Shown one piece after another: positions 1-64,000 of a DNA stretch of 64,000 nucleotides; position 1 is the stretch's first letter, and every line of letters starts with the position of its first letter. Below the pieces are notes generated by a model. That model was given only the letters and a program-made list of their open reading frames with translations. It searched no databases and was not told the origin of the DNA. The translations under genes were made by a program, and so were the position numbers. Source of the DNA: Pseudofrankia inefficax (GTDB taxonomy: Bacteria; Actinomycetota; Actinomycetes; Frankiales; Frankiaceae); NCBI RefSeq assembly GCF_000166135.1, contig NC_014666.1, positions 6,820,001 to 6,884,000 on the forward strand, in the 5' to 3' direction.

Positions 1-51
1 ACGCTGCCCCAGTTCCGGCCCGCGGGCCGGGGCCCGCGGGTGGGTACGTGA
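1..51 (+). CDS. 3' end of a probable DUF35 (OB-fold, Zn-ribbon) acyl-CoA-binding protein
   Basis: The first frame is open from the window edge and ends in TGA at 49-51, encoding the tail TLPQFRPAGRGPRVGT. A short Leu-Pro-x-Phe-Arg-Pro tail is typical of the DUF35/ChsH2-type proteins that sit just upstream of Ltp-type thiolase-like genes. The stop overlaps the next start (GTG at 48, ATG at 51), so the two genes are probably translationally coupled. Only 16 residues are visible, so the family call rests mainly on the neighbour and on this tail. Confidence 0.5.
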   Translation, partial: TLPQFRPAGRGPRVGT

Positions 52-1208
52 TGGCGGCCGGCTCGCGGCCGACGCGGGCGGCCATCGCCGGGATCGGGCA
101 GACCGAGTTCTCCAAGGACTCCGGCCGCAGTGAGCTGCGGCTGGCCGCCGAGGCGGTCCGCGCGGCCATCGCCGACGCCGGCCTGTCTCCCAAGGACATC
201 GACGGCACGGTCACCTTCACCCAGGACACCAACGACGAGCTGGCACTGGCGAGGACCGTGGGGCTCGACGAGATCCGGTGGGCGTCCCGGACGCCGTTCG
301 GCGGCGGCGGCGCGTCCGCGACCGTCCAGCACGCGGCGGCGGCCGTCCAGTCCGGCCTGGCGAACGCGGTGGTGATCTACCGGGCGTTCAACGAGCGCTC
401 CGGACACCGGTTCGGCCAGCCGGCGCAGCAGGCCCGGTCCGCGGGGTTCAACTTCTACCTGCCGTATGGCCTGGACGCGCCGACGAAGATGTACTCGCTC
501 TGGTTCCAGCGGTACATGCACGTCTACGGGCTGACGAACGCCGACTTCGGGCTCTACTCGGTCGTCGCCCGGCGCAACGCCGCGACGAACCCGAATGCCT
601 GGTTCTACGGCAGGCCGATCACGATCGAGGATCATCAGCGTTCACGCTGGATCGTGGAGCCGATCCTGCGGCTGCTCGACTGCTGCCAGGAGAGCGACGG
701 CGGGGTGGCGCTCGTCGTCACCACCGAGGAACGCGCGCGTGGCCTCCGCCAGCCGCTGGTCACCGTCGAGGCGGCCGCGCAGGGCAACGTCCGCGACGGC
801 GACGTGCTGTTCAACTACTACCACCCGAACATGGCAGCCTTTCCCGAGGCGGAGGCGAGCGGCCGGCTGCTCTACGAGTCGACCGGCCTGACCCCGGGCG
901 ACCTCGACGTCGCGATGCTGTACGAGAACTTCAGCCCGGTCGTGTTCTACATGCTGGAGGCGTACGGCTTCTGCGCGCCGGGCGAGGCCAGGGACTTCAT
1001 CGCCGACGGGCACATCGACCTCGACGGCACGATCCCGGTGAACACGCACGGCGGGCTGCTGGGAGAGGCCTACATCCACGGGGTGAACAACATCCTGGAG
1101 GCGGTCCGCCAGCTGCGCGGCAGCGCGGTCAACCAGGTGAAGAAGGACGTCCACCGGGCCCTGGTCGCGGCCGGCCGCAGCGCCGTCATCCTCGGCGACG
1201 GCACCTGA
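48..1208 (+). CDS. Thiolase-like lipid-transfer protein / retro-aldolase (Ltp2-like)
   Basis: The 386-residue product has the thiolase fold layout (AAIAGIGQTEFSK near the N-terminus, NTHGGLLGEAYIHG near the C-terminus). It lacks the nucleophilic cysteine of true thiolases: the equivalent stretch is Gly/Ala-rich (PFGGGGASATVQ, about residues 84-95). This matches the Ltp2/Ltp3 group, which with a DUF35 partner cleaves the aldol product of steroid side-chain beta-oxidation. Two tyrosines at about 292 (LYENF) and 342 (EAYIHG) are 50 residues apart, the spacing I recall for the catalytic Tyr294/Tyr344 of Ltp2. The start is GTG 48 or ATG 51. A DUF35-like gene end overlaps it. A steroid or other branched acyl-CoA is the likely substrate, but which one cannot be told. 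Confidence 0.8.
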   Translation: MMAAGSRPTRAAIAGIGQTEFSKDSGRSELRLAAEAVRAAIADAGLSPKDIDGTVTFTQDTNDELALARTVGLDEIRWASRTPFGGGGASATVQHAAAAVQSGLANAVVIYRAFNERSGHRFGQPAQQARSAGFNFYLPYGLDAPTKMYSLWFQRYMHVYGLTNADFGLYSVVARRNAATNPNAWFYGRPITIEDHQRSRWIVEPILRLLDCCQESDGGVALVVTTEERARGLRQPLVTVEAAAQGNVRDGDVLFNYYHPNMAAFPEAEASGRLLYESTGLTPGDLDVAMLYENFSPVVFYMLEAYGFCAPGEARDFIADGHIDLDGTIPVNTHGGLLGEAYIHGVNNILEAVRQLRGSAVNQVKKDVHRALVAAGRSAVILGDGT

Positions 1209-1238
1209 CCTGAGAGCCGCGCCGACCCTCCCCGCCCG

Positions 1239-1273
1239 ATGTGCACTGTGCATACTATGTGCATAGCGCACAT
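1239..1273. promoter_or_regulatory. 35-bp hyphenated palindrome, probable MarR operator
   Basis: The stretch has near-complete dyad symmetry, with outer arms ATGTGC.CT.TGCA on both strands. It lies between the aldolase stop and the MarR gene start at 1323. Position and symmetry fit an autoregulatory operator for the MarR protein. Binding is inferred. Confidence 0.6.
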
Positions 1274-1322
1274 TTCGAGTACGCTAAGTCGCGTACCCGG
1301 TGTGTTCAGGAGGGAGTGTCGC

Positions 1323-1844
1323 ATGGAGCGCGAGCCCGCCGGCGGAGCCCCCGGCGTCACCGAGGGCGCCAGCGCCGCCATCGCCGCCATCGAGCGCGAG
1401 CTGACGCTGATCAGCCGGTACACCGTCATGGTCACCAACCGGTCCGCGGCCAACCAGCGGCTCGAACGCAGCGCCTACCTGCTGTTGTCGCGGATCGAGG
1501 CCGAGGGGCCGATGTCCATCGGCCAGCTCTCCGAGGCGTTCGGGCTGGATGCCTCGACGATCAACCGGCAGACGGCCGCGATGCTGCGCGCAGGCCTGGT
1601 CGGCCGCATTCCCGACCCGGACGGCGGCCTGGCCCGCAAGCTGCGGATCACCGAAGCCGGCCTGGCCCGGCTGCACGCGGACCGCGACTGGGCGGTGAAC
1701 GGCGTCGGCCGGGTGCTGGCGGACTGGGACCCCGCCGACGTCGCGACCCTCGCTCACCTGCTCGTCCAGTACAACATCACCATCGAGCGCAGGCAGGGCC
1801 GTCTCTGGCCGCGCCCGGCGTCCGCCCAGCCTCAGACCTCCTGA
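1323..1844 (+). CDS. MarR-family transcriptional regulator
   Basis: A 173-residue winged-helix protein. The centre carries the MarR pattern: a helical dimer segment with ERSAYLLLSRIEAEGP, then the recognition region LSEAFGLDASTINRQTAAM and the wing RIPDPDGGLARKLRITEAG. I chose ATG 1323 because AGGAGGG lies 8 bases upstream; the frame is open to 1239 but that part overlaps the palindromic operator. Such regulators usually respond to small aromatic or acyl ligands and repress adjacent catabolic genes, here probably the aldolase or the convergent hydratase operon. Its 3' end overlaps the convergent enoyl-CoA hydratase gene by 13 bases. Confidence 0.88.
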   Translation: MEREPAGGAPGVTEGASAAIAAIERELTLISRYTVMVTNRSAANQRLERSAYLLLSRIEAEGPMSIGQLSEAFGLDASTINRQTAAMLRAGLVGRIPDPDGGLARKLRITEAGLARLHADRDWAVNGVGRVLADWDPADVATLAHLLVQYNITIERRQGRLWPRPASAQPQTS

Positions 1845-2647
1845 CCGCCGGTGGCCGGCTTCGCCGAGGCGGCCTTGACCGCGGCCAGGGCGTTCGCGCG
1901 GAACCGGGCGGCCGCCTCGGTGTGCGCGGCGAGAGCCTGCAGCTCGGTCCCGGCGCGGATGGCGGCGCGGGCGCCCCAGATGTCGAAGGCGCGATGGACC
2001 GAACGCTTGTTGATCTGGGTCAGCTCGCTGGGCACCCCGGCGATGCGGACCGCGACCGCCAGCACCTCGGCCTCCAGCCGGTCCGCCGGGTAGGCGCGGT
2101 TGGCGAAGCCGATGCGAGCTGCTTCGACGCCGTCGATGGCGTCGCCGGTCAGCATCAGCTCCATCGCGTGCCGCAGGCCGAGCAGAACCGTGTGGTACTG
2201 CCAGTCCGGCGGGCTGGCCACCCGGACGACGGGGTAGCTGACCAGCGCGTCCTCGGCGATGTAGACGAGATCGCAGGCGGACGCCAGCTCGGTCGCCCCG
2301 GCGATGGCGTAGCCGTGAATCTGCGCGATCACCGGCTTGGCCAGGTCCCAGAGGCTGAACCAGGTGTCGCCGGCCTGCCGGGCCCACTGGCCGTCACCGG
2401 GCGCCGAGTAGAACGGCGGGTCGGCCATCAGCGGCGAGCTGAGGTCGTAACCAGCCGAGAAGCAGGTGCCGGCGCCGCGGATGACGCTCACCCGGACGTC
2501 CGGGTCGTTGTCGTGGGACCGCAGCGCGTCGAGCAGCTCGGTGCGCAACGGCGTCGAGATCGCGTTGCGCTTCTCCGGCCGGTTGAGCGTGATCCGCCGA
2601 ACCCCCTCGGCCGGAGCGTCCACCAGCAGAAACTCATACCCGCTCAC
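1832..2647 (-). CDS. Enoyl-CoA hydratase/isomerase family protein
   Basis: A 271-residue crotonase-fold protein. It begins with the typical TLNRPEKRNAIS strand and has the oxyanion-hole segment CFSAGYDLSS and the second active-site loop HGYAIAGATELASACDLVYIA. The second catalytic glutamate seen in true hydratases is not obvious: the corresponding segment reads ALVSYPVVRVASPP. It may therefore be an isomerase, hydrolase or specialised hydratase. The GTG start at 2647 overlaps the stop of the upstream oxidoreductase gene (GTGA), so it is the third gene of a coupled operon with the carboxyltransferase and the LLM oxidoreductase. Its role is probably in breakdown of an unusual acyl-CoA. Confidence 0.85.
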   Translation of the reverse strand: MSGYEFLLVDAPAEGVRRITLNRPEKRNAISTPLRTELLDALRSHDNDPDVRVSVIRGAGTCFSAGYDLSSPLMADPPFYSAPGDGQWARQAGDTWFSLWDLAKPVIAQIHGYAIAGATELASACDLVYIAEDALVSYPVVRVASPPDWQYHTVLLGLRHAMELMLTGDAIDGVEAARIGFANRAYPADRLEAEVLAVAVRIAGVPSELTQINKRSVHRAFDIWGARAAIRAGTELQALAAHTEAAARFRANALAAVKAASAKPATGGQEV

Positions 2648-3672
2648 GGGGCCACCGCCCGGGTGCCGGCCAGATCGGCCATCAGTTCCAGCGCCTCCGG
2701 CTGGGGCGCGTCGACGATCACGCCGGTGACGCCGGGTGGCAGGTAGCCGGCATCCCAGCGGGCGCGGATGCGGGCCGCGGAGCCGAGCAGCGCGGTCTGC
2801 TCCAGGTAGTCGTCGGGAACGGCGGCGATCGCCTCGGCCTTGTGGCCGGCACGCCACAGCTCGACGATCCGCGCGGCCTGCGTCGGGAAGCCGCGCCGGG
2901 CCATCGCGTCATGGTGGTAGTTGTGCGTCGCGCTGCCCATGCCACCCACGTACATCGCGGTGAGCGGGCGCATCGCGTCGAGCGCGCCCCGCACGTCGTC
3001 GGTGAGGGAGACGGACACGCCGGTGAAGACGTCGAACCCACCGGCCGCCACCCGGTCCCGGATCGCGGGCGGCACGCCCTCGGGGCCGAGGCCCATCGGC
3101 AGCCACCCGTCGCACAGCTCGGCGGTCAGGGCGACGTTGCGCGGGCCGCCGGCACCCAGCCACAGCGGGACGGGCGCCACGGGATGCATGATCGACTTCA
3201 GTGGTTTGCCCTGGCCGAGCGCGCCGGGTCCGGTGTAGGGCAGCCGGATCTCGGAGCCGTCGTGCGCGAGCGGCTCCTGGCGCGCGAGCACCTTGCGCAC
3301 GATCTGGAGGTAGTCGCGCAGCCGGGCGTTCGGCCGGCCCCAGGGCTGGCCGTACCAGCCCTCGACGATCTGCGGCCCGGACAGGCCGATCCCGAGGATC
3401 AGCCGGTTCCCACCGGCCATCGCGTCGATCGTCATGGCCTGCATGGCCAGCGTGGCGGGCGGCCGGGCGGCGAGCTGGACGACGGCGGTGCCGAGCCTGA
3501 TCCGCTCGGTGTGCGCGGCGAGGTAGGCGAGCGGAGTGAGTGCGTCACTGCCGTACGCCTCGGCGGTCCAGACCGAGTGGTAGCCGAGGCTTTCGGCGTG
3601 CCTGACCTGGTCGACTGGCACGGTCAGCGTCGCCGCCCGGTACAGGCGCAGGCGTAATCCCAGCTTGGTCAC
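2644..3672 (-). CDS. LLM-class (luciferase-like) F420-dependent oxidoreductase
   Basis: 342 residues with the bacterial-luciferase TIM-barrel layout. Landmarks are the N-terminal strand GLRLRLYRAA, the segment ESLGYHSVWTAEAYGSDALTP, then RIRLGTAVVQLAARPPATLAM, AGGNRLILGIGLSGPQIVEGWYGQPW and PLWLGAGGPRNVALTAELCDGWLP. These are hallmarks of actinobacterial F420-dependent dehydrogenases acting on alcohols or CoA thioesters. The cofactor is inferred from the family. The start GTG 3672 shares GTGA with the carboxyltransferase stop, and its own stop overlaps the hydratase start, so the three genes are translated together. Confidence 0.87.
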   Translation of the reverse strand: MTKLGLRLRLYRAATLTVPVDQVRHAESLGYHSVWTAEAYGSDALTPLAYLAAHTERIRLGTAVVQLAARPPATLAMQAMTIDAMAGGNRLILGIGLSGPQIVEGWYGQPWGRPNARLRDYLQIVRKVLARQEPLAHDGSEIRLPYTGPGALGQGKPLKSIMHPVAPVPLWLGAGGPRNVALTAELCDGWLPMGLGPEGVPPAIRDRVAAGGFDVFTGVSVSLTDDVRGALDAMRPLTAMYVGGMGSATHNYHHDAMARRGFPTQAARIVELWRAGHKAEAIAAVPDDYLEQTALLGSAARIRARWDAGYLPPGVTGVIVDAPQPEALELMADLAGTRAVAP

Positions 3673-5219
3673 GGCAAGATCCCTCCAGGCCGCGATGCAC
3701 GGCTTCCCGGACGGTCCGCCCGGCCCGCGCCGAGCATCAGGCCGGCGAGCAGGGCGTTGCGCAGCTCGCGCGGGTCGATCACGTCGTCGTAGGCGAGCCG
3801 GGCGCCGCCGGTGACGGACGCCTTCGCCTGCTGGGCCGCCACCCGGGCCCGTTCCTCCCTGTCCTCGATCTTGCTGGCGGTCGAGCCCGCGGGCAGCGCG
3901 CCCAGGGTGATCGACGGGAAGGCGAGCGTCAGCGTCTGCCCGTCGAAGGGGTTCATCGCCATCACCGACGAGCCGAACCCGAACGCCTTGCGCAGCGTCA
4001 CGTGCACTTTGGGAACGGCCAGCCGGTGCTGCACGGCGTACATCCGGGCCGCGTGGCGCAGGATGCCCGCCCGCTCGGCGGCGCTGCCTGCGAGCACGCC
4101 CGGGTTGTCGGCGAGGAACACGCAGGGCAGCCCGAACGCGCCGGCGACCTGCAGGAAATGGGCGGCCTTGTCGGCGGCGTCGCTGTTGATCGCGCCGGCG
4201 AGCACGCTCGGGTCGTTGGCGACGATCGCGACGGCCCGCCCGCCCAGCCGGGCGAGGACGGCGACGAGCGACGAGCCGAAGTCGGGCTGGATCTCGAGCA
4301 GTTCACCGTCGTCGACGATGGCGTCGAGCACCGGGCGGATCGGGTAGGGCCGGCGCGGGTCGGGCGGGATCAGCGTGAGCAGCTCGTCGACACGCCGGGG
4401 CCCGGTGTCGGTGCCGTCGAGGTGACGCGGTACCGGCCGGCCCGCGCTCGACGGGAAGTAGGACAGGTACCGGCGCGCGAGCGCGATCGCCTCGACGTCG
4501 TCGGCGACGACGTTGTGCACGACCCCCGAGGTGGCCGCGGCGACGGCCGGGCCACCCAGCGCCTCCTTGGTGATCTCTTCGCCGGTCGCCGAGCGGACCA
4601 GCGGCGGACCGGCGGAGAAGATCGACGCGGTCTCGGTCATCGCGACGAAGTCACACAGCGGCGCGGTCAGCGCGCCGTGGCCGGCGGACGCACCGAGCAC
4701 CAGGCAGACCATCGGCACCAGCCCGGACAGCTCGACCAGGCCGCCGAGATCGCCGGGCCGCCGGCCGGTCGCCTGCTCGGTGACCCGGTGGCCGGCGCCC
4801 TCCAGCATCATCACCAGCGGCACCTGCTCCTGGCGGGCCAGCTGACAGAGGCGGTAGCGCTTGTCCGAGGCGCCGGTGCCGATCGAGCCGCCGAGCACCG
4901 TGACGTCCTCGGCTCCGGCGAGAGCGGGCCTTCCGTCGATGGTCCCCGCGCCGGCGACGAACGCGTCGGCGGGGACCGGCGGGGTGTCGGTGCCGCCGAC
5001 GAGGGCGCCGATCTCGTAGAACGTGTCCTTGTCGAACAGGGCGGCGAGGCGTTCGCGTGCGTTCAGCCGGCCGCGGGCCGCCTGCCGGGCCAGCCGAGCC
5101 TCACCGCCCATCCCGGCAGCTACTTCCTTACGCCGGCCGATCTCGGCGAGCGCAGGGCCCCAGCCCGCCAGGTCGTCCACGCCAGCCACGTCATCCCCGC
5201 CCGGGGCCCGGTCCGCCAC
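3669..5219 (-). CDS. Acyl-CoA carboxylase carboxyltransferase (beta) subunit
   Basis: A 516-residue protein of the propionyl/acetyl-CoA carboxylase beta family (tandem crotonase-like carboxyltransferase halves). Recognisable parts are the N-terminal ARLARQAARGRLNARERLAAL, the first-half oxyanion region GSIGTGASDKRYRL with MLEGAGHRV, and the second half with FLADNPGVLAG, RKAFGFGSSVMAMNPF and the C-terminal YDDVIDPRELRNALL. It would move a carboxyl group from biotin to an acyl-CoA. No biotin carboxylase or carrier gene is nearby, so it must use a partner encoded elsewhere. It is the first gene of the operon ending at 1832. The GTG start at 5219 fits a family N-terminus but has only a weak ribosome site. 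Confidence 0.88.
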   Translation of the reverse strand: MADRAPGGDDVAGVDDLAGWGPALAEIGRRKEVAAGMGGEARLARQAARGRLNARERLAALFDKDTFYEIGALVGGTDTPPVPADAFVAGAGTIDGRPALAGAEDVTVLGGSIGTGASDKRYRLCQLARQEQVPLVMMLEGAGHRVTEQATGRRPGDLGGLVELSGLVPMVCLVLGASAGHGALTAPLCDFVAMTETASIFSAGPPLVRSATGEEITKEALGGPAVAAATSGVVHNVVADDVEAIALARRYLSYFPSSAGRPVPRHLDGTDTGPRRVDELLTLIPPDPRRPYPIRPVLDAIVDDGELLEIQPDFGSSLVAVLARLGGRAVAIVANDPSVLAGAINSDAADKAAHFLQVAGAFGLPCVFLADNPGVLAGSAAERAGILRHAARMYAVQHRLAVPKVHVTLRKAFGFGSSVMAMNPFDGQTLTLAFPSITLGALPAGSTASKIEDREERARVAAQQAKASVTGGARLAYDDVIDPRELRNALLAGLMLGAGRADRPGSRASRPGGILP

Positions 5220-5231
5220 CGGCTAACAGTA

Positions 5232-5322
5232 TGGAACCTTGTTTCTCTCCCGCAAGATGGCCTTCTATCCAACCTTGTACTACGAGTCCCGTGGACGCAC
5301 CGTCAACCTAGAATTTTGTTTC
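5232..5322. promoter_or_regulatory. Repeated GAACCTTGTTTC-like sites upstream of the carboxylase operon
   Basis: GAACCTTGTTTC (5234-5245) recurs as GAATTTTGTTTC (5311-5322) and partially as CAACCTTGTACT (5270-5281). The region is noticeably AT-richer than its surroundings and lies just upstream of the operon starting at 5219. G-AAC-N3-GTT-C symmetry suggests binding sites for a dimeric regulator, perhaps TetR-like. The assignment is tentative. Confidence 0.4.
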
Positions 5323-5363
5323 ACGGCTCGTCGCCGTGACGAACTCACCTCCCGGCACCGCCA

Positions 5364-5438
5364 TGATCGCCGTCTCGGCCCTCGCGTGGTCGTAAGCGAG
5401 CCCCATTCACGACCACGCGAGGGCGAAAACGGCGATCA
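5364..5438. repeat. 75-bp intergenic hairpin repeat, copy 1
   Basis: Two 30-base arms (5364-5393 and 5409-5438) are inverted copies around a 15-base loop. The right arm matches the left with a few mismatches near CTCGG/CGAAA. It starts TGATCGCCGT and ends ACGGCGATCA, as in the other copies. It lies 55 bases downstream of the stop of the FadD-like gene (minus strand) and upstream of the carboxylase operon. It could act as a transcript end or 3' stabiliser. Confidence 0.88.
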
Positions 5439-5493
5439 AGGCGAGTTGAGCCGTTCAAGGGCCGACGGTCTGAGTGGCGGAACCTCGGAAGGG

Positions 5494-7065
5494 TCAGCGT
5501 GCGGAGGTCAGGTACTCCTCGCGGAGCTTGAGCTTGTTGAGCTTTCCGGTGGGCATGCGCGGGAGCTCGGGGCGGAACGCGAAGGTGCGCGGGACCTTGT
5601 AGTGGGCGACCGAGGCGCGGGCATAGGCACGCAGCTCTTCGACGAGGTCGTCGTCCGGCTCGATCCCGGCGGCGGGGGCGACGACCGCGTGGACGTACTC
5701 CCCCATCTCAGGGTCGGGCAGCCCGAAGACGGCGACGTCCGCGACCTTCGGGTGCATGATCAGCGCCGCCTCGACCTCGGCCGGGTAGATGTTGACGCCA
5801 CCAGAAATGATCATGAAGCTCTTCCGGTCGGTCAGGTAGAGGAAGCCGCCCTCGTCCAGGTAGCCGACGTCGCCGGTTGTCGTCCAGTTCGGGTGCTCGG
5901 GGTGACGGCTGGCCTTCGTCTTCTCCGGGTCGCCGTGGTACTCGAACGGTGCCGTCTCCTGCTCGAAGAAGACCAGCCCCGGCACACCTGGGGGAAGCTC
6001 GCCGCCGGCCTCGTCGCAGATATGCGGGATGCTGCGCAGCGCCGGGCCGACGGAACCGGGGTGCGCGAGCCAGTCCGCCGAGCCGATGAACGTCAGCCCG
6101 CTGCCCTCGGTCGCCGCGTAGTACTCGTCGATGATCGGGCCAAGCCAGTCGATCATCGCCCGCTTGACGTCCGGCGCGCAGGGGGCCGCGGCGTGCAGCA
6201 CGCTGACCAGGCTTGACAGGTCATAGCGGCGACGGACGTCGTCGGGCAGCTTGAGCAGGCGAACCATCATGGTCGGCACGAGCTGGACGTGGGTGACCCG
6301 TTCCCGCTCGATGACGGCGAGTAGCCGCTCCGGGTCGAACCTGTCCAGGATGACCAGCGTCCCGCCGACCTCATGAACCGCTCCGGACCACTGCAGCCCG
6401 GCCGCGTGGTAGAGCGGCGCCGGACAGAGGTAGACCAGATCCTCGGTCCAGTGGAGCAGAAGCTCGCCCAACAGCGAGATCCGGGTGCGTTCCGGGTCGG
6501 TCACCTGCCGGCCGGCCAGCGGCCGTTGGATGCCTTTCGGACGGCCGGTCGTGCCGGACGAGTAGAGCATCACCTCGCCCACGGGCTCGGTGGGCAGCGG
6601 CTCGGCGGAGACGGCGGCGACGGCGTCCTCGTACGGCTCGAACCCGTCCACGACGCCGTCCATCATCAGCCGGACCCTGCAGTCGGGCACGCTGGCGGCG
6701 GCCTGCGCGGCCAGCTCGCCGAACCGGCGGGTGGCGACCAGCGCGCGGGCGCCCGAATCCGCCACCTGGTAGGCGACCTCGCTCGGCGCGAGATGCCAGT
6801 TCACGGCGGTCAGGTAAAGGCCGGACCGAATCGCGGCCCAGAAGACCTCGAAATAGCGCGGATGGTTCTCGGCGAGAATCGCCACCGTGTCGCCCGGCCC
6901 AAGACCGTTCTCGGCCAGCAGCCGGGCCAGCCGGACCGAACTGGCGTTGAGCTCGGCATAGCTCAGGCGCGTCACCACGGCCTCGGTGGCCGCCGGCCAG
7001 TCCGGGCCGCCCATGAGAACCGCGGTCTTCTCCGGATGGGTCACGGCGAACTGGCCGGGATACAT
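5494..7065 (-). CDS. AMP-dependent acyl-CoA synthetase (FadD-type)
   Basis: 523 residues of the ANL superfamily. The phosphate-binding motif is YSSGTTGRPKG (A3). Next come an ATEGSG-type A5 motif, TGDVGYLDEGGFLYLTDRKS (A7/A8) and the C-terminal PTGKLNKLKL with the catalytic lysine. The enzyme activates a carboxylic acid to an acyl-AMP and then an acyl-CoA. The N-terminus MYPGQFAVTHPEKTAV is typical of actinobacterial ligases for steroid or medium-chain acids. ATG 7065 is preceded by GGGAGG. It is transcribed toward the carboxylase operon but is separated from it by about 270 bases that contain hairpin repeat copy 1. It probably supplies acyl-CoA to the neighbouring enzymes. Confidence 0.92.
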   Translation of the reverse strand: MYPGQFAVTHPEKTAVLMGGPDWPAATEAVVTRLSYAELNASSVRLARLLAENGLGPGDTVAILAENHPRYFEVFWAAIRSGLYLTAVNWHLAPSEVAYQVADSGARALVATRRFGELAAQAAASVPDCRVRLMMDGVVDGFEPYEDAVAAVSAEPLPTEPVGEVMLYSSGTTGRPKGIQRPLAGRQVTDPERTRISLLGELLLHWTEDLVYLCPAPLYHAAGLQWSGAVHEVGGTLVILDRFDPERLLAVIERERVTHVQLVPTMMVRLLKLPDDVRRRYDLSSLVSVLHAAAPCAPDVKRAMIDWLGPIIDEYYAATEGSGLTFIGSADWLAHPGSVGPALRSIPHICDEAGGELPPGVPGLVFFEQETAPFEYHGDPEKTKASRHPEHPNWTTTGDVGYLDEGGFLYLTDRKSFMIISGGVNIYPAEVEAALIMHPKVADVAVFGLPDPEMGEYVHAVVAPAAGIEPDDDLVEELRAYARASVAHYKVPRTFAFRPELPRMPTGKLNKLKLREEYLTSAR

Positions 7066-7514
7066 GACGGCCTCCCTCGTTCCAGTGACCCGCCTCCGGT
7101 GGCGCGACCGGCACGACGGCGGCTACCGGAAGCAGAACCACGTTCTAGCAGGCATCGGCGACGGCTCCGGCGAGGAGACCCTCGTCACATGTCTGACGAT
7201 AGCCGCGGTGACGGCCGATGGCGACCGATGGCCGCGTTCACCCATGGCCAGGGGCACTGTCTCGGCCCGACGGACGGCATCTCCCCCTGCTGCCGCTCGC
7301 CCGGACCGTCCGCCCGACCGGCTGACGCACCCAGGGCCGCATCCGTGGCGGCCGGGAACACCATTCCAGTCACGGCCACGCCGTCAACCACCTCGCGGTC
7401 GCGCCGTGTGCCGCCATCGCCGATCTCAGGCGCGGTGTCCGGTGGCCGCGCGGCCGGCCGTTCCGAATGGTCGGGAGCAGGTCAGGCCGCGGCGCGGGGC
7501 GGCAGAATGCGCGG
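7066..7514. other. 449-bp intergenic stretch, no gene supported
   Basis: This lies between the divergent FadD-like and GNAT genes and should hold both promoters. The short open frames here lack family-like sequence and ribosome sites. I see no repeat or clear operator. Confidence 0.6.
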
Positions 7515-7955
7515 GTGACCGCGATCCGCCGTGCCCGGCCCGCTGACTCCGACACCGTCCTCACGCTCGTGCGGGAGTTCAACGCGATCGACGGCCACGA
7601 CCACGACGATGCCCGCGTCGGCCGCGCGCTCGCCCCACTGCTGGCCGACGACGAGTTCGGCCAGGTCTGGTTCATCAACGGTCCCGACGACGAGCCGACG
7701 GGCTACGCCGTCCTGTGCTGGGGATACAGCCTCGAGTCTGGCGGCCGTGAGGCCGTGCTCGACGAGATCTACGTCCGGGACCGCGGGCTCGGCCTCGGTT
7801 CCGCCGCGCTGCCCGCGTTGTTGGACGCCTGCCGCGCCGCCGGTGTGCTGCGCGTCTTCCTCGAGACGGAGGCACCCAACGACGCCGCGCGCCGGTTCTA
7901 CGCCCGCCACGGCTTCCAGCTCGAACAATCCATCTGGATGACCCAGCAGCTTTGA
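7515..7955 (+). CDS. GNAT-family N-acetyltransferase
   Basis: 146 residues. The body has the GNAT order: RRARPADSDTVLTLVREF, a central strand with the acetyl-CoA loop IYVRDRGLGLGSAALPALLDACR (R-x-x-G-L-G type), then FLETEAPNDAARRFYARHGF. It transfers an acetyl group from acetyl-CoA to an unknown amine. I chose GTG 7515 because it places the GNAT domain directly at the N-terminus; the frame is open upstream to 7467. It stands alone, with hairpin repeat copy 2 about 100 bases after its stop. Confidence 0.87.
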   Translation: MTAIRRARPADSDTVLTLVREFNAIDGHDHDDARVGRALAPLLADDEFGQVWFINGPDDEPTGYAVLCWGYSLESGGREAVLDEIYVRDRGLGLGSAALPALLDACRAAGVLRVFLETEAPNDAARRFYARHGFQLEQSIWMTQQL

Positions 7956-8057
7956 CGATCCCGGCTGACCTTTCGACTTTGCCGCCACAGTGACCCTGCC
8001 GGCCAATTCGGGCCTGGAGTCTGGGCGAGTCCTACACCACGGCCACCGGACCGGTCA

Positions 8058-8132
8058 TGATCGCCGTTTGGGCCCCGAGGTGGTCGCGGAAACGCGCCCG
8101 TCGCGACCATCCCAGGGCCAAAACGGCGATCA
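8058..8132. repeat. 75-bp intergenic hairpin repeat, copy 2
   Basis: Arms 8058-8087 and 8103-8132 pair around a 15-base loop. The inner stem is TGGTCGCG/CGCGACCA where copies 1 and 5 have TGGTCGT/ACGACCA. It lies 102 bases after the GNAT stop and 114 bases before the next gene. Confidence 0.88.
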
Positions 8133-8246
8133 AGGAGACGCTAGACCACAGGCCCGCCGCCGGGACGAAAAATCTCTTCGGGAATCCGCCCCGCGGTCGC
8201 ATCATGAAACGAAAGGAAACAGGACGCGCTGTCGGGGGGTGGCGCT

Positions 8247-8885
8247 GTGGCTGTGATGACCGGGCTGTTGGCGTTGTGGGCGGTGACGGCCGGCTGGTGG
8301 GGCCGCCACCTGGATACGGCGCTACACGAGGGGGGACACGCTCTCTTCACGTGGGCGCACGGCGGGCGGGTGAAGCAGGTACACATCGACCGCCGCGACG
8401 GGGGGCTCACCAGATTCGAACTCGGGTCGATGGGCCGGTTCGGCGTTTTCATGATCTTTTTTGCCGGCTACGTCAGCCCACCGCTGGCCGGGCTCACGTC
8501 CGCGAGCCTGCTGGCCGCGGGCAACGAGACCTCGGTGTTCATTCTCGCCGTGCTCGCGCTGGTCGCCCTGCTTCTCGTCGACGTCAACAAGTTCGGCCTC
8601 GTCGTCCTGCTGTCGAGCGCCGCCGCGCTCGTCGGGCTGGAGCGATACGCGCCGGGCTGGTTCGGGCGCTGGTGCGCGTATTTCCTCACCTGGTTCCTGC
8701 TGCTGTCCGGGGTCAGGTCCGTCGTCATCCTGCGGCAGGTGCGCCGGAGTGGGCCGAGCGATTCCGACGCGGACATCCTTGCCCAGATCACCCATGTCCC
8801 GGGGTTCCTGTGGGTGTTCGTCTTCGGGGCCGTCAGCGTGTTCTGCCTGCTGAAGGGCGCCAGGCTGCTGGTCGTACCCGGCTGA
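8247..8885 (+). CDS. M50B-like integral membrane protein with HEGGH motif
   Basis: A 212-residue multi-span membrane protein (about five or six hydrophobic segments). Near the N-terminus is HEGGH (residues 27-31), a classic HExxH zinc-metalloprotease signature placed after a first membrane segment, as in the M50B-like family. Site-2 proteases carry a third ligand in a distal LDG or DG motif. I see only VDVNKFG around residues 111-117, so the zinc site may be incomplete or use another residue. It could be an intramembrane protease or a family member of unknown activity. GTG 8247 is preceded by a G-rich ribosome site; ATG 8256 is an alternative. Hairpin repeat copy 2 lies upstream. Confidence 0.7.
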   Translation: MAVMTGLLALWAVTAGWWGRHLDTALHEGGHALFTWAHGGRVKQVHIDRRDGGLTRFELGSMGRFGVFMIFFAGYVSPPLAGLTSASLLAAGNETSVFILAVLALVALLLVDVNKFGLVVLLSSAAALVGLERYAPGWFGRWCAYFLTWFLLLSGVRSVVILRQVRRSGPSDSDADILAQITHVPGFLWVFVFGAVSVFCLLKGARLLVVPG

Positions 8886-8903
8886 GCGTTCCCGCCCCGA
8901 CGG

Positions 8904-9998
8904 TCACCGCTGCTTGGTGAGAACCCCGTCGCCGGTGCCGTCGCCGACGTCGTCGAAGTGGTAAACGAGATTGCCGTTCCCGTCGAGTGTGAGCGACAAC
9001 GCGGTGTCGGAGCAGTTCGTGCCACCCACGATGTGCTCGGTCACCTGGACGGCGTTTCCGCCCTGGTTCAGCAGCAGGTCGCCGGAGCAGGGAATGGTCG
9101 GATAGTTGGAGGTGCCGACCACCTGGCCGATCGATCCGCCACGCAGCACCAGGGTCACCGGGTAGGTCGTGTTGAACTCGTGCGCCGGGTCCTTCTGGGT
9201 CACGTTGCCGGTCCAGGTGCCGCGCAGCTCGGCGGGCAGTTCGTCGGGACCGGCCGCCGGCGACCCGCTCGGGGTCGGCTGCGTCGACGTGACGGCCGCC
9301 GGCGGATGGATCCGGGCGTCGAGGAGCTTCTGCGCCCGGCCCCGCGGCGGGTAGACCGGCGCGATCGCGGTCAGCACGACCGCCACCAGGACCAGGACAC
9401 CGGCGACGCCGACGACGATCTGGTCGAACACCGGCAGCGCCCGGATCCGCGGGCCACGGTCCGCCGCGGCCGCCGGCCGCTGTGACGGCCAGGCACCGGG
9501 GGCGGCCGGCGGCTGACTCGCGGGCCACGGCGTGCTCTGCGGCCACGGCGTTGGCTGCGCCGGCGGATATCCCTGCGGCCAGGGGGTGCCCTCCGGCATC
9601 GGCTGGGGCGGTGGGGCCGCCTGCGGGCCCGGATACGGCGCCGGCTGAGCCGGAGCGCCCTGAGTCGCCGGTGCCGGCCCTGTCAGGCCCGTCGGGGGTG
9701 CGAGCGGCGCCGGGGATCCCTCCGGCCCGGTCGGGGCCGGAGCGTACCGCGGGGTCGCCTGGGGGGCCGGCGCCTGCTGCGGGGCCGGCTGCGCCGGGGA
9801 GGCAAGCGTGGGCGGTGGCTTCAGCTGGGGCGGCAGGACCTGGGTGACGTCGCCGTCGTCGTCCTCGTCGTCCTCGAACCCGGGCGCGGACGCCTGGGGC
9901 GCCGCCTCGGCGGGCGGCGGGCTCGCGGGCGGCGCGGGCCGCGACGGTGGTTCGGGCCGCGACGTTGGTTCGGGCAACGGCCAGCTGGACTCGGACAC
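8904..9998 (-). CDS. Proline-rich single-pass membrane protein with extracellular beta domain
   Basis: A 364-residue protein in three parts. The cytoplasmic N-terminus has an acidic patch (EDDEDDDGD) followed by about 150 residues dominated by Pro, Ala and Gln. One membrane segment (VVGVAGVLVLVAVVLTAIA) follows. The C-terminal extracellular domain of about 110 residues begins LRGTWTGNVTQKDP and resembles the small beta-barrel modules attached to actinobacterial Ser/Thr kinases and their accessory proteins. Two cysteines (IPCSGD, TNCSD) could form a disulphide outside. Start GTG 9998 is preceded by AGGTG. It ends 18 bases from the convergent HEGGH gene. Function is unknown; a cell-envelope sensor or scaffold is plausible. 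Confidence 0.75.
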   Translation of the reverse strand: MSESSWPLPEPTSRPEPPSRPAPPASPPPAEAAPQASAPGFEDDEDDDGDVTQVLPPQLKPPPTLASPAQPAPQQAPAPQATPRYAPAPTGPEGSPAPLAPPTGLTGPAPATQGAPAQPAPYPGPQAAPPPQPMPEGTPWPQGYPPAQPTPWPQSTPWPASQPPAAPGAWPSQRPAAAADRGPRIRALPVFDQIVVGVAGVLVLVAVVLTAIAPVYPPRGRAQKLLDARIHPPAAVTSTQPTPSGSPAAGPDELPAELRGTWTGNVTQKDPAHEFNTTYPVTLVLRGGSIGQVVGTSNYPTIPCSGDLLLNQGGNAVQVTEHIVGGTNCSDTALSLTLDGNGNLVYHFDDVGDGTGDGVLTKQR

Positions 9999-10351
9999 GG
10001 CACACCTGTCGTTAGGGGATCCCTTCTCATCATCGACCGGGCACGCGGTCCTGGGAATGCCGGTACGCCGACAAAACATCCCAAGAGGGCACACGAGGCG
10101 GCCCGGCCGTCTCGCCCTGGCGTCGGGCCGCGCAGGCCCCGCCGGGCATGATCTCCCGCACACCGTCGAGGCCGCCGCAGCGTACGGACCGGCCCGACCA
10201 CCGGCGCCCGGGCCCCAGGCGCGCCGGTTCGGATGCGCGAAGCGGTGACCGCGCGGTAGGCAGGGCGGAGCGGCTCCGCCGTGAGACGCCCGCGCCAGCC
10301 GCGCGGACGTGCCGATCGCGAAGAGACGTGCGACGTGAGAGGACAGGGCCG
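9999..10351. other. 353-bp divergent intergenic region, no gene supported
   Basis: It separates the proline-rich membrane protein gene from the dehydrogenase gene and should hold both promoters. Open frames run through it, but none shows a family signature or a ribosome site. No repeat was recognised. Confidence 0.55.
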
Positions 10352-11182
10352 ATGACGAAGGTCGGATTCATCGGGCTGGGCAGCCAGGGCCAGCCGATGG
10401 CACGACGCATCGTGGACGCCGGCTTCCCGCTGACGATCTGGGCGCGGCGCGCGGCGGCGGTCGAGCCGTTCGCGGACACGGCCGCGACGACGGCGGCGAC
10501 GCCGGCCGAGCTCGGCGCCGCCAGCGACATCGTCGGGATCTGCGTCGTAGCCGACGCGGACGTGACCGACGTGCTGTTGCGCCCGGACGGCGTGCTCGCC
10601 GGCATGGACGCGGGCGGCCTGCTGATGCTGCACTCGACGATCCACCCGGACACCTGCCGGCTGATCGCGGACGCGGCCGCCGACCGTGGGGTCGCGGTGA
10701 TCGACGCCCCGGTCAGCGGCGGCGCCCCCGCGGCGTCCGTGGGTCGGCTGTCGGTGATGGTCGGCGGCACGGACGAGGACGTGGCCCGTGCCCGCCCGGT
10801 GCTGGAGACGTTCGCGGACCCGCTGCTGCACCTGGGCCCGCTCGGCAGCGGCCAGGTGGCCAAGCTGCTGAACAACTTCGTGTTCACCGCGCAGGTGGGG
10901 CTCGCGCTGGACACGTTCGCGTTCGCCGACCGGCTCGGCATCGACCGGGCCCTCGCCGCGCAGGTGCTGGCGGGCGGCACCGGTGGCTCCCGGGCCGCGG
11001 GCATCCTGGCCGCGTCCGGCTTCGATCTGTCCGGGCTGCGCGGCGCCGAAGGGCTGCTGCGCAAGGACGTCCGGATCACGCTGGAGGTCGCGGCGGGCGC
11101 CGGCACCGAGGCGCCGGCGACGCTGACCGCGCTCGCGCAGGAGACACTGACCACGCTGGCCAGCCCGCCGGTCGCCGGGTAG
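10352..11182 (+). CDS. NAD(P)-dependent beta-hydroxyacid dehydrogenase (3-hydroxyisobutyrate dehydrogenase family)
   Basis: 276 residues. The N-terminal Rossmann motif is VGFIGLGSQGQPMARRI. It is followed by the substrate-binding DAPVSGGAPAA and the catalytic-lysine region GSGQVAKLLNN, in the order of 3-hydroxyisobutyrate, tartronate semialdehyde and related dehydrogenases. The exact substrate cannot be read from sequence. ATG 10352 is preceded by AGAGGA. An enoyl-CoA hydratase gene follows 148 bases downstream on the same strand, which suggests a role in a branched acyl or hydroxyacid pathway. The spacing allows a separate promoter. Confidence 0.9.
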   Translation: MTKVGFIGLGSQGQPMARRIVDAGFPLTIWARRAAAVEPFADTAATTAATPAELGAASDIVGICVVADADVTDVLLRPDGVLAGMDAGGLLMLHSTIHPDTCRLIADAAADRGVAVIDAPVSGGAPAASVGRLSVMVGGTDEDVARARPVLETFADPLLHLGPLGSGQVAKLLNNFVFTAQVGLALDTFAFADRLGIDRALAAQVLAGGTGGSRAAGILAASGFDLSGLRGAEGLLRKDVRITLEVAAGAGTEAPATLTALAQETLTTLASPPVAG

Positions 11183-11330
11183 CGGGCGGCGGGTGGGCCG
11201 AGCCGGCACAATGGGGTACGTATAACGAATACTTGATACGACGCGCACCAGTCGGGACACGGCACCCGGGAGACGTCCCGGGATCAGCCATCCCCTCTCG
11301 CCGCGCCGGCTCGAACCACCAGGGAGAACC

Positions 11331-12191
11331 GTGAGCGCCCAGGACCGCCAGACCGCCGAGTCGCCCACGGCAGGCACGGAGGAGCACGCCCGGCTGACCG
11401 AGCAGGACGGCATCCTCACCCTGACCATCGACCGGCAGCGCAAGCGCAATCTGATCAGCCCGCAGATCACCGAGCTGCTCTGGCAGGCCGCGACCATGCT
11501 GGGCGATCGCGACGATCTGCGCTGCCTCGTGATCACGGGCGTCGGCCCCTACTTCACCGCAGGGGTCGACCTGTCGGCCGGGGTGGGCAACCGGCCGGCG
11601 AACCCCGAGACCGAGCATCTGCACCCCGGCTGGAACTTCCGGCGCAACTACCGCAGCCACCACCTGCTCTACGACGAGTTCGAGTCCATCGAGAAGCCGA
11701 TCATCGTGGCCGTGAACGGGATCTCCCTGGGGGCCGGGGTCGAGATGGCGGTGAGCTGCGACTTCCGGTTCTGTACGCCGGAGGCCGAGTTCGGGGTGCC
11801 CGAGGTCCACATGGGGATGCTCGCGGGCAGCGGCGGCACCAGCCGGCTGACCAGGCTGGTCGGCCCGGCCTGGGGCAAGTGGATGGCGATGGCCGGCCGC
11901 CGGGTCGGCGCCGAGCAGGCCAAGCAGATCGGCCTGGTGCACGACATCTTCCCGGCCGAGACGTTCCTGGACGAGGTCTACGCGTTCTGCCGGGACCTGA
12001 CGAAGATCCCGCCGGAGGTGCTCGGCGTCGCGAAGCTGGCCGTCGACATGTACGCCGACATCTCCGACCGCACCGCCGCCCGGAACATCGACCGGCTCCT
12101 GGTCACCGGCCTGATGAACTCCCCCGAGTTCCTCAGGCGGGCCGGCAGGTTCGGCTACGGGCGCACGCCCGCCGTCCAGCCGGAGCCCTGA
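11331..12191 (+). CDS. Enoyl-CoA hydratase/isomerase
   Basis: A 286-residue crotonase-family protein with LTIDRQRKRNLISPQ, oxyanion loop YFTAGVDLSAG, GISLGAGVEMAVSCDFRF and FGVPEVHMGMLAGSGGTSRL. Both glutamates used for hydration (in GVEMAV and VPEVHM) are present, so it should be an active hydratase, unlike the hydratase-like gene at 1832. GTG 11331 follows AGGGAGAACC. Upstream lies an AT-rich stretch (11218-11240) with GTATAACGAATAC, an inverted GTAT/ATAC pair that may be an operator. It ends 13 bases before the convergent SpoIIE phosphatase gene. Confidence 0.9.
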   Translation: MSAQDRQTAESPTAGTEEHARLTEQDGILTLTIDRQRKRNLISPQITELLWQAATMLGDRDDLRCLVITGVGPYFTAGVDLSAGVGNRPANPETEHLHPGWNFRRNYRSHHLLYDEFESIEKPIIVAVNGISLGAGVEMAVSCDFRFCTPEAEFGVPEVHMGMLAGSGGTSRLTRLVGPAWGKWMAMAGRRVGAEQAKQIGLVHDIFPAETFLDEVYAFCRDLTKIPPEVLGVAKLAVDMYADISDRTAARNIDRLLVTGLMNSPEFLRRAGRFGYGRTPAVQPEP

Positions 12192-12204
12192 GCGGGGCCG
12201 GCGG

Positions 12205-14232
12205 TCAGGTCATCGCGACCGCCAGCAGGCACAGGTCGTCCTCGCGGTCGACCGGTGCCACCGCGTGCAGGATGTGGTCGCAGAGTCCGTCGGGGTCGTT
12301 CCGGTAGACGGCCGGCACGGTCACGGCGGCCTCGGCCAGCGCCGCGAGCTGGGTCGTCAGCGACCGGCCCCGGCGTTCGACCAGGCCGTCGGTGAACAGC
12401 AGCAACTGGTCGCCCGGTTCCAGCTGGAGGCTGTTCTGGCCGTAGCTGGCGCCCGCGTCGACGCCGAGGATCGGGCCGTTGACCTGCTCGAGAAAGCTCG
12501 CGCCGACGCCCGCCGCGGCCCGCACGAGCAGCGGTGGCGGGTGGCCGGCGCAGGACCAGTTCAGGAGGCCGGTGGCCGGGCAGAGGTCGGCGACGACGGC
12601 GGTGGCGAGCATCTCGTCGGACCGGCTGCCCAGGTTGGCCGACAGCTGGGTGGTGATATCGGCCGGCGTCCGCAGTTGCAGCGCGTAGGCCCGGGCGGCG
12701 TGCCGCAGCTCGGCCATCGTCGACACGGCTCGTAGCCCGTGGCCGCCGACGTCGCCGACGACGAGGCTCAGCGTGCCGTCGGACAGCATGGTCGCGTCGT
12801 ACCAGTCGCCGCCGATCCCGAGGTCACGGCCGGCGGGGAGGTACCGGGCCGCGAGCCGGACACCACCGAGATCGGGCAGCGTCTGCGGCAGCACGGCCCG
12901 CTGCAGGGTCTCCACCGTCGACATCTGCCGCTCATACAGGCGGGCGCGTTCCAACGCCTGGGCGAACGGCCCGACGAGCGTGAGCAGGAACCGTCGTTCG
13001 TCCTCCTCGAACGCCTGCGGCTCGGGCCAGCCGAGCACCATGAGGCCGATCGGGCGGCCGGACACGATCAGCGGCAGGCTGGCCAGGGCGTCGATGCTCA
13101 TCGCGTCGAGGTTGGGCCCGCGGTCGGGGTAGTCGCGCAGGTAGCTCTTCCGGTCGTTGTCGAACCGCGGCCGGCCGGTACGCAGCACCTGGTCGGTGGA
13201 GGCCGGGCCGAACGCCGGCATCCGGCGCCAGGCCTCGGTGAGGAACCTGGAGTTCGGCCGGCAGTGCACCCGCGGCGGCCCGTCCTCCTCCAGCAGCACC
13301 AGCCCGACGAACAGCACACCCAGGTCGGCCTGCGCCGCGTGGGCCGCGACATCGCACAGCTCGTCGACGGTCATGACCTGGCCGAGCTCGACCGTGGCGT
13401 CGAGCAGCTGCCGGGAGCGGCGCAGCGCGGAGGACAGCGAGCCGATCAGCGCCTTGCGTTCCGCGTCCGCGCGGTGGCGAGCGTCGACGTTGCGCATCGC
13501 CACGACGAGGCCGTCCGGGATCGGGAACGTCCGGACCGCCCACCAGGCGCCGTCCGGATCGGTCGCCTCGATCTCGAGGACCGGCTCGGGCCGAGACTCC
13601 TCGGTGGTCGGTTCGGTGCGCCGACGGCGGATCGCCGCGACATGCTCACGCACCGGGGGCAGCAGCAGATCAGCCGCCGGCTTGCCGACCATGTCGTCGC
13701 GTGGCAGCTCGAACTGTCGAATCGCCTGGATGTTGGCGTGCACGATCGTGTCCGTCTCGTCCAGCACCAGGACGATGTCGCCCATGTGGTCGAGTGCCCG
13801 GGCGACCCGGTCCCGTACGGTCCGATCCGGCGTCCGGTCCGTGCAGAGCCCGATCACCCTCGCTCTGCCATCAGGCCCCTCGCGCAGCAACCGGGCTCGT
13901 GTCTGCACCCAGGTCACCGAGCCATCGGTGCTGACGACGCGGTACTCCTCAAGGAACGTGTTCTCGTTCCGCAGGGCCGCGTCGCGGGCCCGGATCAGCG
14001 CCGGCCGGTCGTCCGGGTGGACCGTCGCCATCGCGTCCTGCGGCGACACGGATCCGGGACGATCGCCGAACCCCAGCAACCGGGCCGCCGCCTGGTCGTA
14101 GAACATCCGGTCGGTCGCGACGTCCCAGTCGAAGATCCCGACCCCGAGGGCGGTCAGCGCCCGGTAGAGATCGCCGACGCCCCGCCCGACCCCGTCGGTC
14201 TGGCTCCCCCACACCTGCGGCCGCTCGTTCAT
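12205..14232 (-). CDS. PAS-PAS-GAF-SpoIIE (RsbU-like) PP2C serine phosphatase
   Basis: 675 residues. PAS-like domains lie at about 25-135 (FDWDVATDRMFYDQ) and 145-250 (VLVLDETDTIVHANIQAI). A GAF domain spans about 285-440, then a helical linker (ERQMSTVETLQRAVLPQTLP) and a SpoIIE/PP2C catalytic domain to the C-terminus. The catalytic part has the metal-site motifs GGDWYDATML and GDVGGHGLRA and the late DLCLLAV. Such proteins dephosphorylate anti-anti-sigma factors in partner-switching stress control. There is no transmembrane segment, so the signal is probably cytoplasmic. I preferred ATG 14232; an earlier ATG at 14265 is possible. It is divergent from the FHA gene. No sigma or anti-sigma gene is adjacent. 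Confidence 0.9.
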   Translation of the reverse strand: MNERPQVWGSQTDGVGRGVGDLYRALTALGVGIFDWDVATDRMFYDQAAARLLGFGDRPGSVSPQDAMATVHPDDRPALIRARDAALRNENTFLEEYRVVSTDGSVTWVQTRARLLREGPDGRARVIGLCTDRTPDRTVRDRVARALDHMGDIVLVLDETDTIVHANIQAIRQFELPRDDMVGKPAADLLLPPVREHVAAIRRRRTEPTTEESRPEPVLEIEATDPDGAWWAVRTFPIPDGLVVAMRNVDARHRADAERKALIGSLSSALRRSRQLLDATVELGQVMTVDELCDVAAHAAQADLGVLFVGLVLLEEDGPPRVHCRPNSRFLTEAWRRMPAFGPASTDQVLRTGRPRFDNDRKSYLRDYPDRGPNLDAMSIDALASLPLIVSGRPIGLMVLGWPEPQAFEEDERRFLLTLVGPFAQALERARLYERQMSTVETLQRAVLPQTLPDLGGVRLAARYLPAGRDLGIGGDWYDATMLSDGTLSLVVGDVGGHGLRAVSTMAELRHAARAYALQLRTPADITTQLSANLGSRSDEMLATAVVADLCPATGLLNWSCAGHPPPLLVRAAAGVGASFLEQVNGPILGVDAGASYGQNSLQLEPGDQLLLFTDGLVERRGRSLTTQLAALAEAAVTVPAVYRNDPDGLCDHILHAVAPVDREDDLCLLAVAMT

Positions 14233-14403
14233 CACGGTTCGTGTACCCAGCCCGCAGGCCCGCACGCGACGTTGCCCCTCGGGCGAGTCGGGTTGGCGAC
14301 AGTAAGCGACTTTCTAAGCTCCGGTCCGCTAGTGCCCCGCGGGGCGACTCTCGACAGGGGTGCTGGGACAATCGGTGCGGAGGCGGGACGGAGGTCGATA
14401 CGG

Positions 14404-14865
14404 GTGTCCGAGGAGCTGATGGTCCGCCATGGGGCAGAGGTCGCCATGGTGCCCGTGGACCGGCCGTTCGTCATCGGCCGCGGGTCCGCTGCCGACCTGC
14501 GCCTCACCGACGCCCGGGTGTCCCGGCGGCACCTGATGGTGAGGCAGACCGAGCACGGCTGGTCGGTCCTGGACATCAGCGCGAACGGGACCTGGCTGGA
14601 CGGCGAGCGGGTCCGCCGGGTCGACGTGTGCCGGGAGGTCCGGCTGAACCTCGGCGCGGTGAACGGTCCGCGGATCACGCTGATCCCGGGCCCGCCGCCG
14701 TCGTTCCCGGACTACCCGCTGCCCGTGGTGCCCGAGCTCATGACGGTCCCGACCGAGATCACTTTTTCGTCACCGGCGATCGACCTCGGTCAGACCCGCC
14801 TGCTGCACGACGTCGCCTTCCGGGTCCCCAGTCAGCTGTCCCGACCGGCGGGAGCCGTGACCTAG
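14404..14865 (+). CDS. FHA-domain protein
   Basis: A 153-residue protein with one forkhead-associated domain near the N-terminus: VDRPFVIGRGSAADLRLTDARVSRRHLMV, then SANGTWLDGERV. The conserved Gly-Arg, Ser-x-x-His and Asn-Gly residues that bind phosphothreonine are all present. The C-terminal 60 residues have no recognisable domain. It probably reads phosphorylation by a Ser/Thr kinase. The start GTG 14404 is placed after GGAGG with 9 bases spacing; ATG 14419 is an alternative with its own GAGGAG. It is divergent from the SpoIIE phosphatase gene. Hairpin repeat copy 3 begins 39 bases after the stop. Confidence 0.85.
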   Translation: MSEELMVRHGAEVAMVPVDRPFVIGRGSAADLRLTDARVSRRHLMVRQTEHGWSVLDISANGTWLDGERVRRVDVCREVRLNLGAVNGPRITLIPGPPPSFPDYPLPVVPELMTVPTEITFSSPAIDLGQTRLLHDVAFRVPSQLSRPAGAVT

Positions 14866-14904
14866 TGCCGTGACCGCCGAGGTCCGCCGGTCTGCCCGTC
14901 ACGT

Positions 14905-14979
14905 TGATCGCCGTTTTCACCCTCTGGTGGCTCTGAAACAGACCCGGTAACAGCCACCGGAAGGCCGAAACGCCGATCA
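14905..14979. repeat. 75-bp intergenic hairpin repeat, copy 3
   Basis: Outer arms read TGATCGCCGTTT and its near complement AAACGCCGATCA. The inner stem is GGTGGCT/AGCCACC, changed on both sides relative to the GGTCGT/ACGACC stems of copies 1 and 5. It lies 39 bases after the FHA stop. The 218 bases that follow, up to the lipoprotein gene end at 15198, show no supported gene. Confidence 0.85.
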
Positions 14980-15197
14980 TGGGGACGCCGGAAACGGGCG
15001 AACCTTGCCGGAGGCGGCACTAGTAGGCGGCAAGCCGGCGTCGTTCACACGGGCGAGGAACAGCGAGCTGGTCTCGATCGCCAGCGCCAGCAGCGTGGCG
15101 TGACACCGGCGCCGCGCGTTCGCCGTCGGCCGGCACGGTCCGATCAGCTGAGTCGAAGGTGGTGACCAGAGGTGGCTGGAAATCGGGCGCCCTACGG

Positions 15198-15761
15198 TCA
15201 AGGAGTGACCGACGGGCCGAGAGGCTGGCTGCTTCCAGTGTTAAACCAATTGTCGGAGATCCACCCATCCTGCCCGTTGTATCGCACGTAGTCCCACAAG
15301 GTGCTGGTGCTGTTGCGGGTAACCGCGTCGCCATTGCCATGTCCAACCAGGCCAAGCATGTCCCCTGTTGATACTGTTGCAACGACCGGCGCGTTCAGAG
15401 TGGGCCTGATCTTGATATAAACGGTAGCGACTGAGCCGTCAGGATTGTCCATCACGGGATAGTACGCGAGTATCGGGCTGCTTCTGCCGTCGACGCTACC
15501 GGCTGGTGGGGAGCTACTCGGAACCTGCGGTGCCGGTTGGCCGGACGTTCCCGGCGCGCCCGGCTGTCCAGGCGCCCCCGGCGCGCCTGGCGACCCAGCC
15601 GGACCGCTCGGTCCTGGAACCACGATGACTTTGTCGCCACCGCCGCAGGCACTGAGCAGGCCGACGAGCAGAGCGAGAGCGCCAATAACGACGACGCCTA
15701 CTGCCTTCCGAAAACAGTTGCCTCTGATGATTCTCCCGGAGATAATTCCCACCACCCCCAA
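15198..15761 (-). CDS. Lipoprotein with collagen-like repeat and bacterial SH3 domain
   Basis: 187 residues from a TTG start (GTG at 15755 or 15752 are alternatives). Basic residues and a hydrophobic run end in the lipobox LLSAC (Cys39), so it should be lipid-anchored outside the membrane. Residues 50-76 are nine consecutive Gly-x-y triplets rich in Pro and Ala, a collagen-like stalk. The C-terminal part resembles a bacterial SH3 domain (KIRPTLNAPVVATVSTGD, then WDYVRYNGQDGWISDNWF). SH3 domains of this type bind cell-wall peptides. The gene and its flanks are less GC-rich than the neighbours, which may mean transfer. Function is likely surface attachment or wall sensing. Confidence 0.82.
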   Translation of the reverse strand: MGVVGIISGRIIRGNCFRKAVGVVVIGALALLVGLLSACGGGDKVIVVPGPSGPAGSPGAPGAPGQPGAPGTSGQPAPQVPSSSPPAGSVDGRSSPILAYYPVMDNPDGSVATVYIKIRPTLNAPVVATVSTGDMLGLVGHGNGDAVTRNSTSTLWDYVRYNGQDGWISDNWFNTGSSQPLGPSVTP

Positions 15762-16016
15762 TTCGCCTGGAAGTAGAATCTCGCTCCCGGTTCCGGCAAC
15801 CTTTACTCTCTGCGATATCCCCAGGTATCCATCGCGGAACCATCATTCCACGGACGACGCGGCCGACCTTGGTAGGGACTACCGCCCAGAAAACGAACGA
15901 ATCGGACGTCGCCGGGCGTCCTGGGTCGCAGGCATCCGGCCACAGTGATCAGCCGGGTGTCGTGCCGGTCCAGGGCGAGTTCGCGGCCGTTCCGGCGGCG
16001 GCCGCGATCGTGGCGT

Positions 16017-16640
16017 TCATCGGGCGCCTGCCGCCTGCCGCGGGCCGGCGAGGCCAAGCTTGTCGACGACCGTCTGGACGACCTCCGCCGGCTCCGGGCC
16101 GATGTCGACGGTCAGCCGGTTCTCGTCCGGCCCCGGCTCCTCCAGCGTGGCGAACTGCGAGTCGAGCAGGCCCGGCGGCATGAAATGACCGTGGCGGGCG
16201 GCCAGCCGCTGCCCGATGACCGCGCGGGAGCCCCGCAGGTAGACGAACAGTTCGGCGCCGCTGCCGGCACCCGCGGCGACGTCCGCGGCCGCGGCCGGTC
16301 CGGAGCCGTCGACGGCCCGGCCGCGCAGCACGTCGCGGTAGGACCGGCGCAGCGCCGAACAGGTGATCACACCGGGCTCGCCGGCCTCGATCCGGTCGTG
16401 AATCCAGCCGCGGACGCGCAGCAGCCAGGGCCAGCGGTCAAGATCGGTCAGCGGGTGGCCGGCGGCCATCTTCTCGACGTTCGCCCGCGGATGCAGATCG
16501 TCACCCTCGGCGAACGGCCAGCCCAGCCGTCCGGAGAGCATCGCGGCGACAGTGGACTTGCCACAGCCCGAGACCCCCATCAGCACCAGGACGGGCAGGC
16601 GCTCGGTCTCCCTGGAACGTCCGGTCACGTGGTCGCTCAC
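16017..16640 (-). CDS. Gluconokinase (GntK family)
   Basis: 207 residues with the P-loop GVSGCGKST, then RLGWPFAEGDDLHPRANVEKMAAG and DRWPWLLRVRGWI, then TCSALRRSYRDVLRG. This is the order and spacing of thermoresistant gluconokinases, which phosphorylate gluconate to 6-phosphogluconate. It is about 30 residues longer than usual: an Ala/Gly-rich insertion follows RDVLRG, plus short extra ends. The GTG at 16640 was chosen because the P-loop begins about 20 residues later, as in the family; the frame is open further upstream. No gluconate transporter is adjacent. Confidence 0.88.
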   Translation of the reverse strand: MSDHVTGRSRETERLPVLVLMGVSGCGKSTVAAMLSGRLGWPFAEGDDLHPRANVEKMAAGHPLTDLDRWPWLLRVRGWIHDRIEAGEPGVITCSALRRSYRDVLRGRAVDGSGPAAAADVAAGAGSGAELFVYLRGSRAVIGQRLAARHGHFMPPGLLDSQFATLEEPGPDENRLTVDIGPEPAEVVQTVVDKLGLAGPRQAAGAR

Positions 16641-16719
16641 GACGACTCCGAACTCCAGGTCGGACTCCTGCGCACCGTGTGCCTCCCCAGGCTCAGCCCC
16701 GTGACCGCGAAACCACCGG

Positions 16720-16956
16720 TCAGCATGCCGCAGCGGCCTCCACGACCAGCGCGGGGATGGTCGCCTCGGCACCGGCGTGGTCGGTAGGAGTGCCGGGCGC
16801 GGCCACCAGTTTCGACTGTCGGGCCCATTGTTCGTAGTACGCGTGCACCTCCTCCCGGCTCTGGAAGATGTGTCGCACGTTCTCATCCGGGGTGGCCAGC
16901 CCTGAGGTGGCGGAGAGCAGGTGGTGGATGGTTTTCTCCACGACCAGGCCGTCCAT
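16720..16956 (-). CDS. Small hypothetical protein
   Basis: A 78-residue frame (MDGLVVEKTIHHLLSATSG, then NVRHIFQSREEVHAYYEQWARQ), mostly helical with an Ala-rich end. The central part has balanced residue use and lower GC than chance frames here, so it may be real or the remnant of a longer gene. The frame is open further upstream to 17013. I do not recognise a family. It lies between the gluconokinase and the His-rich membrane protein on the same strand. Confidence 0.35.
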   Translation of the reverse strand: MDGLVVEKTIHHLLSATSGLATPDENVRHIFQSREEVHAYYEQWARQSKLVAAPGTPTDHAGAEATIPALVVEAAAAC

Positions 16957-17013
16957 CCGGCGACGTGACACTCCCCGAGGCCAGCCGGCCATGGGGTGAC
17001 CCGTGCGGACCAT

Positions 17014-18120
17014 TCAGCCCGACGCGCCGGAGCTCGGCGCCTGCGTGTTGGGGATGCCGAAGCCGCGGCCGACGTCGGGACGGCGCAGCTTCCAGATGAG
17101 GCCGTCGTAGAAGAGGTGCAGGCCGCCGGCGATCAGCACGAACAGTGTGAAGTAGGGGTAGCCCGCGGCCGTCAGGCCCACCAGGATGGCGCCGATTCCG
17201 GCGAGGTAGGCGGCGAGGAAACCGGTCCGGCCGGCCGGGGAGCGCACGACCGCGGCGACCGGCCCGGTTCGGACGTCGACCGGCTCGCCCGCCTTCGGCT
17301 TCGGCCGGTAGCGGCCTTCGAGATGGTGGTGGACGACCAGGAAGTACTCGGCCGCGTGGGAGCCGACGTAGGCGATGAAGCCGACCAGCGGGTTGACGGC
17401 CACCAGCAGGATCATGACCAGGGTCGAGCCGACGTAGAACCACTTCGCCGGGTTGGCGTTCGGGTTGCGGTGTTCGGCCAGCGCCCACCGGACCAGCGCC
17501 GCGATGGCGACCGCGGCCGCGATCGGCAGCAGGATCCGGGCGATCGGGGCGGCGTCGGTGAGCAGGTCGAGCGCCCGGCGGTTGACGCCGCCCAGCCCGG
17601 CGACGGCTACCTTGTCCGCGGTGCTTCTGGCCGACGCGGCGGCGAGGACGGCGGTGACGAGCCAGCTGTACAGGAGGAGCCGCTCGGCGTTCCCGTGGCT
17701 GTCCTGTGCCTTGCGGCCGTAGATCCTGGTCAGGCCGTACCGCTGCTGCAGGGTGTGCACGGCGTTCCAGACAGCGGCGACGACAGCGAGCAGCGCGAAG
17801 CTCACGAGCATCCCGAACGCGACCAGGGCGGCGAGTACGAACGGGCTCGCCGTGAAGATCGCCCGTCGGGTGGCGAACTGCTTGCGGTCGCCGTAGACGA
17901 GCAGCAGCGTCAGCGGCTGGTGCATGACGGAGAACATCAGCGTCGCCGCGACCAGCCAGCGCACCGCGGGCCCGTTGTCGGCCAGCGCCCAGGCCACCGC
18001 CGCGAACGGCACCCACAGCGCCGCCACGCCGAGGTCATAGGTCGCCGAGCGAATCCAGCGCGGCCGCCTGGACCTCGGCGGCGCTGCCTGGGCGACGGGC
18101 TCCACCGCGATCGCCGTCAC
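17014..18120 (-). CDS. Multi-pass membrane protein with conserved-looking histidines
   Basis: 368 residues with roughly eight hydrophobic segments. Histidines cluster beside aromatic and charged residues at membrane edges: FSVMHQPLTLLL, WNAVHTLQQRYGLTRIYGRK, GSHAAEYFLVVHHHLEGRY and GLHLFYDGLIWKLRRP. This resembles di-iron or haem membrane enzymes (the Brp/Blh carotenoid dioxygenase or fatty-acid hydroxylase styles), but the family cannot be fixed. The Trp-Lys-Leu-Arg-Arg-Pro end and GYPYFTLFVLIAGG suggest a conserved actinobacterial protein. GTG 18120 follows GGAGG. The promoter region holds two sets of 18-bp direct repeats. Confidence 0.7.
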   Translation of the reverse strand: MTAIAVEPVAQAAPPRSRRPRWIRSATYDLGVAALWVPFAAVAWALADNGPAVRWLVAATLMFSVMHQPLTLLLVYGDRKQFATRRAIFTASPFVLAALVAFGMLVSFALLAVVAAVWNAVHTLQQRYGLTRIYGRKAQDSHGNAERLLLYSWLVTAVLAAASARSTADKVAVAGLGGVNRRALDLLTDAAPIARILLPIAAAVAIAALVRWALAEHRNPNANPAKWFYVGSTLVMILLVAVNPLVGFIAYVGSHAAEYFLVVHHHLEGRYRPKPKAGEPVDVRTGPVAAVVRSPAGRTGFLAAYLAGIGAILVGLTAAGYPYFTLFVLIAGGLHLFYDGLIWKLRRPDVGRGFGIPNTQAPSSGASG

Positions 18121-18148
18121 GGCCGGCCTCCGTCAACGGACACGAACC

Positions 18149-18254
18149 GGGAATCCTGCGAACGCTGGGAATCCTGCGAACTCCGGGAATCCACCGGCCG
18201 ACCTCCCAGACGTGGAGCGGGGCTCCTACCAGGTATGGGGCTTCAACCAGGTAT
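18149..18254. promoter_or_regulatory. Two sets of 18-bp direct repeats upstream of the membrane protein gene
   Basis: Set one is GGGAATCCTGCGAAC at 18149 and 18167, with a truncated third copy at 18185, an 18-base period. Set two is two adjacent 18-base units, 18219-18236 and 18237-18254, both ending ACCAGGTAT. Both lie within 135 bases of the start at 18120. Tandem sites in helical phase suggest cooperative regulator binding. Confidence 0.55.
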
Positions 18255-18329
18255 ATAGCCGACGCCGCCTACCTCGTCCACGGCCCGACCGGCCCATTCC
18301 ACCCGACGCCCGGCCGCCGGGCGCCACCT

Positions 18330-18404
18330 TGATCGCCGTTTTGGCCCTCCCGTGGTTGCCACGGGCGCCGGATCGCAACCACCCGAGGGCCAAAACGGCG
18401 ATCA
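18330..18404. repeat. 75-bp intergenic hairpin repeat, copy 4
   Basis: The best-paired copy. Arms 18330-18359 and 18375-18404 differ at only two positions. The stem reads TTTTGGCCC/GGGCCAAAA and TGGTTGC/GCAACCA. It lies 66 bases downstream of the purL stop (minus strand). Confidence 0.92.
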
Positions 18405-18470
18405 AGAAGCGCGGAACCGGCGGCTCGCGCCGGCCGGCGCCGGGCCGGGCCGGCGCCTGGCCGGCCGGGG

Positions 18471-21400
18471 TCAGCCGAGCCAGATGCGGGCGTTCTGGAA
18501 GAGGCGCAGCCAGGGGCCGTACAGGTCGTCGCCGCCGGCCGGGCCGGCGCCGAGGGGCAGCCAGGAGCGCTGCTGGGTCAGGAACGCCCGCTCGGGGTGC
18601 GGCATGATCAACGTGACGCGGCCGTCGTCCGAGGTCACGGCGGCGACGGCGCCGGGGCTGCCGTTCGGGTTCGCCGGGTACTCCTGGGTCGGCTTGCCGT
18701 GGTTGTCGGCGTAGCGGGCCGACGCGGCGCCTGGGCCGGCCGCGCCGAACTCCATCCGGCCCTCGCCGTGCGCGACCGGCACCGCCAGCACCGAGCCGGC
18801 CATCCCGGCGAACAGCACCGACGGCGAGTCCTCGATGAGCAGGCTGGAGACCCGGGCCTCGAAGCGTTCGGAGGTGTTCTCCAGCAGCGTCGGCCAGCCG
18901 GTCGCGCCGGGGATGAGCGCGCCGAGGCCGGCGACCATCTGGCAGCCGTTGCAGACCCCGAGCGTCAGGGTGTCGGGCCGGTGGAAGTAGGCGCGGAACG
19001 CGGCGGCCAGCTCGGGGTGGGCGAGGATCGACTTCGCCCAGCCGAGGCCGGCGCCGAGCACGTCGCCATAGGAGAAGCCGCCGCAGGCCGCGAGCACGTG
19101 GAACTCGTCGAGGGTGACCGTCCCGGCCAGCAGGTCGGTCATGTGGACGTCGACGGCGTCGAACCCGGCCGCGTCGAACGCGGCGGCCATCTCGACCTGG
19201 CCGTTGACGCCCTCGTCGCGCAGCACCGCGACCTTCGGCCGGGCCGGGTAGGCACGCCGGTCCAGGGCGAAGGTGACCCGTTCGGAGATGCCCGGGTCGG
19301 TGTCGTCGAGGATCGCGTCGAACTCCTGGTCGGCGGTCTCGGGGTTGTCGCGCAGCCGCTGGACGAGGTAGCTGGTCGTCGCCCAGGTCCGCTCCAGCTC
19401 GGCCCGGCCGCGTTCGTAGACGACCGCGCCGCCGTCGCGCAGGACGACCCGCTGGTGGTAGGTCGGCCGGCCGAGCACGTGCACGTTGCCTGGGCCGACG
19501 GCGGCGGCGAGCGTCGCGGCGACCCGCTCGACGCCCGCGCCCGCGACCTGCAGGACCGCGCCGAGCTCCTCCGCGAACAGCCGGCCCACCAGCGTGCCGG
19601 GCAGGGCGGCGAGGTCGACGTCGAGGCCGACCCGGCCGGCGAACGCCATCTCGACCAGCGTCGCGAGCAGGCCGCCGTCGGAGCGGTCGTGGTAGGCGAG
19701 CACCTCGCCGTCCGCGACCAGTGCCCGGGTCGCCGCGAAGAACGCCTTCAGCGTGGCCGCGTCGGCGTCGGGGACCTCGGCGGCGCCGTCGCGGCTGTAG
19801 GCCTGGGCGAGCGCCGAACCGCCGAGCCGACACCGGCCGCCGGACAGGTCGACGAACACCAGCCGGCTCGTCTCGTCCCGGGCGAGCTGCGGGGTGAGCA
19901 CCCGGGAGACGTCGGCGACGGGCGCGGCCGCGGTGATGATCAACGACACGGGCGAGGTGACCGCGTGGTCACCGGTGCTGTCCGACCAGACGGTGCGCAT
20001 GCTCGTCGAGTCCTTGCCGACCGGGATCGGGATGCCGAGCGCCGGGCAGAACTGCTCACCCAGCGCGTGGACCGCCTCGAACAGCGCGGCCTGCTGGGTG
20101 TCGACCTGCACCGCGGCCATCCAGTTGGCCGACAGCGCGACCTGGGACAGGTCGCCGACCGCGGCGGCGGCCAGGTTGGTGATCGCCTCGCCCACGGCCA
20201 TCCGGGCCGCGGCAGGCGCGCTGACCGTCGCCAGCGGGGTGCGCTCCCCCATCGCGAGTGCCTCGCCGGTCCGGCTGCCGTAGGCGGCCGCGGTGACGGC
20301 GACGTCGGAGACCGGGACCTGCCACGGGCCGACGAGCTGGTCGCGGACGGTGTGCCCGCCGACGGTCCGGTCGCCGATGGTGATGAGGAACTTCTTGCTC
20401 CCGACGGCCGGCACCCGCAGCACCCGCTCGACGGCCTCGACCAGCTCGATCCCGGTCTCGTCGAAGGCGCCCACCGCGACGCCGGCGGTCGCGGCCGCGC
20501 GGCTCTGCCGGGAGGCCTCGCCGAACAGCAGCGACATCGGGACGTCGACGGGCGCCTCTGCCCTGTCATCGGAGCCGCCGAACAGTCGGTCCCGCACGAC
20601 GAGGCGCGGCTCGTCGGTCACCGTGCCGACGACGGCGAACGGGCAGCGCTCCCGCTCGCAGAGCTTCGTGAAGGCCGCGAGGTCGGCCGCGGCGATGCCG
20701 AGGACGTAGCGCTCCTGCGCCTCGTTGCACCAGATCGCGAGCGGCGACATGCCGGCGTCCGCGTTCGGCAGGTCGCGCAGCTCGAAGACGGCGCCCCGGC
20801 CGGAGTCGTGCACCAGCTCGGGCAGCGCGTTCGACCAGCCGCCCGCGCCGACGTCGTGGATGGAGACGATCGGGTTGGCCTCGTCGAGCGCCCAGCAGGC
20901 GTTGATGACCTCCTGCGCCCGGCGCTGCATCTCGGCGTTGCCGCGCTGCACGGACGCGAAGTCGAGGTCGGCGTCGCCTGCGCCGGACTGCACGCTGGAC
21001 GCCGCGCCGCCTCCGAGGCCGATGAGCATCGCCGGGCCGCCGAGGACGACGACCAGGTCGCCCGGCGCCAACCGGTCCTTGTGGACCAGGGAGTCCCGGA
21101 CGTTGCCCACCCCGCCGGCGATCATGATCGGCTTGTGGTAGCCCCACCGGCCGCCGGGGCCGCCGTCGCTCTCGTAGGTCCGGAAGTAGCCGGCGAGGTT
21201 GGGCCGGCCGAACTCGTTGTTGTAGCCGGAGGCGCCCAGCGGGGCCTCGACCATGATGTCCAGCGGGGCGGAGATCCGGTCCGGGCGTTCCTCCCGCCCC
21301 TCCCAGGGCGAGTCGTCACCGGGGATGCGCAGATGGGACACGGTGTAGCCGGACAGGCCCATCTTCGGGGTGGCGCCGCGGCCGGTGGCACCCTCGTCGC

Positions 21401-22343
21401 GGATCTCGCCGCCGACGCCGGTCGCCGAGCCGGGGCCGGGGGCGATCGCGGTCGGGTGGTTGTGCGTCTCAACCTTCACGAGGATGTGCGCGGGGCCCTC
21501 GTGGCGGCCATAGGCATGGGTCGCCGGGTCGGCGTAGAACCATGGCGCGTTCTCACCGCGCAGCACGGCGGAGTTGTCGGAGTAGGCGGACAGCACCTTC
21601 TCGCCCGACTGCTCGAACGTGTTCTTGATCATGGAGAACAGGCTCTTCGGCTGGGCCTCGCCGTCGATCGTCCAGGCGGCGTTGAAGACCTTGTGCCGGC
21701 AGTGCTCGCTGTTGACCTGGGCGAACATCATCAGCTCGACGTCGGTCGGGTTGCGGCCCAGAGCGCCGTACTGGTCGACGAGGTAGGCGATGTCACCCGC
21801 GCCGAGCGCGAGCCCCAGTGTCCTGTTGGCCTCGTCCAGCGCGGCCGGGCCTCGGCCGAGAAGGTCGACGTCGAGCTGGGGACGCGGGCGCTCGGCGATG
21901 AACAGCGCGTCGGCGGTGGCGACTGACGGCGCGACGACCTCGGTCATCCGGTCGTGCAGCAGCGGCGCCAGGGCGCCCGCGTCGACGGGGCCGTCACCGG
22001 ACAGGTAGTAGACGGTCCCGCGCTCGATCCGGCGGACCGCGGCCAGACCGGCGGACGCGGCGATGTCGGACGCCTTCGACGACCACGGTGAGATCGTCCC
22101 GAACCGGGGAAGCACGACCAGCGTCGTGGCCGCCGCGGCCCGGTCGCCGTGGAACGGCTCGCCATAGGTGAGCAGCCCACGCAGCCGTGCCTCGTCCTCG
22201 GTCGCGAGGCCGCCGGCCAGGTCGACGAAGTGGACGTACTCGGCGATCACACCCGTCACGGCCGGCTCGACCGCCCGAAGCCGGGCAAGCAACCGCCGGC
22301 GAGCCGGACCGGTCAGGGCGGCGATGTCTCCGTAGGTCTTCAT
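18471..22343 (-). CDS. purL: Phosphoribosylformylglycinamidine synthase, single-chain large form
   Basis: 1290 residues, the length of the E. coli-type enzyme. It makes FGAM from FGAR, ATP and glutamine in purine synthesis. Landmarks: an N-terminal PurS-like part, NSEHCRHK at 211-218, the ATP-site segment VETHNHPTAIAPGPG from 291, and a second AIR-synthase-like half. The C-terminal glutamine amidotransferase begins at KVAVLRDEGVNGQ, with nucleophile Cys1131 in GVCNGCQ and His1249/Glu1251 in PHPER. All domains and catalytic residues are intact. Most actinobacteria use separate PurS, PurQ and PurL, so the fused form is notable. ATG 22343 overlaps the stop of a repeat-built leader ORF and lacks a good ribosome site of its own. 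The frame has a stop just upstream, so the start is well fixed. Confidence 0.96.
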   Translation of the reverse strand: MKTYGDIAALTGPARRRLLARLRAVEPAVTGVIAEYVHFVDLAGGLATEDEARLRGLLTYGEPFHGDRAAAATTLVVLPRFGTISPWSSKASDIAASAGLAAVRRIERGTVYYLSGDGPVDAGALAPLLHDRMTEVVAPSVATADALFIAERPRPQLDVDLLGRGPAALDEANRTLGLALGAGDIAYLVDQYGALGRNPTDVELMMFAQVNSEHCRHKVFNAAWTIDGEAQPKSLFSMIKNTFEQSGEKVLSAYSDNSAVLRGENAPWFYADPATHAYGRHEGPAHILVKVETHNHPTAIAPGPGSATGVGGEIRDEGATGRGATPKMGLSGYTVSHLRIPGDDSPWEGREERPDRISAPLDIMVEAPLGASGYNNEFGRPNLAGYFRTYESDGGPGGRWGYHKPIMIAGGVGNVRDSLVHKDRLAPGDLVVVLGGPAMLIGLGGGAASSVQSGAGDADLDFASVQRGNAEMQRRAQEVINACWALDEANPIVSIHDVGAGGWSNALPELVHDSGRGAVFELRDLPNADAGMSPLAIWCNEAQERYVLGIAAADLAAFTKLCERERCPFAVVGTVTDEPRLVVRDRLFGGSDDRAEAPVDVPMSLLFGEASRQSRAAATAGVAVGAFDETGIELVEAVERVLRVPAVGSKKFLITIGDRTVGGHTVRDQLVGPWQVPVSDVAVTAAAYGSRTGEALAMGERTPLATVSAPAAARMAVGEAITNLAAAAVGDLSQVALSANWMAAVQVDTQQAALFEAVHALGEQFCPALGIPIPVGKDSTSMRTVWSDSTGDHAVTSPVSLIITAAAPVADVSRVLTPQLARDETSRLVFVDLSGGRCRLGGSALAQAYSRDGAAEVPDADAATLKAFFAATRALVADGEVLAYHDRSDGGLLATLVEMAFAGRVGLDVDLAALPGTLVGRLFAEELGAVLQVAGAGVERVAATLAAAVGPGNVHVLGRPTYHQRVVLRDGGAVVYERGRAELERTWATTSYLVQRLRDNPETADQEFDAILDDTDPGISERVTFALDRRAYPARPKVAVLRDEGVNGQVEMAAAFDAAGFDAVDVHMTDLLAGTVTLDEFHVLAACGGFSYGDVLGAGLGWAKSILAHPELAAAFRAYFHRPDTLTLGVCNGCQMVAGLGALIPGATGWPTLLENTSERFEARVSSLLIEDSPSVLFAGMAGSVLAVPVAHGEGRMEFGAAGPGAASARYADNHGKPTQEYPANPNGSPGAVAAVTSDDGRVTLIMPHPERAFLTQQRSWLPLGAGPAGGDDLYGPWLRLFQNARIWLG

Positions 22344-22456
22344 GTCCGCCGTTCGTCAGGGCCCGCTCTTGGCCGTTCGTCACAGCCCGCTCTTGGCCGT
22401 TCGTCAGGGCCCGCTCTTGGCCGTTCGTCACAGCCCGTTCTTTGGCCGCTGGTCAT
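22340..22456 (-). CDS. 38-codon repeat-encoded ORF coupled to purL
   Basis: An ATG at 22456 opens a 38-residue frame whose TGA (22340-22342) overlaps the purL ATG as ATGA. It runs through the 24-bp tandem array, so the peptide is built of the octapeptide (C/P)DERPRAG repeated with alternating Cys and Pro. Proline and arginine are abundant. It could be a leader peptide that controls ribosome access to purL, or a chance frame. A 24-base unit keeps the frame, and the 4-base overlap is the style of real coupling in this genome. There is only a weak ribosome site (AAAGAACGGG region). Confidence 0.4.
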   Translation of the reverse strand: MTSGQRTGCDERPRAGPDERPRAGCDERPRAGPDERRT

Positions 22457-22487
22457 GGCCCGTTCTTTGGCCGCTGGTCAGGGCCCG
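22351..22487. repeat. 24/25-bp tandem repeat upstream of purL
   Basis: About five and a half units. Units at 22351, 22375 and 22399 are 24 bp; those at 22423 and 22448 are 25 bp with TTT in place of TT. The unit is close to GTTCGTCAGGGCCCGCTCTT plus GGCC, and units alternate between CAGGGCCCG and CACAGCCCG. The array ends 7 bases from the purL start, so it forms the mRNA leader. Confidence 0.9.
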
Positions 22488-22601
22488 CGACCGTTGATGC
22501 TATCCGCGCGGCGGGGTCGAACCCCCTTTCATGATCGGCAATGCCGACGGGGAGCCACACCTCGAACACGTACGGCGCTCGCGCGGCGGTACAGTCACTA
22601 A

Positions 22602-22621
22602 CAACCGGTTTCACAACCGGT
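22602..22621. promoter_or_regulatory. CAACCGGT direct repeat upstream of the cyclase-like gene
   Basis: CAACCGGT occurs at 22602-22609 and 22614-22621, each containing the palindrome ACCGGT, 12 bases apart (about one helical turn). It lies 57 bases before the start at 22678, in the divergent region with purL. It could be an operator for either gene. Confidence 0.4.
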
Positions 22622-22677
22622 GCGCCGTTTGGGGGGCCGGCCAACTCGGGCCGGGCGGCGCGGACCGTGGAGGTTCA

Positions 22678-23754
22678 ATGAGCGTTCCACCGCCCGCATT
22701 CAGGCGGCTTTGCCTCATGGTCGACGTCGAGCGCTACAGCGAGCAGTCGAACCGACGGCAGGTCGACATCCAGACCAGTCTCGCGAAAATGCGCACCCGG
22801 GCGCTCCGTCGAGCCCAGATCAACCACCGGGCCTGCGCGGTACAGGAACAGGGCGACGGATTTCTCCTCGTGCTGCCGGCCGGTATCGACGAGGCTCGCG
22901 CCGTCCCCGGGCTGGTGAACGGCTTCGTGGACGGCCTCACCGTCGCCAACGAGGCGAGCACGCATCGGATCCGCCTGCGGGCGGCGCTTGCGCAGGGCGT
23001 CGTCCGGCGCGGTGCGACCGGATATGTTGCCAACGCGGTCGTGGCGGCGGCCAGGATTGTCGGCGCGGCCGAGGTCAGGGCCGCCCTGGACCGCCATCCC
23101 GACCGGGACCTCGCATTCGCGGTCACGGCCGAGCTCTACAGCGACGTGATCGCCGACGGCTACACCCCGACCGTCGGGACCGAGGCGACGCAGGCGCACA
23201 TCGACATTCCGGACCGGGCTTTCTCCGCCGACGTGTGGATTCTGGTCCCGGACGCCGCGGTGCCATCACCCGACCGGCGCGGGCCGAACTGGGAACGGGT
23301 GCTCACGGTGGCGGAGGGCGCCCTTTCCGCGATCCAGTTCGGGCAGGCGGCGGAGCAGTACTGGGACCATCACCTCGCCGACCACCACCAGGACGCCCAG
23401 CAGCAGGACGATCAGCACACGGCCCACCCCGCCGCGAATCCCGGTGACGTCCCGGTCCCGAGCGACCCACCTCCGACGGCCGAGCCGACCGACCTGCCGG
23501 TCCCTCCGGTCGACCTGCCCCACGAGACCTGGACGCTCGACCAGCTGGGCACGGAATACACACATCTCGGCCCGGAATACACGCTGGAGTTCGACGAGGC
23601 CGGCTATCACTGGCTCGACGCGCCGTACGGCTACGGGACCCACGAGCATCCGGGCCCCGTCCTGGACGTCGACCCGCACAGCCACGGCCCGGTCGACGAC
23701 TGGCCGCTGCCCGGAACGGACCATGACGGCCTCGACCCCGGGCATCTGCACTGA
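22678..23754 (+). CDS. Class III nucleotidyl cyclase-like protein with His/Asp/Pro-rich tail
   Basis: 358 residues. The first 175 look like a minimal cyclase-homology domain: VDVERYS (Asp16) and QEQGDGFLL (Asp60) sit where the two metal-binding aspartates of class III cyclases lie. The later GATGYVANAVVAAARIVGA resembles the substrate-loop segment but has different spacing between Asn and Arg, so activity is uncertain. Residues after about 230 are low-complexity, rich in His, Asp, Pro and Gln (DHHLADHHQDAQQQ, then HEHPGP and DPHSHGP), and may bind metal. ATG 22678 follows GGAGG. It is divergent from purL. Related stand-alone domains in actinobacteria are often linked to signalling or defence proteins, but none is adjacent here. 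Confidence 0.65.
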   Translation: MSVPPPAFRRLCLMVDVERYSEQSNRRQVDIQTSLAKMRTRALRRAQINHRACAVQEQGDGFLLVLPAGIDEARAVPGLVNGFVDGLTVANEASTHRIRLRAALAQGVVRRGATGYVANAVVAAARIVGAAEVRAALDRHPDRDLAFAVTAELYSDVIADGYTPTVGTEATQAHIDIPDRAFSADVWILVPDAAVPSPDRRGPNWERVLTVAEGALSAIQFGQAAEQYWDHHLADHHQDAQQQDDQHTAHPAANPGDVPVPSDPPPTAEPTDLPVPPVDLPHETWTLDQLGTEYTHLGPEYTLEFDEAGYHWLDAPYGYGTHEHPGPVLDVDPHSHGPVDDWPLPGTDHDGLDPGHLH

Positions 23755-23784
23755 GCGCGGAAGCGGGACACCGGGCCGTACCGG

Positions 23785-25368
23785 CTACTTCAGCGTGCCG
23801 TCGGCGATCTCGGCGCTGAGCCGGCGGCGGTCGAGCTTGCCCGACGGCAGCGTCGGGATCTGGGCGCTGGTGGCGACGATCCAGCGGGTGGGCACCTTGT
23901 AGCTGGACAGCTGCGCCCGGGCTCGGGCCGTGAGCGAGGCGATGTCCACCGACTCGGCCGTGGGAACGACGATCGCGCAGACCTCCTCGCCGCGGACCGG
24001 GTGGGCGACGCCGAGGACGACGCACTGGGCGACGTCCGGGAACTCCTCGACGACGGCGGCGACCTCGAGCGGGGAGACGTTCGCCCCGGCTGCCTTGATC
24101 AGGTCGGTGGCCCGCCCCACGTAGAACAGCCGGGGGTCGTCCTCCCGGCGGTAGACCTGGTCGCCGGTGTGGTACCAGCCGTCGGCGTCGAACACGTCGG
24201 CGCGTTCGCGCTTGTTGTAGCCGGCCATCACGCCGACGCCGCGGATGAGCAGCTCACCGACGGCCCCGGCCGCGACGGGAACTCCGGCCTCGTCGACGAT
24301 CGCGATGTCGGTGGCCGCGAAACTGCCGCCGCTCTCGGACAGCGACCGGTGCGTGGGGAACCCGTCGGGAACGTTGCTCATCGCCAGGTCGAGCGGTCCG
24401 CCCGCGATCATCGGCCCGCTGCTCAGGTCGCGGTCCGCGAACGTGGGGTGCTCCCGCAGCTGCTGGGTGAACGCGGGCCAGCCGACGATGCCGTTCGCGC
24501 GTTCGCGTTCGGCCAGGTCGAGCGCGGCGCCGGCCTCCAGCCGGGGCAGCACGAGCAGCGTCGCGGGGGCGTGCAGCGCGCCCATCGCGGCGAGCACGCC
24601 ACCGATCCAGAAGAACGGCATCGCGCACAGGACGCGCGGCGCCGCCTGCACCCCGGTGAGGCTTCGGACGGCCGTCGGCCAGGTGGCCGTCTGCCGGACG
24701 ATCGTGCCGTGCGTGTGCAGCACGCCCTTCGGGTCGGCGGTCGTGCCGGAGGTGTGAATCATGATCGCGAGATCGGCCGGGGTGACCTCGTTCTCGACGG
24801 CGGCGAGGACGTCCGCGGGCACCATGTCATCGGCCACGCTGTCGCCCTCCGGATCCCAGCGGGTCGCCCAGTCGCGGTCGGTGTCGCCGGTCAGCACGAG
24901 GGAACGCAGATAGGGAGCGGTGGGCAGGCGCAGCCGCCCGGCAGCCTGGTCGGCGAGGCCCGGCAACGCCGTCTCGAGCCGCTCCGCGACGTCGATCTTC
25001 AGCACGCGGGGCGGGGCGACCAGCAGGCTGACGTCGGCCAGCCGCAGTACCTTGGCGATCTCGGCCGGCGTGTACAGCGTGCTGAGCGGCACGGCCAGCG
25101 CGCCGATCCGGGAGGTGGCCAGCCACCAGGTGATCCAGTCGGTGTCGTTGGTGAAGAACAGCCCGACCCGGCTGCCCTTGCCGACCCCGGCAGCCAGCAG
25201 CCAGCGGGCCGCCCGCGCCGAGCGTTCGTCCGCCTCGGCGTAGGTGAGCCGGTCGGTCGGGGTGACGACGTACTCGCCGGTCTCGTTCTCCCGGACGGCC
25301 CGGCGCAGCAACGCGCCGATGGTCAGCGGCTCCGAGCTGGCCGGCGACTCAGAATCCGACGACACCAT
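23785..25368 (-). CDS. AMP-dependent acyl-CoA synthetase
   Basis: 527 residues, ANL superfamily. The A3 motif is IHTSGTTADPKGV. Then come DGWYHTGDQVYRRED and FYVGRATDLIKAAGANVSPLEV, ending PTLPSGKLDRRRL with the catalytic lysine. The usual YGxTE motif (A5) reads SLSESGGSFAA, a divergence that may change acyl specificity. I chose ATG 25368, preceded by GGAGTG, so that the LTIGALLRRAVRE domain start follows; the frame is open upstream. It is divergent from the SDR gene. It activates an unidentified carboxylic acid. Confidence 0.9.
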   Translation of the reverse strand: MVSSDSESPASSEPLTIGALLRRAVRENETGEYVVTPTDRLTYAEADERSARAARWLLAAGVGKGSRVGLFFTNDTDWITWWLATSRIGALAVPLSTLYTPAEIAKVLRLADVSLLVAPPRVLKIDVAERLETALPGLADQAAGRLRLPTAPYLRSLVLTGDTDRDWATRWDPEGDSVADDMVPADVLAAVENEVTPADLAIMIHTSGTTADPKGVLHTHGTIVRQTATWPTAVRSLTGVQAAPRVLCAMPFFWIGGVLAAMGALHAPATLLVLPRLEAGAALDLAERERANGIVGWPAFTQQLREHPTFADRDLSSGPMIAGGPLDLAMSNVPDGFPTHRSLSESGGSFAATDIAIVDEAGVPVAAGAVGELLIRGVGVMAGYNKRERADVFDADGWYHTGDQVYRREDDPRLFYVGRATDLIKAAGANVSPLEVAAVVEEFPDVAQCVVLGVAHPVRGEEVCAIVVPTAESVDIASLTARARAQLSSYKVPTRWIVATSAQIPTLPSGKLDRRRLSAEIADGTLK

Positions 25369-25589
25369 GCCCCACACTCCGTCCCGCGCCCACCCGAGTC
25401 CTGCTCCCACCCGAGTTTCACGCCCACCCGCCGCCCGACGACGCAGTCGGGCGAACCCGTCGCATCGTCGCAGAAGCCGGCCCCGCGGGCCGCCGGTCGA
25501 CACCTGCCTGGATCGCCCGGAATCGCCACCCGCAACCGTGGGATGCTGCACGCCGAGCTAGGGCCGCGGGCGACCGAACAGGGAGAACG

Positions 25590-26474
25590 ATGGCGGACAC
25601 GCCGAATGCCGATCCGACGACGACCGGCCAGCCGATGGCCGGGAAGACGGTCGTCATCACCGGCGCGAGCGCCGGGATCGGGGCGGCGGCGGCCAGCCAG
25701 CTCGCCGCGCTCGGTGCGCGGATCATCGTCCTGGGCCGGTCCCCGGTGAAGACCGCGGCGGTGGCGGAGCAGACCGGCGCGACCGGGGTCGTCGCGGACT
25801 TCGCCCGGTTCGCGGACGTGCGCCGCGCGGCGGCCGAGGTCACGGAGCTCTGCCCACGGATCGATGTCCTGATCAACAATGCGGGTGGCCTGTTCCCCGG
25901 GAACACCAGGACGGACGACGGCCACGGGACGACGGTTCAGGTGAACCACCTGGCGCCGTTCCTGCTGACCGGCCTGCTGATGCCCCGGCTGACCGAGACC
26001 CCGGGATCGCGGGTCGTCATCACGAGCAGCGTCGCCAACATCGCGGGCCGGATCGACCTGGCCAACCTGAACCGCTTCCCCCGGATTCTCGGCCAGTTCC
26101 GCGCCTACGCCGACAGCAAGCTGATGAACATCCTGTTCGCCCGCGAGCTCGCCCGCCGCGCGGCACCCGGCGGCCCGACGGCCACCGCGGTCCACCCGGG
26201 ACTGATCAACAGCGAGTTCGGGCGAGACGCCTGGATCATGCGCAACTGCTACCGCCGGCCACTCGGTCTGGTGGGCAAGGCCTCCACGGCGGCGAACGGC
26301 GCCGAGCCGCTGGTCGCCGTCGCGACGCGGCCGGACCCGGAAACCGTGAACGGCGCCTACCTCCACCGTTTCCGGCCACGGGACCGGTTCCTCACCCCGG
26401 CACAGGCCCGTGACCCCGACCTGGCCCGCGAGCTGTGGGACCTCTCGGCCAAGCTGGTCGATCTGCCCGGCTGA
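25590..26474 (+). CDS. Short-chain dehydrogenase/reductase
   Basis: 294 residues. Cofactor motif TGASAGIG at 24-31, NNAGG, the catalytic serine in ITSSVANIAG and YADSK (Tyr-x-x-x-Lys). The C-terminal part (HPGLINSEFG) resembles the retinol dehydrogenase/WW-oxidoreductase type SDRs. It would oxidise or reduce an alcohol/ketone pair with NAD(P). ATG 25590 follows AGGGAGAACG. It is divergent from the acyl-CoA ligase gene, and a shared lipid or steroid pathway is possible but not shown. Confidence 0.92.
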   Translation: MADTPNADPTTTGQPMAGKTVVITGASAGIGAAAASQLAALGARIIVLGRSPVKTAAVAEQTGATGVVADFARFADVRRAAAEVTELCPRIDVLINNAGGLFPGNTRTDDGHGTTVQVNHLAPFLLTGLLMPRLTETPGSRVVITSSVANIAGRIDLANLNRFPRILGQFRAYADSKLMNILFARELARRAAPGGPTATAVHPGLINSEFGRDAWIMRNCYRRPLGLVGKASTAANGAEPLVAVATRPDPETVNGAYLHRFRPRDRFLTPAQARDPDLARELWDLSAKLVDLPG

Positions 26475-26554
26475 GTCCCGCTGCGAGGCGCTGACTCCAA
26501 GCCGACACGCTGCCCGATAGCGCTGGTTACCGGGTCTCCCTAGCATCGGGAGCC

Positions 26555-27376
26555 GTGGAATGGAACCTGCGGACGTGCGCGCGTAAGGGCCATGTGACCT
26601 ACCGGCCCGACGAGACCGAGCTCGCCACGCGGCTGCGGGTCGAGACCGCGGCCGGCGTCGCCTGGCGCTGCCTGCGCTGCGGAGACTTCACCATCGGGGA
26701 GCCGCTGGGTGGCGGGCCGGCGGACGAGGCGCCGGTGCTGCTGCGCGGCCGGGCCCTGCGGGACGCGATGGTGCTGCGCCTGCTGGCGCTCGAACGGCTG
26801 GTCCGCGCGGTGCTGCTGGTCCTGATCGGGTACGCGATCCTCCAGTTCCGTCACTCCCAGGCGCAGGCCGAGGACCTCTTCGACCGGGCGCTCCCGGCCG
26901 CGAAGCCGCTGGCCGACGTGCTGCACCTGGACCTCGACAGCAGCCCGACCGTGACGCATCTGCGCCACCTCATCTACACGCAGCCGAAGACGCTGCTGCT
27001 CGTCGCGGTGCTGATGTTCGGGTACGCGGCGATCCAGGTCGCCGAGGGCGTCGGGCTGTGGCTGCTCAAGCGGTGGGGCGAGTACTTCGCCGTCGTCGCG
27101 ACCTCGATCTTCCTGCCGCTCGAGGTGTACGAGCTGACCGAGCACATCACCTGGCTGCGGGTCGCGGCACTGGCCATCAACATCGGCGCCGTCGTCTACC
27201 TGGTGGCGTCCAAGCGGCTGTTCGGAGTCCGTGGCGGCCACGCCGCCTTCGAGGCCGAACGGCACAGCGCGTCGCTGCTGGAGGTCGACGAGGCGGCGGC
27301 CGTCCCGCCGGCTGAGCCGGCCGCCGACCAGGACCAGGATCTGGCGCCCGCGGCCAAGTCAGGCCCGGCCTCGTAG
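26555..27376 (+). CDS. DUF2127 membrane protein with N-terminal zinc-ribbon-like segment
   Basis: 273 residues. The membrane part has about four hydrophobic segments (LVRAVLLVLIGYAILQF, TLLLVAVLMFGYAAIQV, YFAVVATSIFLPLEVYEL, VAALAINIGAVVYLVAS) with the DUF2127 pattern around EGVGLWLLKRWGEY. Before it sits a short segment with Cys8, His13, Cys39 and Cys42 that may bind zinc. The tail is acidic and Ala-rich. Function is unknown. TAGCAT lies only about 8 bases before the GTG start, so the transcript may be nearly leaderless. It ends 35 bases from the convergent kinase gene. Confidence 0.8.
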   Translation: MEWNLRTCARKGHVTYRPDETELATRLRVETAAGVAWRCLRCGDFTIGEPLGGGPADEAPVLLRGRALRDAMVLRLLALERLVRAVLLVLIGYAILQFRHSQAQAEDLFDRALPAAKPLADVLHLDLDSSPTVTHLRHLIYTQPKTLLLVAVLMFGYAAIQVAEGVGLWLLKRWGEYFAVVATSIFLPLEVYELTEHITWLRVAALAINIGAVVYLVASKRLFGVRGGHAAFEAERHSASLLEVDEAAAVPPAEPAADQDQDLAPAAKSGPAS

Positions 27377-27411
27377 TCCCCACGATCTCAGGGCCTCAGC
27401 CACCGCGACGG

Positions 27412-29130
27412 TCAGCGTCGGCGGCCGGCATGCCGGTGCGCCTGCAGGCCGATCGCCGTGGCGACCTGGTGCGGGCTCGTCGGGTAGAGCATCCGGGTGT
27501 CGAACAGGACGTCGCAGCGGATCGCCGGGTTCCGCCAGATGCAGCGGTACCGGTCGTTGGGCAGCCACCAGGTCTGGCGGTCGACGTGCGGCGTGCGCAC
27601 CGTCCACTGCGGGGTCGGCCAGGCCGCGACGACGTCACGCTGGCCCAGCCGGACGATCTGGGCGCCACGAAGCTGCGCCCACGGGATGTCGTAGCTGCGC
27701 CCACCCGCGTCGGCGCGCAGCCCGCCGGGCGTGACCGCGAGCCGCGGCGGGGCGATCCCGAGCCGCAGCCGCCACAGCCCGCGCCGCAGGCAGGCGGCGA
27801 CGACGAACGCGAGCGCCACCCCGACGCAGAGGCTGCCCGTCCGGGCCGAGGGTGTCTGGGCCGGGTTCACGCTGCCGGCGAGACAGGCGAGCGCCGCGAG
27901 CAGAGCGACGAGCGCGAGCAGGAGCACCGGAATCCCGGTCACGAGGTGGGACCAGCGCCGGCCGACGAACACGAACGACTCGTCGTCATCGGGAGGCCCG
28001 ATCCGCGTCCGCGCGAGGCCGGGTGGACGTGGCCCCGGCACCGGGGCGCGCGGGAAGCTCGGGACCGCCACGGCCGAGCCGACCACCGGACCGGGGAACG
28101 CAGGCGCAGGGAGCACGGGAGCGGGGAGGGCCGGGCGCTCGGGCTCGACCCGGGTCGCGACGAGCACGCCCTGGCCGGGCCCGGCGGCCGGCGGGCCTGA
28201 GGCGGACGGTCCTGCGCTCACGGGCGGCAGGGGCCAGGACGCGACCTCGGCCTCCCGCTCTCGGACCAGCCGGACGACAGCCGGCGGCCAGGCCAGCGGC
28301 GCCTGGCCACGGTGGGCCGCGAACCCGGCCAGCAGCCGGCCCACGGCGGGGCGGCCGGCCGGGTCCTTCACAAGGCAGGGCCGGATCAGGTCGAGCAGCC
28401 GGCCGGGCACGCCGTCGAGATCGGGCTCGTCGTGCACCACCCGGAACAGCACGGCGGCCGGGTCGCCGGGGCCGAACGGGTCGCGTCCGGTCGCCGCGAA
28501 GATGAGCACCGCGGCGAACGAGAAGACGTCGGACGCCGGCCCGACCTCCTCACCCGCGGCCTGCTCGGGCGACATGTAGGCGGCCGTGCCGAACACCTGG
28601 CCGGAGCGGGTCAGCGCCGTCTGGCCGGCCGACCGGGCGATCCCGAAGTCGATCAGCCTGGGGCCGTCGACGGCGAGCAGCACGTTGCTGGGCTTGAGAT
28701 CCCGGTGCGCGATGCCGGCCAGGTGCACGGCGCCCATCGCCTCCAGCATCCCCGCGCCCAACGTCAGGCAGGCGTCGGGCGACAGCGGGCCGGCCTGTTC
28801 GACCGCCTCACGCAGCGACGGGCCCGGGACGTACAGGGTGGCGAGCCAGGGCAGCGGGCCGTCCGGGTCTGCGTCCAGGACCGGCGCGGTGTAGGCGCTG
28901 GCGACCCGGCGGGCCACCGTCACCTCCCGGCTGAACCGCCGGCGGAACAGCGGGTCGTCCGCCAGCTCCGGGTGCACGACCTTGACCGCGACCGACCGGC
29001 CCGCCGGCGAGCGCGCCAGGAAGACCCGGCCCATCCCGCCCTCGCCGATCAGCGCGCGAAGGACGTACGGGCCGACCGTCGCGGGGTCCCCCGGGCCGAG
29101 GGAACGCAGATGTCCCACGGAAGTCGCCAC
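27412..29130 (-). CDS. Serine/threonine protein kinase with two membrane segments and C-terminal PH-like domain
   Basis: 572 residues. The kinase domain covers about 20-285: glycine loop GEGGMG (29-34), Lys50, HRDLKPSN (142-149, catalytic Asp144), DFG (161-163) and the activation-loop end MSPEQ. A Pro/Ala-rich linker follows, then two adjacent hydrophobic segments (VLLLALVALLAALACLAG and LCVGVALAFVVAACL). A final domain of about 100 residues (LAVTPGGLRADAGG, IPWAQLRGAQI) resembles bacterial PH domains. The N- and C-termini should both be cytoplasmic, unlike PASTA kinases with an outer sensor. GTG 29130 was preferred. The kinase may act with the FHA proteins of the cell. Confidence 0.9.
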   Translation of the reverse strand: MATSVGHLRSLGPGDPATVGPYVLRALIGEGGMGRVFLARSPAGRSVAVKVVHPELADDPLFRRRFSREVTVARRVASAYTAPVLDADPDGPLPWLATLYVPGPSLREAVEQAGPLSPDACLTLGAGMLEAMGAVHLAGIAHRDLKPSNVLLAVDGPRLIDFGIARSAGQTALTRSGQVFGTAAYMSPEQAAGEEVGPASDVFSFAAVLIFAATGRDPFGPGDPAAVLFRVVHDEPDLDGVPGRLLDLIRPCLVKDPAGRPAVGRLLAGFAAHRGQAPLAWPPAVVRLVREREAEVASWPLPPVSAGPSASGPPAAGPGQGVLVATRVEPERPALPAPVLPAPAFPGPVVGSAVAVPSFPRAPVPGPRPPGLARTRIGPPDDDESFVFVGRRWSHLVTGIPVLLLALVALLAALACLAGSVNPAQTPSARTGSLCVGVALAFVVAACLRRGLWRLRLGIAPPRLAVTPGGLRADAGGRSYDIPWAQLRGAQIVRLGQRDVVAAWPTPQWTVRTPHVDRQTWWLPNDRYRCIWRNPAIRCDVLFDTRMLYPTSPHQVATAIGLQAHRHAGRRR

Positions 29131-29293
29131 CGACCACCATTCCGACCAGCACTGGGCAATCCGCCCGCGAGAGGACGTACCCCTTCGCGCCCGCACGCTA
29201 CCTCAGCCGGTCTCGGGCCGAACCCGCTGACGTCGATCGGACAGCCCTTTGGGTGGGGCGCGGCCCGGTTACCGACCGGCACCCGCCCGATGA

Positions 29294-30151
29294 TCAGCCA
29301 GCGGCTCCCGAGACGACGGACAGCAGCTCCAGCACGGTCGCCGTGATCTCGTCGCGGGCGGTCGCCAGGTAGGGCCGCGGATCGACGCCTGCGGGGTTGT
29401 CGGCGAGCGCCCGCCGTATGGCGCCCGTCATGGCGACGTTCAGCGCGGTGCCGATGTTGACCTTGCTGATCCCGGCGGCCACCGCGGCGCGCAGCGTCTC
29501 GCCCGGCACGCCGGACGAGCCGTGCAGCACCAGCGGCACGGGCAGCCGGGCGCGCAGCTTCTCGATCAGCGGCAGGTCCAGGACCGCGGACCGCGACGTC
29601 ATGGCGTGCGAGCTGCCGACGGCGACGGCCAGCGCGTCGACGCCCGTCTCCTCGACGAACCGCTCGGCCTCGTCCGGGTCGGTCCGCACTCCCGGTTCGT
29701 GGGCGCCGCGTGGGGCGTCCGGCTTGCCGCCGACGTAGCCGAGCTCCGCCTCGACCCAGAGCCCGGCGGCCTGCGCGGCCTGCCTGGCCCGGCGGGTGCG
29801 TTCGACGTTGTCCCGGTAGGGCAGCGGGCCGCCGTCGTACATCAGGGAACTGAACCCGGCCCAGGCCGCCGTGTCGACGAGTCGGTCCTCGGTGACGTGG
29901 TCCAGGTGCAGGGCGATCGGAACGGCCGCGAGCCCGGCCACCGCGCCGGCGGCGGCGGCGATCGGGACGACCTGCCCGCCGTGGAAGGCGACCGCGTTCT
30001 GGCTGATCTGGAGGATCACAGGCGTCTGGCGGATCTCGGCGGCGCGGGCGATGGCCTCGGCGTGCTCCAGCGTGATGACGTTGAAGGCGGCCACGCCACT
30101 GCCGCGCGCGGCGGCGGCGGCGACCAGGTCGCCCGTGCTGGCGATGGTCAT
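29294..30151 (-). CDS. Class II fructose/tagatose-bisphosphate-type aldolase
   Basis: 285 residues of the FbaA/GatY/KbaY family. The catalytic Asp84 and a zinc-binding His lie in HLDHV. LWVEAELGYVGG follows, then AVAVGSSHAM and LVLHGSSGVPGETLRAAVAAGISKV with the other zinc histidines. It would cleave a ketose bisphosphate to dihydroxyacetone phosphate and an aldehyde. In this operon, with two PfkB kinases and a SIS protein, tagatose-1,6-bisphosphate is the likely substrate. ATG 30151 overlaps the upstream kinase stop (ATGA). It is the last gene of the four-gene operon. Confidence 0.9.
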   Translation of the reverse strand: MTIASTGDLVAAAAARGSGVAAFNVITLEHAEAIARAAEIRQTPVILQISQNAVAFHGGQVVPIAAAAGAVAGLAAVPIALHLDHVTEDRLVDTAAWAGFSSLMYDGGPLPYRDNVERTRRARQAAQAAGLWVEAELGYVGGKPDAPRGAHEPGVRTDPDEAERFVEETGVDALAVAVGSSHAMTSRSAVLDLPLIEKLRARLPVPLVLHGSSGVPGETLRAAVAAGISKVNIGTALNVAMTGAIRRALADNPAGVDPRPYLATARDEITATVLELLSVVSGAAG

Positions 30152-31068
30152 CGGCCGGCCCGGCCGAGGGTCTCGGAGATCACGTCGACGGACTCCCGCT
30201 GGTAGTCGGCGGCCTCGAACTCGCCGGCGGTGGGTGAGAGCACGGCGGCCGCGGCGAGCGCGACGCAGTCGGCCAGCAGCGGCCCGAGCGCCGTGCCGGC
30301 GCGCAGGCCGCGGGCGAGCGCGGCGACGACCGCGTCCCCGGCGCCGGTGGGATTGCCGGTCAGCCGTCGCCGTGGCCTGGCCCGCCAGGCGGTGTCGCCC
30401 GCGACCGCGACCAGGCCGTCGGCGCCGAGCGAGGCGACGACCAGGACGCCGAAGCGGTCCGCCACCGCGCGGGCCGCGAGGACCGGATCGCTCTCGTCGG
30501 CGCAGTCGCGCAGCTCGTCGGCGTTCGGCTTGACGACGGTCGGGCGCGCCGCGAGCGCGGCGAGCAGCGCGGGACCGCTGGCGTCGAGGACGACCGGCCG
30601 GCCGTGGCCGCGGGCGAGGCTGGTCAGCCGCGCGAGGCCGTCGACCGGCGCGTCGGCGGGCAGCGACCCGCTGAGCACGACGACCTCGGCGCTCGGGATC
30701 AGTTCGGCCGCCCGGGCGACGAACCGCGGCCAGTCGTCCACCAGCGCCGGCTCGTTGAGCAGCGTGACCGTGTCGGTGGTCTCGTCGACGAGGGCGAAGG
30801 TCCGCCGGGTCGCGCTGGTGGTGGGCACCAGGTCGTGGCCGACGCCGAGCCTGCTCAGGCCGGCGGCCAGCTCGGCCCCGGTCTCGCCGCCAGCGGTGGT
30901 GAGCAGCCGGGCGTCCTGACCGAGCAGGACCAGGAGCCGCGCGACGTTGGTGGCCTTGCCGCCCGCCCGGCGCGCCGTCTCCCGGATCCGGTTGGTGGCG
31001 CCGACGGTCAGTCGCTCGACGCGGTAGGTGACGTCGAGCGCCGGACTGGCCGAGACGCAGAGGATCAC
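30148..31068 (-). CDS. PfkB-family 1-phosphofructokinase/tagatose-6-phosphate kinase-like protein
   Basis: 306 residues. The N-terminus ILCVSASPALDVTYRVERL and GGKATNVAR (36-44) mark the LacC/FruK branch of PfkB kinases. The catalytic Asp245 lies in GNPTGAGDAVVA. This branch phosphorylates fructose-1-P or tagatose-6-P to the bisphosphate used by the class II aldolase encoded next. The start GTG 31068 and the upstream stop share GTGA, and its stop overlaps the aldolase start as ATGA. Which isomer is used is inferred only from the neighbours. Confidence 0.9.
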   Translation of the reverse strand: MILCVSASPALDVTYRVERLTVGATNRIRETARRAGGKATNVARLLVLLGQDARLLTTAGGETGAELAAGLSRLGVGHDLVPTTSATRRTFALVDETTDTVTLLNEPALVDDWPRFVARAAELIPSAEVVVLSGSLPADAPVDGLARLTSLARGHGRPVVLDASGPALLAALAARPTVVKPNADELRDCADESDPVLAARAVADRFGVLVVASLGADGLVAVAGDTAWRARPRRRLTGNPTGAGDAVVAALARGLRAGTALGPLLADCVALAAAAVLSPTAGEFEAADYQRESVDVISETLGRAGR

Positions 31069-31967
31069 GGCGTGGCGCCGGCCGGGGCGAGGATGACCGA
31101 CCGGGTCAGGTGACGCGGCTGGTCCGGGTCGAACCCCTGCCGCTGCGCCAGTCGCACGCCGAGCAGCTGGACCCGGACGAGGTCGGCGAGCGGGTCGAGG
31201 TCGTCGTTGACGACCGTCGCGCCGGTGGCCTCGATGTCGCGGACCAGGCCCGGCACCGGCTCGCCGAAGATCCAGACCACCCGTCCGGGCTCGGCGATCG
31301 AGATCGGCCCGTGCCGGTACTCCAGCTGCGGGTAGCTCTCCGTCCAGAGGCGGGTGGTCTCGCGGAGCTTCAGCGCCGCCTCGCTCGCGATCGCGGCGCA
31401 CCACCCGGCGCCGACGAAGGTGAACTGCCGGGCCGCGTCGACCGCGGGGGGCAGGCTGTTCGCGCCGTCGAGGATGCCCTGGGCCTGCGCGGCGGCGGGC
31501 TCGGCGGGCTGGCCGAGCGACGCGCGCAGCAGCGTCAGCGTCGTGGTGGCGAACACGGTCTGCACGACGGACACCTCGTCGGCGAAGTCCAGCACGATCG
31601 CGGCGCCGGCCCCGGCCGCGGCTGGCGAGTCCGCGACGGCGGTGAGGACGGTGACGGGCGCCTCGGCCGCCCCGATCGCGCGCACGACCTCGGTGGTCGT
31701 GCCGGACCGGGTGATGGCGACGACCCGGTCGTAGGCGCGGCCGGCGGGCCACTGCCCGGCGGCGAACGCGTCGGTCTCGCCGGCGCCGGCCGCCTCGCGC
31801 AGCGCGGCGTAGGCGGCGGCCATGAACCAGGAGGTGCCGCACCCGAGGACGGCGACGCGCTCGCCGGGCTGGGGCAGCAGTCCGGCGACCTCGGGGAGCC
31901 GTTCGCGGGCCTGCGCCCAGGCGAGGGGCTGTCGGGCGATCTCGCGGCCGGCGTGTGAGGTGGTCAC
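31065..31967 (-). CDS. SIS-domain sugar-phosphate isomerase/deaminase (AgaS/GlmS-like)
   Basis: 300 residues with two SIS domains. The first has GCGTSWFMAAAYAALRE and AITRSGTTTEVV; the second has FVGAGWCAAIASEAALKLRETT, then ESYPQLEYRHGPIS. The Glu-x-x-His segment and KLRE are typical of the isomerase half of GlmS and of AgaS-type deaminases. It lacks the glutaminase domain, so it is not GlmS itself. Converting an amino-sugar phosphate to a ketose phosphate would feed the kinase and aldolase that follow. GTG 31967 overlaps the previous stop (GTGA). Confidence 0.88.
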   Translation of the reverse strand: MTTSHAGREIARQPLAWAQARERLPEVAGLLPQPGERVAVLGCGTSWFMAAAYAALREAAGAGETDAFAAGQWPAGRAYDRVVAITRSGTTTEVVRAIGAAEAPVTVLTAVADSPAAAGAGAAIVLDFADEVSVVQTVFATTTLTLLRASLGQPAEPAAAQAQGILDGANSLPPAVDAARQFTFVGAGWCAAIASEAALKLRETTRLWTESYPQLEYRHGPISIAEPGRVVWIFGEPVPGLVRDIEATGATVVNDDLDPLADLVRVQLLGVRLAQRQGFDPDQPRHLTRSVILAPAGATP

Positions 31968-32974
31968 GGTCGTAGTGCCCTTCGGTCGTCGACCAGCTGG
32001 TCGAGGGTGGGTTGGGCCGCTGTGCCGCCCACGGCGCGGACCGAGCGGGAGCCGGCGACGACCCCGCGCCGCAGGCATTCGGGGATCGGCAACGACCGCA
32101 TCCAGGCGTCGAGGAACGCGGCGTTGAACGTGTCGCCGGCGCCGGTGGCGTCCACCGGCACCGTCGGAACGGCCGGCGCGCTGGCGAGCTCACCCTCGGC
32201 GCCGATCGCGCGGGCCCCCTGGTCGCCGTCCTTCACGACGACGAGCGGGCCGTGGCCGGCGAGCAGGCGGCAGGCGGCGGTGAGGTCGAGGTCCGGCCCG
32301 GCCGCTCCGGCGGCGCGCGCGAGGGCGAGCGCCTCACGGCGGTTCGGCAGCAGCAGGTCTAGGTGGCCGAGCAGGCGCCCGACGCCGGCCCAGGCTCCGG
32401 TCGGGTCGTCGTTGGTGTCCAGCGAGGTGGTCACGCCGGCCGACCGCAGCTCGGCGAGCAGGTCGGCGAGCCCGGCGGCCAGCCCCGGCTGCAGGAAGAG
32501 CGAGCAGACGTGGACGTGTCCGAGGCCGGCCGGCACCAGCCGGCGCGCGACGGCCAGGACCTCGGCGGCCGTCAGCGTCGGGATCGTGCCGGGCAGCGTG
32601 AGGATCGCGCGGTCGGGACCGGTCGACAGGACGACGGTCAGGCCGGTCGGCTGGTCGGGCCGGATGACCAGCGCGCTCGTGTCCACCCCGGCCCTCGCCA
32701 GCGTGCTCGTCATCGTCGCGCCGAAGCCGTCCGCGCCGATCGCCGCGGCGAGAGCCACCGGGCGCCCGAGCCGGGCCAGGCCGTGGGCGGTGATCCCGGC
32801 GGAGCCGCCGACGACCAGCGCCGCGGTGTCGAGCAGCTGCTCGGCCTGGCCGAACCGAGGGACGACGTCGCCCTGCAGGACCAGGTCGGGGTTCAGGTCT
32901 CCGACGACGAGCACGCGCTGTGCCCCTACGCCTTGTGCCCCCAGGCGTGGTGCGCCAGGGCCGTCGTCGGACAT
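31964..32974 (-). CDS. PfkB-family carbohydrate kinase (ribokinase-like)
   Basis: 336 residues. It begins RVLVVGDLNPDLVL, has GGSAGITAHGLARLG (substrate loop) and ends with DATGAGDTFNAAFLDA, in which Asp281 is the catalytic base. The branch is ribokinase/2-keto-3-deoxygluconate kinase-like rather than LacC-like, so it probably phosphorylates the free sugar while the other PfkB gene adds the second phosphate. ATG 32974 is the start that leaves a short disordered lead; its ribosome site is weak. It is the first gene of the four-gene operon and is divergent from the GH4 gene. Confidence 0.88.
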   Translation of the reverse strand: MSDDGPGAPRLGAQGVGAQRVLVVGDLNPDLVLQGDVVPRFGQAEQLLDTAALVVGGSAGITAHGLARLGRPVALAAAIGADGFGATMTSTLARAGVDTSALVIRPDQPTGLTVVLSTGPDRAILTLPGTIPTLTAAEVLAVARRLVPAGLGHVHVCSLFLQPGLAAGLADLLAELRSAGVTTSLDTNDDPTGAWAGVGRLLGHLDLLLPNRREALALARAAGAAGPDLDLTAACRLLAGHGPLVVVKDGDQGARAIGAEGELASAPAVPTVPVDATGAGDTFNAAFLDAWMRSLPIPECLRRGVVAGSRSVRAVGGTAAQPTLDQLVDDRRALRP

Positions 32975-33004
32975 GGCGCCAGTCTGTCCCAAGCGGTCCA
33001 CTGT

Positions 33005-33020
33005 GTCCACAAACGCTCAG
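33005..33020 (-). promoter_or_regulatory. CGTTTG site between the kinase operon and the GH4 gene
   Basis: On the minus strand the sequence CTGAGCGTTTGTGGAC contains a CGTTTG core (33010-33015). The core also occurs upstream of the DeoR and binding-protein genes (35397, 35419, 35469). This suggests a shared DeoR operator in both divergent regions of the sugar locus. Confidence 0.4.
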
Positions 33021-33072
33021 AAAAGATGATTGATCCTGTCCTTTTGGCGCCCGTGCATGCAATGCTCGCCGC

Positions 33073-34434
33073 GTGACCACCGTCTGCTTCGTCGGCGCCG
33101 GATCGGCCGAGTTCACCCGGCAGCTGCTGCGCGACCTGTTGACCTACGACGATCTCGGGCCGCTGACGCTCGTCCTGCACGACGTCGACCCGCGCCGGCT
33201 GGAACTCGCGGAGGGCCTGGCGCGCGTCGCGGTCGAGCGGCACGGGCGCCCAGCCACGATCCGGGCTACCCAGGACCGCGCGGCGGCGGTGAGCGGCGCC
33301 GACTTCGTCATCAACGCGGTCAACATCGGCGGCCACGCGGCGACCCTGACCGACTTCGAGGTCCCGGCCCGGTTCGGGCTGCGCCAGACGATCGCCGACA
33401 CGCTGGGGGCCGGCGGGATCTTCCGCGGGCTGCGGACCTTCGGATTCCTCGACGAGCTGGCGACGGACATGCTGGCCGAGGCCCCGGACGCCTGGCTGCT
33501 GAACTACACCAACCCGATGGCGATGAACATCCAGTTCGCCGCGACCCGCCACCCGGAGCTGAAGGTCCTCGGGCTGTGCCACTCCGTCTACTGGACGGTG
33601 CACGACCTCTGCGAGCTGATCGACGTGCCGTTCGACGACGTGTCGTTCCACAGCGCCGGGGTCAACCACCAGGCCTGGGTGCTGCGCTGGGAGCGGGACG
33701 GGGTGGACCTCTACCCGGAGCTCGACCGCCGCATCGCCACGGACCCCGAACTGGCCCGCCGGGTCCGGGTCGACATGTACCGCCGGCTGGGCTTCTACCC
33801 GACCGAGACCAGCGAGCACTCGGCCGAGTACGTCCCCTGGTATCTGCACGAGCCGGCCGAGATCGAGCGGCTGCGCATCCCGATCGACGACTACGTCGGG
33901 ATCAGCGCCCGCAACCTGGAGGACGTCGAGGCGCTGATGCCCGCGGTGGCCGCCGGCCAGTACGTCGAGCCGGAGGAGGAGGCCGCCGAGTATGCCCCGC
34001 AGGTGATCCACAGCATGGTCACCGGGACCGCCCGCACGATCCAGGCGACGGTCCGCAACGAGGCTCCTGGGAACGCCGGGGATCCGGTACTCCCGGGGCC
34101 GGCAGGGCTGCTCATCGACAACCTGCCGCGCGGGGCGGCGGTCGAGGTTCCCTGCCGCATCGACGCGGCCGGCGCGGTTCCGGTCCCGGTCGGGGACCTG
34201 CCCGCGCAGTGCGCCGCGCTCAACCGGACGTTTCTGTCTGTGGTCGACCTGACCGTGCGGGCCGCGATGCTCGGCCGGCCCGACCACATCCGCCACGCGC
34301 TGATGGCCGACCCCAACACCGCGGCGACCCTGACCGTCGCCGAGATCTGGCGCCTGGCCGACGAGATGGTCGCCGCGCACGGCGACCGCCTGCCAGCCCC
34401 CCTCCGCGAACGCCTCGGCAACCCGTCCTCCTGA
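33073..34434 (+). CDS. Glycoside hydrolase family 4 (alpha-galactosidase/6-phospho-glycosidase type)
   Basis: 453 residues. The NAD-binding start is VCFVGAGSAEFTRQL, then NYTNPMAMN (144-152) and the metal site Cys169 in LGLCHSVYW with His199 in AGVNHQAWVL. These are the GH4 hallmarks. Members cleave alpha- or beta-glycosides by NAD+ and Mn2+ redox chemistry. The sequence looks closer to the alpha-galactosidase (MelA) branch than to phospho-glucosidases, but I cannot fix the substrate. GTG 33073 is divergent from the kinase operon. It probably hydrolyses the disaccharide brought in by the ABC importer downstream. Confidence 0.9.
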   Translation: MTTVCFVGAGSAEFTRQLLRDLLTYDDLGPLTLVLHDVDPRRLELAEGLARVAVERHGRPATIRATQDRAAAVSGADFVINAVNIGGHAATLTDFEVPARFGLRQTIADTLGAGGIFRGLRTFGFLDELATDMLAEAPDAWLLNYTNPMAMNIQFAATRHPELKVLGLCHSVYWTVHDLCELIDVPFDDVSFHSAGVNHQAWVLRWERDGVDLYPELDRRIATDPELARRVRVDMYRRLGFYPTETSEHSAEYVPWYLHEPAEIERLRIPIDDYVGISARNLEDVEALMPAVAAGQYVEPEEEAAEYAPQVIHSMVTGTARTIQATVRNEAPGNAGDPVLPGPAGLLIDNLPRGAAVEVPCRIDAAGAVPVPVGDLPAQCAALNRTFLSVVDLTVRAAMLGRPDHIRHALMADPNTAATLTVAEIWRLADEMVAAHGDRLPAPLRERLGNPSS

Positions 34435-34475
34435 GCTGCCTCCCTGGCGGCCCGCACCACCCACCTAGGTGCCCG

Positions 34476-34550
34476 TGATCGGCGTTTCAGCCCTCGGGTG
34501 GTCGTAAGAACGGCCTGGTCACGACCACCTCAGGGCTGAAACGGCGATCA
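34476..34550. repeat. 75-bp intergenic hairpin repeat, copy 5
   Basis: Arms 34476-34505 and 34521-34550 pair almost completely. The stem carries TTTCAGCCC/GGGCTGAAA where copy 4 has TTTTGGCCC/GGGCCAAAA, a compensatory change. It lies between convergent genes, 41 bases after the GH4 stop and 44 bases after the DeoR stop, where a bidirectional terminator would be expected. Confidence 0.92.
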
Positions 34551-34594
34551 AGGCCGGTGCCGCGGCGCGGCGGCAGCCGAAGGGCCGCGCCTGG

Positions 34595-35368
34595 CTAGGG
34601 GGCGACCTCCACGACGTGGACGGTCGGGCCGAGGCGTTCGAGGGCGGCGAGATCGTCCGCGCCGATACCCGAGTCGGTGACCAGGTCCGCGGCGGCGGCG
34701 ATCTCGCTGATCTTCGCGAAGCCGCGCTTGCCGATCTTGCTGGAGTCCGCCACCACGATGACGCGCTCGGCCGAGCGCAGCAGGGCCCGGTTGGTGTAGG
34801 CCTCGACCTCGTGGTGGGTGGTGAACCCGGCGTGCGCGTCGACGCCGTCGACTCCCACGACGGCGACGTCGACGTTGATGTTGGACAGTGTCAGGTCGGC
34901 CAGCGGTCCGACGAGCTCGTAGGACTCACCGCGCACGCTGCCGCCACACACCACGAGCTCGATGTTCGAGCGGACGGCGAGCTCCGAGGCGATGTTGAGC
35001 GCGCTCGTCACCACCCGCAGCCCCGCCCGTGAAGCGATCATCCGGGCGACCTCGGTCGTGGTCGAGCCGCCGTTGATGCCCAGTGAGGTGACGTCGTCGC
35101 CGAGCAGGCTCGCGACGCGCTGCGCGATTGCGCGCTTCGCCTCGTGACGCTGCCCGCCCCGGTAGCGCATCGGCAGCTCGTACAGCACGCCGGAGGCGAC
35201 GGCTCCGCCGTGGGTCCTGGTCAGGAGCTGCTGCTGCTCCAGCAGGTGCAGGTCACGGCGGATCGAGGCGCGCGACAGGTTGAGGCGCTCCGCGAGCTCG
35301 TCGACGCCCACCGAGCCGGCCTCGTTGAGCCGCTGGAGGATGATCCCAAGTCGGTCTTCGCGGCGCAT
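34595..35368 (-). CDS. DeoR/GlpR-family transcriptional regulator
   Basis: 257 residues. The N-terminal winged helix covers about 1-56: MRREDRLGIILQRLNEAG, then LAERLNLSRASIRRDLHLL and the family signature RTHGGA. The C-terminal DeoR sensor domain (GINGGSTTTEVARMI, VGVDGVDAHAGFTTHHEVEA, VVADSSKIGKRGFAKI) binds a sugar phosphate. It is placed to repress the sugar locus, and sits divergent from the importer genes with three CGTTT sites between them. The start ATG 35368 is where the family N-terminus begins. Confidence 0.93.
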   Translation of the reverse strand: MRREDRLGIILQRLNEAGSVGVDELAERLNLSRASIRRDLHLLEQQQLLTRTHGGAVASGVLYELPMRYRGGQRHEAKRAIAQRVASLLGDDVTSLGINGGSTTTEVARMIASRAGLRVVTSALNIASELAVRSNIELVVCGGSVRGESYELVGPLADLTLSNINVDVAVVGVDGVDAHAGFTTHHEVEAYTNRALLRSAERVIVVADSSKIGKRGFAKISEIAAAADLVTDSGIGADDLAALERLGPTVHVVEVAP

Positions 35369-35387
35369 GCCTGCACGATACGCGCAG

Positions 35388-35480
35388 CTCGGTGCACGTT
35401 TGCTCACACGTCTTGACCCGTTTAGCGCCTAAGTGCAACACTGCGCACCAAGTTTGATCGATCGTGCGCGTTTTTCATCC
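35388..35480. promoter_or_regulatory. Divergent DeoR/importer promoter with three CGTTT sites
   Basis: Cores at 35397-35402 (GTGCACGTTTGCTCAC), 35419-35424 (GACCCGTTTAGC) and 35469-35474 (GTGCGCGTTTTTCATC) lie between the DeoR and binding-protein starts; the first two are 22 bases apart. A fourth site is at 33010. They are the best operator candidates for the DeoR protein. Confidence 0.45.
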
Positions 35481-35505
35481 AGCCATGTCGACCGAGGAGC
35501 GCCGG

Positions 35506-36825
35506 ATGACGGCTTCCCGCACCGCAGCCCATTCCTGGATCAGCGCGCGAGGGCGACGAAGAGGCGCACTGGCGGCGAGCTCCCTGCTCGTGGCCGCGGT
35601 GGTCGGCGCCTGCGGCGGGGGCGGGAGCGACAGCGGGGGCACCACCATCACGCTGACGCACGGCTACACCGATGCCGAGGCGACGGAGCTGAACACGCTG
35701 GCCGCCCAGTGGAACACCGACCACCCGACGAGCAAGGTGAAGCTCTCGTTCAACGGCGGGAACGACAACGCACTCCAGAAGACCGTCGCGGGCTTCACCG
35801 CCGGCAACTATCCCGACATCGCGTACCAGTACGGCTCCTCGGCCGCCCAGCTGGCCAAACAGCCGAAGCTGGTCGACCTGACCGCCAAGGTGACCGCGCC
35901 CGGCGTCGACTGGAACGACTTCTACCCGTCCGAGCGGGACGCCACGACGGTCAACGGGAAGATCGTGGGAATCCCGGCCCTGGTCGACAACCTCAGCCTC
36001 GTCTACAACAAGAAGCTGTTCGACCAGGCCGGCGTCGCGCCGCCCACCGACTCCTGGACCTGGCAGGACTTCCGCGCGGCGGCGAAGAAGCTCACCAACG
36101 CGGGTAACGGCACCTACGGCTGGTCCTACGTGAACGACGGCAGCGAGGACACCGTCTGGCGGTATCTCGCGATGCTCTGGCAGGCCGGTGGCGACCTGCT
36201 CACCAGCGACAACAGCAAGGCCGCGTTCGACTCCCCCGCCGGGCTCGCCGCGCTGACGCAGCTGCGGGACATGACCGTCACCGACAAGTCCGTGTACCTG
36301 GACACCGGCAACCAGAACTATCTCAACCTGTTCAACAGCGGAAAGATCGCGATGCTGTGGACCGGACCCTGGGACCTGTCCAGCATCACGTCCGATGTCA
36401 GCTACGGCGTGACCCTCCTGCCGGGTTACAACGGCAACCACGAGACGATCTCCGGGCCGGACATCTACATGCTGTTCGACCACTCCGCGCCGCGCCAGCA
36501 GGCGGCGATCGACTTCATCACCTGGCTGACCTCGCCGAAGGTGCATCTGCAGTTCGCCATCGCGACGGGCGACCTGCCGCTGCGCAAGTCGGAGACGACG
36601 CTTCCCGAATACCAGACGTATCTGCAGAAGTACCCGGGCGACAAGGTGTTCGTCGAGAACCTCGACAACGTCAAGCACGTGCGCCCGAACATCCCCACGT
36701 ACGCGCAGGTGTCGACCGCGATCGGGCAGATGGTGCAGTCCGTGCTGCTCGGGCAGGCACAGCCGCAGGCAGCGCTGGACGCCGCGAACAAGCAGGTGGC
36801 GGCCGCCCTGGCCGGTCACTCGTGA
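35506..36825 (+). CDS. Sugar ABC transporter substrate-binding lipoprotein
   Basis: 439 residues of the family 1 extracellular solute-binding type (MalE/UgpB-like). A basic start (RGRRRG) and hydrophobic run end in lipobox VGAC (Cys36). The body has ITLTHGYTDAEATELNTLAAQW, NYPDIAYQYGSS, DNLSLVYNKKLFDQAGV and GKIAMLWTGPWDLSS, all typical. ATG 35506 was chosen because GAGGAG lies 6 bases upstream and it gives a normal signal peptide. Its stop overlaps the first permease start (GTGA). It captures the sugar at the outer face of the membrane. Confidence 0.94.
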   Translation: MTASRTAAHSWISARGRRRGALAASSLLVAAVVGACGGGGSDSGGTTITLTHGYTDAEATELNTLAAQWNTDHPTSKVKLSFNGGNDNALQKTVAGFTAGNYPDIAYQYGSSAAQLAKQPKLVDLTAKVTAPGVDWNDFYPSERDATTVNGKIVGIPALVDNLSLVYNKKLFDQAGVAPPTDSWTWQDFRAAAKKLTNAGNGTYGWSYVNDGSEDTVWRYLAMLWQAGGDLLTSDNSKAAFDSPAGLAALTQLRDMTVTDKSVYLDTGNQNYLNLFNSGKIAMLWTGPWDLSSITSDVSYGVTLLPGYNGNHETISGPDIYMLFDHSAPRQQAAIDFITWLTSPKVHLQFAIATGDLPLRKSETTLPEYQTYLQKYPGDKVFVENLDNVKHVRPNIPTYAQVSTAIGQMVQSVLLGQAQPQAALDAANKQVAAALAGHS

Positions 36826-37832
36826 GCTCCGCCGGCTGGATTCGGGAGCGCGGGTCCGCCAGCCCGCGCTCCCGGGTGCCGCGGCGCACCATGCTGCCCG
36901 GCCGGACGCCGCCGGGACGGCCCACGGCGGCCACCGAGCCACGGCGGCCGGGGCGCAGGTCGCTCGGCGACGGCCTGGTCGGCTGGGCGATGGTGTCGCC
37001 CAGCGTCCTGCTGATCGGGGTGTTCGGGCTGGTCCCCGTCGTCTGGTCGTTCGTGCTGTCGTTCCAGCACAGCGACCTGCAGACACCGGCGACCTCGGCC
37101 GGCCTCGCCAACTATCGCGAGCTCGTCCATGACCCGCTGTTCGTCGCGTCCGTCCGCCACACGCTCGTCTACACCGCGATCTTCGTGCCGGTGACCCTGT
37201 TGCTCTCGCTGCTGGCGGCCGCCGCGCTCAACCGCCGGATTCGCGGGATCTCGGTCTACCGGCTGGCCTTCTTCATTCCGGTCGTGACGTCGACGGTCGC
37301 GACCGGAGTCATCTTCACCTGGCTGCTCGACCCGGCGTTCGGGTTCGTCAACATGTCGCTGGCGAAACTGGGACTGCCGACGTCGGGATTCTTCTCCTCG
37401 CCGCACGCGGCCCTGCTGTCGGTCGTCGCGATGACGGTCTGGGGCTGGACCGGCTTCGGCGCGCTGATCTATCTCGCCGGCCTGCAGGGGACCCCGAGCG
37501 ACGTCCTGGAGGCCGCGCAGATCGACGGGTGCTCGAAGACCGGGGCGTTCTGGCGGGTCCAGGTCCCGTTGCTGCGGCCGGTCACCGGCTTTCTCACGGT
37601 GTGGCTGACGATCAACGCTCTCCAGCTCTTCGACGAAATCTTCGTGACGACCCGCGGCGGCCCGTTGAACGCGACGAACGTCGTCGTCTACTACCTCTAC
37701 CGGCAGGCCTTCGAGTTCTTCCACGCGGGCTATGCCGCCGCGATGGCGACCGTCCTCTTCGTGATCATCGCGCTGGTCACCTGGGCGCAGTCCCGGTTCA
37801 CCGGGGATGCCACGTCCGCGGAGCGGTCATGA
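36822..37832 (+). CDS. Sugar ABC transporter permease 1 (MalF/UgpA-type)
   Basis: 336 residues with six membrane segments after a basic 50-residue cytoplasmic lead. It carries the EAA loop EAAQIDGCSKTGAFWRVQVP that contacts the ATPase, and typical FFIPVVTSTVATGVIFTWLL and FDEIFVTTRGGPLNATNVV segments. The GTG start overlaps the binding-protein stop, and the stop overlaps the second permease start. Together they form the membrane channel. No ATP-binding gene is in the cluster, so a shared ATPase (MsiK-like) elsewhere is likely. Confidence 0.94.
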   Translation: MSSAGWIRERGSASPRSRVPRRTMLPGRTPPGRPTAATEPRRPGRRSLGDGLVGWAMVSPSVLLIGVFGLVPVVWSFVLSFQHSDLQTPATSAGLANYRELVHDPLFVASVRHTLVYTAIFVPVTLLLSLLAAAALNRRIRGISVYRLAFFIPVVTSTVATGVIFTWLLDPAFGFVNMSLAKLGLPTSGFFSSPHAALLSVVAMTVWGWTGFGALIYLAGLQGTPSDVLEAAQIDGCSKTGAFWRVQVPLLRPVTGFLTVWLTINALQLFDEIFVTTRGGPLNATNVVVYYLYRQAFEFFHAGYAAAMATVLFVIIALVTWAQSRFTGDATSAERS

Positions 37833-38668
37833 CGATCGCCGCGCCGCCCCGGCGGCGGCACTGGCGCCGCCCCTCGGGCTGGCATCTCGTGCTCATCCCG
37901 TCGTCGCTGGTCATGGTGTTCCCGCTGCTCTTCATGCTGGGAACGGCGCTGTCCACGGTGGACGAGACCCGCAGGTTCCCGCCGGGCCTGCCGCACTCGC
38001 CGCAGTGGGGCAACTTCGCCAAGGCCTGGGACGGTTCGCCGTTCGGCCACTGGCTGCTCAACAGCGCGATCGTGTCGGTGAGCTGCGTGGTGAGCAACCT
38101 GGTGCTGTGCGGCCTCGCCGGCTACGCGTTCGCGCGCCTGCGTTTCCCGGGCAGCCGGCTCGCCTTCGGCGCGATCCTCGCGACACTGATGGTCCCGTTC
38201 CAGATCATCATGATCCCGACGCTGCTCATCGTGAAGTACCTCGGGATCGTCGACTCGCTGCCGGCCCTCATCGTCCCGAACCTGGTGACGCCGTTCGGGA
38301 TCTACCTGCTGCGCCAGTTCTTCCTGACGCTGCCGGTCGAGCTGGAGGAGGCCGCGCTCATCGACGGCGCGAGCCGGCTGCGGATTCTGCGCAGCGTGCT
38401 GCTGCCGTTGATGGGCCCACCGCTGAGCACCGTGGCCGTGCTGACCTTCCTCACGGTCTGGAACGACTTCCTGTGGCCCCTGGTGGTGACCTCCTCGCCC
38501 GACGCGATGACGATCCAGATCGGGCTCGCGACCTTCCAGAGCCAGCACTTCACGAACTGGCCTGTGCTCATGGCCGCGACGCTGATGAGCCAGCTCCCGG
38601 TGATGCTGCTGTTCCTGGCGGGCCAGCGGTTCTTCGTCAGCTCGATCGCGACGACCGGCATCAAGTAG
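37829..38668 (+). CDS. Sugar ABC transporter permease 2 (MalG/UgpE-type)
   Basis: 279 residues, six membrane segments, with EAALIDGASRLRILRSVLLP as the EAA loop. Typical LAGYAFARLRFPG and FLTVWNDFLWPLVV segments are present. The ATG at 37829 overlaps the first permease stop (ATGA). It is the last importer gene. The next gene is convergent, 60 bases away. Confidence 0.94.
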   Translation: MTIAAPPRRRHWRRPSGWHLVLIPSSLVMVFPLLFMLGTALSTVDETRRFPPGLPHSPQWGNFAKAWDGSPFGHWLLNSAIVSVSCVVSNLVLCGLAGYAFARLRFPGSRLAFGAILATLMVPFQIIMIPTLLIVKYLGIVDSLPALIVPNLVTPFGIYLLRQFFLTLPVELEEAALIDGASRLRILRSVLLPLMGPPLSTVAVLTFLTVWNDFLWPLVVTSSPDAMTIQIGLATFQSQHFTNWPVLMAATLMSQLPVMLLFLAGQRFFVSSIATTGIK

Positions 38669-38728
38669 CCGGGCGCCGGCCCGGCCGGGTCGTCACTGCC
38701 AGCCAAGCCGGCCCTGCCGGGTACCTCG

Positions 38729-40009
38729 CTACTGGGTGAGCCGCTGGCCGCACCACTGGTTGCGGTCGGTGGCACCTGCCTCGGCGCTGGGGACGACGTC
38801 GTAGCCGGTGCCCGCGTCGTTCACCCGCATGAAGGTGTAGCAGCGGGCGATCTGGCCGAAGTCCTTCGTCATGTCGACCGGCCCCGGGAGCAGGCCGGAC
38901 GTGTACGTACTGGCCCGCAGCGCGTCGATGTACCCGGCCCGGGTCGGGCACGGTCCCGCCTTCTGCAGGCCGTACAGGAAGAGATCGGTGAGGATGTAGG
39001 TGACGAAGGCGAGCTCCTGGTCCGGCGGCTGGAGCTCGGGGGCGAAGTTGCTCATCGCGCGCAGGTAGTCCTGGTGGGCCTTGTCGCCGATCTGGAACGG
39101 GACGTAGGCGACGGCCGCGGTCAGGCCGCTGAGCGTCTTGCCGTACTTGCGCACCAGCGAGCTGTCGTAGCCGCTCGGCGCGAGAATGACCTTCAACGAC
39201 GCGCCGCCCGCCTTGATGCCGCGGACCAGCTCGGCCAGCTGGTCACCGGCGAACGCGGCGACCACGACGTCGACATGGGCGGCCTTCAGCTGCTCGCCCA
39301 GCTTCTCCGGGTCAACGGCGTTCGGGCTGTAGAGAAAGTGGCCGGGCGCGGTCGGGATGCCCGCCGCCGCCAGGCTGGTGCCGATCTTCGCGCCGATGTC
39401 GGTCGCGTTCGCGGTGCCATCGCTTTCGATGATGGCCGCCTTGGTGCCGCCCTGCGACTTCGCGTAGTCGCCGAAGGTCGTCACCGACGGGCCGGTGGTG
39501 AACACGTACGAGTACTCGAACATGTTGCGGTACTTGGGATCGGCCCAGAGGGCCTCGGCCGCGATTCCCGACACCGGGACGTTGGCCTTGCGCAGGTACT
39601 CGGCGCTGCCGCCCGCGGCCACCGTCGCCTCGACGAGGCCGAAGACCTTCTGCCGCTCGATCAGGTCCTGAGCGGCTTCGAGATTCTGTCCCGGCGTCCC
39701 GGCGTCGTCGCGCCAAGACGTCACGATCTTGCGCCCGTAGATGCCGCCGGCCGCGTTCGCCTCGGCGATCCGCGCGTCGAAGCCGCTCTTGGAAGCGCTC
39801 AGCGCCGGTGCGACCGCGCCGGAGTTGGGGTAGATGAAGCCCAGCTGGATCTCGTTGGCGCTGTAGCCAGGCGTGTTGCAGGCGGCCCCCGAGGTGCTGG
39901 ACGAGCTGCCGCCGGTCGTCGCGCAGCCGGCCGCCACCAGCGAGGTGACGATCACAGCAGCCACCGCCGCGAGCGCCCGAGAGTGCCGATTGCCGAGCTG
40001 GCGAGCCAA
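38729..40009 (-). CDS. Orphan branched-chain-amino-acid-type substrate-binding lipoprotein
   Basis: 426 residues, type 1 periplasmic-binding fold of the LivJ family (IQLGFIYPNSGAVAPALSAS, then ANAAGGIYGRKIVTSWRDDAG). Start TTG 40009 is supported by a strong AAGGAGGA six to seven bases upstream and gives a clean signal peptide with lipobox VAAGC (Cys29). An ATG 27 bases upstream lies before that ribosome site and is less likely. No permease or ATPase gene is near. In related actinobacteria such proteins are often linked to uptake of aromatic or lipid-like acids. A paralogue is encoded at 43118, and both flank an acyl-CoA ligase/SMP-30 operon. Confidence 0.88.
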   Translation of the reverse strand: MARQLGNRHSRALAAVAAVIVTSLVAAGCATTGGSSSSTSGAACNTPGYSANEIQLGFIYPNSGAVAPALSASKSGFDARIAEANAAGGIYGRKIVTSWRDDAGTPGQNLEAAQDLIERQKVFGLVEATVAAGGSAEYLRKANVPVSGIAAEALWADPKYRNMFEYSYVFTTGPSVTTFGDYAKSQGGTKAAIIESDGTANATDIGAKIGTSLAAAGIPTAPGHFLYSPNAVDPEKLGEQLKAAHVDVVVAAFAGDQLAELVRGIKAGGASLKVILAPSGYDSSLVRKYGKTLSGLTAAVAYVPFQIGDKAHQDYLRAMSNFAPELQPPDQELAFVTYILTDLFLYGLQKAGPCPTRAGYIDALRASTYTSGLLPGPVDMTKDFGQIARCYTFMRVNDAGTGYDVVPSAEAGATDRNQWCGQRLTQ

Positions 40010-40365
40010 GACGGCTCCTCCTTCGTTGTGACCCATGGCCCGCTGTGGCCCATGGCCCTTCCCGGGCTGGTCGGTTCTGGCGCATCGTCCGAGGTGCGCG
40101 ACCGGCTGGCGTGCGCGGGCCGGAGAACAGACCGGGATCGGCCCCGCACCCCGCCGCGTGACAGGCGTCACCGAACCCGCCACCAAGGCCCAAAGTCTCT
40201 GGCCAGGCGCAACGCCTTGTCGAGGGCGACGGGGGCGATTATGGCCGGAATTGTGCGGCCGTTTTCCTGATCACGGAGATGAGGCGCGGGCACCACGGAG
40301 GAAAACGAATCGACCATTTCCCCCGGTGTCGAGGTCCGGCGGTGAGCCCCGGGCCGGGCGGCGGC
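40010..40365. other. 356-bp intergenic region upstream of the binding-protein gene
   Basis: It should contain the promoter of the orphan binding-protein gene and the end of the SMP-30 transcript. Apart from the AAGGAGGA ribosome site next to the TTG start at 40009, I see no clear operator, repeat or gene. Confidence 0.55.
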
Positions 40366-41217
40366 TCAGGCCAGCCCGTCGCCGGGGACCCGGACCCGGG
40401 TCGTCTCGATGACGGACGTCCGTGCGCCACCGAGCGCCGCCGAGTTCCAGTCTCGCGCCGACAGCAGGAACAGCGTGCGGCCGTCCGGTCCCCCCAGCGC
40501 GCACGCGATGGCCATCCGCTCGCCGGTGGGGATCCGGTCGGTCACCTCGCCGCCCGGCAGCACCCGCCGGAACTCGTGGGCCAGCGGGAACCCGGCCCAG
40601 ATGCCGCCGCCCGAGTCCAGCGCGATCCCGTCCGGGGCCGCGTCCGGCGTGGTGGCGACGACCCGGCGGCCCCGCAGGCTCAGGCCGGCGTCCAGGTCGA
40701 ACGCGGTGAACCGCCGGCCCTTGGACTCGGCGACCGTCAGCGTCCGGCCGTCCGCCGAGATCACGGCGCCGTTCGGGAAGCTCATGGCCGCCGCGGCGAC
40801 CGAGGGCACGCCGTCCGGGGTGACGCGCAGCAGCACGCCGGTGTCCGGGGTCAGGGAGTAGCTGCCGACGAAGGCGGTGCCGTCGGCCGCCACGACCATG
40901 TCGTTGAGCTCCTCGTCGAGGAGGTGGCCGAGCCGGGCGTGCACGGCGTAGGACCCGTCCGGCGCGAGCCGCAGCAGCTCCCGGTCGGCCATCGAGACCA
41001 CCAGCGCCGACCCGTCCGGCAGGAAGCCGAGGCCCGAGGGCTTGCGTCCCGGCAGGTTCAGGACCCGGCTGGTCTCGCCGGCCAGCGTCACCGTGTACAC
41101 GGCCTCGCCGTGCATGTCGGAGAACCAGAGCCGCCCGTCATGCCAGCGCGGGCCCTCCGCGAAGACGAAACCGTCGGCCAGTAACGCGGGCTGAACGTCC
41201 GGCTCGAGTACGGTCAT
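40366..41217 (-). CDS. SMP-30/gluconolactonase-like beta-propeller hydrolase
   Basis: 283 residues. FAEGPRWHDGRLWFSDMHGEAVY marks the first blade with its metal-binding Glu. Later LLDEELNDMVVAADGTAFVGSY and AAMSFPNGAVISADGRTL supply the Asn ligands, and DAAPDGIALDSGGGIWAG the Asp. These are the calcium/zinc ligands of SMP-30/lactonase enzymes, so it probably hydrolyses a lactone. The ATG 41217 lies 9 bases after the acyl-CoA ligase stop, so both are in one operon. A lactone in lipid or aromatic breakdown fits the partner better than gluconolactone. Confidence 0.88.
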   Translation of the reverse strand: MTVLEPDVQPALLADGFVFAEGPRWHDGRLWFSDMHGEAVYTVTLAGETSRVLNLPGRKPSGLGFLPDGSALVVSMADRELLRLAPDGSYAVHARLGHLLDEELNDMVVAADGTAFVGSYSLTPDTGVLLRVTPDGVPSVAAAAMSFPNGAVISADGRTLTVAESKGRRFTAFDLDAGLSLRGRRVVATTPDAAPDGIALDSGGGIWAGFPLAHEFRRVLPGGEVTDRIPTGERMAIACALGGPDGRTLFLLSARDWNSAALGGARTSVIETTRVRVPGDGLA

Positions 41218-41226
41218 CGTGGCTCC

Positions 41227-42864
41227 TCAGCCCAGCAGCGGTTCGAGGCGGGCCCGGTCGGCGGTGTCGAGCGGGCGCAGGCTCTCGCCCTTGCCCGGCC
41301 GCCACAGCACCTGGCCGGGGCGCCAGGCGTCCCGGCGCAGGCCACGCTTGTCGATCTTCATGCTGGCCAGCTTCGGCAGCTCGTCGGTGACCCGGACGAA
41401 GGCCGGGACCCACTTGGGCCCGAGGTCGGGCTGCTCGGCCAGGAAGGCGTCGAACGCCGCCGGGTCGAAGCCGGCCCCGGCCCGCAGCTCGATCGCCGCC
41501 ATCACCCGGTCGCCGACCGGGTCGTCCGGGACCGCGTAGACGGCGACCGAGCGGACATCGGGATGGCGGGCGAGGATGGCCTCGACCGGCGCCGCGGCGA
41601 AGTTCTCACCGTCGACCCGCAGCCACTCGTTGGAGCGGCCGGCGAAGTACAGCCAGCCGTCGGCGTCACGGTAGGCGAGGTCACCGGACCAGTAGGCGCC
41701 GGCCCGGAACCGGGCCCGGGTCGCGTGCTCGTTCTTGTAGTAACCCTCGAAGCCCGAGGCGGGGGCCGTCTCGACGATCTCGCCGACGGCCTCGTCGAGG
41801 TTGGCCGGCCGGCCCTGCGCGTCGAGCACCACCGGCGGGCACTCCAGGCCCGTGTCCGGGTCGAGCACCTTGACCGTCGGGTCGGCCGTGCCGAGCGCGC
41901 CGTCGGGCATCGACGGGTCCCGGCGGATGATGATGATGCCCTCGGTCGAGCCGTAGCTGTCGCGGACCGTGCTGCCGTACCGGCGGGCGAACTCCCGGAT
42001 GTCCCGCGCGGACGCCTCGTTGCCGATGGCGAGGCGCAGTGGGTTGTCCGCGTCGCCGGCCTGTTCGGGGGTGGCGAGGATGTAGTTGAGGACCTTGCCG
42101 GTGTAGGTGAGCATGGTCGCGCCGAAGCGGCGCACGTCGGGCAGCGTGCCCGAGGCGGAGAACTTCGGCCGGGTCGCGAGCGGGACCGCGGCGTTCAGGG
42201 CCGCCGACCAGCCGGTGAACAGCGAGCTGGAATGGAAGAACGGCAGCGGCGAGTAGACGACGTCGCCCGTGGTCCCGTCGCCCCCGGCGCTGAGGCCCGC
42301 GACCCGGGCCACGTGGCCGCCGGTCCGAGCGAACCGCCCCTGCGTGCAGCGCACCGCCTTCGGCAGGCCGGTGGAGCCGGAGGTGAAGATCAACAGGAAG
42401 AGGTCGTCCTCGGCGACGGGCCGGTCGGGCACCCCGGCGGGGGCAGCGGCCAGCAGCGCGGCGTACTCGTCGCTGCCGACGACGAGGGTGCGCTCGGCGC
42501 TGACCCCGGTGTCCAGGCCCTCGACCAGCGGCCGGTACTCGGGCGAGGTGACGAGAACCTGGCAGTCGGTGTGGCGCACCAGCTGGGCCAGCGCGTCGCC
42601 GCGGTAGGTGGCGTTGATCCCGACGACGACGGACCCGGAGAGGGCTGCCGCGGCGAGCCAGAACAGGTAGTCGGGGACGTTGTCGAGCAGGACACCGACA
42701 TGGGGCGGCCGGTCCTCGTCCCGTAACGACTCGAAGACCGCGACGCGGCGGGACGCCTCGTCGGCCAGCTGCCGGAAGGTCCAGCGCTCGTCCCCGATGA
42801 GCAGCGCGACCGCGTCGCTGTCGGACCGCTCACGCAGCAGGTCACCCACGGTGGTCAAGCCCAC
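41227..42864 (-). CDS. AMP-dependent acyl-CoA synthetase (FadD17-like)
   Basis: 545 residues, ANL superfamily. The A3 motif is IFTSGSTGLPKAV, the A5 motif DSYGSTEG, then YWSGDLAYRDADGWLYFAGRSNEWLRVDGENFAAAPVE and a C-terminal PKLASMKIDKRGLRRD with the catalytic lysine. The N-terminus TVGDLLRERS and the RCTQGRFARTGGH segment resemble FadD17-type ligases of actinobacteria. GTG 42864 follows GGAGG. The next gene (SMP-30-like) starts 9 bases after its stop. It may activate a substrate captured by the orphan binding proteins on either side. Confidence 0.9.
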   Translation of the reverse strand: MGLTTVGDLLRERSDSDAVALLIGDERWTFRQLADEASRRVAVFESLRDEDRPPHVGVLLDNVPDYLFWLAAAALSGSVVVGINATYRGDALAQLVRHTDCQVLVTSPEYRPLVEGLDTGVSAERTLVVGSDEYAALLAAAPAGVPDRPVAEDDLFLLIFTSGSTGLPKAVRCTQGRFARTGGHVARVAGLSAGGDGTTGDVVYSPLPFFHSSSLFTGWSAALNAAVPLATRPKFSASGTLPDVRRFGATMLTYTGKVLNYILATPEQAGDADNPLRLAIGNEASARDIREFARRYGSTVRDSYGSTEGIIIIRRDPSMPDGALGTADPTVKVLDPDTGLECPPVVLDAQGRPANLDEAVGEIVETAPASGFEGYYKNEHATRARFRAGAYWSGDLAYRDADGWLYFAGRSNEWLRVDGENFAAAPVEAILARHPDVRSVAVYAVPDDPVGDRVMAAIELRAGAGFDPAAFDAFLAEQPDLGPKWVPAFVRVTDELPKLASMKIDKRGLRRDAWRPGQVLWRPGKGESLRPLDTADRARLEPLLG

Positions 42865-43117
42865 GTCACCTCCACGGTCGAGGTCGTCGACGGGACGCCG
42901 TCGGCCCGCGCCTGCCGCCCGCCGCCGTCCATGGCGACGTCGGCACGGTGCCGAGGCTCAATGTCGACGTCGACCTCGATATCTCACCGGACGATAGCGA
43001 CGGCCGGCGAGCCTGGCAACCGCCCGAGTCTGCCAACCGACCGGGCCGGGGACCACCCGAGGAGCTCCGTCAGGCCGGGCCACCAGCAGGACGAGCCCTC
43101 GGCGGGCCGAGCCGCCG

Positions 43118-44428
43118 TCACGCCGGCCCGGTGGAAGCGGGCGCGCTCGGGGCGAGGGTATCGGAGCCACCAGGCAGCTTCGACCCACACCAGAATCCGC
43201 TCGGGCTGTTGCCGCGGACCGGCGCGTAGCTGTCACCCTGCGGGCTGACCTTGAGGAAGTTGAAGCACGCGTCCGGGTCCGCTGGCCTGCTCAGGTCGGT
43301 CGGCGCGAGCAGGCCGCCCGCGTCGTAGTCGTGAACCTGCCGCAGGTTGGTGATGAAGGACTGACGGGTGGGACAGACGCCGGCGAGCTCCAGGCCGCGG
43401 ACCATCTCGTCGGCGGCCACGTAGGAGGTGATCGCCAGGTCGTCGAACGGGTTCATCAGTTCCGGCGCGTAGTCGGCCACCGCCTGCTCGTAGGCCGTGA
43501 TCGCCGGGGACTTCTCGGTATAGGAGCGGTATCCCATCGTCATCGACATGCCGGCCATGTCGGCGCCACGGGTCCGAAGCTGCGCGGGGCCGTAGTTGCT
43601 GGCGCTGAGCGCGACGTTGAGCTTGACTCCCGCGGCCTTGGCGGCGGCGTAGATGTCAATGAAGGCGTCGGCCTGAACCGCGCCGATCAGGGCGTCGGCC
43701 CCGTCCTGGCGCAGCAGCGTCGCCACCTTGGCCGGATTGGACACGGTCTCGGAGTAGGTGGTCTGGCCGACGACCTGGATGCCCTGGCTCTGCAGGCTCG
43801 GGGCCAGCTGGATGGCGAGGTTCGCGGACGTCTCGGCGCTCGGGTCCCAGACGACGAGGGCCTTTGTCCCGCCCTGCGCCTTCACGTACCGCCCGAACGT
43901 GTCCACCGCGCCGCCCTTGTTGAACAGGGAGCCGAAGTGGAAGAGGTTGCTGTACTCGCCCCACAGCGGACTCGTCGCGAGGCCGGTCACCGGCACGTTC
44001 CTGGCGTGCAGCCAGTCCGCGGTCGGCTGGTCGAGGTCCACCGTCTGCGCGATCAGGGCGAAGGCGCCCTCCTGGACGACGAGGTCGTGGGCGGCCAGGG
44101 CGAAGGCCCCGGTGTTCGCCTCGTCGTCACGCCATTCCAGGTCAATCTTGCGGCCGTGTACGCCACCGTTCGCGTTCGCCAGCGCGATTCGCGCGTCCAC
44201 CGCGCTGCGCGCCGGCCGGAATGCCTCGGCGATCGGGCCGCCGGTATCGGGATAGACAAAACCGATCTTGATGGAGTTGGCGGTGACACCGGGCGTTCCA
44301 CTCGGGCATGACGAGCTGCTCGTTGTCTCGCCCGAATGCGATGACCCAGCGCAGCCCGTCATGGGTAACCCCAACAGCACGACGGCGACACTGAGAACTC
44401 TGCGAACGCGGGAGCAGCGGCTCTTCAT
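43118..44428 (-). CDS. Second orphan branched-chain-amino-acid-type substrate-binding lipoprotein
   Basis: 436 residues, LivJ-like fold (IKIGFVYPDTGGPIAEAF, then NANGGVHGRKIDLEWRDDEANTG), clearly related to the protein encoded at 38729. Start ATG 44428 has GGAG 9 bases upstream; ATG 44437 is possible but has no room for a ribosome site. Signal peptide with lipobox MTGC (Cys26). The C-terminus is Ser/Pro-rich after FWCGSKL, which aligns with the QWCGQRL end of its paralogue. No transporter membrane genes are nearby. Confidence 0.87.
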   Translation of the reverse strand: MKSRCSRVRRVLSVAVVLLGLPMTGCAGSSHSGETTSSSSCPSGTPGVTANSIKIGFVYPDTGGPIAEAFRPARSAVDARIALANANGGVHGRKIDLEWRDDEANTGAFALAAHDLVVQEGAFALIAQTVDLDQPTADWLHARNVPVTGLATSPLWGEYSNLFHFGSLFNKGGAVDTFGRYVKAQGGTKALVVWDPSAETSANLAIQLAPSLQSQGIQVVGQTTYSETVSNPAKVATLLRQDGADALIGAVQADAFIDIYAAAKAAGVKLNVALSASNYGPAQLRTRGADMAGMSMTMGYRSYTEKSPAITAYEQAVADYAPELMNPFDDLAITSYVAADEMVRGLELAGVCPTRQSFITNLRQVHDYDAGGLLAPTDLSRPADPDACFNFLKVSPQGDSYAPVRGNSPSGFWCGSKLPGGSDTLAPSAPASTGPA

Positions 44429-44864
44429 GGTCTTCATCTCCGAGGAACGGCGTGGGGAGTCCTGGCATCGGCGGTGCATGGGCGGCGCACGAGGGCACGG
44501 CGGAGCTCCCGCGCTGAAATCGGGCTCGACAGCATTCGCCTGTGGCGGGCCAGGCGGCTATGCAGGAACCGTCGGAACTCCAGGCCGGTCGCCGAGGGAC
44601 CCGGAGCTCCGACGGGCGCCAGCCCGTACGAAGCGGCGCAAAACGAGCATAACGGGTATTGGTGCGAGAAGTCTTGCGCGAATATAGCGGCAACCGTCGG
44701 CGCGGGCGAGCGGATGACCGCGCCCACTGCGCACGGATGTCAGCCGTCAGGAGGGCCTGACGTTTCTTGCTTCGGGCATAGTCGGGCAGGTCGGTGGCAA
44801 GGGCCGCCGACCGCCGGCGCACGCCGGCCCACCACCATGGCGTTCAGAAAGGGGCTGGTGGTTC
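44429..44864. promoter_or_regulatory. 436-bp divergent region with a perfect 7-bp inverted repeat
   Basis: Between the second binding-protein gene and the TetR gene. CGTCAGG-AGGG-CCTGACG at 44744-44761 is a perfect inverted repeat with a 4-base spacer, about 100 bases before the TetR start. It is a candidate operator or a small hairpin. An AT-richer patch at about 44640-44690 may hold the binding-protein promoter. No gene is supported. Confidence 0.45.
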
Positions 44865-45548
44865 GTGGCGGCGGAAGGGCCGACGCGGGAGGAGCCACCC
44901 TCCTCGGCCGAGGGCGACCGGCCGGTCGAGAGCCGCCGTGCGTACGAGAGCCCGCTGCGCCGCCAGCAGGCCGCGATGACGCGGGAACGGATCGTGGCCA
45001 CCGCCGTCGAGATGGTGCGCGCGTTTCCCACCTGGGACTGGGACGGCCTGACCATCCGGGAGCTGGCCCGGCGCGCCGAGGTCAACGAGAGCACGATCTA
45101 CCGCTACTTCGGCAACGAGCGCCGGCTTCGCGACACCGTCATGCACCGGCTCCTGGAGGAGGCCGGCGTCGACCTGGACGAACTGCGGCTGGAGAACTTC
45201 GCCGACGTCGTCGGCCGGATGTTCGACTACCTCTCGGCCTTCCCGACCCCCACGCCGACGCACGAGGACCCGACCTTCGTCGGCATCGACGAACGCCGGC
45301 GCGGCGCGCTCGTCGCCGCCGTGTCGACGGCCGCCGCCACCACCTGGTCCCCGGGCGAGTCCGAGCTCGCGGCCGCCATGCTGGACATGTTCTGGCACGT
45401 CCCGACCCACGAGCGCCTCATGGGCACCTGGAACCTCGACCGCGAGCGGGCGGTCCGCGCGGCGCGCTGGGCCATCACGCTCATCGAGACGGCCATCCGG
45501 GACGGCAACGGGCCCGGAGACCCGGACCCGGCCACGGACGGGGACTGA
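44865..45548 (+). CDS. TetR-family transcriptional regulator
   Basis: 227 residues. The helix-turn-helix lies at about 37-85: MTRERIVATAVEMVRAF, then LTIRELARRAEVNESTIYRYFGNERRLRD, the classic TetR recognition pattern. The C-terminal ligand domain is helical and unassigned. About 35 disordered residues precede the HTH, so a later start is possible. GTG 44865 has only a distant AAAGGGG. It is divergent from the orphan binding-protein gene and 144 bases upstream of the decarboxylase operon; either may be its target. Confidence 0.9.
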   Translation: MAAEGPTREEPPSSAEGDRPVESRRAYESPLRRQQAAMTRERIVATAVEMVRAFPTWDWDGLTIRELARRAEVNESTIYRYFGNERRLRDTVMHRLLEEAGVDLDELRLENFADVVGRMFDYLSAFPTPTPTHEDPTFVGIDERRRGALVAAVSTAAATTWSPGESELAAAMLDMFWHVPTHERLMGTWNLDRERAVRAARWAITLIETAIRDGNGPGDPDPATDGD

Positions 45549-45692
45549 CCGCCGAACGCCGGTCGGCGGTCGGCGGTCGCGACCATTCGCATTCCACAAA
45601 AACCGATCTTCTTCTGGTATATCGTCCGTTTCGGGGAACAAAGCCCGGCACGTGACGACGCGTCGCGGCCCGGCTACACCAGCGGGGGATGA

Positions 45693-47258
45693 ATGTGGCG
45701 CGCGCGAAATCAGGATGAACTGGCCAGTCTTTTCGACATCGTCGTCCGCCACGCCCTGGACTACCTGGGCCGCGACACAAAACACCCGCTTTCGACGCAC
45801 GAGGCCCACCAGCTACTCCGTACACAGCTAGGTGGAGACCTGCCCGCCGCCGGACAGGGTTCGACCGAAGTATTGGAACAATTCATCGCGGCCGCCGAAC
45901 CGGGCCTCTCGCCGTCGACCTCGGGCCGGTTCTTCGGATTCGTGACCGGTGGCGCCTACCCGGTGGCGGTCGCGACGGAATGGCTGACCTCGATATGGGA
46001 CCAGACCCCGGTCCTGCACGTCTCCAGCCCGGCCGCCGCGGTGGTCGAGGAGACGGTCGCGGGCTGGCTCACCCAGCTGTTCGGCCTGCCTACGGCCACG
46101 TCGGTCGGGATCACGACCGGCTGCGCCGCGGCGAACCTGATCGGCCTGGCCGCCGCGCGCCACCACGTGCTCGCCGCGGTCGGCTGGGACGTCGGGTCCG
46201 CGGGGCTGATCGGCGCGCCGGCGCCGCGGGTGCTGGCGAGCCGGGGCTGCCACGTCACCGTCACCCGGGCGGCCCGGCTGCTCGGCCTCGGCGGGCAGAT
46301 CCACCTCGTCGACACCGACGAGGCCGGCCGGATGCGCCTGGACCACCTCGCCGACCTGCTGGCGACGACCCACGGCCCGCTGATCGTGTGCGGCGAGGTC
46401 GGCAACGTCGACACCGGCGCCGTCGACCCGGTCGCGGCCGTCGCCGAGCTGACCCATGCCCACGGCGGCTGGCTGCACCTGGACGCGGCGTTCGGGATGT
46501 GGGCCGCGGCCAGTCCCCGGCTGCGCGCCACGGTCCCGGGGCTCGCCGGCCTGGACCGGGCCGACTCGTGGGCCACCGACGCGCACAAGTGGCTGAACGT
46601 GCCGTACGACTGTGGGATCGCGCTGTGCGCCCACCCGGCCGCGCACCTGGCCGCGCTGCGCGCCCAGGCCGACTACCTCCCGTCGGCCTCCGACGGGGTG
46701 CGCCACCCGATGGACTACACCCCGGAGATGTCCCGGCGGGCGCGGGCGTTGGTCCTGTGGACGACGCTGCGCCACCTCGGCGCGGACGGCGTCGCGGAGC
46801 TGGTCGAACGGTGCTGCGCGCTGGCCCGGCGGATGGCCGACCAGCTGGCCCGCGTCGACGGGGTCACCGTCCTCGCCGAGGTGACGCTCAACCAGGTGCT
46901 GGTCCGGTTCACCCCGCCGCCTCACGGCCGCTCCCCCGACCCCCGGGACGCGGCCGCCGCCTGGGACCCCGCCGCGTACGAGACGCCTGCCGAGGACGCG
47001 CACACCGAGGCGGTCGTCGGCGCGTTCCAGCGCGGCGGCGTGGGCTGGGCGAGCCCGACCCGCTGGCGGGGGCGCACGGCGCTGCGGCTGTCGGTCTGCA
47101 ACTGGCAGACCGACGCGGCGACGGTGGACGCCGCGGTGGCCGCGCTCGTCACGGCGCACCGGGCCCCGCCCCCGGCCGCCGTCACCGCCCACCCGCCGGC
47201 CCTCCCCCGGCCCAGCCATCCACACGACGACGACCTCATCCCGGAGGGAACGGCATGA
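45693..47258 (+). CDS. Pyridoxal-phosphate-dependent group II decarboxylase
   Basis: 521 residues. The PLP lysine is Lys299 in ATDAHKWLNVPYDCG. The cofactor aspartate is in WLHLDAA (Asp264), and TTGCAAANL (141-149) binds the phosphate. The family includes aromatic L-amino-acid, tyrosine, glutamate and diaminobutyrate decarboxylases; sequence alone does not decide the substrate. The start ATG 45693 follows GCGGGGG. The stop overlaps the GNAT start (ATGA). A decarboxylase coupled to an acetyltransferase suggests formation of an N-acetylated amine. AT-rich promoter-like sequence lies at 45595-45645. Confidence 0.9.
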   Translation: MWRARNQDELASLFDIVVRHALDYLGRDTKHPLSTHEAHQLLRTQLGGDLPAAGQGSTEVLEQFIAAAEPGLSPSTSGRFFGFVTGGAYPVAVATEWLTSIWDQTPVLHVSSPAAAVVEETVAGWLTQLFGLPTATSVGITTGCAAANLIGLAAARHHVLAAVGWDVGSAGLIGAPAPRVLASRGCHVTVTRAARLLGLGGQIHLVDTDEAGRMRLDHLADLLATTHGPLIVCGEVGNVDTGAVDPVAAVAELTHAHGGWLHLDAAFGMWAAASPRLRATVPGLAGLDRADSWATDAHKWLNVPYDCGIALCAHPAAHLAALRAQADYLPSASDGVRHPMDYTPEMSRRARALVLWTTLRHLGADGVAELVERCCALARRMADQLARVDGVTVLAEVTLNQVLVRFTPPPHGRSPDPRDAAAAWDPAAYETPAEDAHTEAVVGAFQRGGVGWASPTRWRGRTALRLSVCNWQTDAATVDAAVAALVTAHRAPPPAAVTAHPPALPRPSHPHDDDLIPEGTA

Positions 47259-47911
47259 CCAGCGCGGAGTACCTGCGCACCGGACGACCCGACATCGAGG
47301 CGGTCGTCGAGACCCTGTGCCTGGCCTTCGAGTCCGACCCGGTGCTCACCTGGAACTTCCCTCGGGACCTGGCGAACCGGTCCGCGCTCGTCGCGGGGTT
47401 CTTCCGGGTGACCACCCAGCTGATCCTCGATCACGGCGGCGAGATCGGCGCGACGGCGAACTACGAGGGGCTCGGGGTCTGGTCGCCACCGGGCGCGACC
47501 GCGCTGTCCGAGGCCGAGACGGACGACTTCCTGAACGCCCTGTTCACCGCGTGTGGCGAGGGTGGCGAACGCGCCGCGATCATCATGCAGGCCCTGGACG
47601 AGGCGCTCCCGGCCGACCTGCCCGCGCACTACCACGTGATGTTCGCGGCGGTCCGGCCCGGCGCGCAGGCCCAGGGCCATGCCCACGCGATCAGCAACCT
47701 GCTGGCCCGGGCCGCCAACGAGGCCGGGGCCGGGGTCTACGCGGAGGCGTCGAACCTGCGCAGCCTCGCCCTGTGGGAGCGGATGGGCCTGCGCCGGATC
47801 GGCCCGGAGATCACCCTGCCCGACGGCGGGCCGTCGCTGTTCCCGATCTGGGGCGACGCCGGCACCTGGTCGCTGTCACCGACGCCGAGACCGCGCGCGG
47901 CGCCGGCCTGA
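47255..47911 (+). CDS. GNAT-family acetyltransferase coupled to the decarboxylase
   Basis: 218 residues. RPDIEAVVETLCLAFESDPV opens the fold. The acetyl-CoA loop is in VRPGAQAQGHAHAISNLLARA (Q-x-Q-G-x-A), followed by YAEASNLRSLALWERMGLRRIG. This is the order of actinobacterial small-molecule GNATs. ATG 47255 overlaps the decarboxylase stop, so the two are coupled. Acetylation of the amine made by the decarboxylase is the simplest reading. It ends 5 bases from the convergent Fic gene. Confidence 0.88.
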   Translation: MTSAEYLRTGRPDIEAVVETLCLAFESDPVLTWNFPRDLANRSALVAGFFRVTTQLILDHGGEIGATANYEGLGVWSPPGATALSEAETDDFLNALFTACGEGGERAAIIMQALDEALPADLPAHYHVMFAAVRPGAQAQGHAHAISNLLARAANEAGAGVYAEASNLRSLALWERMGLRRIGPEITLPDGGPSLFPIWGDAGTWSLSPTPRPRAAPA

Positions 47912-47916
47912 GCTCG

Positions 47917-48594
47917 CTAGCGGTGGGTGGCCGATCGCGGGCTCGCGGCCGGTTCGCCGGAACCGCCGTCGGCGGGCGCCTGGTCCGCCTCGCGGCGCTG
48001 GTCGGGCCACGTCGCCCGGGGCTCGATGATCGGGGCGAGCAGCTCGATCATCGTGCTGGTTCGGCCGGACCTGCAGTACTCCCGGCAGGCCCCGTCGTTC
48101 GCCCGACGTTCGAGGAGCTCCCACCGGACCGTCCAGCCGGCATGCGCGGCGAGCTGGCGCAGAAAGGCCCGCTGGGTCCGCCCGTTGCCCTCCCGGAACG
48201 GATGGATGGCGTTCAGCTCGCCGTAGAGCGAGGCGAACGCCGCGACGAACGGCCTTCGCTCCCGCGAGCCGAGGAACCCGCGGGCGGCCAGGCCGGCGAA
48301 CAGCTGGTCCATCCGGGCACCGATGTGCTGTGCCGGGCAGAACGGCACGTTCCCCTTCGAGATGTTGCCGACCCGGATCTGGCCCGCCCAGTCGTAGACG
48401 TCCTGGAACAGCAGGCGGTGAAACCTCAGCAGGTGCGCGGCGTCATACGCGCCGGGCACGACGGAGGCCGTGAGCTCGACGGTGCGCACGGCGACGATCT
48501 CGTGCTCGGCCGTGTCGAGCTTCTCGGCGTCCCGAAGGTCGAGGAAGTTGCGCAGGCAGCGGGTGCCCGGCCAGCAGTAGGGGTCGTCATTCAT
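47917..48594 (-). CDS. Fic-domain AMP-transferase, probable toxin of a Panacea-Fic pair
   Basis: 225 residues. The Fic motif is HPFREGNGRTQR, with catalytic His131. FHRLLFQDVYDWAGQIR, SKGNVPFCP (the beta-hairpin flap) and the N-terminal DPYCWPGTRCLRNFLDL are typical of VbhT/Bep-like Fic enzymes, which transfer AMP to target proteins. I find no internal (S/T)xxxE(G/N) inhibitory motif, so restraint must come from a partner. The gene directly upstream encodes a Panacea-domain protein 9 bases away. The C-terminus after ELLAPIIEP is disordered. Confidence 0.9.
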   Translation of the reverse strand: MNDDPYCWPGTRCLRNFLDLRDAEKLDTAEHEIVAVRTVELTASVVPGAYDAAHLLRFHRLLFQDVYDWAGQIRVGNISKGNVPFCPAQHIGARMDQLFAGLAARGFLGSRERRPFVAAFASLYGELNAIHPFREGNGRTQRAFLRQLAAHAGWTVRWELLERRANDGACREYCRSGRTSTMIELLAPIIEPRATWPDQRREADQAPADGGSGEPAASPRSATHR

Positions 48595-48603
48595 GAGGTG
48601 CCG

Positions 48604-49197
48604 TCACGATGCCCGATGCCTGCGAACCAGCTCGGCGACGATGTCGTCCGCCGCCCGCGTCCCGCCGGCCGCCGCGCGCAGCAGGTCCACCTCGCGCGGA
48701 CGGAACTCGTGGCCCTCCAGCCGCGCGCTGCCGACGGCGACGAGCACCGCGGCGTCCGGGGACGAGCGGAGCCGGTCGTAGTAGGTGGCCATCACGGTCG
48801 GGTCGATCGCCTTCGCCGGCCGTCTGGCGACGCGACGCCCCTGCCGAGCGAGCCGCCACGGCGCCTCGGCGCGCACGATCCGGGCCAGCTCCGCGTCGGG
48901 GAACGAGCCGTACGCCCCCAGGACCCACTCGATCACGTCGCGCGCCCGCGCGCCGAGCCGGCGCGGGTCGCCCGCCGGCCACTCGTGCACCTCGTCCCGG
49001 CCGCCGGCCTGGTCGTGCAAGCGGAGCACGACCGGCCCGTCGGCCCGCGCCTCGATCGGGTCCTCGAACAGGTGCACGTGGTGGTCGGCGAGGTGCCAGG
49101 CCTGGGTGTAGTAGACGAGCCTCTGCAGCCGCGCGACGGTGAGCGCGCCAAGACGCTCCAGCAGGTAGGCGGCGACGTCGTCGACGCTCTGCGCCAT
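48604..49197 (-). CDS. Panacea-domain (SocA/DUF4065-like) antitoxin
   Basis: 197 residues. The N-terminal part SVDDVAAYLLERLGALTVARL, then RLVYYTQAWHLADHHVHLFEDPIEARADGPVV, matches the DUF4065/Panacea pattern (KLxKLLYY.q.whLa...lf...ieAw..GPV). Panacea proteins neutralise many unrelated toxin domains, among them Fic. ATG 49197 follows GGGAGGGCG. It is the first gene of the pair, with the Fic gene starting 9 bases after its stop. Its last 60 residues, rich in Arg and Ala (RQGRRVARRPAK), may contact the toxin or DNA. Confidence 0.82.
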   Translation of the reverse strand: MAQSVDDVAAYLLERLGALTVARLQRLVYYTQAWHLADHHVHLFEDPIEARADGPVVLRLHDQAGGRDEVHEWPAGDPRRLGARARDVIEWVLGAYGSFPDAELARIVRAEAPWRLARQGRRVARRPAKAIDPTVMATYYDRLRSSPDAAVLVAVGSARLEGHEFRPREVDLLRAAAGGTRAADDIVAELVRRHRAS

Positions 49198-49470
49198 CGC
49201 GCCCTCCCGCCCGGACGACAATCCCCCGCGGACGTGATCGCTTGGCGCCGCCGGGGGACCCGGCCGGGCGCCCCGCGCTGCCGTTCACGTCCGGCAATGC
49301 CCATTCGCTACCCATTTTAGGGCCAGGCCGGGCCCGTCGCGGGCCGCTGAGCTGTTCTTCCCGCACGTGCTCAGCGCCACCCGGCCGCCGCCGGTCGTCG
49401 GGCAACGCCGGTCCCCGGGCGGCCCGTCCCGGCGGGTCTCTGCCGACCGCGACGATTATGGTCAGGATCT

Positions 49471-49998
49471 ATGCAGAATTCGTTTTGCTCGTACTGCGGG
49501 ACCCGATACCAGCCCGATGCCTCGTGGCCCCGGCTGTGCGGCGCCTGTGGCGAAACAACGTGGCGCAATCCACTTCCGGTGGCAGTCGCCCTGCTGCCCG
49601 TCACCATGCCCGAAGGTGGGTCCGGTCTGGTCGTGGTGCGCCGCGACATCGACCCGGGCCGCGGCGAGCTCGGGCTGCCCGGCGGCTTCATGGAGGTCGG
49701 CGAGGTCTGGCGGGAGGCCGCGGTACGCGAGCTGCGCGAGGAGACGGGAATCCTCGCGGACGCGGCCGACGTCCGCCTGTTCGACGTGCACAGCGGGCGC
49801 GACGGCGGAGTCCTGCTGGTGTTCGGCCTGCTGCCCGAGCGGCCGCTGGCCGACCTGCCGCCGGTGACGGCGTCGAACGAGACGGTGGAATGGCTCGTCC
49901 TCACCCAGCCACAGCGCCTCGTCTTCCCGACCCACACCGACGCGATGGCCGCCTACTTCGCCAGGACGGACGGGCTCACCTCGGTTCCCACGACCTGA
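49471..49998 (+). CDS. Nudix hydrolase with N-terminal zinc ribbon
   Basis: 175 residues. Four cysteines (6, 9, 23, 26: CSYC and CGAC) form a zinc ribbon like that of NudC. The Nudix box lies at 72-94 (GFMEVGEVWREAAVRELREE then TGI) with all signature residues. It hydrolyses a nucleoside diphosphate linked to another group; the length is much shorter than NADH pyrophosphatase, so the substrate is open. ATG 49471. The 273 bases upstream hold its promoter and that of the Panacea gene and show no other gene. Confidence 0.9.
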   Translation: MQNSFCSYCGTRYQPDASWPRLCGACGETTWRNPLPVAVALLPVTMPEGGSGLVVVRRDIDPGRGELGLPGGFMEVGEVWREAAVRELREETGILADAADVRLFDVHSGRDGGVLLVFGLLPERPLADLPPVTASNETVEWLVLTQPQRLVFPTHTDAMAAYFARTDGLTSVPTT

Positions 49999-50101
49999 TC
50001 CCACTCGGCCCTTTCGCGATCCTCGCTGTGAGCGAGCGCGCCGCCGAGGGCGGCCTCCGGTGGCGTTCCGGGAGATCCGCGGTGACGCCTATGCTGCCCG
50101 C

Positions 50102-51430
50102 ATGGAGCCCGGTCCGTCCTTGCCCGCAGAGCCGGTTCCCGCGCAGGCCGCGATTCCGCGCCAGGTCTCAGGCCCGCTACCCGCGTCCGACACCGTCGGC
50201 CGGCTGACGGATGACACGGCCGACGAGAGCGGGGAGCAGCCGTTCGTCATCCCGAACATCCCGCTGATCCGGAGCCGGGCCGCCGGGGAGCAGCGGGCGA
50301 CATTCTTCGAGCTCTTCTTCGACCTGGTCTACGTCTTCGCCGTCACGCAGCTTTCGCACTACCTGCTCGCCGACCTCAGCTGGCCCGGTGCCGCCCGCGC
50401 CACGTTCATGCTGGTCGCCATCTACTGGGCCTGGAACTACACGACCTGGATGGCGAACTGGTTCGACCCGCGTACCGTGGCCGTCCGCCTCGTGCTGGTG
50501 TTCGTCATGATGGCGAGCCTGCTGATGGCCATCGCGGTGCCGGACGCGTTCGGCGAGCGCGGGCTGCTGTTCGCCGCCAGCTATGTGGCGTTGCAGGTGG
50601 TACGGAACGTCTTCGTCGTCGCGGTCTGCCCGACCAGTGCCTTTCGCCGCAACTTCGGGCAGATCCTGGCCTGGAGCCTTCTGACGGCACCGCCGTGGAT
50701 CGTGGGCGCTTTCGTGGACGGCGACGCGCGTTGGGGCCTGTGGGGCGCCGCGCTGCTCGTCGACCTGACGGCGCCACTCGTCCTGTACTGGCTGCCGGGA
50801 CTCGGCTCGACCCCGACGAGCCAGTGGCAGGTCGACGGCAGTCACTTCGCCGAGCGCTTCCAGCTCTTCGTCATCATCGCGCTCGGGGAAAGCATCGTTC
50901 TCGCCGGCGCGACCGCGTCCGAGTCGAGGCTCACCGTCAGGGTCACCGTCGCTCTCGGGGTCGCGTTCCTGCTGTCGACGGCGCTGTGGTGGCTGTACTT
51001 CGGCCAGGTGTCCGAGGTGGTGGCGGGGCGGATCGGGCACAGCGCCCCGACCGAGGCCGGCAAGCTCGGCCGGGACGTCTACACCTACCTGCACCTGCCG
51101 ATCATCGCCGGCATCGTGCTGGCCGCCGTCGGGCTGGAGCTGGTGATCGCGCACCCCGAGGAGCCCATCGGCCTGTCGGGCGCGCTGGTGGCGTTCGGCG
51201 GCCCGGCGCTGTTCCTGGCCGGTCTCGCCACCTGCTGCGCCCGGGTCGGCCGCCGGCACGCGTGGTGGCCGGTCGGGGTGGCCGGCGCGCTGCTCGCCGC
51301 CGCTCCCCTCCTGACCTCGCTCGACCGGCTGGCCGCCATGGGCATCCTGACCGCCGTCCTGATCACGTCCGCGGCCGTCGAGCAGTCCCGCGACGACTCA
51401 TCCGCGCCGGCACGGGACGCCGACGCCTAG
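50102..51430 (+). CDS. LtrA-family (low temperature requirement A) membrane protein
   Basis: 442 residues with about ten to eleven membrane segments. The signature TFFELFFDLVYVFAVTQLSH is at about 80-99, followed by IYWAWNYTTWMANWFDP and, later, ERFQLFVIIALGESIVLAG. These mark the LtrA family, whose role is unknown beyond a listerial low-temperature phenotype. A Pro-rich cytoplasmic lead precedes them. ATG 50102 was preferred over an upstream ATG at 50060 because the lead is already long. Its TAG shares CTAG with the response-regulator stop on the other strand. Confidence 0.88.
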   Translation: MEPGPSLPAEPVPAQAAIPRQVSGPLPASDTVGRLTDDTADESGEQPFVIPNIPLIRSRAAGEQRATFFELFFDLVYVFAVTQLSHYLLADLSWPGAARATFMLVAIYWAWNYTTWMANWFDPRTVAVRLVLVFVMMASLLMAIAVPDAFGERGLLFAASYVALQVVRNVFVVAVCPTSAFRRNFGQILAWSLLTAPPWIVGAFVDGDARWGLWGAALLVDLTAPLVLYWLPGLGSTPTSQWQVDGSHFAERFQLFVIIALGESIVLAGATASESRLTVRVTVALGVAFLLSTALWWLYFGQVSEVVAGRIGHSAPTEAGKLGRDVYTYLHLPIIAGIVLAAVGLELVIAHPEEPIGLSGALVAFGGPALFLAGLATCCARVGRRHAWWPVGVAGALLAAAPLLTSLDRLAAMGILTAVLITSAAVEQSRDDSSAPARDADA

Positions 51431-52137
51431 TCGGCGGGTGGACCGGCTGGTCCGTTGAGGTAGGTGATGACGGCGCGGACGCGGCGGTGCTCCTCGGGGG
51501 TGGGCAGGAGGCCGAGCTTGGTGAAGATGCTCGCGACGTGCGTCTCGACCGTGCGCAGACTGACGACGAGCCGGGCCGCGATCGCCCCGTTGGACAGGCC
51601 CTGGGCCATGAGGCTCAGGACGTCGCGTTCCCGGTCGCTGAGCGTGGCGCCGGCACCGAGCCCAGAGCGCCGCTGGACGAGCGCGCGGATCACGACGGGG
51701 TCGACCACCGAGCCACCCGCGGCGACCCGACGGACCGCGGCGAGGAAGTCGTCGATCTCGATCACCCGGTCCTTGAGCAGGTAGCCGAGCCCGCCGGCGC
51801 CCGCGGTGAACAGGTCGAGCGCTCCGCCCACCTGCACGTGCTGGCTCAGCAACAGGACGGCCGTGCCCGGATGGTCGGCGCGGATCGCGCGGGCCGCGCG
51901 CAGGCCCTCGTCGGTGAACGTCGGCGGCATCCGGATGTCGACGATCGCGAGGTCGGGCGCCTCACGGGCGACATGGTCGAGCAGGCTTTCCGGGTCACCG
52001 ACGACCCCGGTGACCGTGATCTGGTCGTCGGCCAGTATTCGCAACACCCCCTCGCGGAGGAGCATCGCGTCGTCGGCGATGACCACTCGCAGCGCCTGAC
52101 CGCCGTCCGGGTCGGCCTTGCCGTCCGCTATCCGCAT
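51427..52137 (-). CDS. NarL/LuxR-family two-component response regulator
   Basis: 236 residues. Receiver domain at 15-135 with the acidic pair Asp22/Asp23, phosphoacceptor Asp67 in IVDIRMPP, and the lysine in YLLKDRV. The C-terminal LuxR helix-turn-helix is LSDRERDVLSLMAQGLSN, then SLRTVETHVASIFTKLG. It overlaps the sensor kinase gene by 10 bases, so the two form one operon with the kinase first. The regulated genes are unknown; the nearby small membrane protein is a candidate. Confidence 0.93.
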   Translation of the reverse strand: MRIADGKADPDGGQALRVVIADDAMLLREGVLRILADDQITVTGVVGDPESLLDHVAREAPDLAIVDIRMPPTFTDEGLRAARAIRADHPGTAVLLLSQHVQVGGALDLFTAGAGGLGYLLKDRVIEIDDFLAAVRRVAAGGSVVDPVVIRALVQRRSGLGAGATLSDRERDVLSLMAQGLSNGAIAARLVVSLRTVETHVASIFTKLGLLPTPEEHRRVRAVITYLNGPAGPPAD

Positions 52138-54335
52138 GGCAGCTCCGCGCGCAGCTCCGTCGGGCCGCCGGGCGGGCTGGTAAGGACGAGCCGTCCGCCG
52201 CAGCCCTCGACCCGGTCGGCGAGCCCCCGCAGCCCGCTGCCCGCGCCGGTCGCGGGCGGACCGGCGGTATCCGGGCCGATCACGGCGCCGCCGGCGCCAC
52301 CGTCGACGACGGCGACCGTCAGGCCCGACCCGTGGCAGGAGGCCGCGACCGTCACCCAGGCGCCGGACGCGTGCTTGGCGGCGTTGGCGAGGCCTTCAGC
52401 GACCACGAACCAGCCGGTCGCCTCGAGCGACGGGCCGTGCCGATGGTCGGGCAGCCCGAGCAGCCGGACACCGGCCGGTGCCCGGTCGACGAGCTCGCGC
52501 AGAGCTGGACCGAGGCCTTCGGAGGCCAGCGCCGCCGGCAGCAGCCCGGCCGCCAATGCCCGCAGGTCCTCAACCGCCGCGCGCAGCTCGTCGACCGCCA
52601 GATCAAGCAACGGGCCGGCCGTCGCGTCGAGCGCGTCGCCGTGGCGGCGCTGCTCGGCACGCAGCCGCACCGCCAGCGCGACGAGGCGCTGCTGGGCGCC
52701 GTCGTGCAGGTTGCGTTCGATCCGGCGGCGCTCGGCATCGGCGGCCGCCACGATCCGGCCTCGGGACGCCTGCACGGCGGCCAGCTGGACCCGCAGCTCA
52801 GCCTGAAGGCGGGCGTACTCCAGCGGCAGCGCGGCGGCCGCGAGCACAGCGTCGAGCAGTCCGCCCTCATGTGGGGGAAACCACCGGCTGACCAACACCC
52901 CCAGCTCACCCGCGGCCGGGCCACGACCCGCGCCGTCGCCGCCACGCCCGACCCGGCTGGTCAGCCGTCGCGCGGTACGCGTCGCCTCCCGCGCCGGGAC
53001 CTCGGCGGGGGCGCCGGTGGCGTCGACCAGACGGCCGTCGTCGAGCGTGAACAGCAGGACCAGCTCAGGGTCCCGCAGCGCGGCGGCAAGCACGTCGCGC
53101 AGCTCACCTGGCACGGCGGGCGTCGTCCCGAGCCGGTCGGCATAGGTGCGGACGCGGTCGACCGCGTCGAATCGGCGGCGGTCGAACCATCGGTCGATCC
53201 TGGTCTGAACCGTGCGTCTGGCCGGGCTGACCAGCGCCGCCGCGACGAGCGTCGCGCAGGCGACCGCGACGCTGCGGCCGTGCGCGAGGCCGGCGGTCAG
53301 CAGGCCAAGGCCGGCGGCGCAGCCGACATAGGTGGCGGCAGCCAGGATGGTCAGCGTGCCGTAGACGAGGGTTCGGTTGATCAACCGGTCGACGTTCCAC
53401 AGCTGGTATCGCTCGATCGCGAGGACCATCACGGCCACGGTCACCAGCGTGCCGGCCAGGTTGAGCCCGGCGCGGGGAGCGACGACGTCACCGGCCAGGT
53501 TGAGGACCACGCCGGCCGCGCCGCCGAAGAGCTGCCACTTCACCTGCTGGCGCACGACCGGCACGGCGTGGCGAAGCCGGCTGATCAGGCTCGCGAGCCC
53601 CAGCGACAGACCGGTCAGCACGGCGGCGACCACCACGGCGAAGGCGACGACGACGATGGCCGGCGCCACCCCGGGCGGGGTCGGCGCCTCTGGCAGGGTC
53701 CGTGGGCCGCGGTACGGCCAGCTCAGGGCAGCGACGATGACGACGGCGGCGAGCGCGACCGCGACGGGCAGCTGGGCAAGCCGCCAGCGCCGGCCCGGGG
53801 GCAGCCGGCCGGCCGGGAACCACAGCAGGAGCAACGGCGCGAGCGCCGGTGCCGGCAGCCTGGACCAGAGGGACAGCCAGGAGGCGACCGGACCACCGGG
53901 CCCCGTACCTGTACCGGTCAGATAGATGTGGTCAGCCCACACCGTGGACAGGGTGAAGACGGTCCTCGACGCCCCGGTGATCGAGAAGACCCACGCCAGC
54001 CGGTTGCTGGGCTCCCGGTGCGCGATCGTGGCGCCCAGCAGCGGCAACGCCACGGCCAGCACCGTCGAAAGACCCAGGTCGCCTCGGACGAACCGATCCC
54101 ACGTCAGCCCGTCGCGCACCGCCACGACGACGGCAAGAGCGGTGCCCGCGACCGATCCCGCCGCCAGCAGCCACAGGAACCACCGCTGCCAGGGCAAGCC
54201 GTTTCCCACGGGCGAGTCCACTCCCCGGGACAGCGACAACCGTGCCGGGGCCGTCATTTCCCGCGGGTCCGGGCGCGGGAGGCCGTCGACGACCAGCGGC
54301 GTCACGGCGACGCTTGCCGGTCCTTCATCACTCAC
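52128..54335 (-). CDS. Membrane sensor histidine kinase (HisKA_3 type)
   Basis: 735 residues. The first 350 include roughly ten hydrophobic segments (for instance WFLWLLAAGSVAGTALAVVV and VAPAIVVVAFAVVVAAVLTG), a long membrane input domain. A GAF-like region follows. The dimerisation box is RRRIERNLHDGAQQRLVAL with phospho-His544, and the ATPase N-box has Asn651 in EGLANAAKHA. It pairs with the overlapping NarL-type regulator. GTG 54335 was chosen, with a close G-run as a ribosome site. The membrane topology is like the actinobacterial kinases that sense envelope or lipid state. Confidence 0.92.
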   Translation of the reverse strand: MSDEGPASVAVTPLVVDGLPRPDPREMTAPARLSLSRGVDSPVGNGLPWQRWFLWLLAAGSVAGTALAVVVAVRDGLTWDRFVRGDLGLSTVLAVALPLLGATIAHREPSNRLAWVFSITGASRTVFTLSTVWADHIYLTGTGTGPGGPVASWLSLWSRLPAPALAPLLLLWFPAGRLPPGRRWRLAQLPVAVALAAVVIVAALSWPYRGPRTLPEAPTPPGVAPAIVVVAFAVVVAAVLTGLSLGLASLISRLRHAVPVVRQQVKWQLFGGAAGVVLNLAGDVVAPRAGLNLAGTLVTVAVMVLAIERYQLWNVDRLINRTLVYGTLTILAAATYVGCAAGLGLLTAGLAHGRSVAVACATLVAAALVSPARRTVQTRIDRWFDRRRFDAVDRVRTYADRLGTTPAVPGELRDVLAAALRDPELVLLFTLDDGRLVDATGAPAEVPAREATRTARRLTSRVGRGGDGAGRGPAAGELGVLVSRWFPPHEGGLLDAVLAAAALPLEYARLQAELRVQLAAVQASRGRIVAAADAERRRIERNLHDGAQQRLVALAVRLRAEQRRHGDALDATAGPLLDLAVDELRAAVEDLRALAAGLLPAALASEGLGPALRELVDRAPAGVRLLGLPDHRHGPSLEATGWFVVAEGLANAAKHASGAWVTVAASCHGSGLTVAVVDGGAGGAVIGPDTAGPPATGAGSGLRGLADRVEGCGGRLVLTSPPGGPTELRAELPCG

Positions 54336-54519
54336 ACCCCCATGGTCACCCAGACCGTCGCGAACGCGCCTCCGTGCGGGCACGGAGCGAATAGACCCGG
54401 GCGCTCACGGACGCGGGCGTGCCGGGTGACAGCGGACAGTTCACCTCGACACGCGGCACAACCGGGAAACGGCGGCCGCAGCCGGCGGCGCGCCGTCCGC
54501 GACAGCACTGGAGGTCCCC

Positions 54520-54771
54520 ATGTCCGCCATCCTTCCCCTGCTCGGTGGCCTGTTGCTCGGCCGGTTCGCCCACCTGCGTCTCGCGCTGGGCATCCAGGTG
54601 GCGTTCTACGCCGCCGCGGCCGCGGCACTCATCGCGACCGCGCCCAGCCACGGCGCCAGTTACACCGACGGCGTTCTGCTCAGCCTGGTGCTCGCCCCAC
54701 TGTCGGCGCTCACCTTCTTCATCGGCTGGCGCTGGCGCCGGCACGCCCAGCGCGGCGCCCAGCACGCCTGA
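54520..54771 (+). CDS. Small two-span membrane protein
   Basis: 83 residues with three hydrophobic stretches (ILPLLGGLLLGRFA, ALGIQVAFYAAAAAALIA, VLLSLVLAPLSALTFFIGW) and a basic end (RWRRHAQR). ATG 54520 has GGAGG five bases upstream, which supports it. No known family. It starts 184 bases from the divergent sensor kinase and precedes the dienelactone hydrolase gene by 106 bases. It could be a target or accessory of the two-component pair. Confidence 0.7.
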   Translation: MSAILPLLGGLLLGRFAHLRLALGIQVAFYAAAAAALIATAPSHGASYTDGVLLSLVLAPLSALTFFIGWRWRRHAQRGAQHA

Positions 54772-54877
54772 CCGGCTTCGCCCCGGTCCGTGGTTCCTCG
54801 CGCGGGCCGGGGCCGGCAGCCACGGCCCGCGTGCCGGATCTCGCTGGGGCCCCGGGGTTCTGGTTGACTCCCCAGCC

Positions 54878-55693
54878 ATGGCCGACGATGATCTCGCCGA
54901 TTTCGAGACGACGACCTTCACGCACGACGGCAAGGCCCGGACGGTGTACCGAGCCGGCACCGGCCCGGCCGTGATCGTGATCGCCGAGATGCCCGGGATC
55001 ACCCCGAAGGTGGCCGCGTTCGCCCGCAAGGTCGTCGGCGTCGGCTGCACGGCGGTGATGCCGCACCTTTTCGGCGTCCCTGGCAAGGACCCGCTCGACG
55101 GCGGCCGGCTGGGCGCTCTGCGGTACACGATGTCGTCGTTGGTTCCCGCCTGCGTCAGCCGGGAGTTCACGATCTGGGCGACGAACCGCACGTCACCGGT
55201 CGTCTCCTGGCTGCGCGGACTCGCCGCGGCCGAACACGCCCGCTGCGGGGGGCCTGGCGTCGGTGCCGTCGGCATGTGTTTCACCGGCGGGTTCGCGCTC
55301 GCGATGGCGACGCATCCCAGTCTGATAGCTCCCGTGCTGGCTGAGCCGTCACTGCCGTTTCCCCTCAGCAAGGCCCACAAGAAGACCATCGACTGTTCCA
55401 GTGGCGACCTGGAGGTGGTCAAGGGCCGGTGCGCCGCGGAGGGCCTGCAGGTGCTCGGCCTGCGCTTCAAGGGCGACAGCCTCTCGCCCGGTGCGCGCTT
55501 CCAGTCTCTTCGGGACCAGCTTGGCGGTGCCTTCGTCGCCGTCGAGCTCGACGACAGCAGCGCCAACCCCGCGGCCACCATGAAGCCCCATTCCGTCCTC
55601 ACGGAACACCTCATCGACGAGCCGGGCCAGCCGACCCGGGCCGCGCTGGACCAGGTCCTGGAGCTGTTCCGGTCCCGGCTCCTGCCGGCCTAG
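54878..55693 (+). CDS. Dienelactone hydrolase-family protein
   Basis: 271 residues, alpha/beta hydrolase fold of the DLH family. The nucleophile elbow is GAVGMCFTGG (Cys134) and the family glutamate lies in IVIAEMPG (Glu37). A histidine in PHSVLTEHLID is the probable third residue. True dienelactone hydrolases act on ring-cleavage lactones; this longer member may have another ester or lactone substrate. The start ATG 54878 is preceded by no strong ribosome site. Hairpin repeat copy 6 lies 76 bases after the stop. Confidence 0.87.
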   Translation: MADDDLADFETTTFTHDGKARTVYRAGTGPAVIVIAEMPGITPKVAAFARKVVGVGCTAVMPHLFGVPGKDPLDGGRLGALRYTMSSLVPACVSREFTIWATNRTSPVVSWLRGLAAAEHARCGGPGVGAVGMCFTGGFALAMATHPSLIAPVLAEPSLPFPLSKAHKKTIDCSSGDLEVVKGRCAAEGLQVLGLRFKGDSLSPGARFQSLRDQLGGAFVAVELDDSSANPAATMKPHSVLTEHLIDEPGQPTRAALDQVLELFRSRLLPA

Positions 55694-55769
55694 GTCCGCC
55701 GGCCGCCAAGGACGTCGGCCCTCCCCCCACCCCCGACCACCGCGCCGGCCGGGCCGACGGTCGCGCCCA

Positions 55770-55844
55770 AGATCGCTGGTTGCGCCCACCGGTGGTCGTC
55801 CAGGTACTCAGATCACAGCCACGGCAGGGCCAAGACCGCGATCA
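55770..55844. repeat. 75-bp intergenic hairpin repeat, copy 6 (degenerate)
   Basis: The same 75-base length and the same blocks as the other copies, with more mismatches: left arm AGATCGCTGGTT, right arm ending GACCGCGATCA. TGGTCGT and ACAGCCA remain recognisable. It appears to be an old copy. It lies between the dienelactone hydrolase stop and the transglutaminase gene; the following 237 bases show no supported gene. Confidence 0.7.
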
Positions 55845-56081
55845 CCGACGATGCGCGACTCAGCGGCCGACGGCGGGCGGCCGACGGGCGGGGGGGCGGG
55901 GAGATCGACGGGCCGAGACGGCCCGATATCTGGCAGGATGGTCGTCGGGCTGGGAATGCGCGAGCGCCGATACGAAGTCGGCGTCGTTGCCGGTCAGAGC
56001 ATCCGGCGGCCAGGGCGGTCGGGGTTGGGCGGCCGTCATGAGCCAGGCGATCCGGCGGAATGCCGCCGCGACATCGTCGAG

Positions 56082-56969
56082 ATGACCGGCCCGCAGCCCG
56101 CCGAGCAGTGGGCCCGGATTCCCGCCGCCTCCGCCGACGCCGGCCGGGTGGTCACCTGCGATCTCACCTTCGGCGTCGATAAGCCGGCGGACATCGCCTT
56201 CCAGCTCGCGGTGGCCCGGTCCGGGCGGATACACGCCGAACGGCTCGATGTGGCGACGAATGGAACTCCCCTCGCCAGACCGGTCGAACTGTCCGGACCG
56301 CACGGTGGGCGTCTACACCTGTTGCGCGCGCCCCGCGGAATTCTCACGGTGTCCTACCGGGCGGAGCTCGTGCATCCGGAGACCGAGCAGCCCGAGGGCC
56401 GCGCCGTCCCCGCGGGCGACCTGCTCACGATGGAGCAGCTGATCTTCCTGCGGCCGAGCCGGTACTGCCCGTCCGATCACGTCGTGGGCCTCGCGGTCGC
56501 CGAGTTCGGCGCCCTGCCGCCGGGGCGCCCCCGGGTCGAGGCGGTCGTCGACTGGATCTATCACCGGGTCGCCTACGTCGTGGGTTCCAGCGCGGTGCAC
56601 GACTCCGCCGAGGACACGCTGCTCACCGGGCAGGGCGTGTGCCGTGACTTCGCCCATCTGGGCATCACGCTGTGCCGAGCGCTGGAGGTGCCAGCCCGGT
56701 TCGCCGCCGTCTACGCGCCGGGGCTGGACCCGATGGACTTCCATGCCGTCTTCGAGGCCTGGATCGACGGCGGATGGCGGACCTACGACGCGACCCGCAA
56801 GGTCCCCCGGTCCAGCCTGGTCCGGATCGCCACCGGCCGCGACGCCGCCGACGCCGCCTTCGCCGACGTGTTGCGCGGCATCGCCACTCTTCATTCTCTC
56901 GAGGTCACCGCGACCGTTACCGGTAACCTTCCCGTCGACGACCCTACGGCGGACGTTCACCTCTACTGA
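56082..56969 (+). CDS. Transglutaminase-like cysteine protease
   Basis: 295 residues. An N-terminal beta domain (TCDLTFGVDKPADIAFQLAV) precedes the transglutaminase core, whose catalytic triad is visible: Cys187 in GQGVCRDFAHL, His221 in DFHAVFEAW and Asp236 in YDATRK. Bacterial members act as proteases or amidases on unknown peptides. I chose ATG 56082 because the N-terminal domain starts soon after; the frame is open to 55851 and the ribosome site is weak, so the start is uncertain. Confidence 0.87.
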   Translation: MTGPQPAEQWARIPAASADAGRVVTCDLTFGVDKPADIAFQLAVARSGRIHAERLDVATNGTPLARPVELSGPHGGRLHLLRAPRGILTVSYRAELVHPETEQPEGRAVPAGDLLTMEQLIFLRPSRYCPSDHVVGLAVAEFGALPPGRPRVEAVVDWIYHRVAYVVGSSAVHDSAEDTLLTGQGVCRDFAHLGITLCRALEVPARFAAVYAPGLDPMDFHAVFEAWIDGGWRTYDATRKVPRSSLVRIATGRDAADAAFADVLRGIATLHSLEVTATVTGNLPVDDPTADVHLY

Positions 56970-57180
56970 GTTCGCGCATAACCGGGACTCGCCGACACTT
57001 GTCCGGCAATACCGGAAAGTCGGCCGGCGCCATGGCGCGGTGCGCGTCGACGCGGCGACGACGGGACGACGGACCCGACGGCAGCCGCGCGGTTTTGTCG
57101 GAGGTCCCGGTTAGCGTTCCCGACCGGGGCGCGCGGCGTCCTTCGCGGGACTCATCAGCAGGACCTATCAGGAGGTCGGC

Positions 57181-57951
57181 ATGGCCGAGTTCACCTCTTA
57201 CGAGCCGGGCACACCAAGCTGGGTCGATGTGGCCAGCTCGGACCTGGCGTCGTCCAAGGCCTTTTACGGCGCGCTCTTCGGCTGGGAGGCGCAGGACCTG
57301 CCCGACCCGGCCGCCGGCGGGTACGGCTTCTTCCTGCTGCGCGGCAAGCTGGTCGCCGGCTACGGGCCGACGATGGCGCCAGGCCAGCCGTCCGCGTGGG
57401 CGACCTACATCCAGGTCGACGACGCGGACAAGACGGCCGAGGCGGTGCGGGGCGCTGGCGGCTCGGTGCTCGCCCCGCCGATGGACATCCCCGGCGACGC
57501 CGGCCGGATGGCCGTGTGCACCGACCGCGAGGGGGCGTTCTTCTCGGTGTTCCAGCCCAACCAGCACAAGGGCGCGCAACTGGCCAACGAGCCGGGCGCC
57601 TTCTGCTGGAACGAGCTGGACAGCCGGGACCTCGACGCCGCCAAGGCCTTCTACCCCGCGGTCTTCGGCTGGACGGTCGAGGGTGGCGCCGACGGCGGCT
57701 GGGAGTACTACGAGTGGAAGCGCGGGGGCACCGCGACCATCGGCGGGCTGATGCCGATGCCGCCCGGCGCTCCGGCCGCGGTTCCGCCGCACTGGGTGAC
57801 GTACTTCGCGGTCGCCGACACCGACGCGGCCATCGCGCAGGCCAACGGGCTGGGGGCGACCACCCTCGCCGGGCCGATGGACAGCCCGGCCGGCCGGTTC
57901 GCGGTCCTGGCCGGTCCCCAGGGCGAGGTGTTCGCGGTCATCAAGCTCTGA
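57181..57951 (+). CDS. Two-domain glyoxalase/VOC-superfamily protein
   Basis: 256 residues made of two related VOC halves. Each opens with the same pattern: PSWVDVASSDLASSKAFYGALFGW at about 12 and CWNELDSRDLDAAKAFYPAVFGW at about 141. Each half ends with a conserved aromatic/Glu strand (GAFFSVFQP and GEVFAVIKL). This is the layout of the mycobacterial CFP30B-like proteins. Metal ligands typical of glyoxalase I are not all present, so its function is unknown. ATG 57181 follows AGGAGG. A strong hairpin lies after the stop. Confidence 0.88.
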   Translation: MAEFTSYEPGTPSWVDVASSDLASSKAFYGALFGWEAQDLPDPAAGGYGFFLLRGKLVAGYGPTMAPGQPSAWATYIQVDDADKTAEAVRGAGGSVLAPPMDIPGDAGRMAVCTDREGAFFSVFQPNQHKGAQLANEPGAFCWNELDSRDLDAAKAFYPAVFGWTVEGGADGGWEYYEWKRGGTATIGGLMPMPPGAPAAVPPHWVTYFAVADTDAAIAQANGLGATTLAGPMDSPAGRFAVLAGPQGEVFAVIKL

Positions 57952-57965
57952 GACCGGCGAGCGCT

Positions 57966-57999
57966 GGCCGGCGGCCACGGAGATCCGTGGCCGCCGGCC
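57966..57999. terminator. Hairpin terminator between convergent genes
   Basis: GGCCGGCGGCCACGG (57966-57980) and its exact complement (57985-57999) are separated by AGAT. The perfect 15-bp stem sits between the VOC gene stop and the convergent lipoprotein gene stop, the position of a bidirectional terminator. No U-run follows, as is common in actinobacteria. Confidence 0.8.
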
Positions 58000-58016
58000 G
58001 TCGAGGAGTCAGGCGC

Positions 58017-58463
58017 CTAGGAGAACTGCACGTTGCGGATGACGCAGCGCAGCGTGTCGTCGTTACCGGACGCGCCGATAGTCGTCCAGTCGGCGGTGTG
58101 ACCGGCACCGACACCCGGCACCTTCACAACCTTCGTGTCCACGACCGTGTTGCCCTTGTCGAGCACGAAGTCGACCACGATCGAATAGGTCCGCTCGTTC
58201 TTCGAGCGGTTGTTCACGACGCCGGCGAACTTCCACTCGCCCTTGTCATCGCGGTCACAGTCACCGGGCACGGCGTCGGAACGAGCGCCCTTAGTCGGGT
58301 CATAGGCCGGAATATTGACCTGCTTCGCGTTCGGCGCCGCGACGGGATCCCGCGGTTTGTCCGATGAACCCGACGACGAACACGCGGTCGCGGTTCCCCC
58401 GGCCAGCACGGCGGCGGTCACCAACGGCACGATCCACCGTCGCGGCGCCGGTGTAACCCTCAT
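58017..58463 (-). CDS. Small secreted lipoprotein
   Basis: 148 residues. Signal peptide with arginines, hydrophobic run VPLVTAAVLAGG and lipobox ATAC (Cys28). The mature part has GEWKFAGVVNNRSKNERTYSIVVDF, a beta-sandwich pattern like the FxLYD domains of actinobacterial lipoproteins, and two cysteines (DCDRD, LRCVI) that may form a disulphide. Function unknown. ATG 58463. It is convergent with the VOC gene. Confidence 0.78.
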   Translation of the reverse strand: MRVTPAPRRWIVPLVTAAVLAGGTATACSSSGSSDKPRDPVAAPNAKQVNIPAYDPTKGARSDAVPGDCDRDDKGEWKFAGVVNNRSKNERTYSIVVDFVLDKGNTVVDTKVVKVPGVGAGHTADWTTIGASGNDDTLRCVIRNVQFS

Positions 58464-58878
58464 GCCTTGCTCCTTCCCTCGTCATCATCCGGTGATCTCG
58501 CACGATCACGCCCGGCATCGCCGCACCCCCCTTCGGCCCGGAGGAGAATTGCCCTCCCGGTGTCTGTCGCGATGTAAGGGTAGTTCACCGCCCGACAGCC
58601 ACCGTTGAATGACAGCGACGCCACGGCCCGTTCCCGCGAAATCGTCGAAATGTCGGCCCGGCAAGTCCGATTCGCCAGGACGGCCGATTGACGGAATCGC
58701 ACTCATAGGCCGATGGCGCGAGTTCCAGGGCCAAGACCGGCTTTGTCCGATGTGGCCCGGCCGGGAGCGGGAAAAGGCGCCGCCGCCCGGGCCCGTGAGG
58801 ACCGGGGCGGCAGCGCCCAGCTCGTTGTGCCCGGTCCGTCCAGCCGGCGACCGGCACCGGCTGGACGGACCGCCCCCG
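58464..58878. other. 415-bp region without a gene, with a terminator hairpin
   Basis: It holds the upstream region of the small lipoprotein gene and no supported gene. At its far end GGTCCGTCCAGCCGG (58833-58847) and its exact complement (58857-58871) form a 15-bp stem with a 9-base loop. This lies 8 bases beyond the stop of the choice-of-anchor A remnant, so it is probably that gene's terminator. Confidence 0.6.
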
Positions 58879-59279
58879 TCAGGCGGTCACGGAGACCGGC
58901 CGCCCCCCGAGCGGGCTGGTGCCGGCCGGTGGCACCGCGACCCCGCCGCCGCCGACGGCGACCGGGCCCTCGGTCTCGTTCGTGAACAGCGAGGCGTTGT
59001 TCTGGTTGAGGACGAGGAACCCGTGGCTCGGGTCGGCGGTCGGATTCCCCGGCGACACGGGGAGGACCGGGTTGAGGCCCGTCACCTGGGCCTGGGCAAC
59101 ACCGACCGTCGGCAAAACAGCGCCGCCAGCAGCGCTATCAGCGTCACCACTGCCCGGCGGGTGGTATGGACCGCGGCCACCCACAGTCCACGGCCGAGCA
59201 GACCGCGGCGACGGGCTCGACCCGCGGCGCGGTGCGCGCGCGTGGAGACGCCTGGACCACACGGTGGAACGCGACACAT
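58879..59279 (-). pseudogene. Frameshifted, truncated choice-of-anchor A family surface protein
   Basis: ATG 59279, with GAGGAG just upstream, opens a frame with a long basic lead and a signal-type segment [14 protein letters not shown]. Near 59115 the frame must shift to continue as [21 protein letters not shown], then [27 protein letters not shown], the start of a choice-of-anchor A domain. A TTTT run (about 59112-59117) is the likely shift point; removing two bases restores a normal signal peptide with a VAQA cleavage site. The second frame ends at 58879 after only the first strand of the domain, with about 200 residues missing. It is therefore a decayed secreted protein. Its terminator remains. 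Confidence 0.65.
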
Positions 59280-59716
59280 TGGCTCCTCGACCCGCGGCGA
59301 CGCCGCCGAGCCGACCCACGTCCCGCGGCAATCCAGGGCATGGGTCGGGACCGTCACCTGCTCAGGGGGTGCTGGAGGACCACCTCGGCGCTGTCCCGGC
59401 CCTGGTCCTCTACTCGCAGGTCAACAGTCACACAGAGTAATTCCAGAAGATCCGAAGTCCGAGGCGCGTGTCGCAAACACGCAGGTAAGAGTCCCGCAAG
59501 TGGCCCGACCTGGACACTTAGATCACACAGAGCAACAGGCGGCTGTCAACGACCCGCGAGCCCGGCCGGCCGGGCCGACGTCGCGGCAGCGGGCGGCGGG
59601 CAGGCGGGAACCGGCACGCGGGCACCGTGACCACCCGGCAGGTGTTATCCGCCTTCACGTTGGGCAGGGATTGATCAATCGGTGATCGATCGTCCCAGCA
59701 GTGACGGGGTTCAGAA
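59280..59716. other. 437-bp region without a supported gene
   Basis: It lies between the decayed surface-protein gene and the holin-like gene. Short repeats such as TCACACAGAG at about 59430 and 59525 are present. Near 59670-59690 GATCAATCGGTGATCGATC forms an imperfect inverted repeat and may be part of the holin-gene promoter. Open frames here have no family signature; part may be gene debris. Confidence 0.45.
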
Positions 59717-60136
59717 ATGGCCAGCGAAGCTACGTCCACGCCCAAGGCGACAGCTGACGCCTCGGTTGGGCGCCTTGTCGGGCGCCTGTCCGGACAGGTA
59801 AGCCACCTCGTTCACGGGGAGATCGCGCTCGCCGAGACGGAGTTGAAGCGCAAGGGCGCCAAGGCCGTCGCCGGCGGAGGACTGTTCGGCGGCGCCGCCG
59901 TGGTGGGCGTCTTCGGAGTCGGCACCCTGGTGGCGTGCGCCGTGCTCGGCCTGGCGACGGTGCTGGCCGCCTGGCTCGCCGCCCTGATCGTCGCCGCAGC
60001 GCTCCTGCTCACCGCGGGCGTCCTGGCCCTGGCCGGCAAGAAGGACCTCCAGGCGGCGACTCCCCCGCTGCCCACCGATGCGATCACCAGCGTGAAGCAG
60101 GACATCCACACCGTTGCGGAGGCAACCCGGCGATGA
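59717..60136 (+). CDS. Phage-holin-like membrane protein (holin-X/DUF1469)
   Basis: 139 residues: an N-terminal amphipathic helix (SVGRLVGRLSGQVSHLVHGEIALAETELKRKG) followed by two membrane segments (GGAAVVGVFGVGTLVACAVLG and WLAALIVAAALLLTAGVLA). This is the actinobacterial putative holin-X family, usually chromosomal and paired with a DUF3618 gene, as here. A phage role is not implied. ATG 59717. Its stop overlaps the next start (ATGA). Confidence 0.87.
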   Translation: MASEATSTPKATADASVGRLVGRLSGQVSHLVHGEIALAETELKRKGAKAVAGGGLFGGAAVVGVFGVGTLVACAVLGLATVLAAWLAALIVAAALLLTAGVLALAGKKDLQAATPPLPTDAITSVKQDIHTVAEATRR

Positions 60137-60720
60137 CGAACACGAACGCGACCACCCCGTCCGACACCTCCACCCCCGACCCCGACGAGCTGCGCGCGGA
60201 CATCGACCAGACCCGCGCCGACCTCGCGGAGACCATCGACGCCCTCGCCGCGAAGGTCGACGTCCCGAGCCAGGTCAAGGCGAAGGCCGTCCAGGCCGGG
60301 CACGTGGTCAGCGAGACCGCCAGCAAGGCCGGGCACCGCGCCGCCGAACTGGCGGGCCCGGCCCTGACCAAGGCGACCGAGCTGACCGGCCCTGCGCTCG
60401 CGAAGGCGACCGAGGCCACCGCGCCGGCGCGGGCGAAGGCCGTCGCCGTCGCCGGTTCGGCGAAGGACAAGGCGGTCGCGGCCGCGCAGCCAGGCCTGAC
60501 CAAGGCCACCGAGGCGACCGCGCCCGCGCGGGCGAAGGCCGCTGAGATGACGGGCCGGGTGAACGACGCCACCAACGGTGGCGTCGACACCGTGACCGAG
60601 ACCGTGACCGGCGCCGCGACCACGGTCGCGGGCGCGGCCCGCCGCCGGCCGGTGCTGGTCCCCGCCGCCGTCGGCGCGCTCGTTCTCGCCGTGGTCGCCA
60701 AGCGGCGGAAGAAGAAGTAG
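60133..60720 (+). CDS. DUF3618 protein with Ala/Lys helical repeats
   Basis: 195 residues. The N-terminal DPDELRADIDQTRADLAETIDAL is the DUF3618 signature. A long Ala/Thr/Lys helical stretch follows with loose repeats (LTKATELTGPALAKATEATAPARAKA and again LTKATEATAPARAKA), resembling LEA/apolipoprotein-like amphipathic helices. A C-terminal membrane segment (VLVPAAVGALVLAVVA) ends in KRRKKK. It is coupled by ATGA to the holin-like gene. Both probably act together at the membrane, perhaps under stress. Confidence 0.87.
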   Translation: MTNTNATTPSDTSTPDPDELRADIDQTRADLAETIDALAAKVDVPSQVKAKAVQAGHVVSETASKAGHRAAELAGPALTKATELTGPALAKATEATAPARAKAVAVAGSAKDKAVAAAQPGLTKATEATAPARAKAAEMTGRVNDATNGGVDTVTETVTGAATTVAGAARRRPVLVPAAVGALVLAVVAKRRKKK

Positions 60721-60784
60721 GCAACGCCGCGGGTGTCCGCCGGTCGGCGTGCTGACCGGCAGACACCACGAAGAAGGGGACTCG

Positions 60785-61318
60785 ATGGCTGAGGACGAGC
60801 TGAGCGCCCTGTTGAAAGGCGCCGACCCCGCGATGATCGTGGTGACCGCCGCGGCCGACGGCGAACGCGCCGGCTGTCTGGTCGGATTCCACGCCCAGTC
60901 GAGCATTACGCCGCCTAGATACTGCGTGTGGCTGTCGAAGGCCAACCACACCTACCGGATCGGGCTGCGTTCGACGCATTTCGGGCTGCATTTCCTCGAC
61001 GCCGACGATCACGCGACGGCGAAGGCGTTCGGATCGCTCACCGGCGACGAGACCGACAAGTTCGCCGGGCGGACCGTGCTCGCCGGGCCCGGAGACGTTC
61101 CGCTGCTGGCCGACGTCCCCCACCGCCTGGTGGGCCGCCGGCTGTGCGTGCTGGACGACGGCGGCGACCACGTCTGCTTCACCCTGGAGCCCGTCGCCGC
61201 GTCGACAAGCGGGCCGTTCACCCCGCTGCGGCAGTCCCAGGCCCGGGACATCACGCCCGGCCACGACAACACCGAACGCCCGGCGCCGCCGACCGAGCGG
61301 GCCGGCGCACCGGTCTGA
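60785..61318 (+). CDS. Flavin reductase-like FMN-binding split-barrel protein
   Basis: 177 residues. The flavin-reductase pattern is clear: MIVVTAAADGERAGCLVGFHAQSSITPPRYCVWLSKANHTY, later GLHFLDADDHATAKAFGSLTGDETDKF and VLDDGGDHVCFTLEPV. It would bind FMN or FAD; reductase activity is inferred. ATG 60785 follows GAAGGGG. It may be transcribed with the holin/DUF3618 genes, 64 bases upstream. A strong terminator hairpin follows. Confidence 0.85.
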   Translation: MAEDELSALLKGADPAMIVVTAAADGERAGCLVGFHAQSSITPPRYCVWLSKANHTYRIGLRSTHFGLHFLDADDHATAKAFGSLTGDETDKFAGRTVLAGPGDVPLLADVPHRLVGRRLCVLDDGGDHVCFTLEPVAASTSGPFTPLRQSQARDITPGHDNTERPAPPTERAGAPV

Positions 61319-61326
61319 GCCCACAG

Positions 61327-61393
61327 CTGCCGGGCTCCGGCCTCGGGTTCCGTGACAACCTCGCGGGCGGAACCCGAGACCGGAGCCCGGCAG
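61327..61393. terminator. Long-stem bidirectional terminator hairpin
   Basis: Arms 61327-61352 and 61368-61393 are inverted copies with a single mismatch (26-bp stem) around a 15-base loop. It begins 9 bases after the flavin reductase stop and ends 7 bases before the convergent phosphatase stop. Its shape (long stem, 15-base loop) is like that of the 75-bp repeats, but its sequence is unrelated. Confidence 0.88.
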
Positions 61394-61400
61394 TCGTCGT

Positions 61401-63824
61401 CTACCCGTGCAGCTCGACGACGACCAGGCACGTGTCGTCGTCGGTGTCCGGCATGCAGTGCGCGAGCAGGAAGTCGGCGCGGCGCCCGACGTCGGCCTGC
61501 GGCACCGCGGCCAGCCGCAGCAGGTCGCGCAGCGACTCGTCGAGGCCGGCCCGCCGCCGTTCCACCAGTCCGTCGGTGTAGAGCAGCAGCACGTCACCGG
61601 CGGTCAGCTGGATCCGCGCCTCGTCGTAGGAGACGTCGGGGATCACGCCCAGCAGCAGGCCGTTCGGGGGCGGCAGTGTCTGGGCCCGGCCGGCGCGGAT
61701 CAGCACCGGGGGCAGATGGCCCGCGTGCGCCCAGCGCAGGGTGCGGTCGCCCGGCTGGTAGAGGCCGCAGATGACGGTGGCGGTGAGGTCGTCGGTGAGG
61801 TGGCAGGCCACGTTGTTCAGCCAGCTCAGCAGCTGTCCCGGGCTCGCCCCGGTGATGGCCAGGCCACGCAGGCTGTTGCGCAGCGTCGTCATCGCCGCGA
61901 CCGACCGGATGCTGTGGCCCGCGACGTCGCCGACGGCCAGCAGGATCTGCCCGTCGGGCAGTTCGATGGCGTCGTACCAGTCGCCGCCGACGAGGCTCTC
62001 CTGCTCGGCCGGCCGGTAGCGGACGGCGGCGGCGAGGCCGCTGCCGGTCAGCAGGGGCGGGGCGTCCGGGATGATCGCGCGCTGCAGCGCCAGCGCGAGC
62101 TGGTGCTGGTCGTCGGCGCGCGCCTCGGAGTCGGCGAGCTGGCTGCGGGTGGCGTGCAGGACGAGCTCGGTCCGGTACTGGTCGGTGAGGTCCTGGTAGA
62201 CGCCGCGGACCGCGATCAGGGTCCCGGAGGGGTCGAGGACCGGCTCCGCGAACGTGCGCCAGTGCCGCAGCCCGCCGTCGGGCAGCAGGATCCGGAACGA
62301 CGCGGACGCCGCCCGGCCGACCAGGAGCAGCGCCTCCCGAAGGTGAGCGAACGCGTCCTGGTCCTCGGCCAGGACGCGCGGGTGCAGGTCCTCCAGCGCG
62401 ATGGGCGGGGCCGCGCGCGGCAGCCTGAACAGGTCGTAGGTGTTGTCCGTCCACCTGATGGCACCGGTGCCGACGTCCTCCTCCCAGCCGCCGAACCCGC
62501 CGAGCCGTTGGACGTGCGCGCCCAGCGAGGCTGGCGCGTCCGCGCCGTCGGTGAACCGCCAGCTGATCGCGACCGAGTCGGCGTGCCGGGTGAGCCGGAC
62601 GTCCATCTCGCGGCTGACGATGACATCGCCGACGAGGCAGAGCAGCACCGTCCGGTCGGCCGCATACGGCGTGCCGGTGCGCAGCACGTCGAGCGCGTGG
62701 CCGAACAGGCCGTCGTCCGCGCCCATCAGCGGGTAGAGGTCCAGCAGCCGGGCCCCGCGCACCTCGTCGGCCGACAGCCCGATGGGGTCGACGAAGTCGC
62801 GGTTGACGTAGCTGACCGTGAAGTCGATGATCTCGCCCTGGTCGTCGCGTACCGCCCGGGCCAGCAGGACCGAGCCGGCGAGCCCGTCCAGCAGGGCCGG
62901 CAGCCAGGCCTCCAGCCCGCGCCCGTCGCCGGCATCCGGGCCGCCGCCGGCCTCGTCCTCCTGCAGCCGCAGGGCTCGCCGGCAGAGGTCGGCCAGCGCC
63001 GCGAGCTCGCGCAGCAGCCGGGCGCCGTCGGTCTCCAGCGGCCGTGCCCAGCAGATCTCGACCGCCCCGACCAGAGTGCCCGCGGCCAGCAGGGGCAGCG
63101 CGGCCCGGGCGCCGGTCCAGCCACCCAGGGCCGCCGGCGGCAGCCGACCGGCGGGGTCCTCGGGCGGCGTTCCGGTCGGCCACCAGACCGGGTTCCCGTC
63201 GGCCACCGCCCGGGTGGCCGCGCAGTCCAGCTGGGGCGGCACCCGCTGCCAGCGGCTGGCGTCGAGGGCCGTGAGGCCGTGCTGCCCCACCAGGGTGAGG
63301 GCGCCATCGGGTTCGAGCGTCCACAGCACGAGGGCGCACGCCTGGTGCGCGGCGAGGCCCTCCCGCAGGACGGCCTGGGCGATCGCGTCGCCGTCCGCGG
63401 CGTTGCCGGCCGCCGTCGCCGCGCGCCAGAGCCGATGCCCCACCCGATCCTCGACGGGGACGGCGTGGGAGTCAGGCCCCGGCTCCGGCTCGCCGAGCAG
63501 CTCGGCGGCGAAGTCGGCCTCGCTGACGCCCGCGGTACGCGCCAGCAGCCGGAACTGGTCGGCGGCCTCGGTCGGGCTCAGCCGGAGCCGCTCCGCGAGG
63601 ACGCCGACGGCCAGGTCGACGATCCGCGCGCCGGCGGCCGTGGACTCCAGCTCCAGGATGCGCCGCCGCTGCCGGATGACGATGTCGAGGAGCCGGTTGC
63701 GGCGCTCGGGCGGCTGTTCCGGCTCCTGCGGCGTCCGGGCCACCTTCTCCTCTACCTGGCGCCTCGCCTGGCGCTCCGTGGAGTCACCTGGCACCCCGTC
63801 GGTGCTGCCGAGCTGTCTTCCCAC
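61401..63824 (-). CDS. ANTAR-GAF-PAS-SpoIIE PP2C serine phosphatase
   Basis: 807 residues. The N-terminal segment ARIVDLAVGVLAERLRLSPTEAADQFRLLAR (about 65-95) looks like an ANTAR RNA-binding three-helix unit after a coiled coil. A GAF domain (about 130-285), two PAS-like domains (about 310-415 and 430-550) and a SpoIIE/PP2C domain follow. The catalytic domain has GGDWYDAIEL, GDVAGHSIRS and the late DDDTCLVVV motifs intact. It probably dephosphorylates an anti-anti-sigma factor; the ANTAR unit would add RNA or leader control. GTG 63824 follows GGAG. It is convergent with the flavin reductase gene across a terminator. Confidence 0.88.
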   Translation of the reverse strand: MGRQLGSTDGVPGDSTERQARRQVEEKVARTPQEPEQPPERRNRLLDIVIRQRRRILELESTAAGARIVDLAVGVLAERLRLSPTEAADQFRLLARTAGVSEADFAAELLGEPEPGPDSHAVPVEDRVGHRLWRAATAAGNAADGDAIAQAVLREGLAAHQACALVLWTLEPDGALTLVGQHGLTALDASRWQRVPPQLDCAATRAVADGNPVWWPTGTPPEDPAGRLPPAALGGWTGARAALPLLAAGTLVGAVEICWARPLETDGARLLRELAALADLCRRALRLQEDEAGGGPDAGDGRGLEAWLPALLDGLAGSVLLARAVRDDQGEIIDFTVSYVNRDFVDPIGLSADEVRGARLLDLYPLMGADDGLFGHALDVLRTGTPYAADRTVLLCLVGDVIVSREMDVRLTRHADSVAISWRFTDGADAPASLGAHVQRLGGFGGWEEDVGTGAIRWTDNTYDLFRLPRAAPPIALEDLHPRVLAEDQDAFAHLREALLLVGRAASASFRILLPDGGLRHWRTFAEPVLDPSGTLIAVRGVYQDLTDQYRTELVLHATRSQLADSEARADDQHQLALALQRAIIPDAPPLLTGSGLAAAVRYRPAEQESLVGGDWYDAIELPDGQILLAVGDVAGHSIRSVAAMTTLRNSLRGLAITGASPGQLLSWLNNVACHLTDDLTATVICGLYQPGDRTLRWAHAGHLPPVLIRAGRAQTLPPPNGLLLGVIPDVSYDEARIQLTAGDVLLLYTDGLVERRRAGLDESLRDLLRLAAVPQADVGRRADFLLAHCMPDTDDDTCLVVVELHG

Positions 63825-63980
63825 CGAGTCGCTCCGCCCGGCTTCCGACGAGCTTCCGATCAGGTGTCCGCACGACGCCGCTTACCCTACTGGGATGGTA
63901 TTAGCGGCATGCTGGCTGCCGGCACGCCCCCGCTGTCGCCGCACGGTGACGGTGGCGCGACCTGCTCCGGGAGGACGTCG

Positions 63981-64000
63981 GTGACCGACACCCTGGTTCC
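63981..64000 (+). CDS. 5' end of a gene running off the window
   Basis: GTG 63981 lies seven bases after GGGAGG and opens the frame MTDTLV at the window edge. The position, divergent from the ANTAR phosphatase gene, is normal for a gene start. With six codons no function can be given. Confidence 0.4.

Follow-up and report, generated by a model that had tools for sequence, protein, structure and literature searches.

Palindromic 75-bp elements of Pseudofrankia inefficax: probable cores of IS630-type MITEs with a putative REP-like role at gene 3′ ends

How did six intergenic hairpins of identical length come to lie in one stretch of the Pseudofrankia inefficax chromosome (the window; 64,000 nucleotides, positions 6,820,001 to 6,884,000 of contig NC_014666.1), and what holds their sequence constant? 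A preliminary description had proposed selection on a fold, as RNA or cruciform, on the grounds of fixed length, free loops and compensated stem changes. All six elements (Table 1) were found at the positions described. Each is exactly 75 bases long, with 30-base arms and a 15-base loop, and intergenic also by our own gene calls. Four of the six start with TGATCGCCGT and four end with ACGGCGATCA. Their predicted RNA energies range from −32.0 to −56.4 kcal/mol, and the lowest model score among them belongs to copy 6.

Table 1. Positions of the 75-bp cores and of the complete mobile unit in the window.
Feature	Position	Strand	Size and setting
Core copy 1	5364..5438	.	75 bp; between co-directional genes (reverse strand)
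Core copy 2	8058..8132	.	75 bp; co-directional genes
Complete IS630-type MITE unit	14862..15023	+	surrounds core copy 3
Core copy 3	14905..14979	.	75 bp; lies within the MITE unit
Core copy 4	18330..18404	.	75 bp; co-directional genes
Core copy 5	34476..34550	.	75 bp; convergent genes either side
Core copy 6	55770..55844	.	75 bp; co-directional genes

The six hairpins are members of one large family in which each arm retains the same 30-base consensus across copies. In the own genome, 57 matches to the strict pattern TGATCGCCGT-N45-65-ACGGCGATCA were counted against none for the reversed control, and a two-arm profile detected 51 copies in 864 kb and none in shuffled sequence; the family is therefore not a product of chance. 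Another 25 copies were counted in 800 kb spread across the chromosome, so that the genome would hold hundreds in total, about 275 by extrapolation. The fixed length ascribed to the elements is nearly so, as exactly 75 bases were found in 47 of the 51 copies and in 22 of the 25 of the spread sample. The loop was said to differ freely. It does drift near the flank rate, but it has an oriented consensus about GACCGGG-G-CCGTTTC. Its two halves match each other less than expected, so the loop does not continue the stem. The same genome has a second family, of BIME-like arrays, built from a cousin of the core motif.

No named family had been recognised, in agreement with the lack of any Rfam match at gathering threshold within the window. 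Within the taxonomic family, model R1 was positive in 7 of 35 genomes; these are 7 of the 8 from the own genus, and 0 of the other 27 matched. In a sample of the class, the strict pattern was present in 6 of 393 genomes, namely five from the genus plus a Sporichthyaceae MAG. Elsewhere, the matches listed mostly have ill-matching arms and various lengths, and are read as chance coding matches, judged by look without gene calls. In four of the matches listed (L133, L199, L111 and L210), the arms match well but length and sequence differ.

Some copies sit within units of about 155 bp delimited by TGCCG inverted repeats and CTAG-like flanks. The unit around copy 3 begins with CTAG at 14862-14865, which includes the TAG stop of ORF 12739-14865, and continues with a left TIR from 14866, the core, a right TIR to 15019 and CTAG at 15020-15023. 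A BLAST search with window positions 1-20000 against the AgB1.9 genome returned 25 places that cover most of 14861-15023. Outer repeats of the form TGCCGtGACCGCCAAGGTC...CGGAGGCGGCA around the core are common to 23 aligned copies (14905 of the window and 22 from AgB1.9; five of 28 were omitted because their orientation could not be assigned). In an ungapped count, a 4-mer with at most one change from CTAG flanks 18 of these 23 on the left and 17 on the right; it flanks 14 units on both sides, three of them with an exact CTAG at either end. Empty sites read CTAG at two loci and CCGG at a third, and duplication of a 2-bp TA and of a 4-bp CTAG cannot be told apart. A member of another genus of the family carries TIRs of this type 1.23 kb apart, and between them lies an ORF that encodes an IS630-family transposase (NF033545, 153 bits against a cut-off of 100; DDE_3 match). 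The right TIR of the MITE agrees with one end of that IS (in L265) at 21 of 25 bases. Relatives of the transposase are open in one genome (G008) and decayed in AgB1.9 (85% relative); a search of the own genome gave no match, nor did a plasmid search with the MITE unit.

Comparison of the own genome with AgB1.9 points in the same direction. Their syntenic stretches, several with long unaligned gaps, contain 18 lineage-specific and 17 shared copies. Of eight lineage-specific copies aligned to the other species, six had been cleanly gained or lost as a segment of about 110-185 bp. At copy 5, for which no outer TIRs were recognisable, the syntenic AgB1.9 site is shorter by about 142 bp. CTAG occurs 80 times within 150 bp of 132 copies, against about 12 expected at the genome-wide rate, which is exceeded near gene ends, and its offsets peak at 38-41. 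Outer TIRs above the 99th percentile of the null were detected in 10 of the 18 lineage-specific copies and in 1 of the 17 shared ones. Copies common to the two species usually have unrecognisable outer repeats and a retained 75-bp core. In the unbiased sample of the own genome, however, only 7 of 39 copies passed a lax TIR test on both sides and only 6 of 50 a stricter one (99% of the null). The flanks of 31 of 132 copies resemble the two best subfamilies. Taken together, the TGCCG repeats, CTAG-like flanks, IS630-like ends and empty sites indicate that the hairpins are very probably the quasi-palindromic core of non-autonomous IS630-type MITEs that spread in one genus of bacteria living in soil. 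That the hairpin forms the core of such a mobile unit was not visible to the preliminary description.

In the window, the AgB1.9 orthologues of copies 2 and 4 carry 4 and 10 differences, respectively, and the AgB1.9 stretch syntenic with copy 1 contains a strongly diverged 78-bp element. In 19 orthologous pairs, all of equal length and with at most 13 differences, consensus arm positions had changed at 24 of 518 sites (4.6%), compared with 65 of 462 variable arm positions (14.1%), 42 of 285 loop positions (14.7%) and 172 of 1428 flank positions (12.0%). The difference between consensus arm and flank (p 4e-7) comes from one species pair and from orthologues that are detectable and of equal length. 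It holds for GC and AT bases apart, and it persists in 11 pairs not chosen by their ends (16 of 374 consensus positions changed, p 3e-6). Of the 17 shared pairs, two differ in core length, one has 30 and three have 14-19 differences, and 11 entered the comparison. A looser set of 14 pairs keeps the order, with 6.5, 18.1, 18.1 and 14.5% for consensus, variable, loop and flank. That consensus arm positions change at 4.6%, against 14% at variable and 12% at flank positions, suggests that the arm letters are held by selection in place, which we regard as probable. The earlier claim that the elements are under selection is thus borne out for their letters.

Copies are placed mainly downstream of genes. 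According to a simple codon-bias gene caller of our own, 26 of 50 copies lie between convergent, 23 between co-directional and 1 between divergent genes, where 10, 55 and 35%, respectively, are expected when weighted by length. In the spread sample, 24 classified copies (one at an edge was left out) gave 10 convergent, 9 co-directional and 5 divergent, a far larger divergent share than in the first sample. The nearest facing gene end is at a median distance of 41 bp (49 copies). For example, copy 1 lies 55 bp past the 3′ end of gene 5494-7065, and copy 4 lies 66 bp past that of ORF 18471-22343, a reverse-strand gene with FGAR-AT domains. Part of this 3′ bias reflects insertion preference, since 75 of 238 CTAG sites outside the elements are at stop codons. 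As in terminators, a stable hairpin follows the stop codon, with a mean RNA energy of −44.7 kcal/mol in 47 copies; a U-tract was rarely found, as just 1 of 152 ends has four T in a row no more than 12 bases from the stem.

The best overall reading, to which we assign a probability of roughly 0.7, is a mobile element turned into a REP-like 3′ element. The family very probably first spread as MITEs of about 155 bp with TGCCG-type TIRs, inserting at CTAG-like sites, some of which were the TAG stop of a gene. In copies shared between the two species, the outer repeats have usually become unrecognisable while the core retained its arm letters. The core may subsequently have been taken over as a 3′-end element that acts in the manner of a REP/BIME palindrome. 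In either reading direction, it would form a similarly strong hairpin behind the stop codon, which would limit read-through or protect the mRNA 3′ end, and a protein that reads the sequence would keep the arm letters constant. This last part, a putative REP/BIME-like function at gene 3′ ends, is put forward tentatively.

Conservation of letters rather than pairs in both arms could alternatively reflect a dyad-symmetric site in duplex DNA, at which a nucleoid-associated or topology protein, as gyrase does on BIMEs, binds two inverted arms a fixed distance apart; folding would then be incidental. The near-fixed length despite loop drift, the excess of copies between convergent genes and the recurrence of the outer 12 bases and the 74-75-bp length around another interior in a second actinomycete family fit such a site. 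Against it, about 45 bits per half-site far exceed the need of a binding site, and conservation has no 10.5-bp periodicity (permutation p 0.98), so that binding to one helical face was rejected. We consider this alternative rather unlikely.

The second actinomycete family is represented by the Sporichthyaceae MAG (PMV_1), in which 10 palindromes of 74-75 bp have the ends (T/A)GATCGCCGTTT.../...AAACGGCGATC(A/T). They differ in the inner arm, TTCATGATC in most, and in a 35-base loop that usually contains GCAGGT. A search of this MAG with the IS630 transposase gave no match, and no 3′ bias was seen among its palindromes, of which three lie between divergent, two between co-directional and two between convergent genes, two within weak ORFs and one at an edge. 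It is a speculative idea that the 75-bp palindrome ending in TGATCGCCGTTT is a putative cis element for a conserved actinomycete factor that needs both ends 75 bp apart. Its interiors would differ in the two families, the cousin motif would build the BIME-like array, and an IS630-type MITE would have carried the palindrome to gene ends in one genus.

A MITE family that is purely selfish and of no use to the host, with copies too young to have decayed and arm letters constant as a requirement for mobilisation, would account for the IS630-type units and lineage-specific copies, for numbers that range from 0 to at least 138 matches (both strands) across eight genomes of the genus, and for the seeming loss of some copies, such as the one at 6755708 by deletion. 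We judge it improbable. Orthologues, which needed no move since the split, change 2.6 times more slowly at consensus positions than in the flanks, and half-decayed copies are few: in a profile scan down to a score of 12, the lowest copy scored 23 and just 3 of 51 scored below 58, and isolated arms are rare (2 beside 51 copies in 864 kb, 1 beside 25 in 800 kb).

Even less probable is selection on the fold of an RNA or cruciform element, as deduced from covariation in the first six copies. The quoted compensated changes do exist, and the predicted hairpins are strong. Yet in copies of exactly 75 bp, to which the arm tests were confined (4 of 51 and 3 of 25 in the spread sample were left out), agreement between arms was not clearly higher within than between copies: 0.777 vs 0.778 in 47 copies, 0.778 vs 0.779 in 77 that overlap these 47, and 0.767 vs 0.756 (p 0.17) in 22 from other regions, three of which also belong to the 77. 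Real copies fold at −44.7 kcal/mol and arm chimeras at −43.7, a difference that is not clear-cut, as 3 of the 20 sets of chimeras reached the value of the real copies, and that lends no support to selection for a strong hairpin. Of 75 single changes between orthologues, 49 create or abolish a base pair; of 11 double changes, just 2 preserve pairing on both sides. Columns 13/63, 14/62, 21/55 and 22/54 each lack a pair in 10 to 13 of 21 copies. In favour of the fold, pairing in 21 copies slightly exceeded that of shuffled controls, of which 39 in 500 scored as high, and the excess was more marked for cells with changes on both sides, where 17 in 500 did. Also in favour, the outermost pair in the Sporichthyaceae MAG is T-A in five and A-T in five of the 10 copies shown. 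Position 20/56 covaries (0.79 vs 0.68, p 0.0015 without correction for the 37 positions), as does 21/55 to a weak degree (p 0.02). With more copies aligned, compensatory changes thus vanish except at one or two positions, and the fold view largely fails for the entire stem, selection being seen on the letters of both arms. Likewise, a covarying stem of an Rfam-type structured RNA was not found, 20/56 excepted. When copies are few, inverted repeats with a common consensus can mimic covariation. Mobilisation as a REP element by a RAYT (Y1 tyrosine) transposase, suggested by hundreds of palindromic, intergenic copies, has next to no likelihood, as complete units bear IS630-type ends and a six-frame search for PF01797 (E 0.001) was positive in 0 of 5 genomes (G000, G001, G002, G006, G025) and in 5 of 14 control genomes.

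Among known systems, the family resembles IS630/Tc1-mariner-type MITEs in its short non-autonomous unit, IS630-family TIRs, many copies and empty sites. RUP of pneumococcus is an IS630-type MITE. IS630-family elements duplicate TA, as stated in PMC2170065, and the CTAG/TTAG-like flanks of our family contain this TA. What sets the family apart is its 75-bp core, which persists after the TIRs have gone and stays conserved in place; as far as its listed papers go, our literature search yielded no description of such a MITE core. With REP/BIME of E. coli and others it shares the hundreds of intergenic palindromes. In E. coli, these are often found between convergent genes or downstream of co-directional ones. 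PMC3733652 names supercoiling, termination and mRNA stabilisation as processes in which such palindromes have been suggested to act. RAYT-type REPs are marked by a GTAG or CGTC tetranucleotide beside a palindrome of 20-40 bp. The present elements measure 75 bp, their complete units have IS630-type ends, and no RAYT gene was found in the five genomes searched. SPRITE and BOX are mobile short repeats with terminator-like motifs, and truncated MITEs are REP-like after TIR loss, as outlined in PMC10969869; the likeness of our family to these, which live in other hosts, is one of description only. The family would thus be a case of a mobile element whose inner palindrome outlasted the mobile ends, after which selection maintained it at the ends of many genes. 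The old debate on whether REP-like repeats are useful to the host or junk can then be put to the test by comparing orthologous copies.

The six hairpins of the preliminary description were found in the window where it had placed them, each 75 bases long. In the genome, a single contig of 8,815,781 bases (window: 6,820,001-6,884,000), a strict pattern of the two ends matched 57 times compared to none for the control, and a covariance model built from 21 copies gave at least 150 matches, both strands counted. By covariance model, a first sample of 864 kb (the window plus 800 kb picked adjoining it and around known matches) contains 51 copies. A second sample of 800 kb spread over the chromosome contains 25, equivalent to approx. 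275 genome-wide; as it is sparser, the first sample is copy-dense. The enrichment over shuffled sequence was borne out, since a two-arm profile had no match there. Half-decayed copies were nearly absent, with a profile score of at least 58 in 48 of the 51 copies and no match between 12 and 23.

Selection on the fold had been derived from compensated changes in the stem. This argument did not hold in larger sets, in which the arms of one copy match about as well as arms of different copies. A weak excess of pairing over shuffles was observed in 21 copies (86.2% versus 85.1% with shuffled partners); 39 of 500 shuffles reached the observed value, and for cells altered on both sides 17 of 500 did so. 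Arm agreement within and between copies was 0.7766 and 0.7777 in 47 copies (p 0.13 to 0.44 with G-U allowed), 0.7779 and 0.7790 in 77 copies of this genome overlapping that set, and 0.7667 and 0.756 in 22 copies from other regions, three of them also among the 77 (p 0.17). Among the 77, position 20/56 covaries (p 0.0015, uncorrected) and position 21/55 does so weakly. The arms of the 75-bp core pair because each keeps approximately TGATCGCCGTTT-nn-GCCCTC-nn-GTGGTCGT, not through compensated changes. In the same copies the loop halves match less than expected (0.33 versus 0.41), indicating that the element is directional and the loop not a hidden stem.

The first sample has 26 copies between convergent, 23 between co-directional and one between divergent genes. 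The spread sample gave 10, 9 and 5 (n = 24; one more lies at an edge), compared to a length-weighted expectation of 10, 55 and 35%. Of the 23 copies between co-directional genes in the first sample, 20 lie closer to the 3′ end. Facing stop codons within 120 bp of a copy carry CTAG in 18 of 64 cases versus 94 of 761 genes, and thus stop-codon insertion accounts for part of the 3′ placement.

Flanking sequences are similar among related copies, and alignment of 23 copies revealed a unit of approx. 155 bp with outer TIRs, bordered on the left in 18 copies and on the right in 17 by a 4-mer at most one change from CTAG. An IS630-family transposase in another genus of the same bacterial family is flanked by similar TIRs with a spacing of 1.23 kb. 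AgB1.9, a genome of another species of the genus, contains a decayed relative with CTAG-TGCCG as its visible end. The genome under study gave no match, and RAYT transposases were not found in the five genomes searched. According to the available part of PMC2170065, IS630-family elements insert at TA, which is duplicated. One AgB1.9 stretch (L284 182-434) holds a larger unit whose TIRs, approx. 250 bp apart, enclose one core and extra repeat-like stretches. Two further stretches (L114 2608-4524 of AgB1.9, and L020), with repeated internal similarity of 67-93% and adjoining an element, are apparently repetitive.

In stretches syntenic with AgB1.9, 17 copies have a counterpart and nine do not, while nine AgB1.9 copies lack one in our genome. 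Long unaligned gaps at several lineage-specific copies of either genome show that not all are clean insertions. Six of eight copies aligned between the genomes are clean gains or losses of approx. 110-185 bp. The empty site has the sequence CTAG at two loci and CCGG at a third. At 6755708, a deletion seems to have removed the core from AgB1.9, with remnants of both TIRs apparently left. Of 18 lineage-specific copies, 10 have recognisable outer TIRs, versus 1 of 17 shared copies.

In 19 orthologous pairs, changed positions amounted to 4.6% in the consensus arm, 14.1% in the variable arm, 14.7% in the loop and 12.0% in the flank. This set comprises 11 of the 17 shared copies and eight from loci chosen by their ends, in which positions 1-10 were excluded; pairs were omitted if their lengths differed or if they had over 13 differences. 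A looser set of 14 pairs gave the same order (6.5, 18.1, 18.1 and 14.5%). This comparison of one species pair points to selection acting on the arm letters after insertion. The slow change at consensus arm positions, albeit from one species pair, is what speaks most strongly against the family being purely selfish.

A simple role as a DNA-binding site is disfavoured by the lack of helical periodicity and by an information content that is high for such a site. A role as a simple hairpin is disfavoured by the lack of stem covariation and of a U-tract, and by fold energies that do not clearly surpass those of arm chimeras. Our best guess is a putative REP-like 3′ element, acting through the hairpin, a bound protein or both.

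Coordinates of a complete unit and of a second palindromic family
Feature	Sequence	Positions	Remark
Complete unit	window	14862-15023	left CTAG contains stop codon of ORF 12739-14865
Second palindromic family	own genome	6631466-6631646	
Second palindromic family	own genome	6690483-6690609	
Second palindromic family	own genome	4723718-4723846	
Second palindromic family	L357	14262-14338	
Second palindromic family	L364	12790-12866	

The model of the 75-bp family matched 7 of 35 genomes of the bacterial family, every one in the same genus. No description of these elements was found in the literature searched, including the available parts of PMC2770080, PMC12306157 and PMC10969869. Ten palindromes of 74-75 bp inspected in the MAG of Sporichthyaceae bacterium PMV_1 (L098, L324-L332) share the outer 12 bases of the 75-bp family, with T or A as first base, but differ in the interior. 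Their outermost pair is T-A in five and A-T in five copies, both sides changing together, and no 3′ bias was apparent among the ten. Several continue outwards as palindromes (CCA...TGG and more). A hairpin of comparable dimensions (arms approx. 35, loop 15, 86% complementary), unrelated to the family, lies between convergent genes at 61318-61402; within the 864 kb it is one of five long inverted repeats outside the family, compared to none in shuffled sequence. The second palindromic family, with half-sites like TGATCGCCAGTTTGGTATGGAAAT, has 16 matches with at most five mismatches in 1.66 Mb. The motif TGATCGCC-GTTT-GG is common to both families, in opposite orientation within the hairpin. Several matches are grouped in twos or threes, mostly in alternating orientation and approx. 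50-55 bp apart, and in grouping and alternation these arrays resemble BIMEs.
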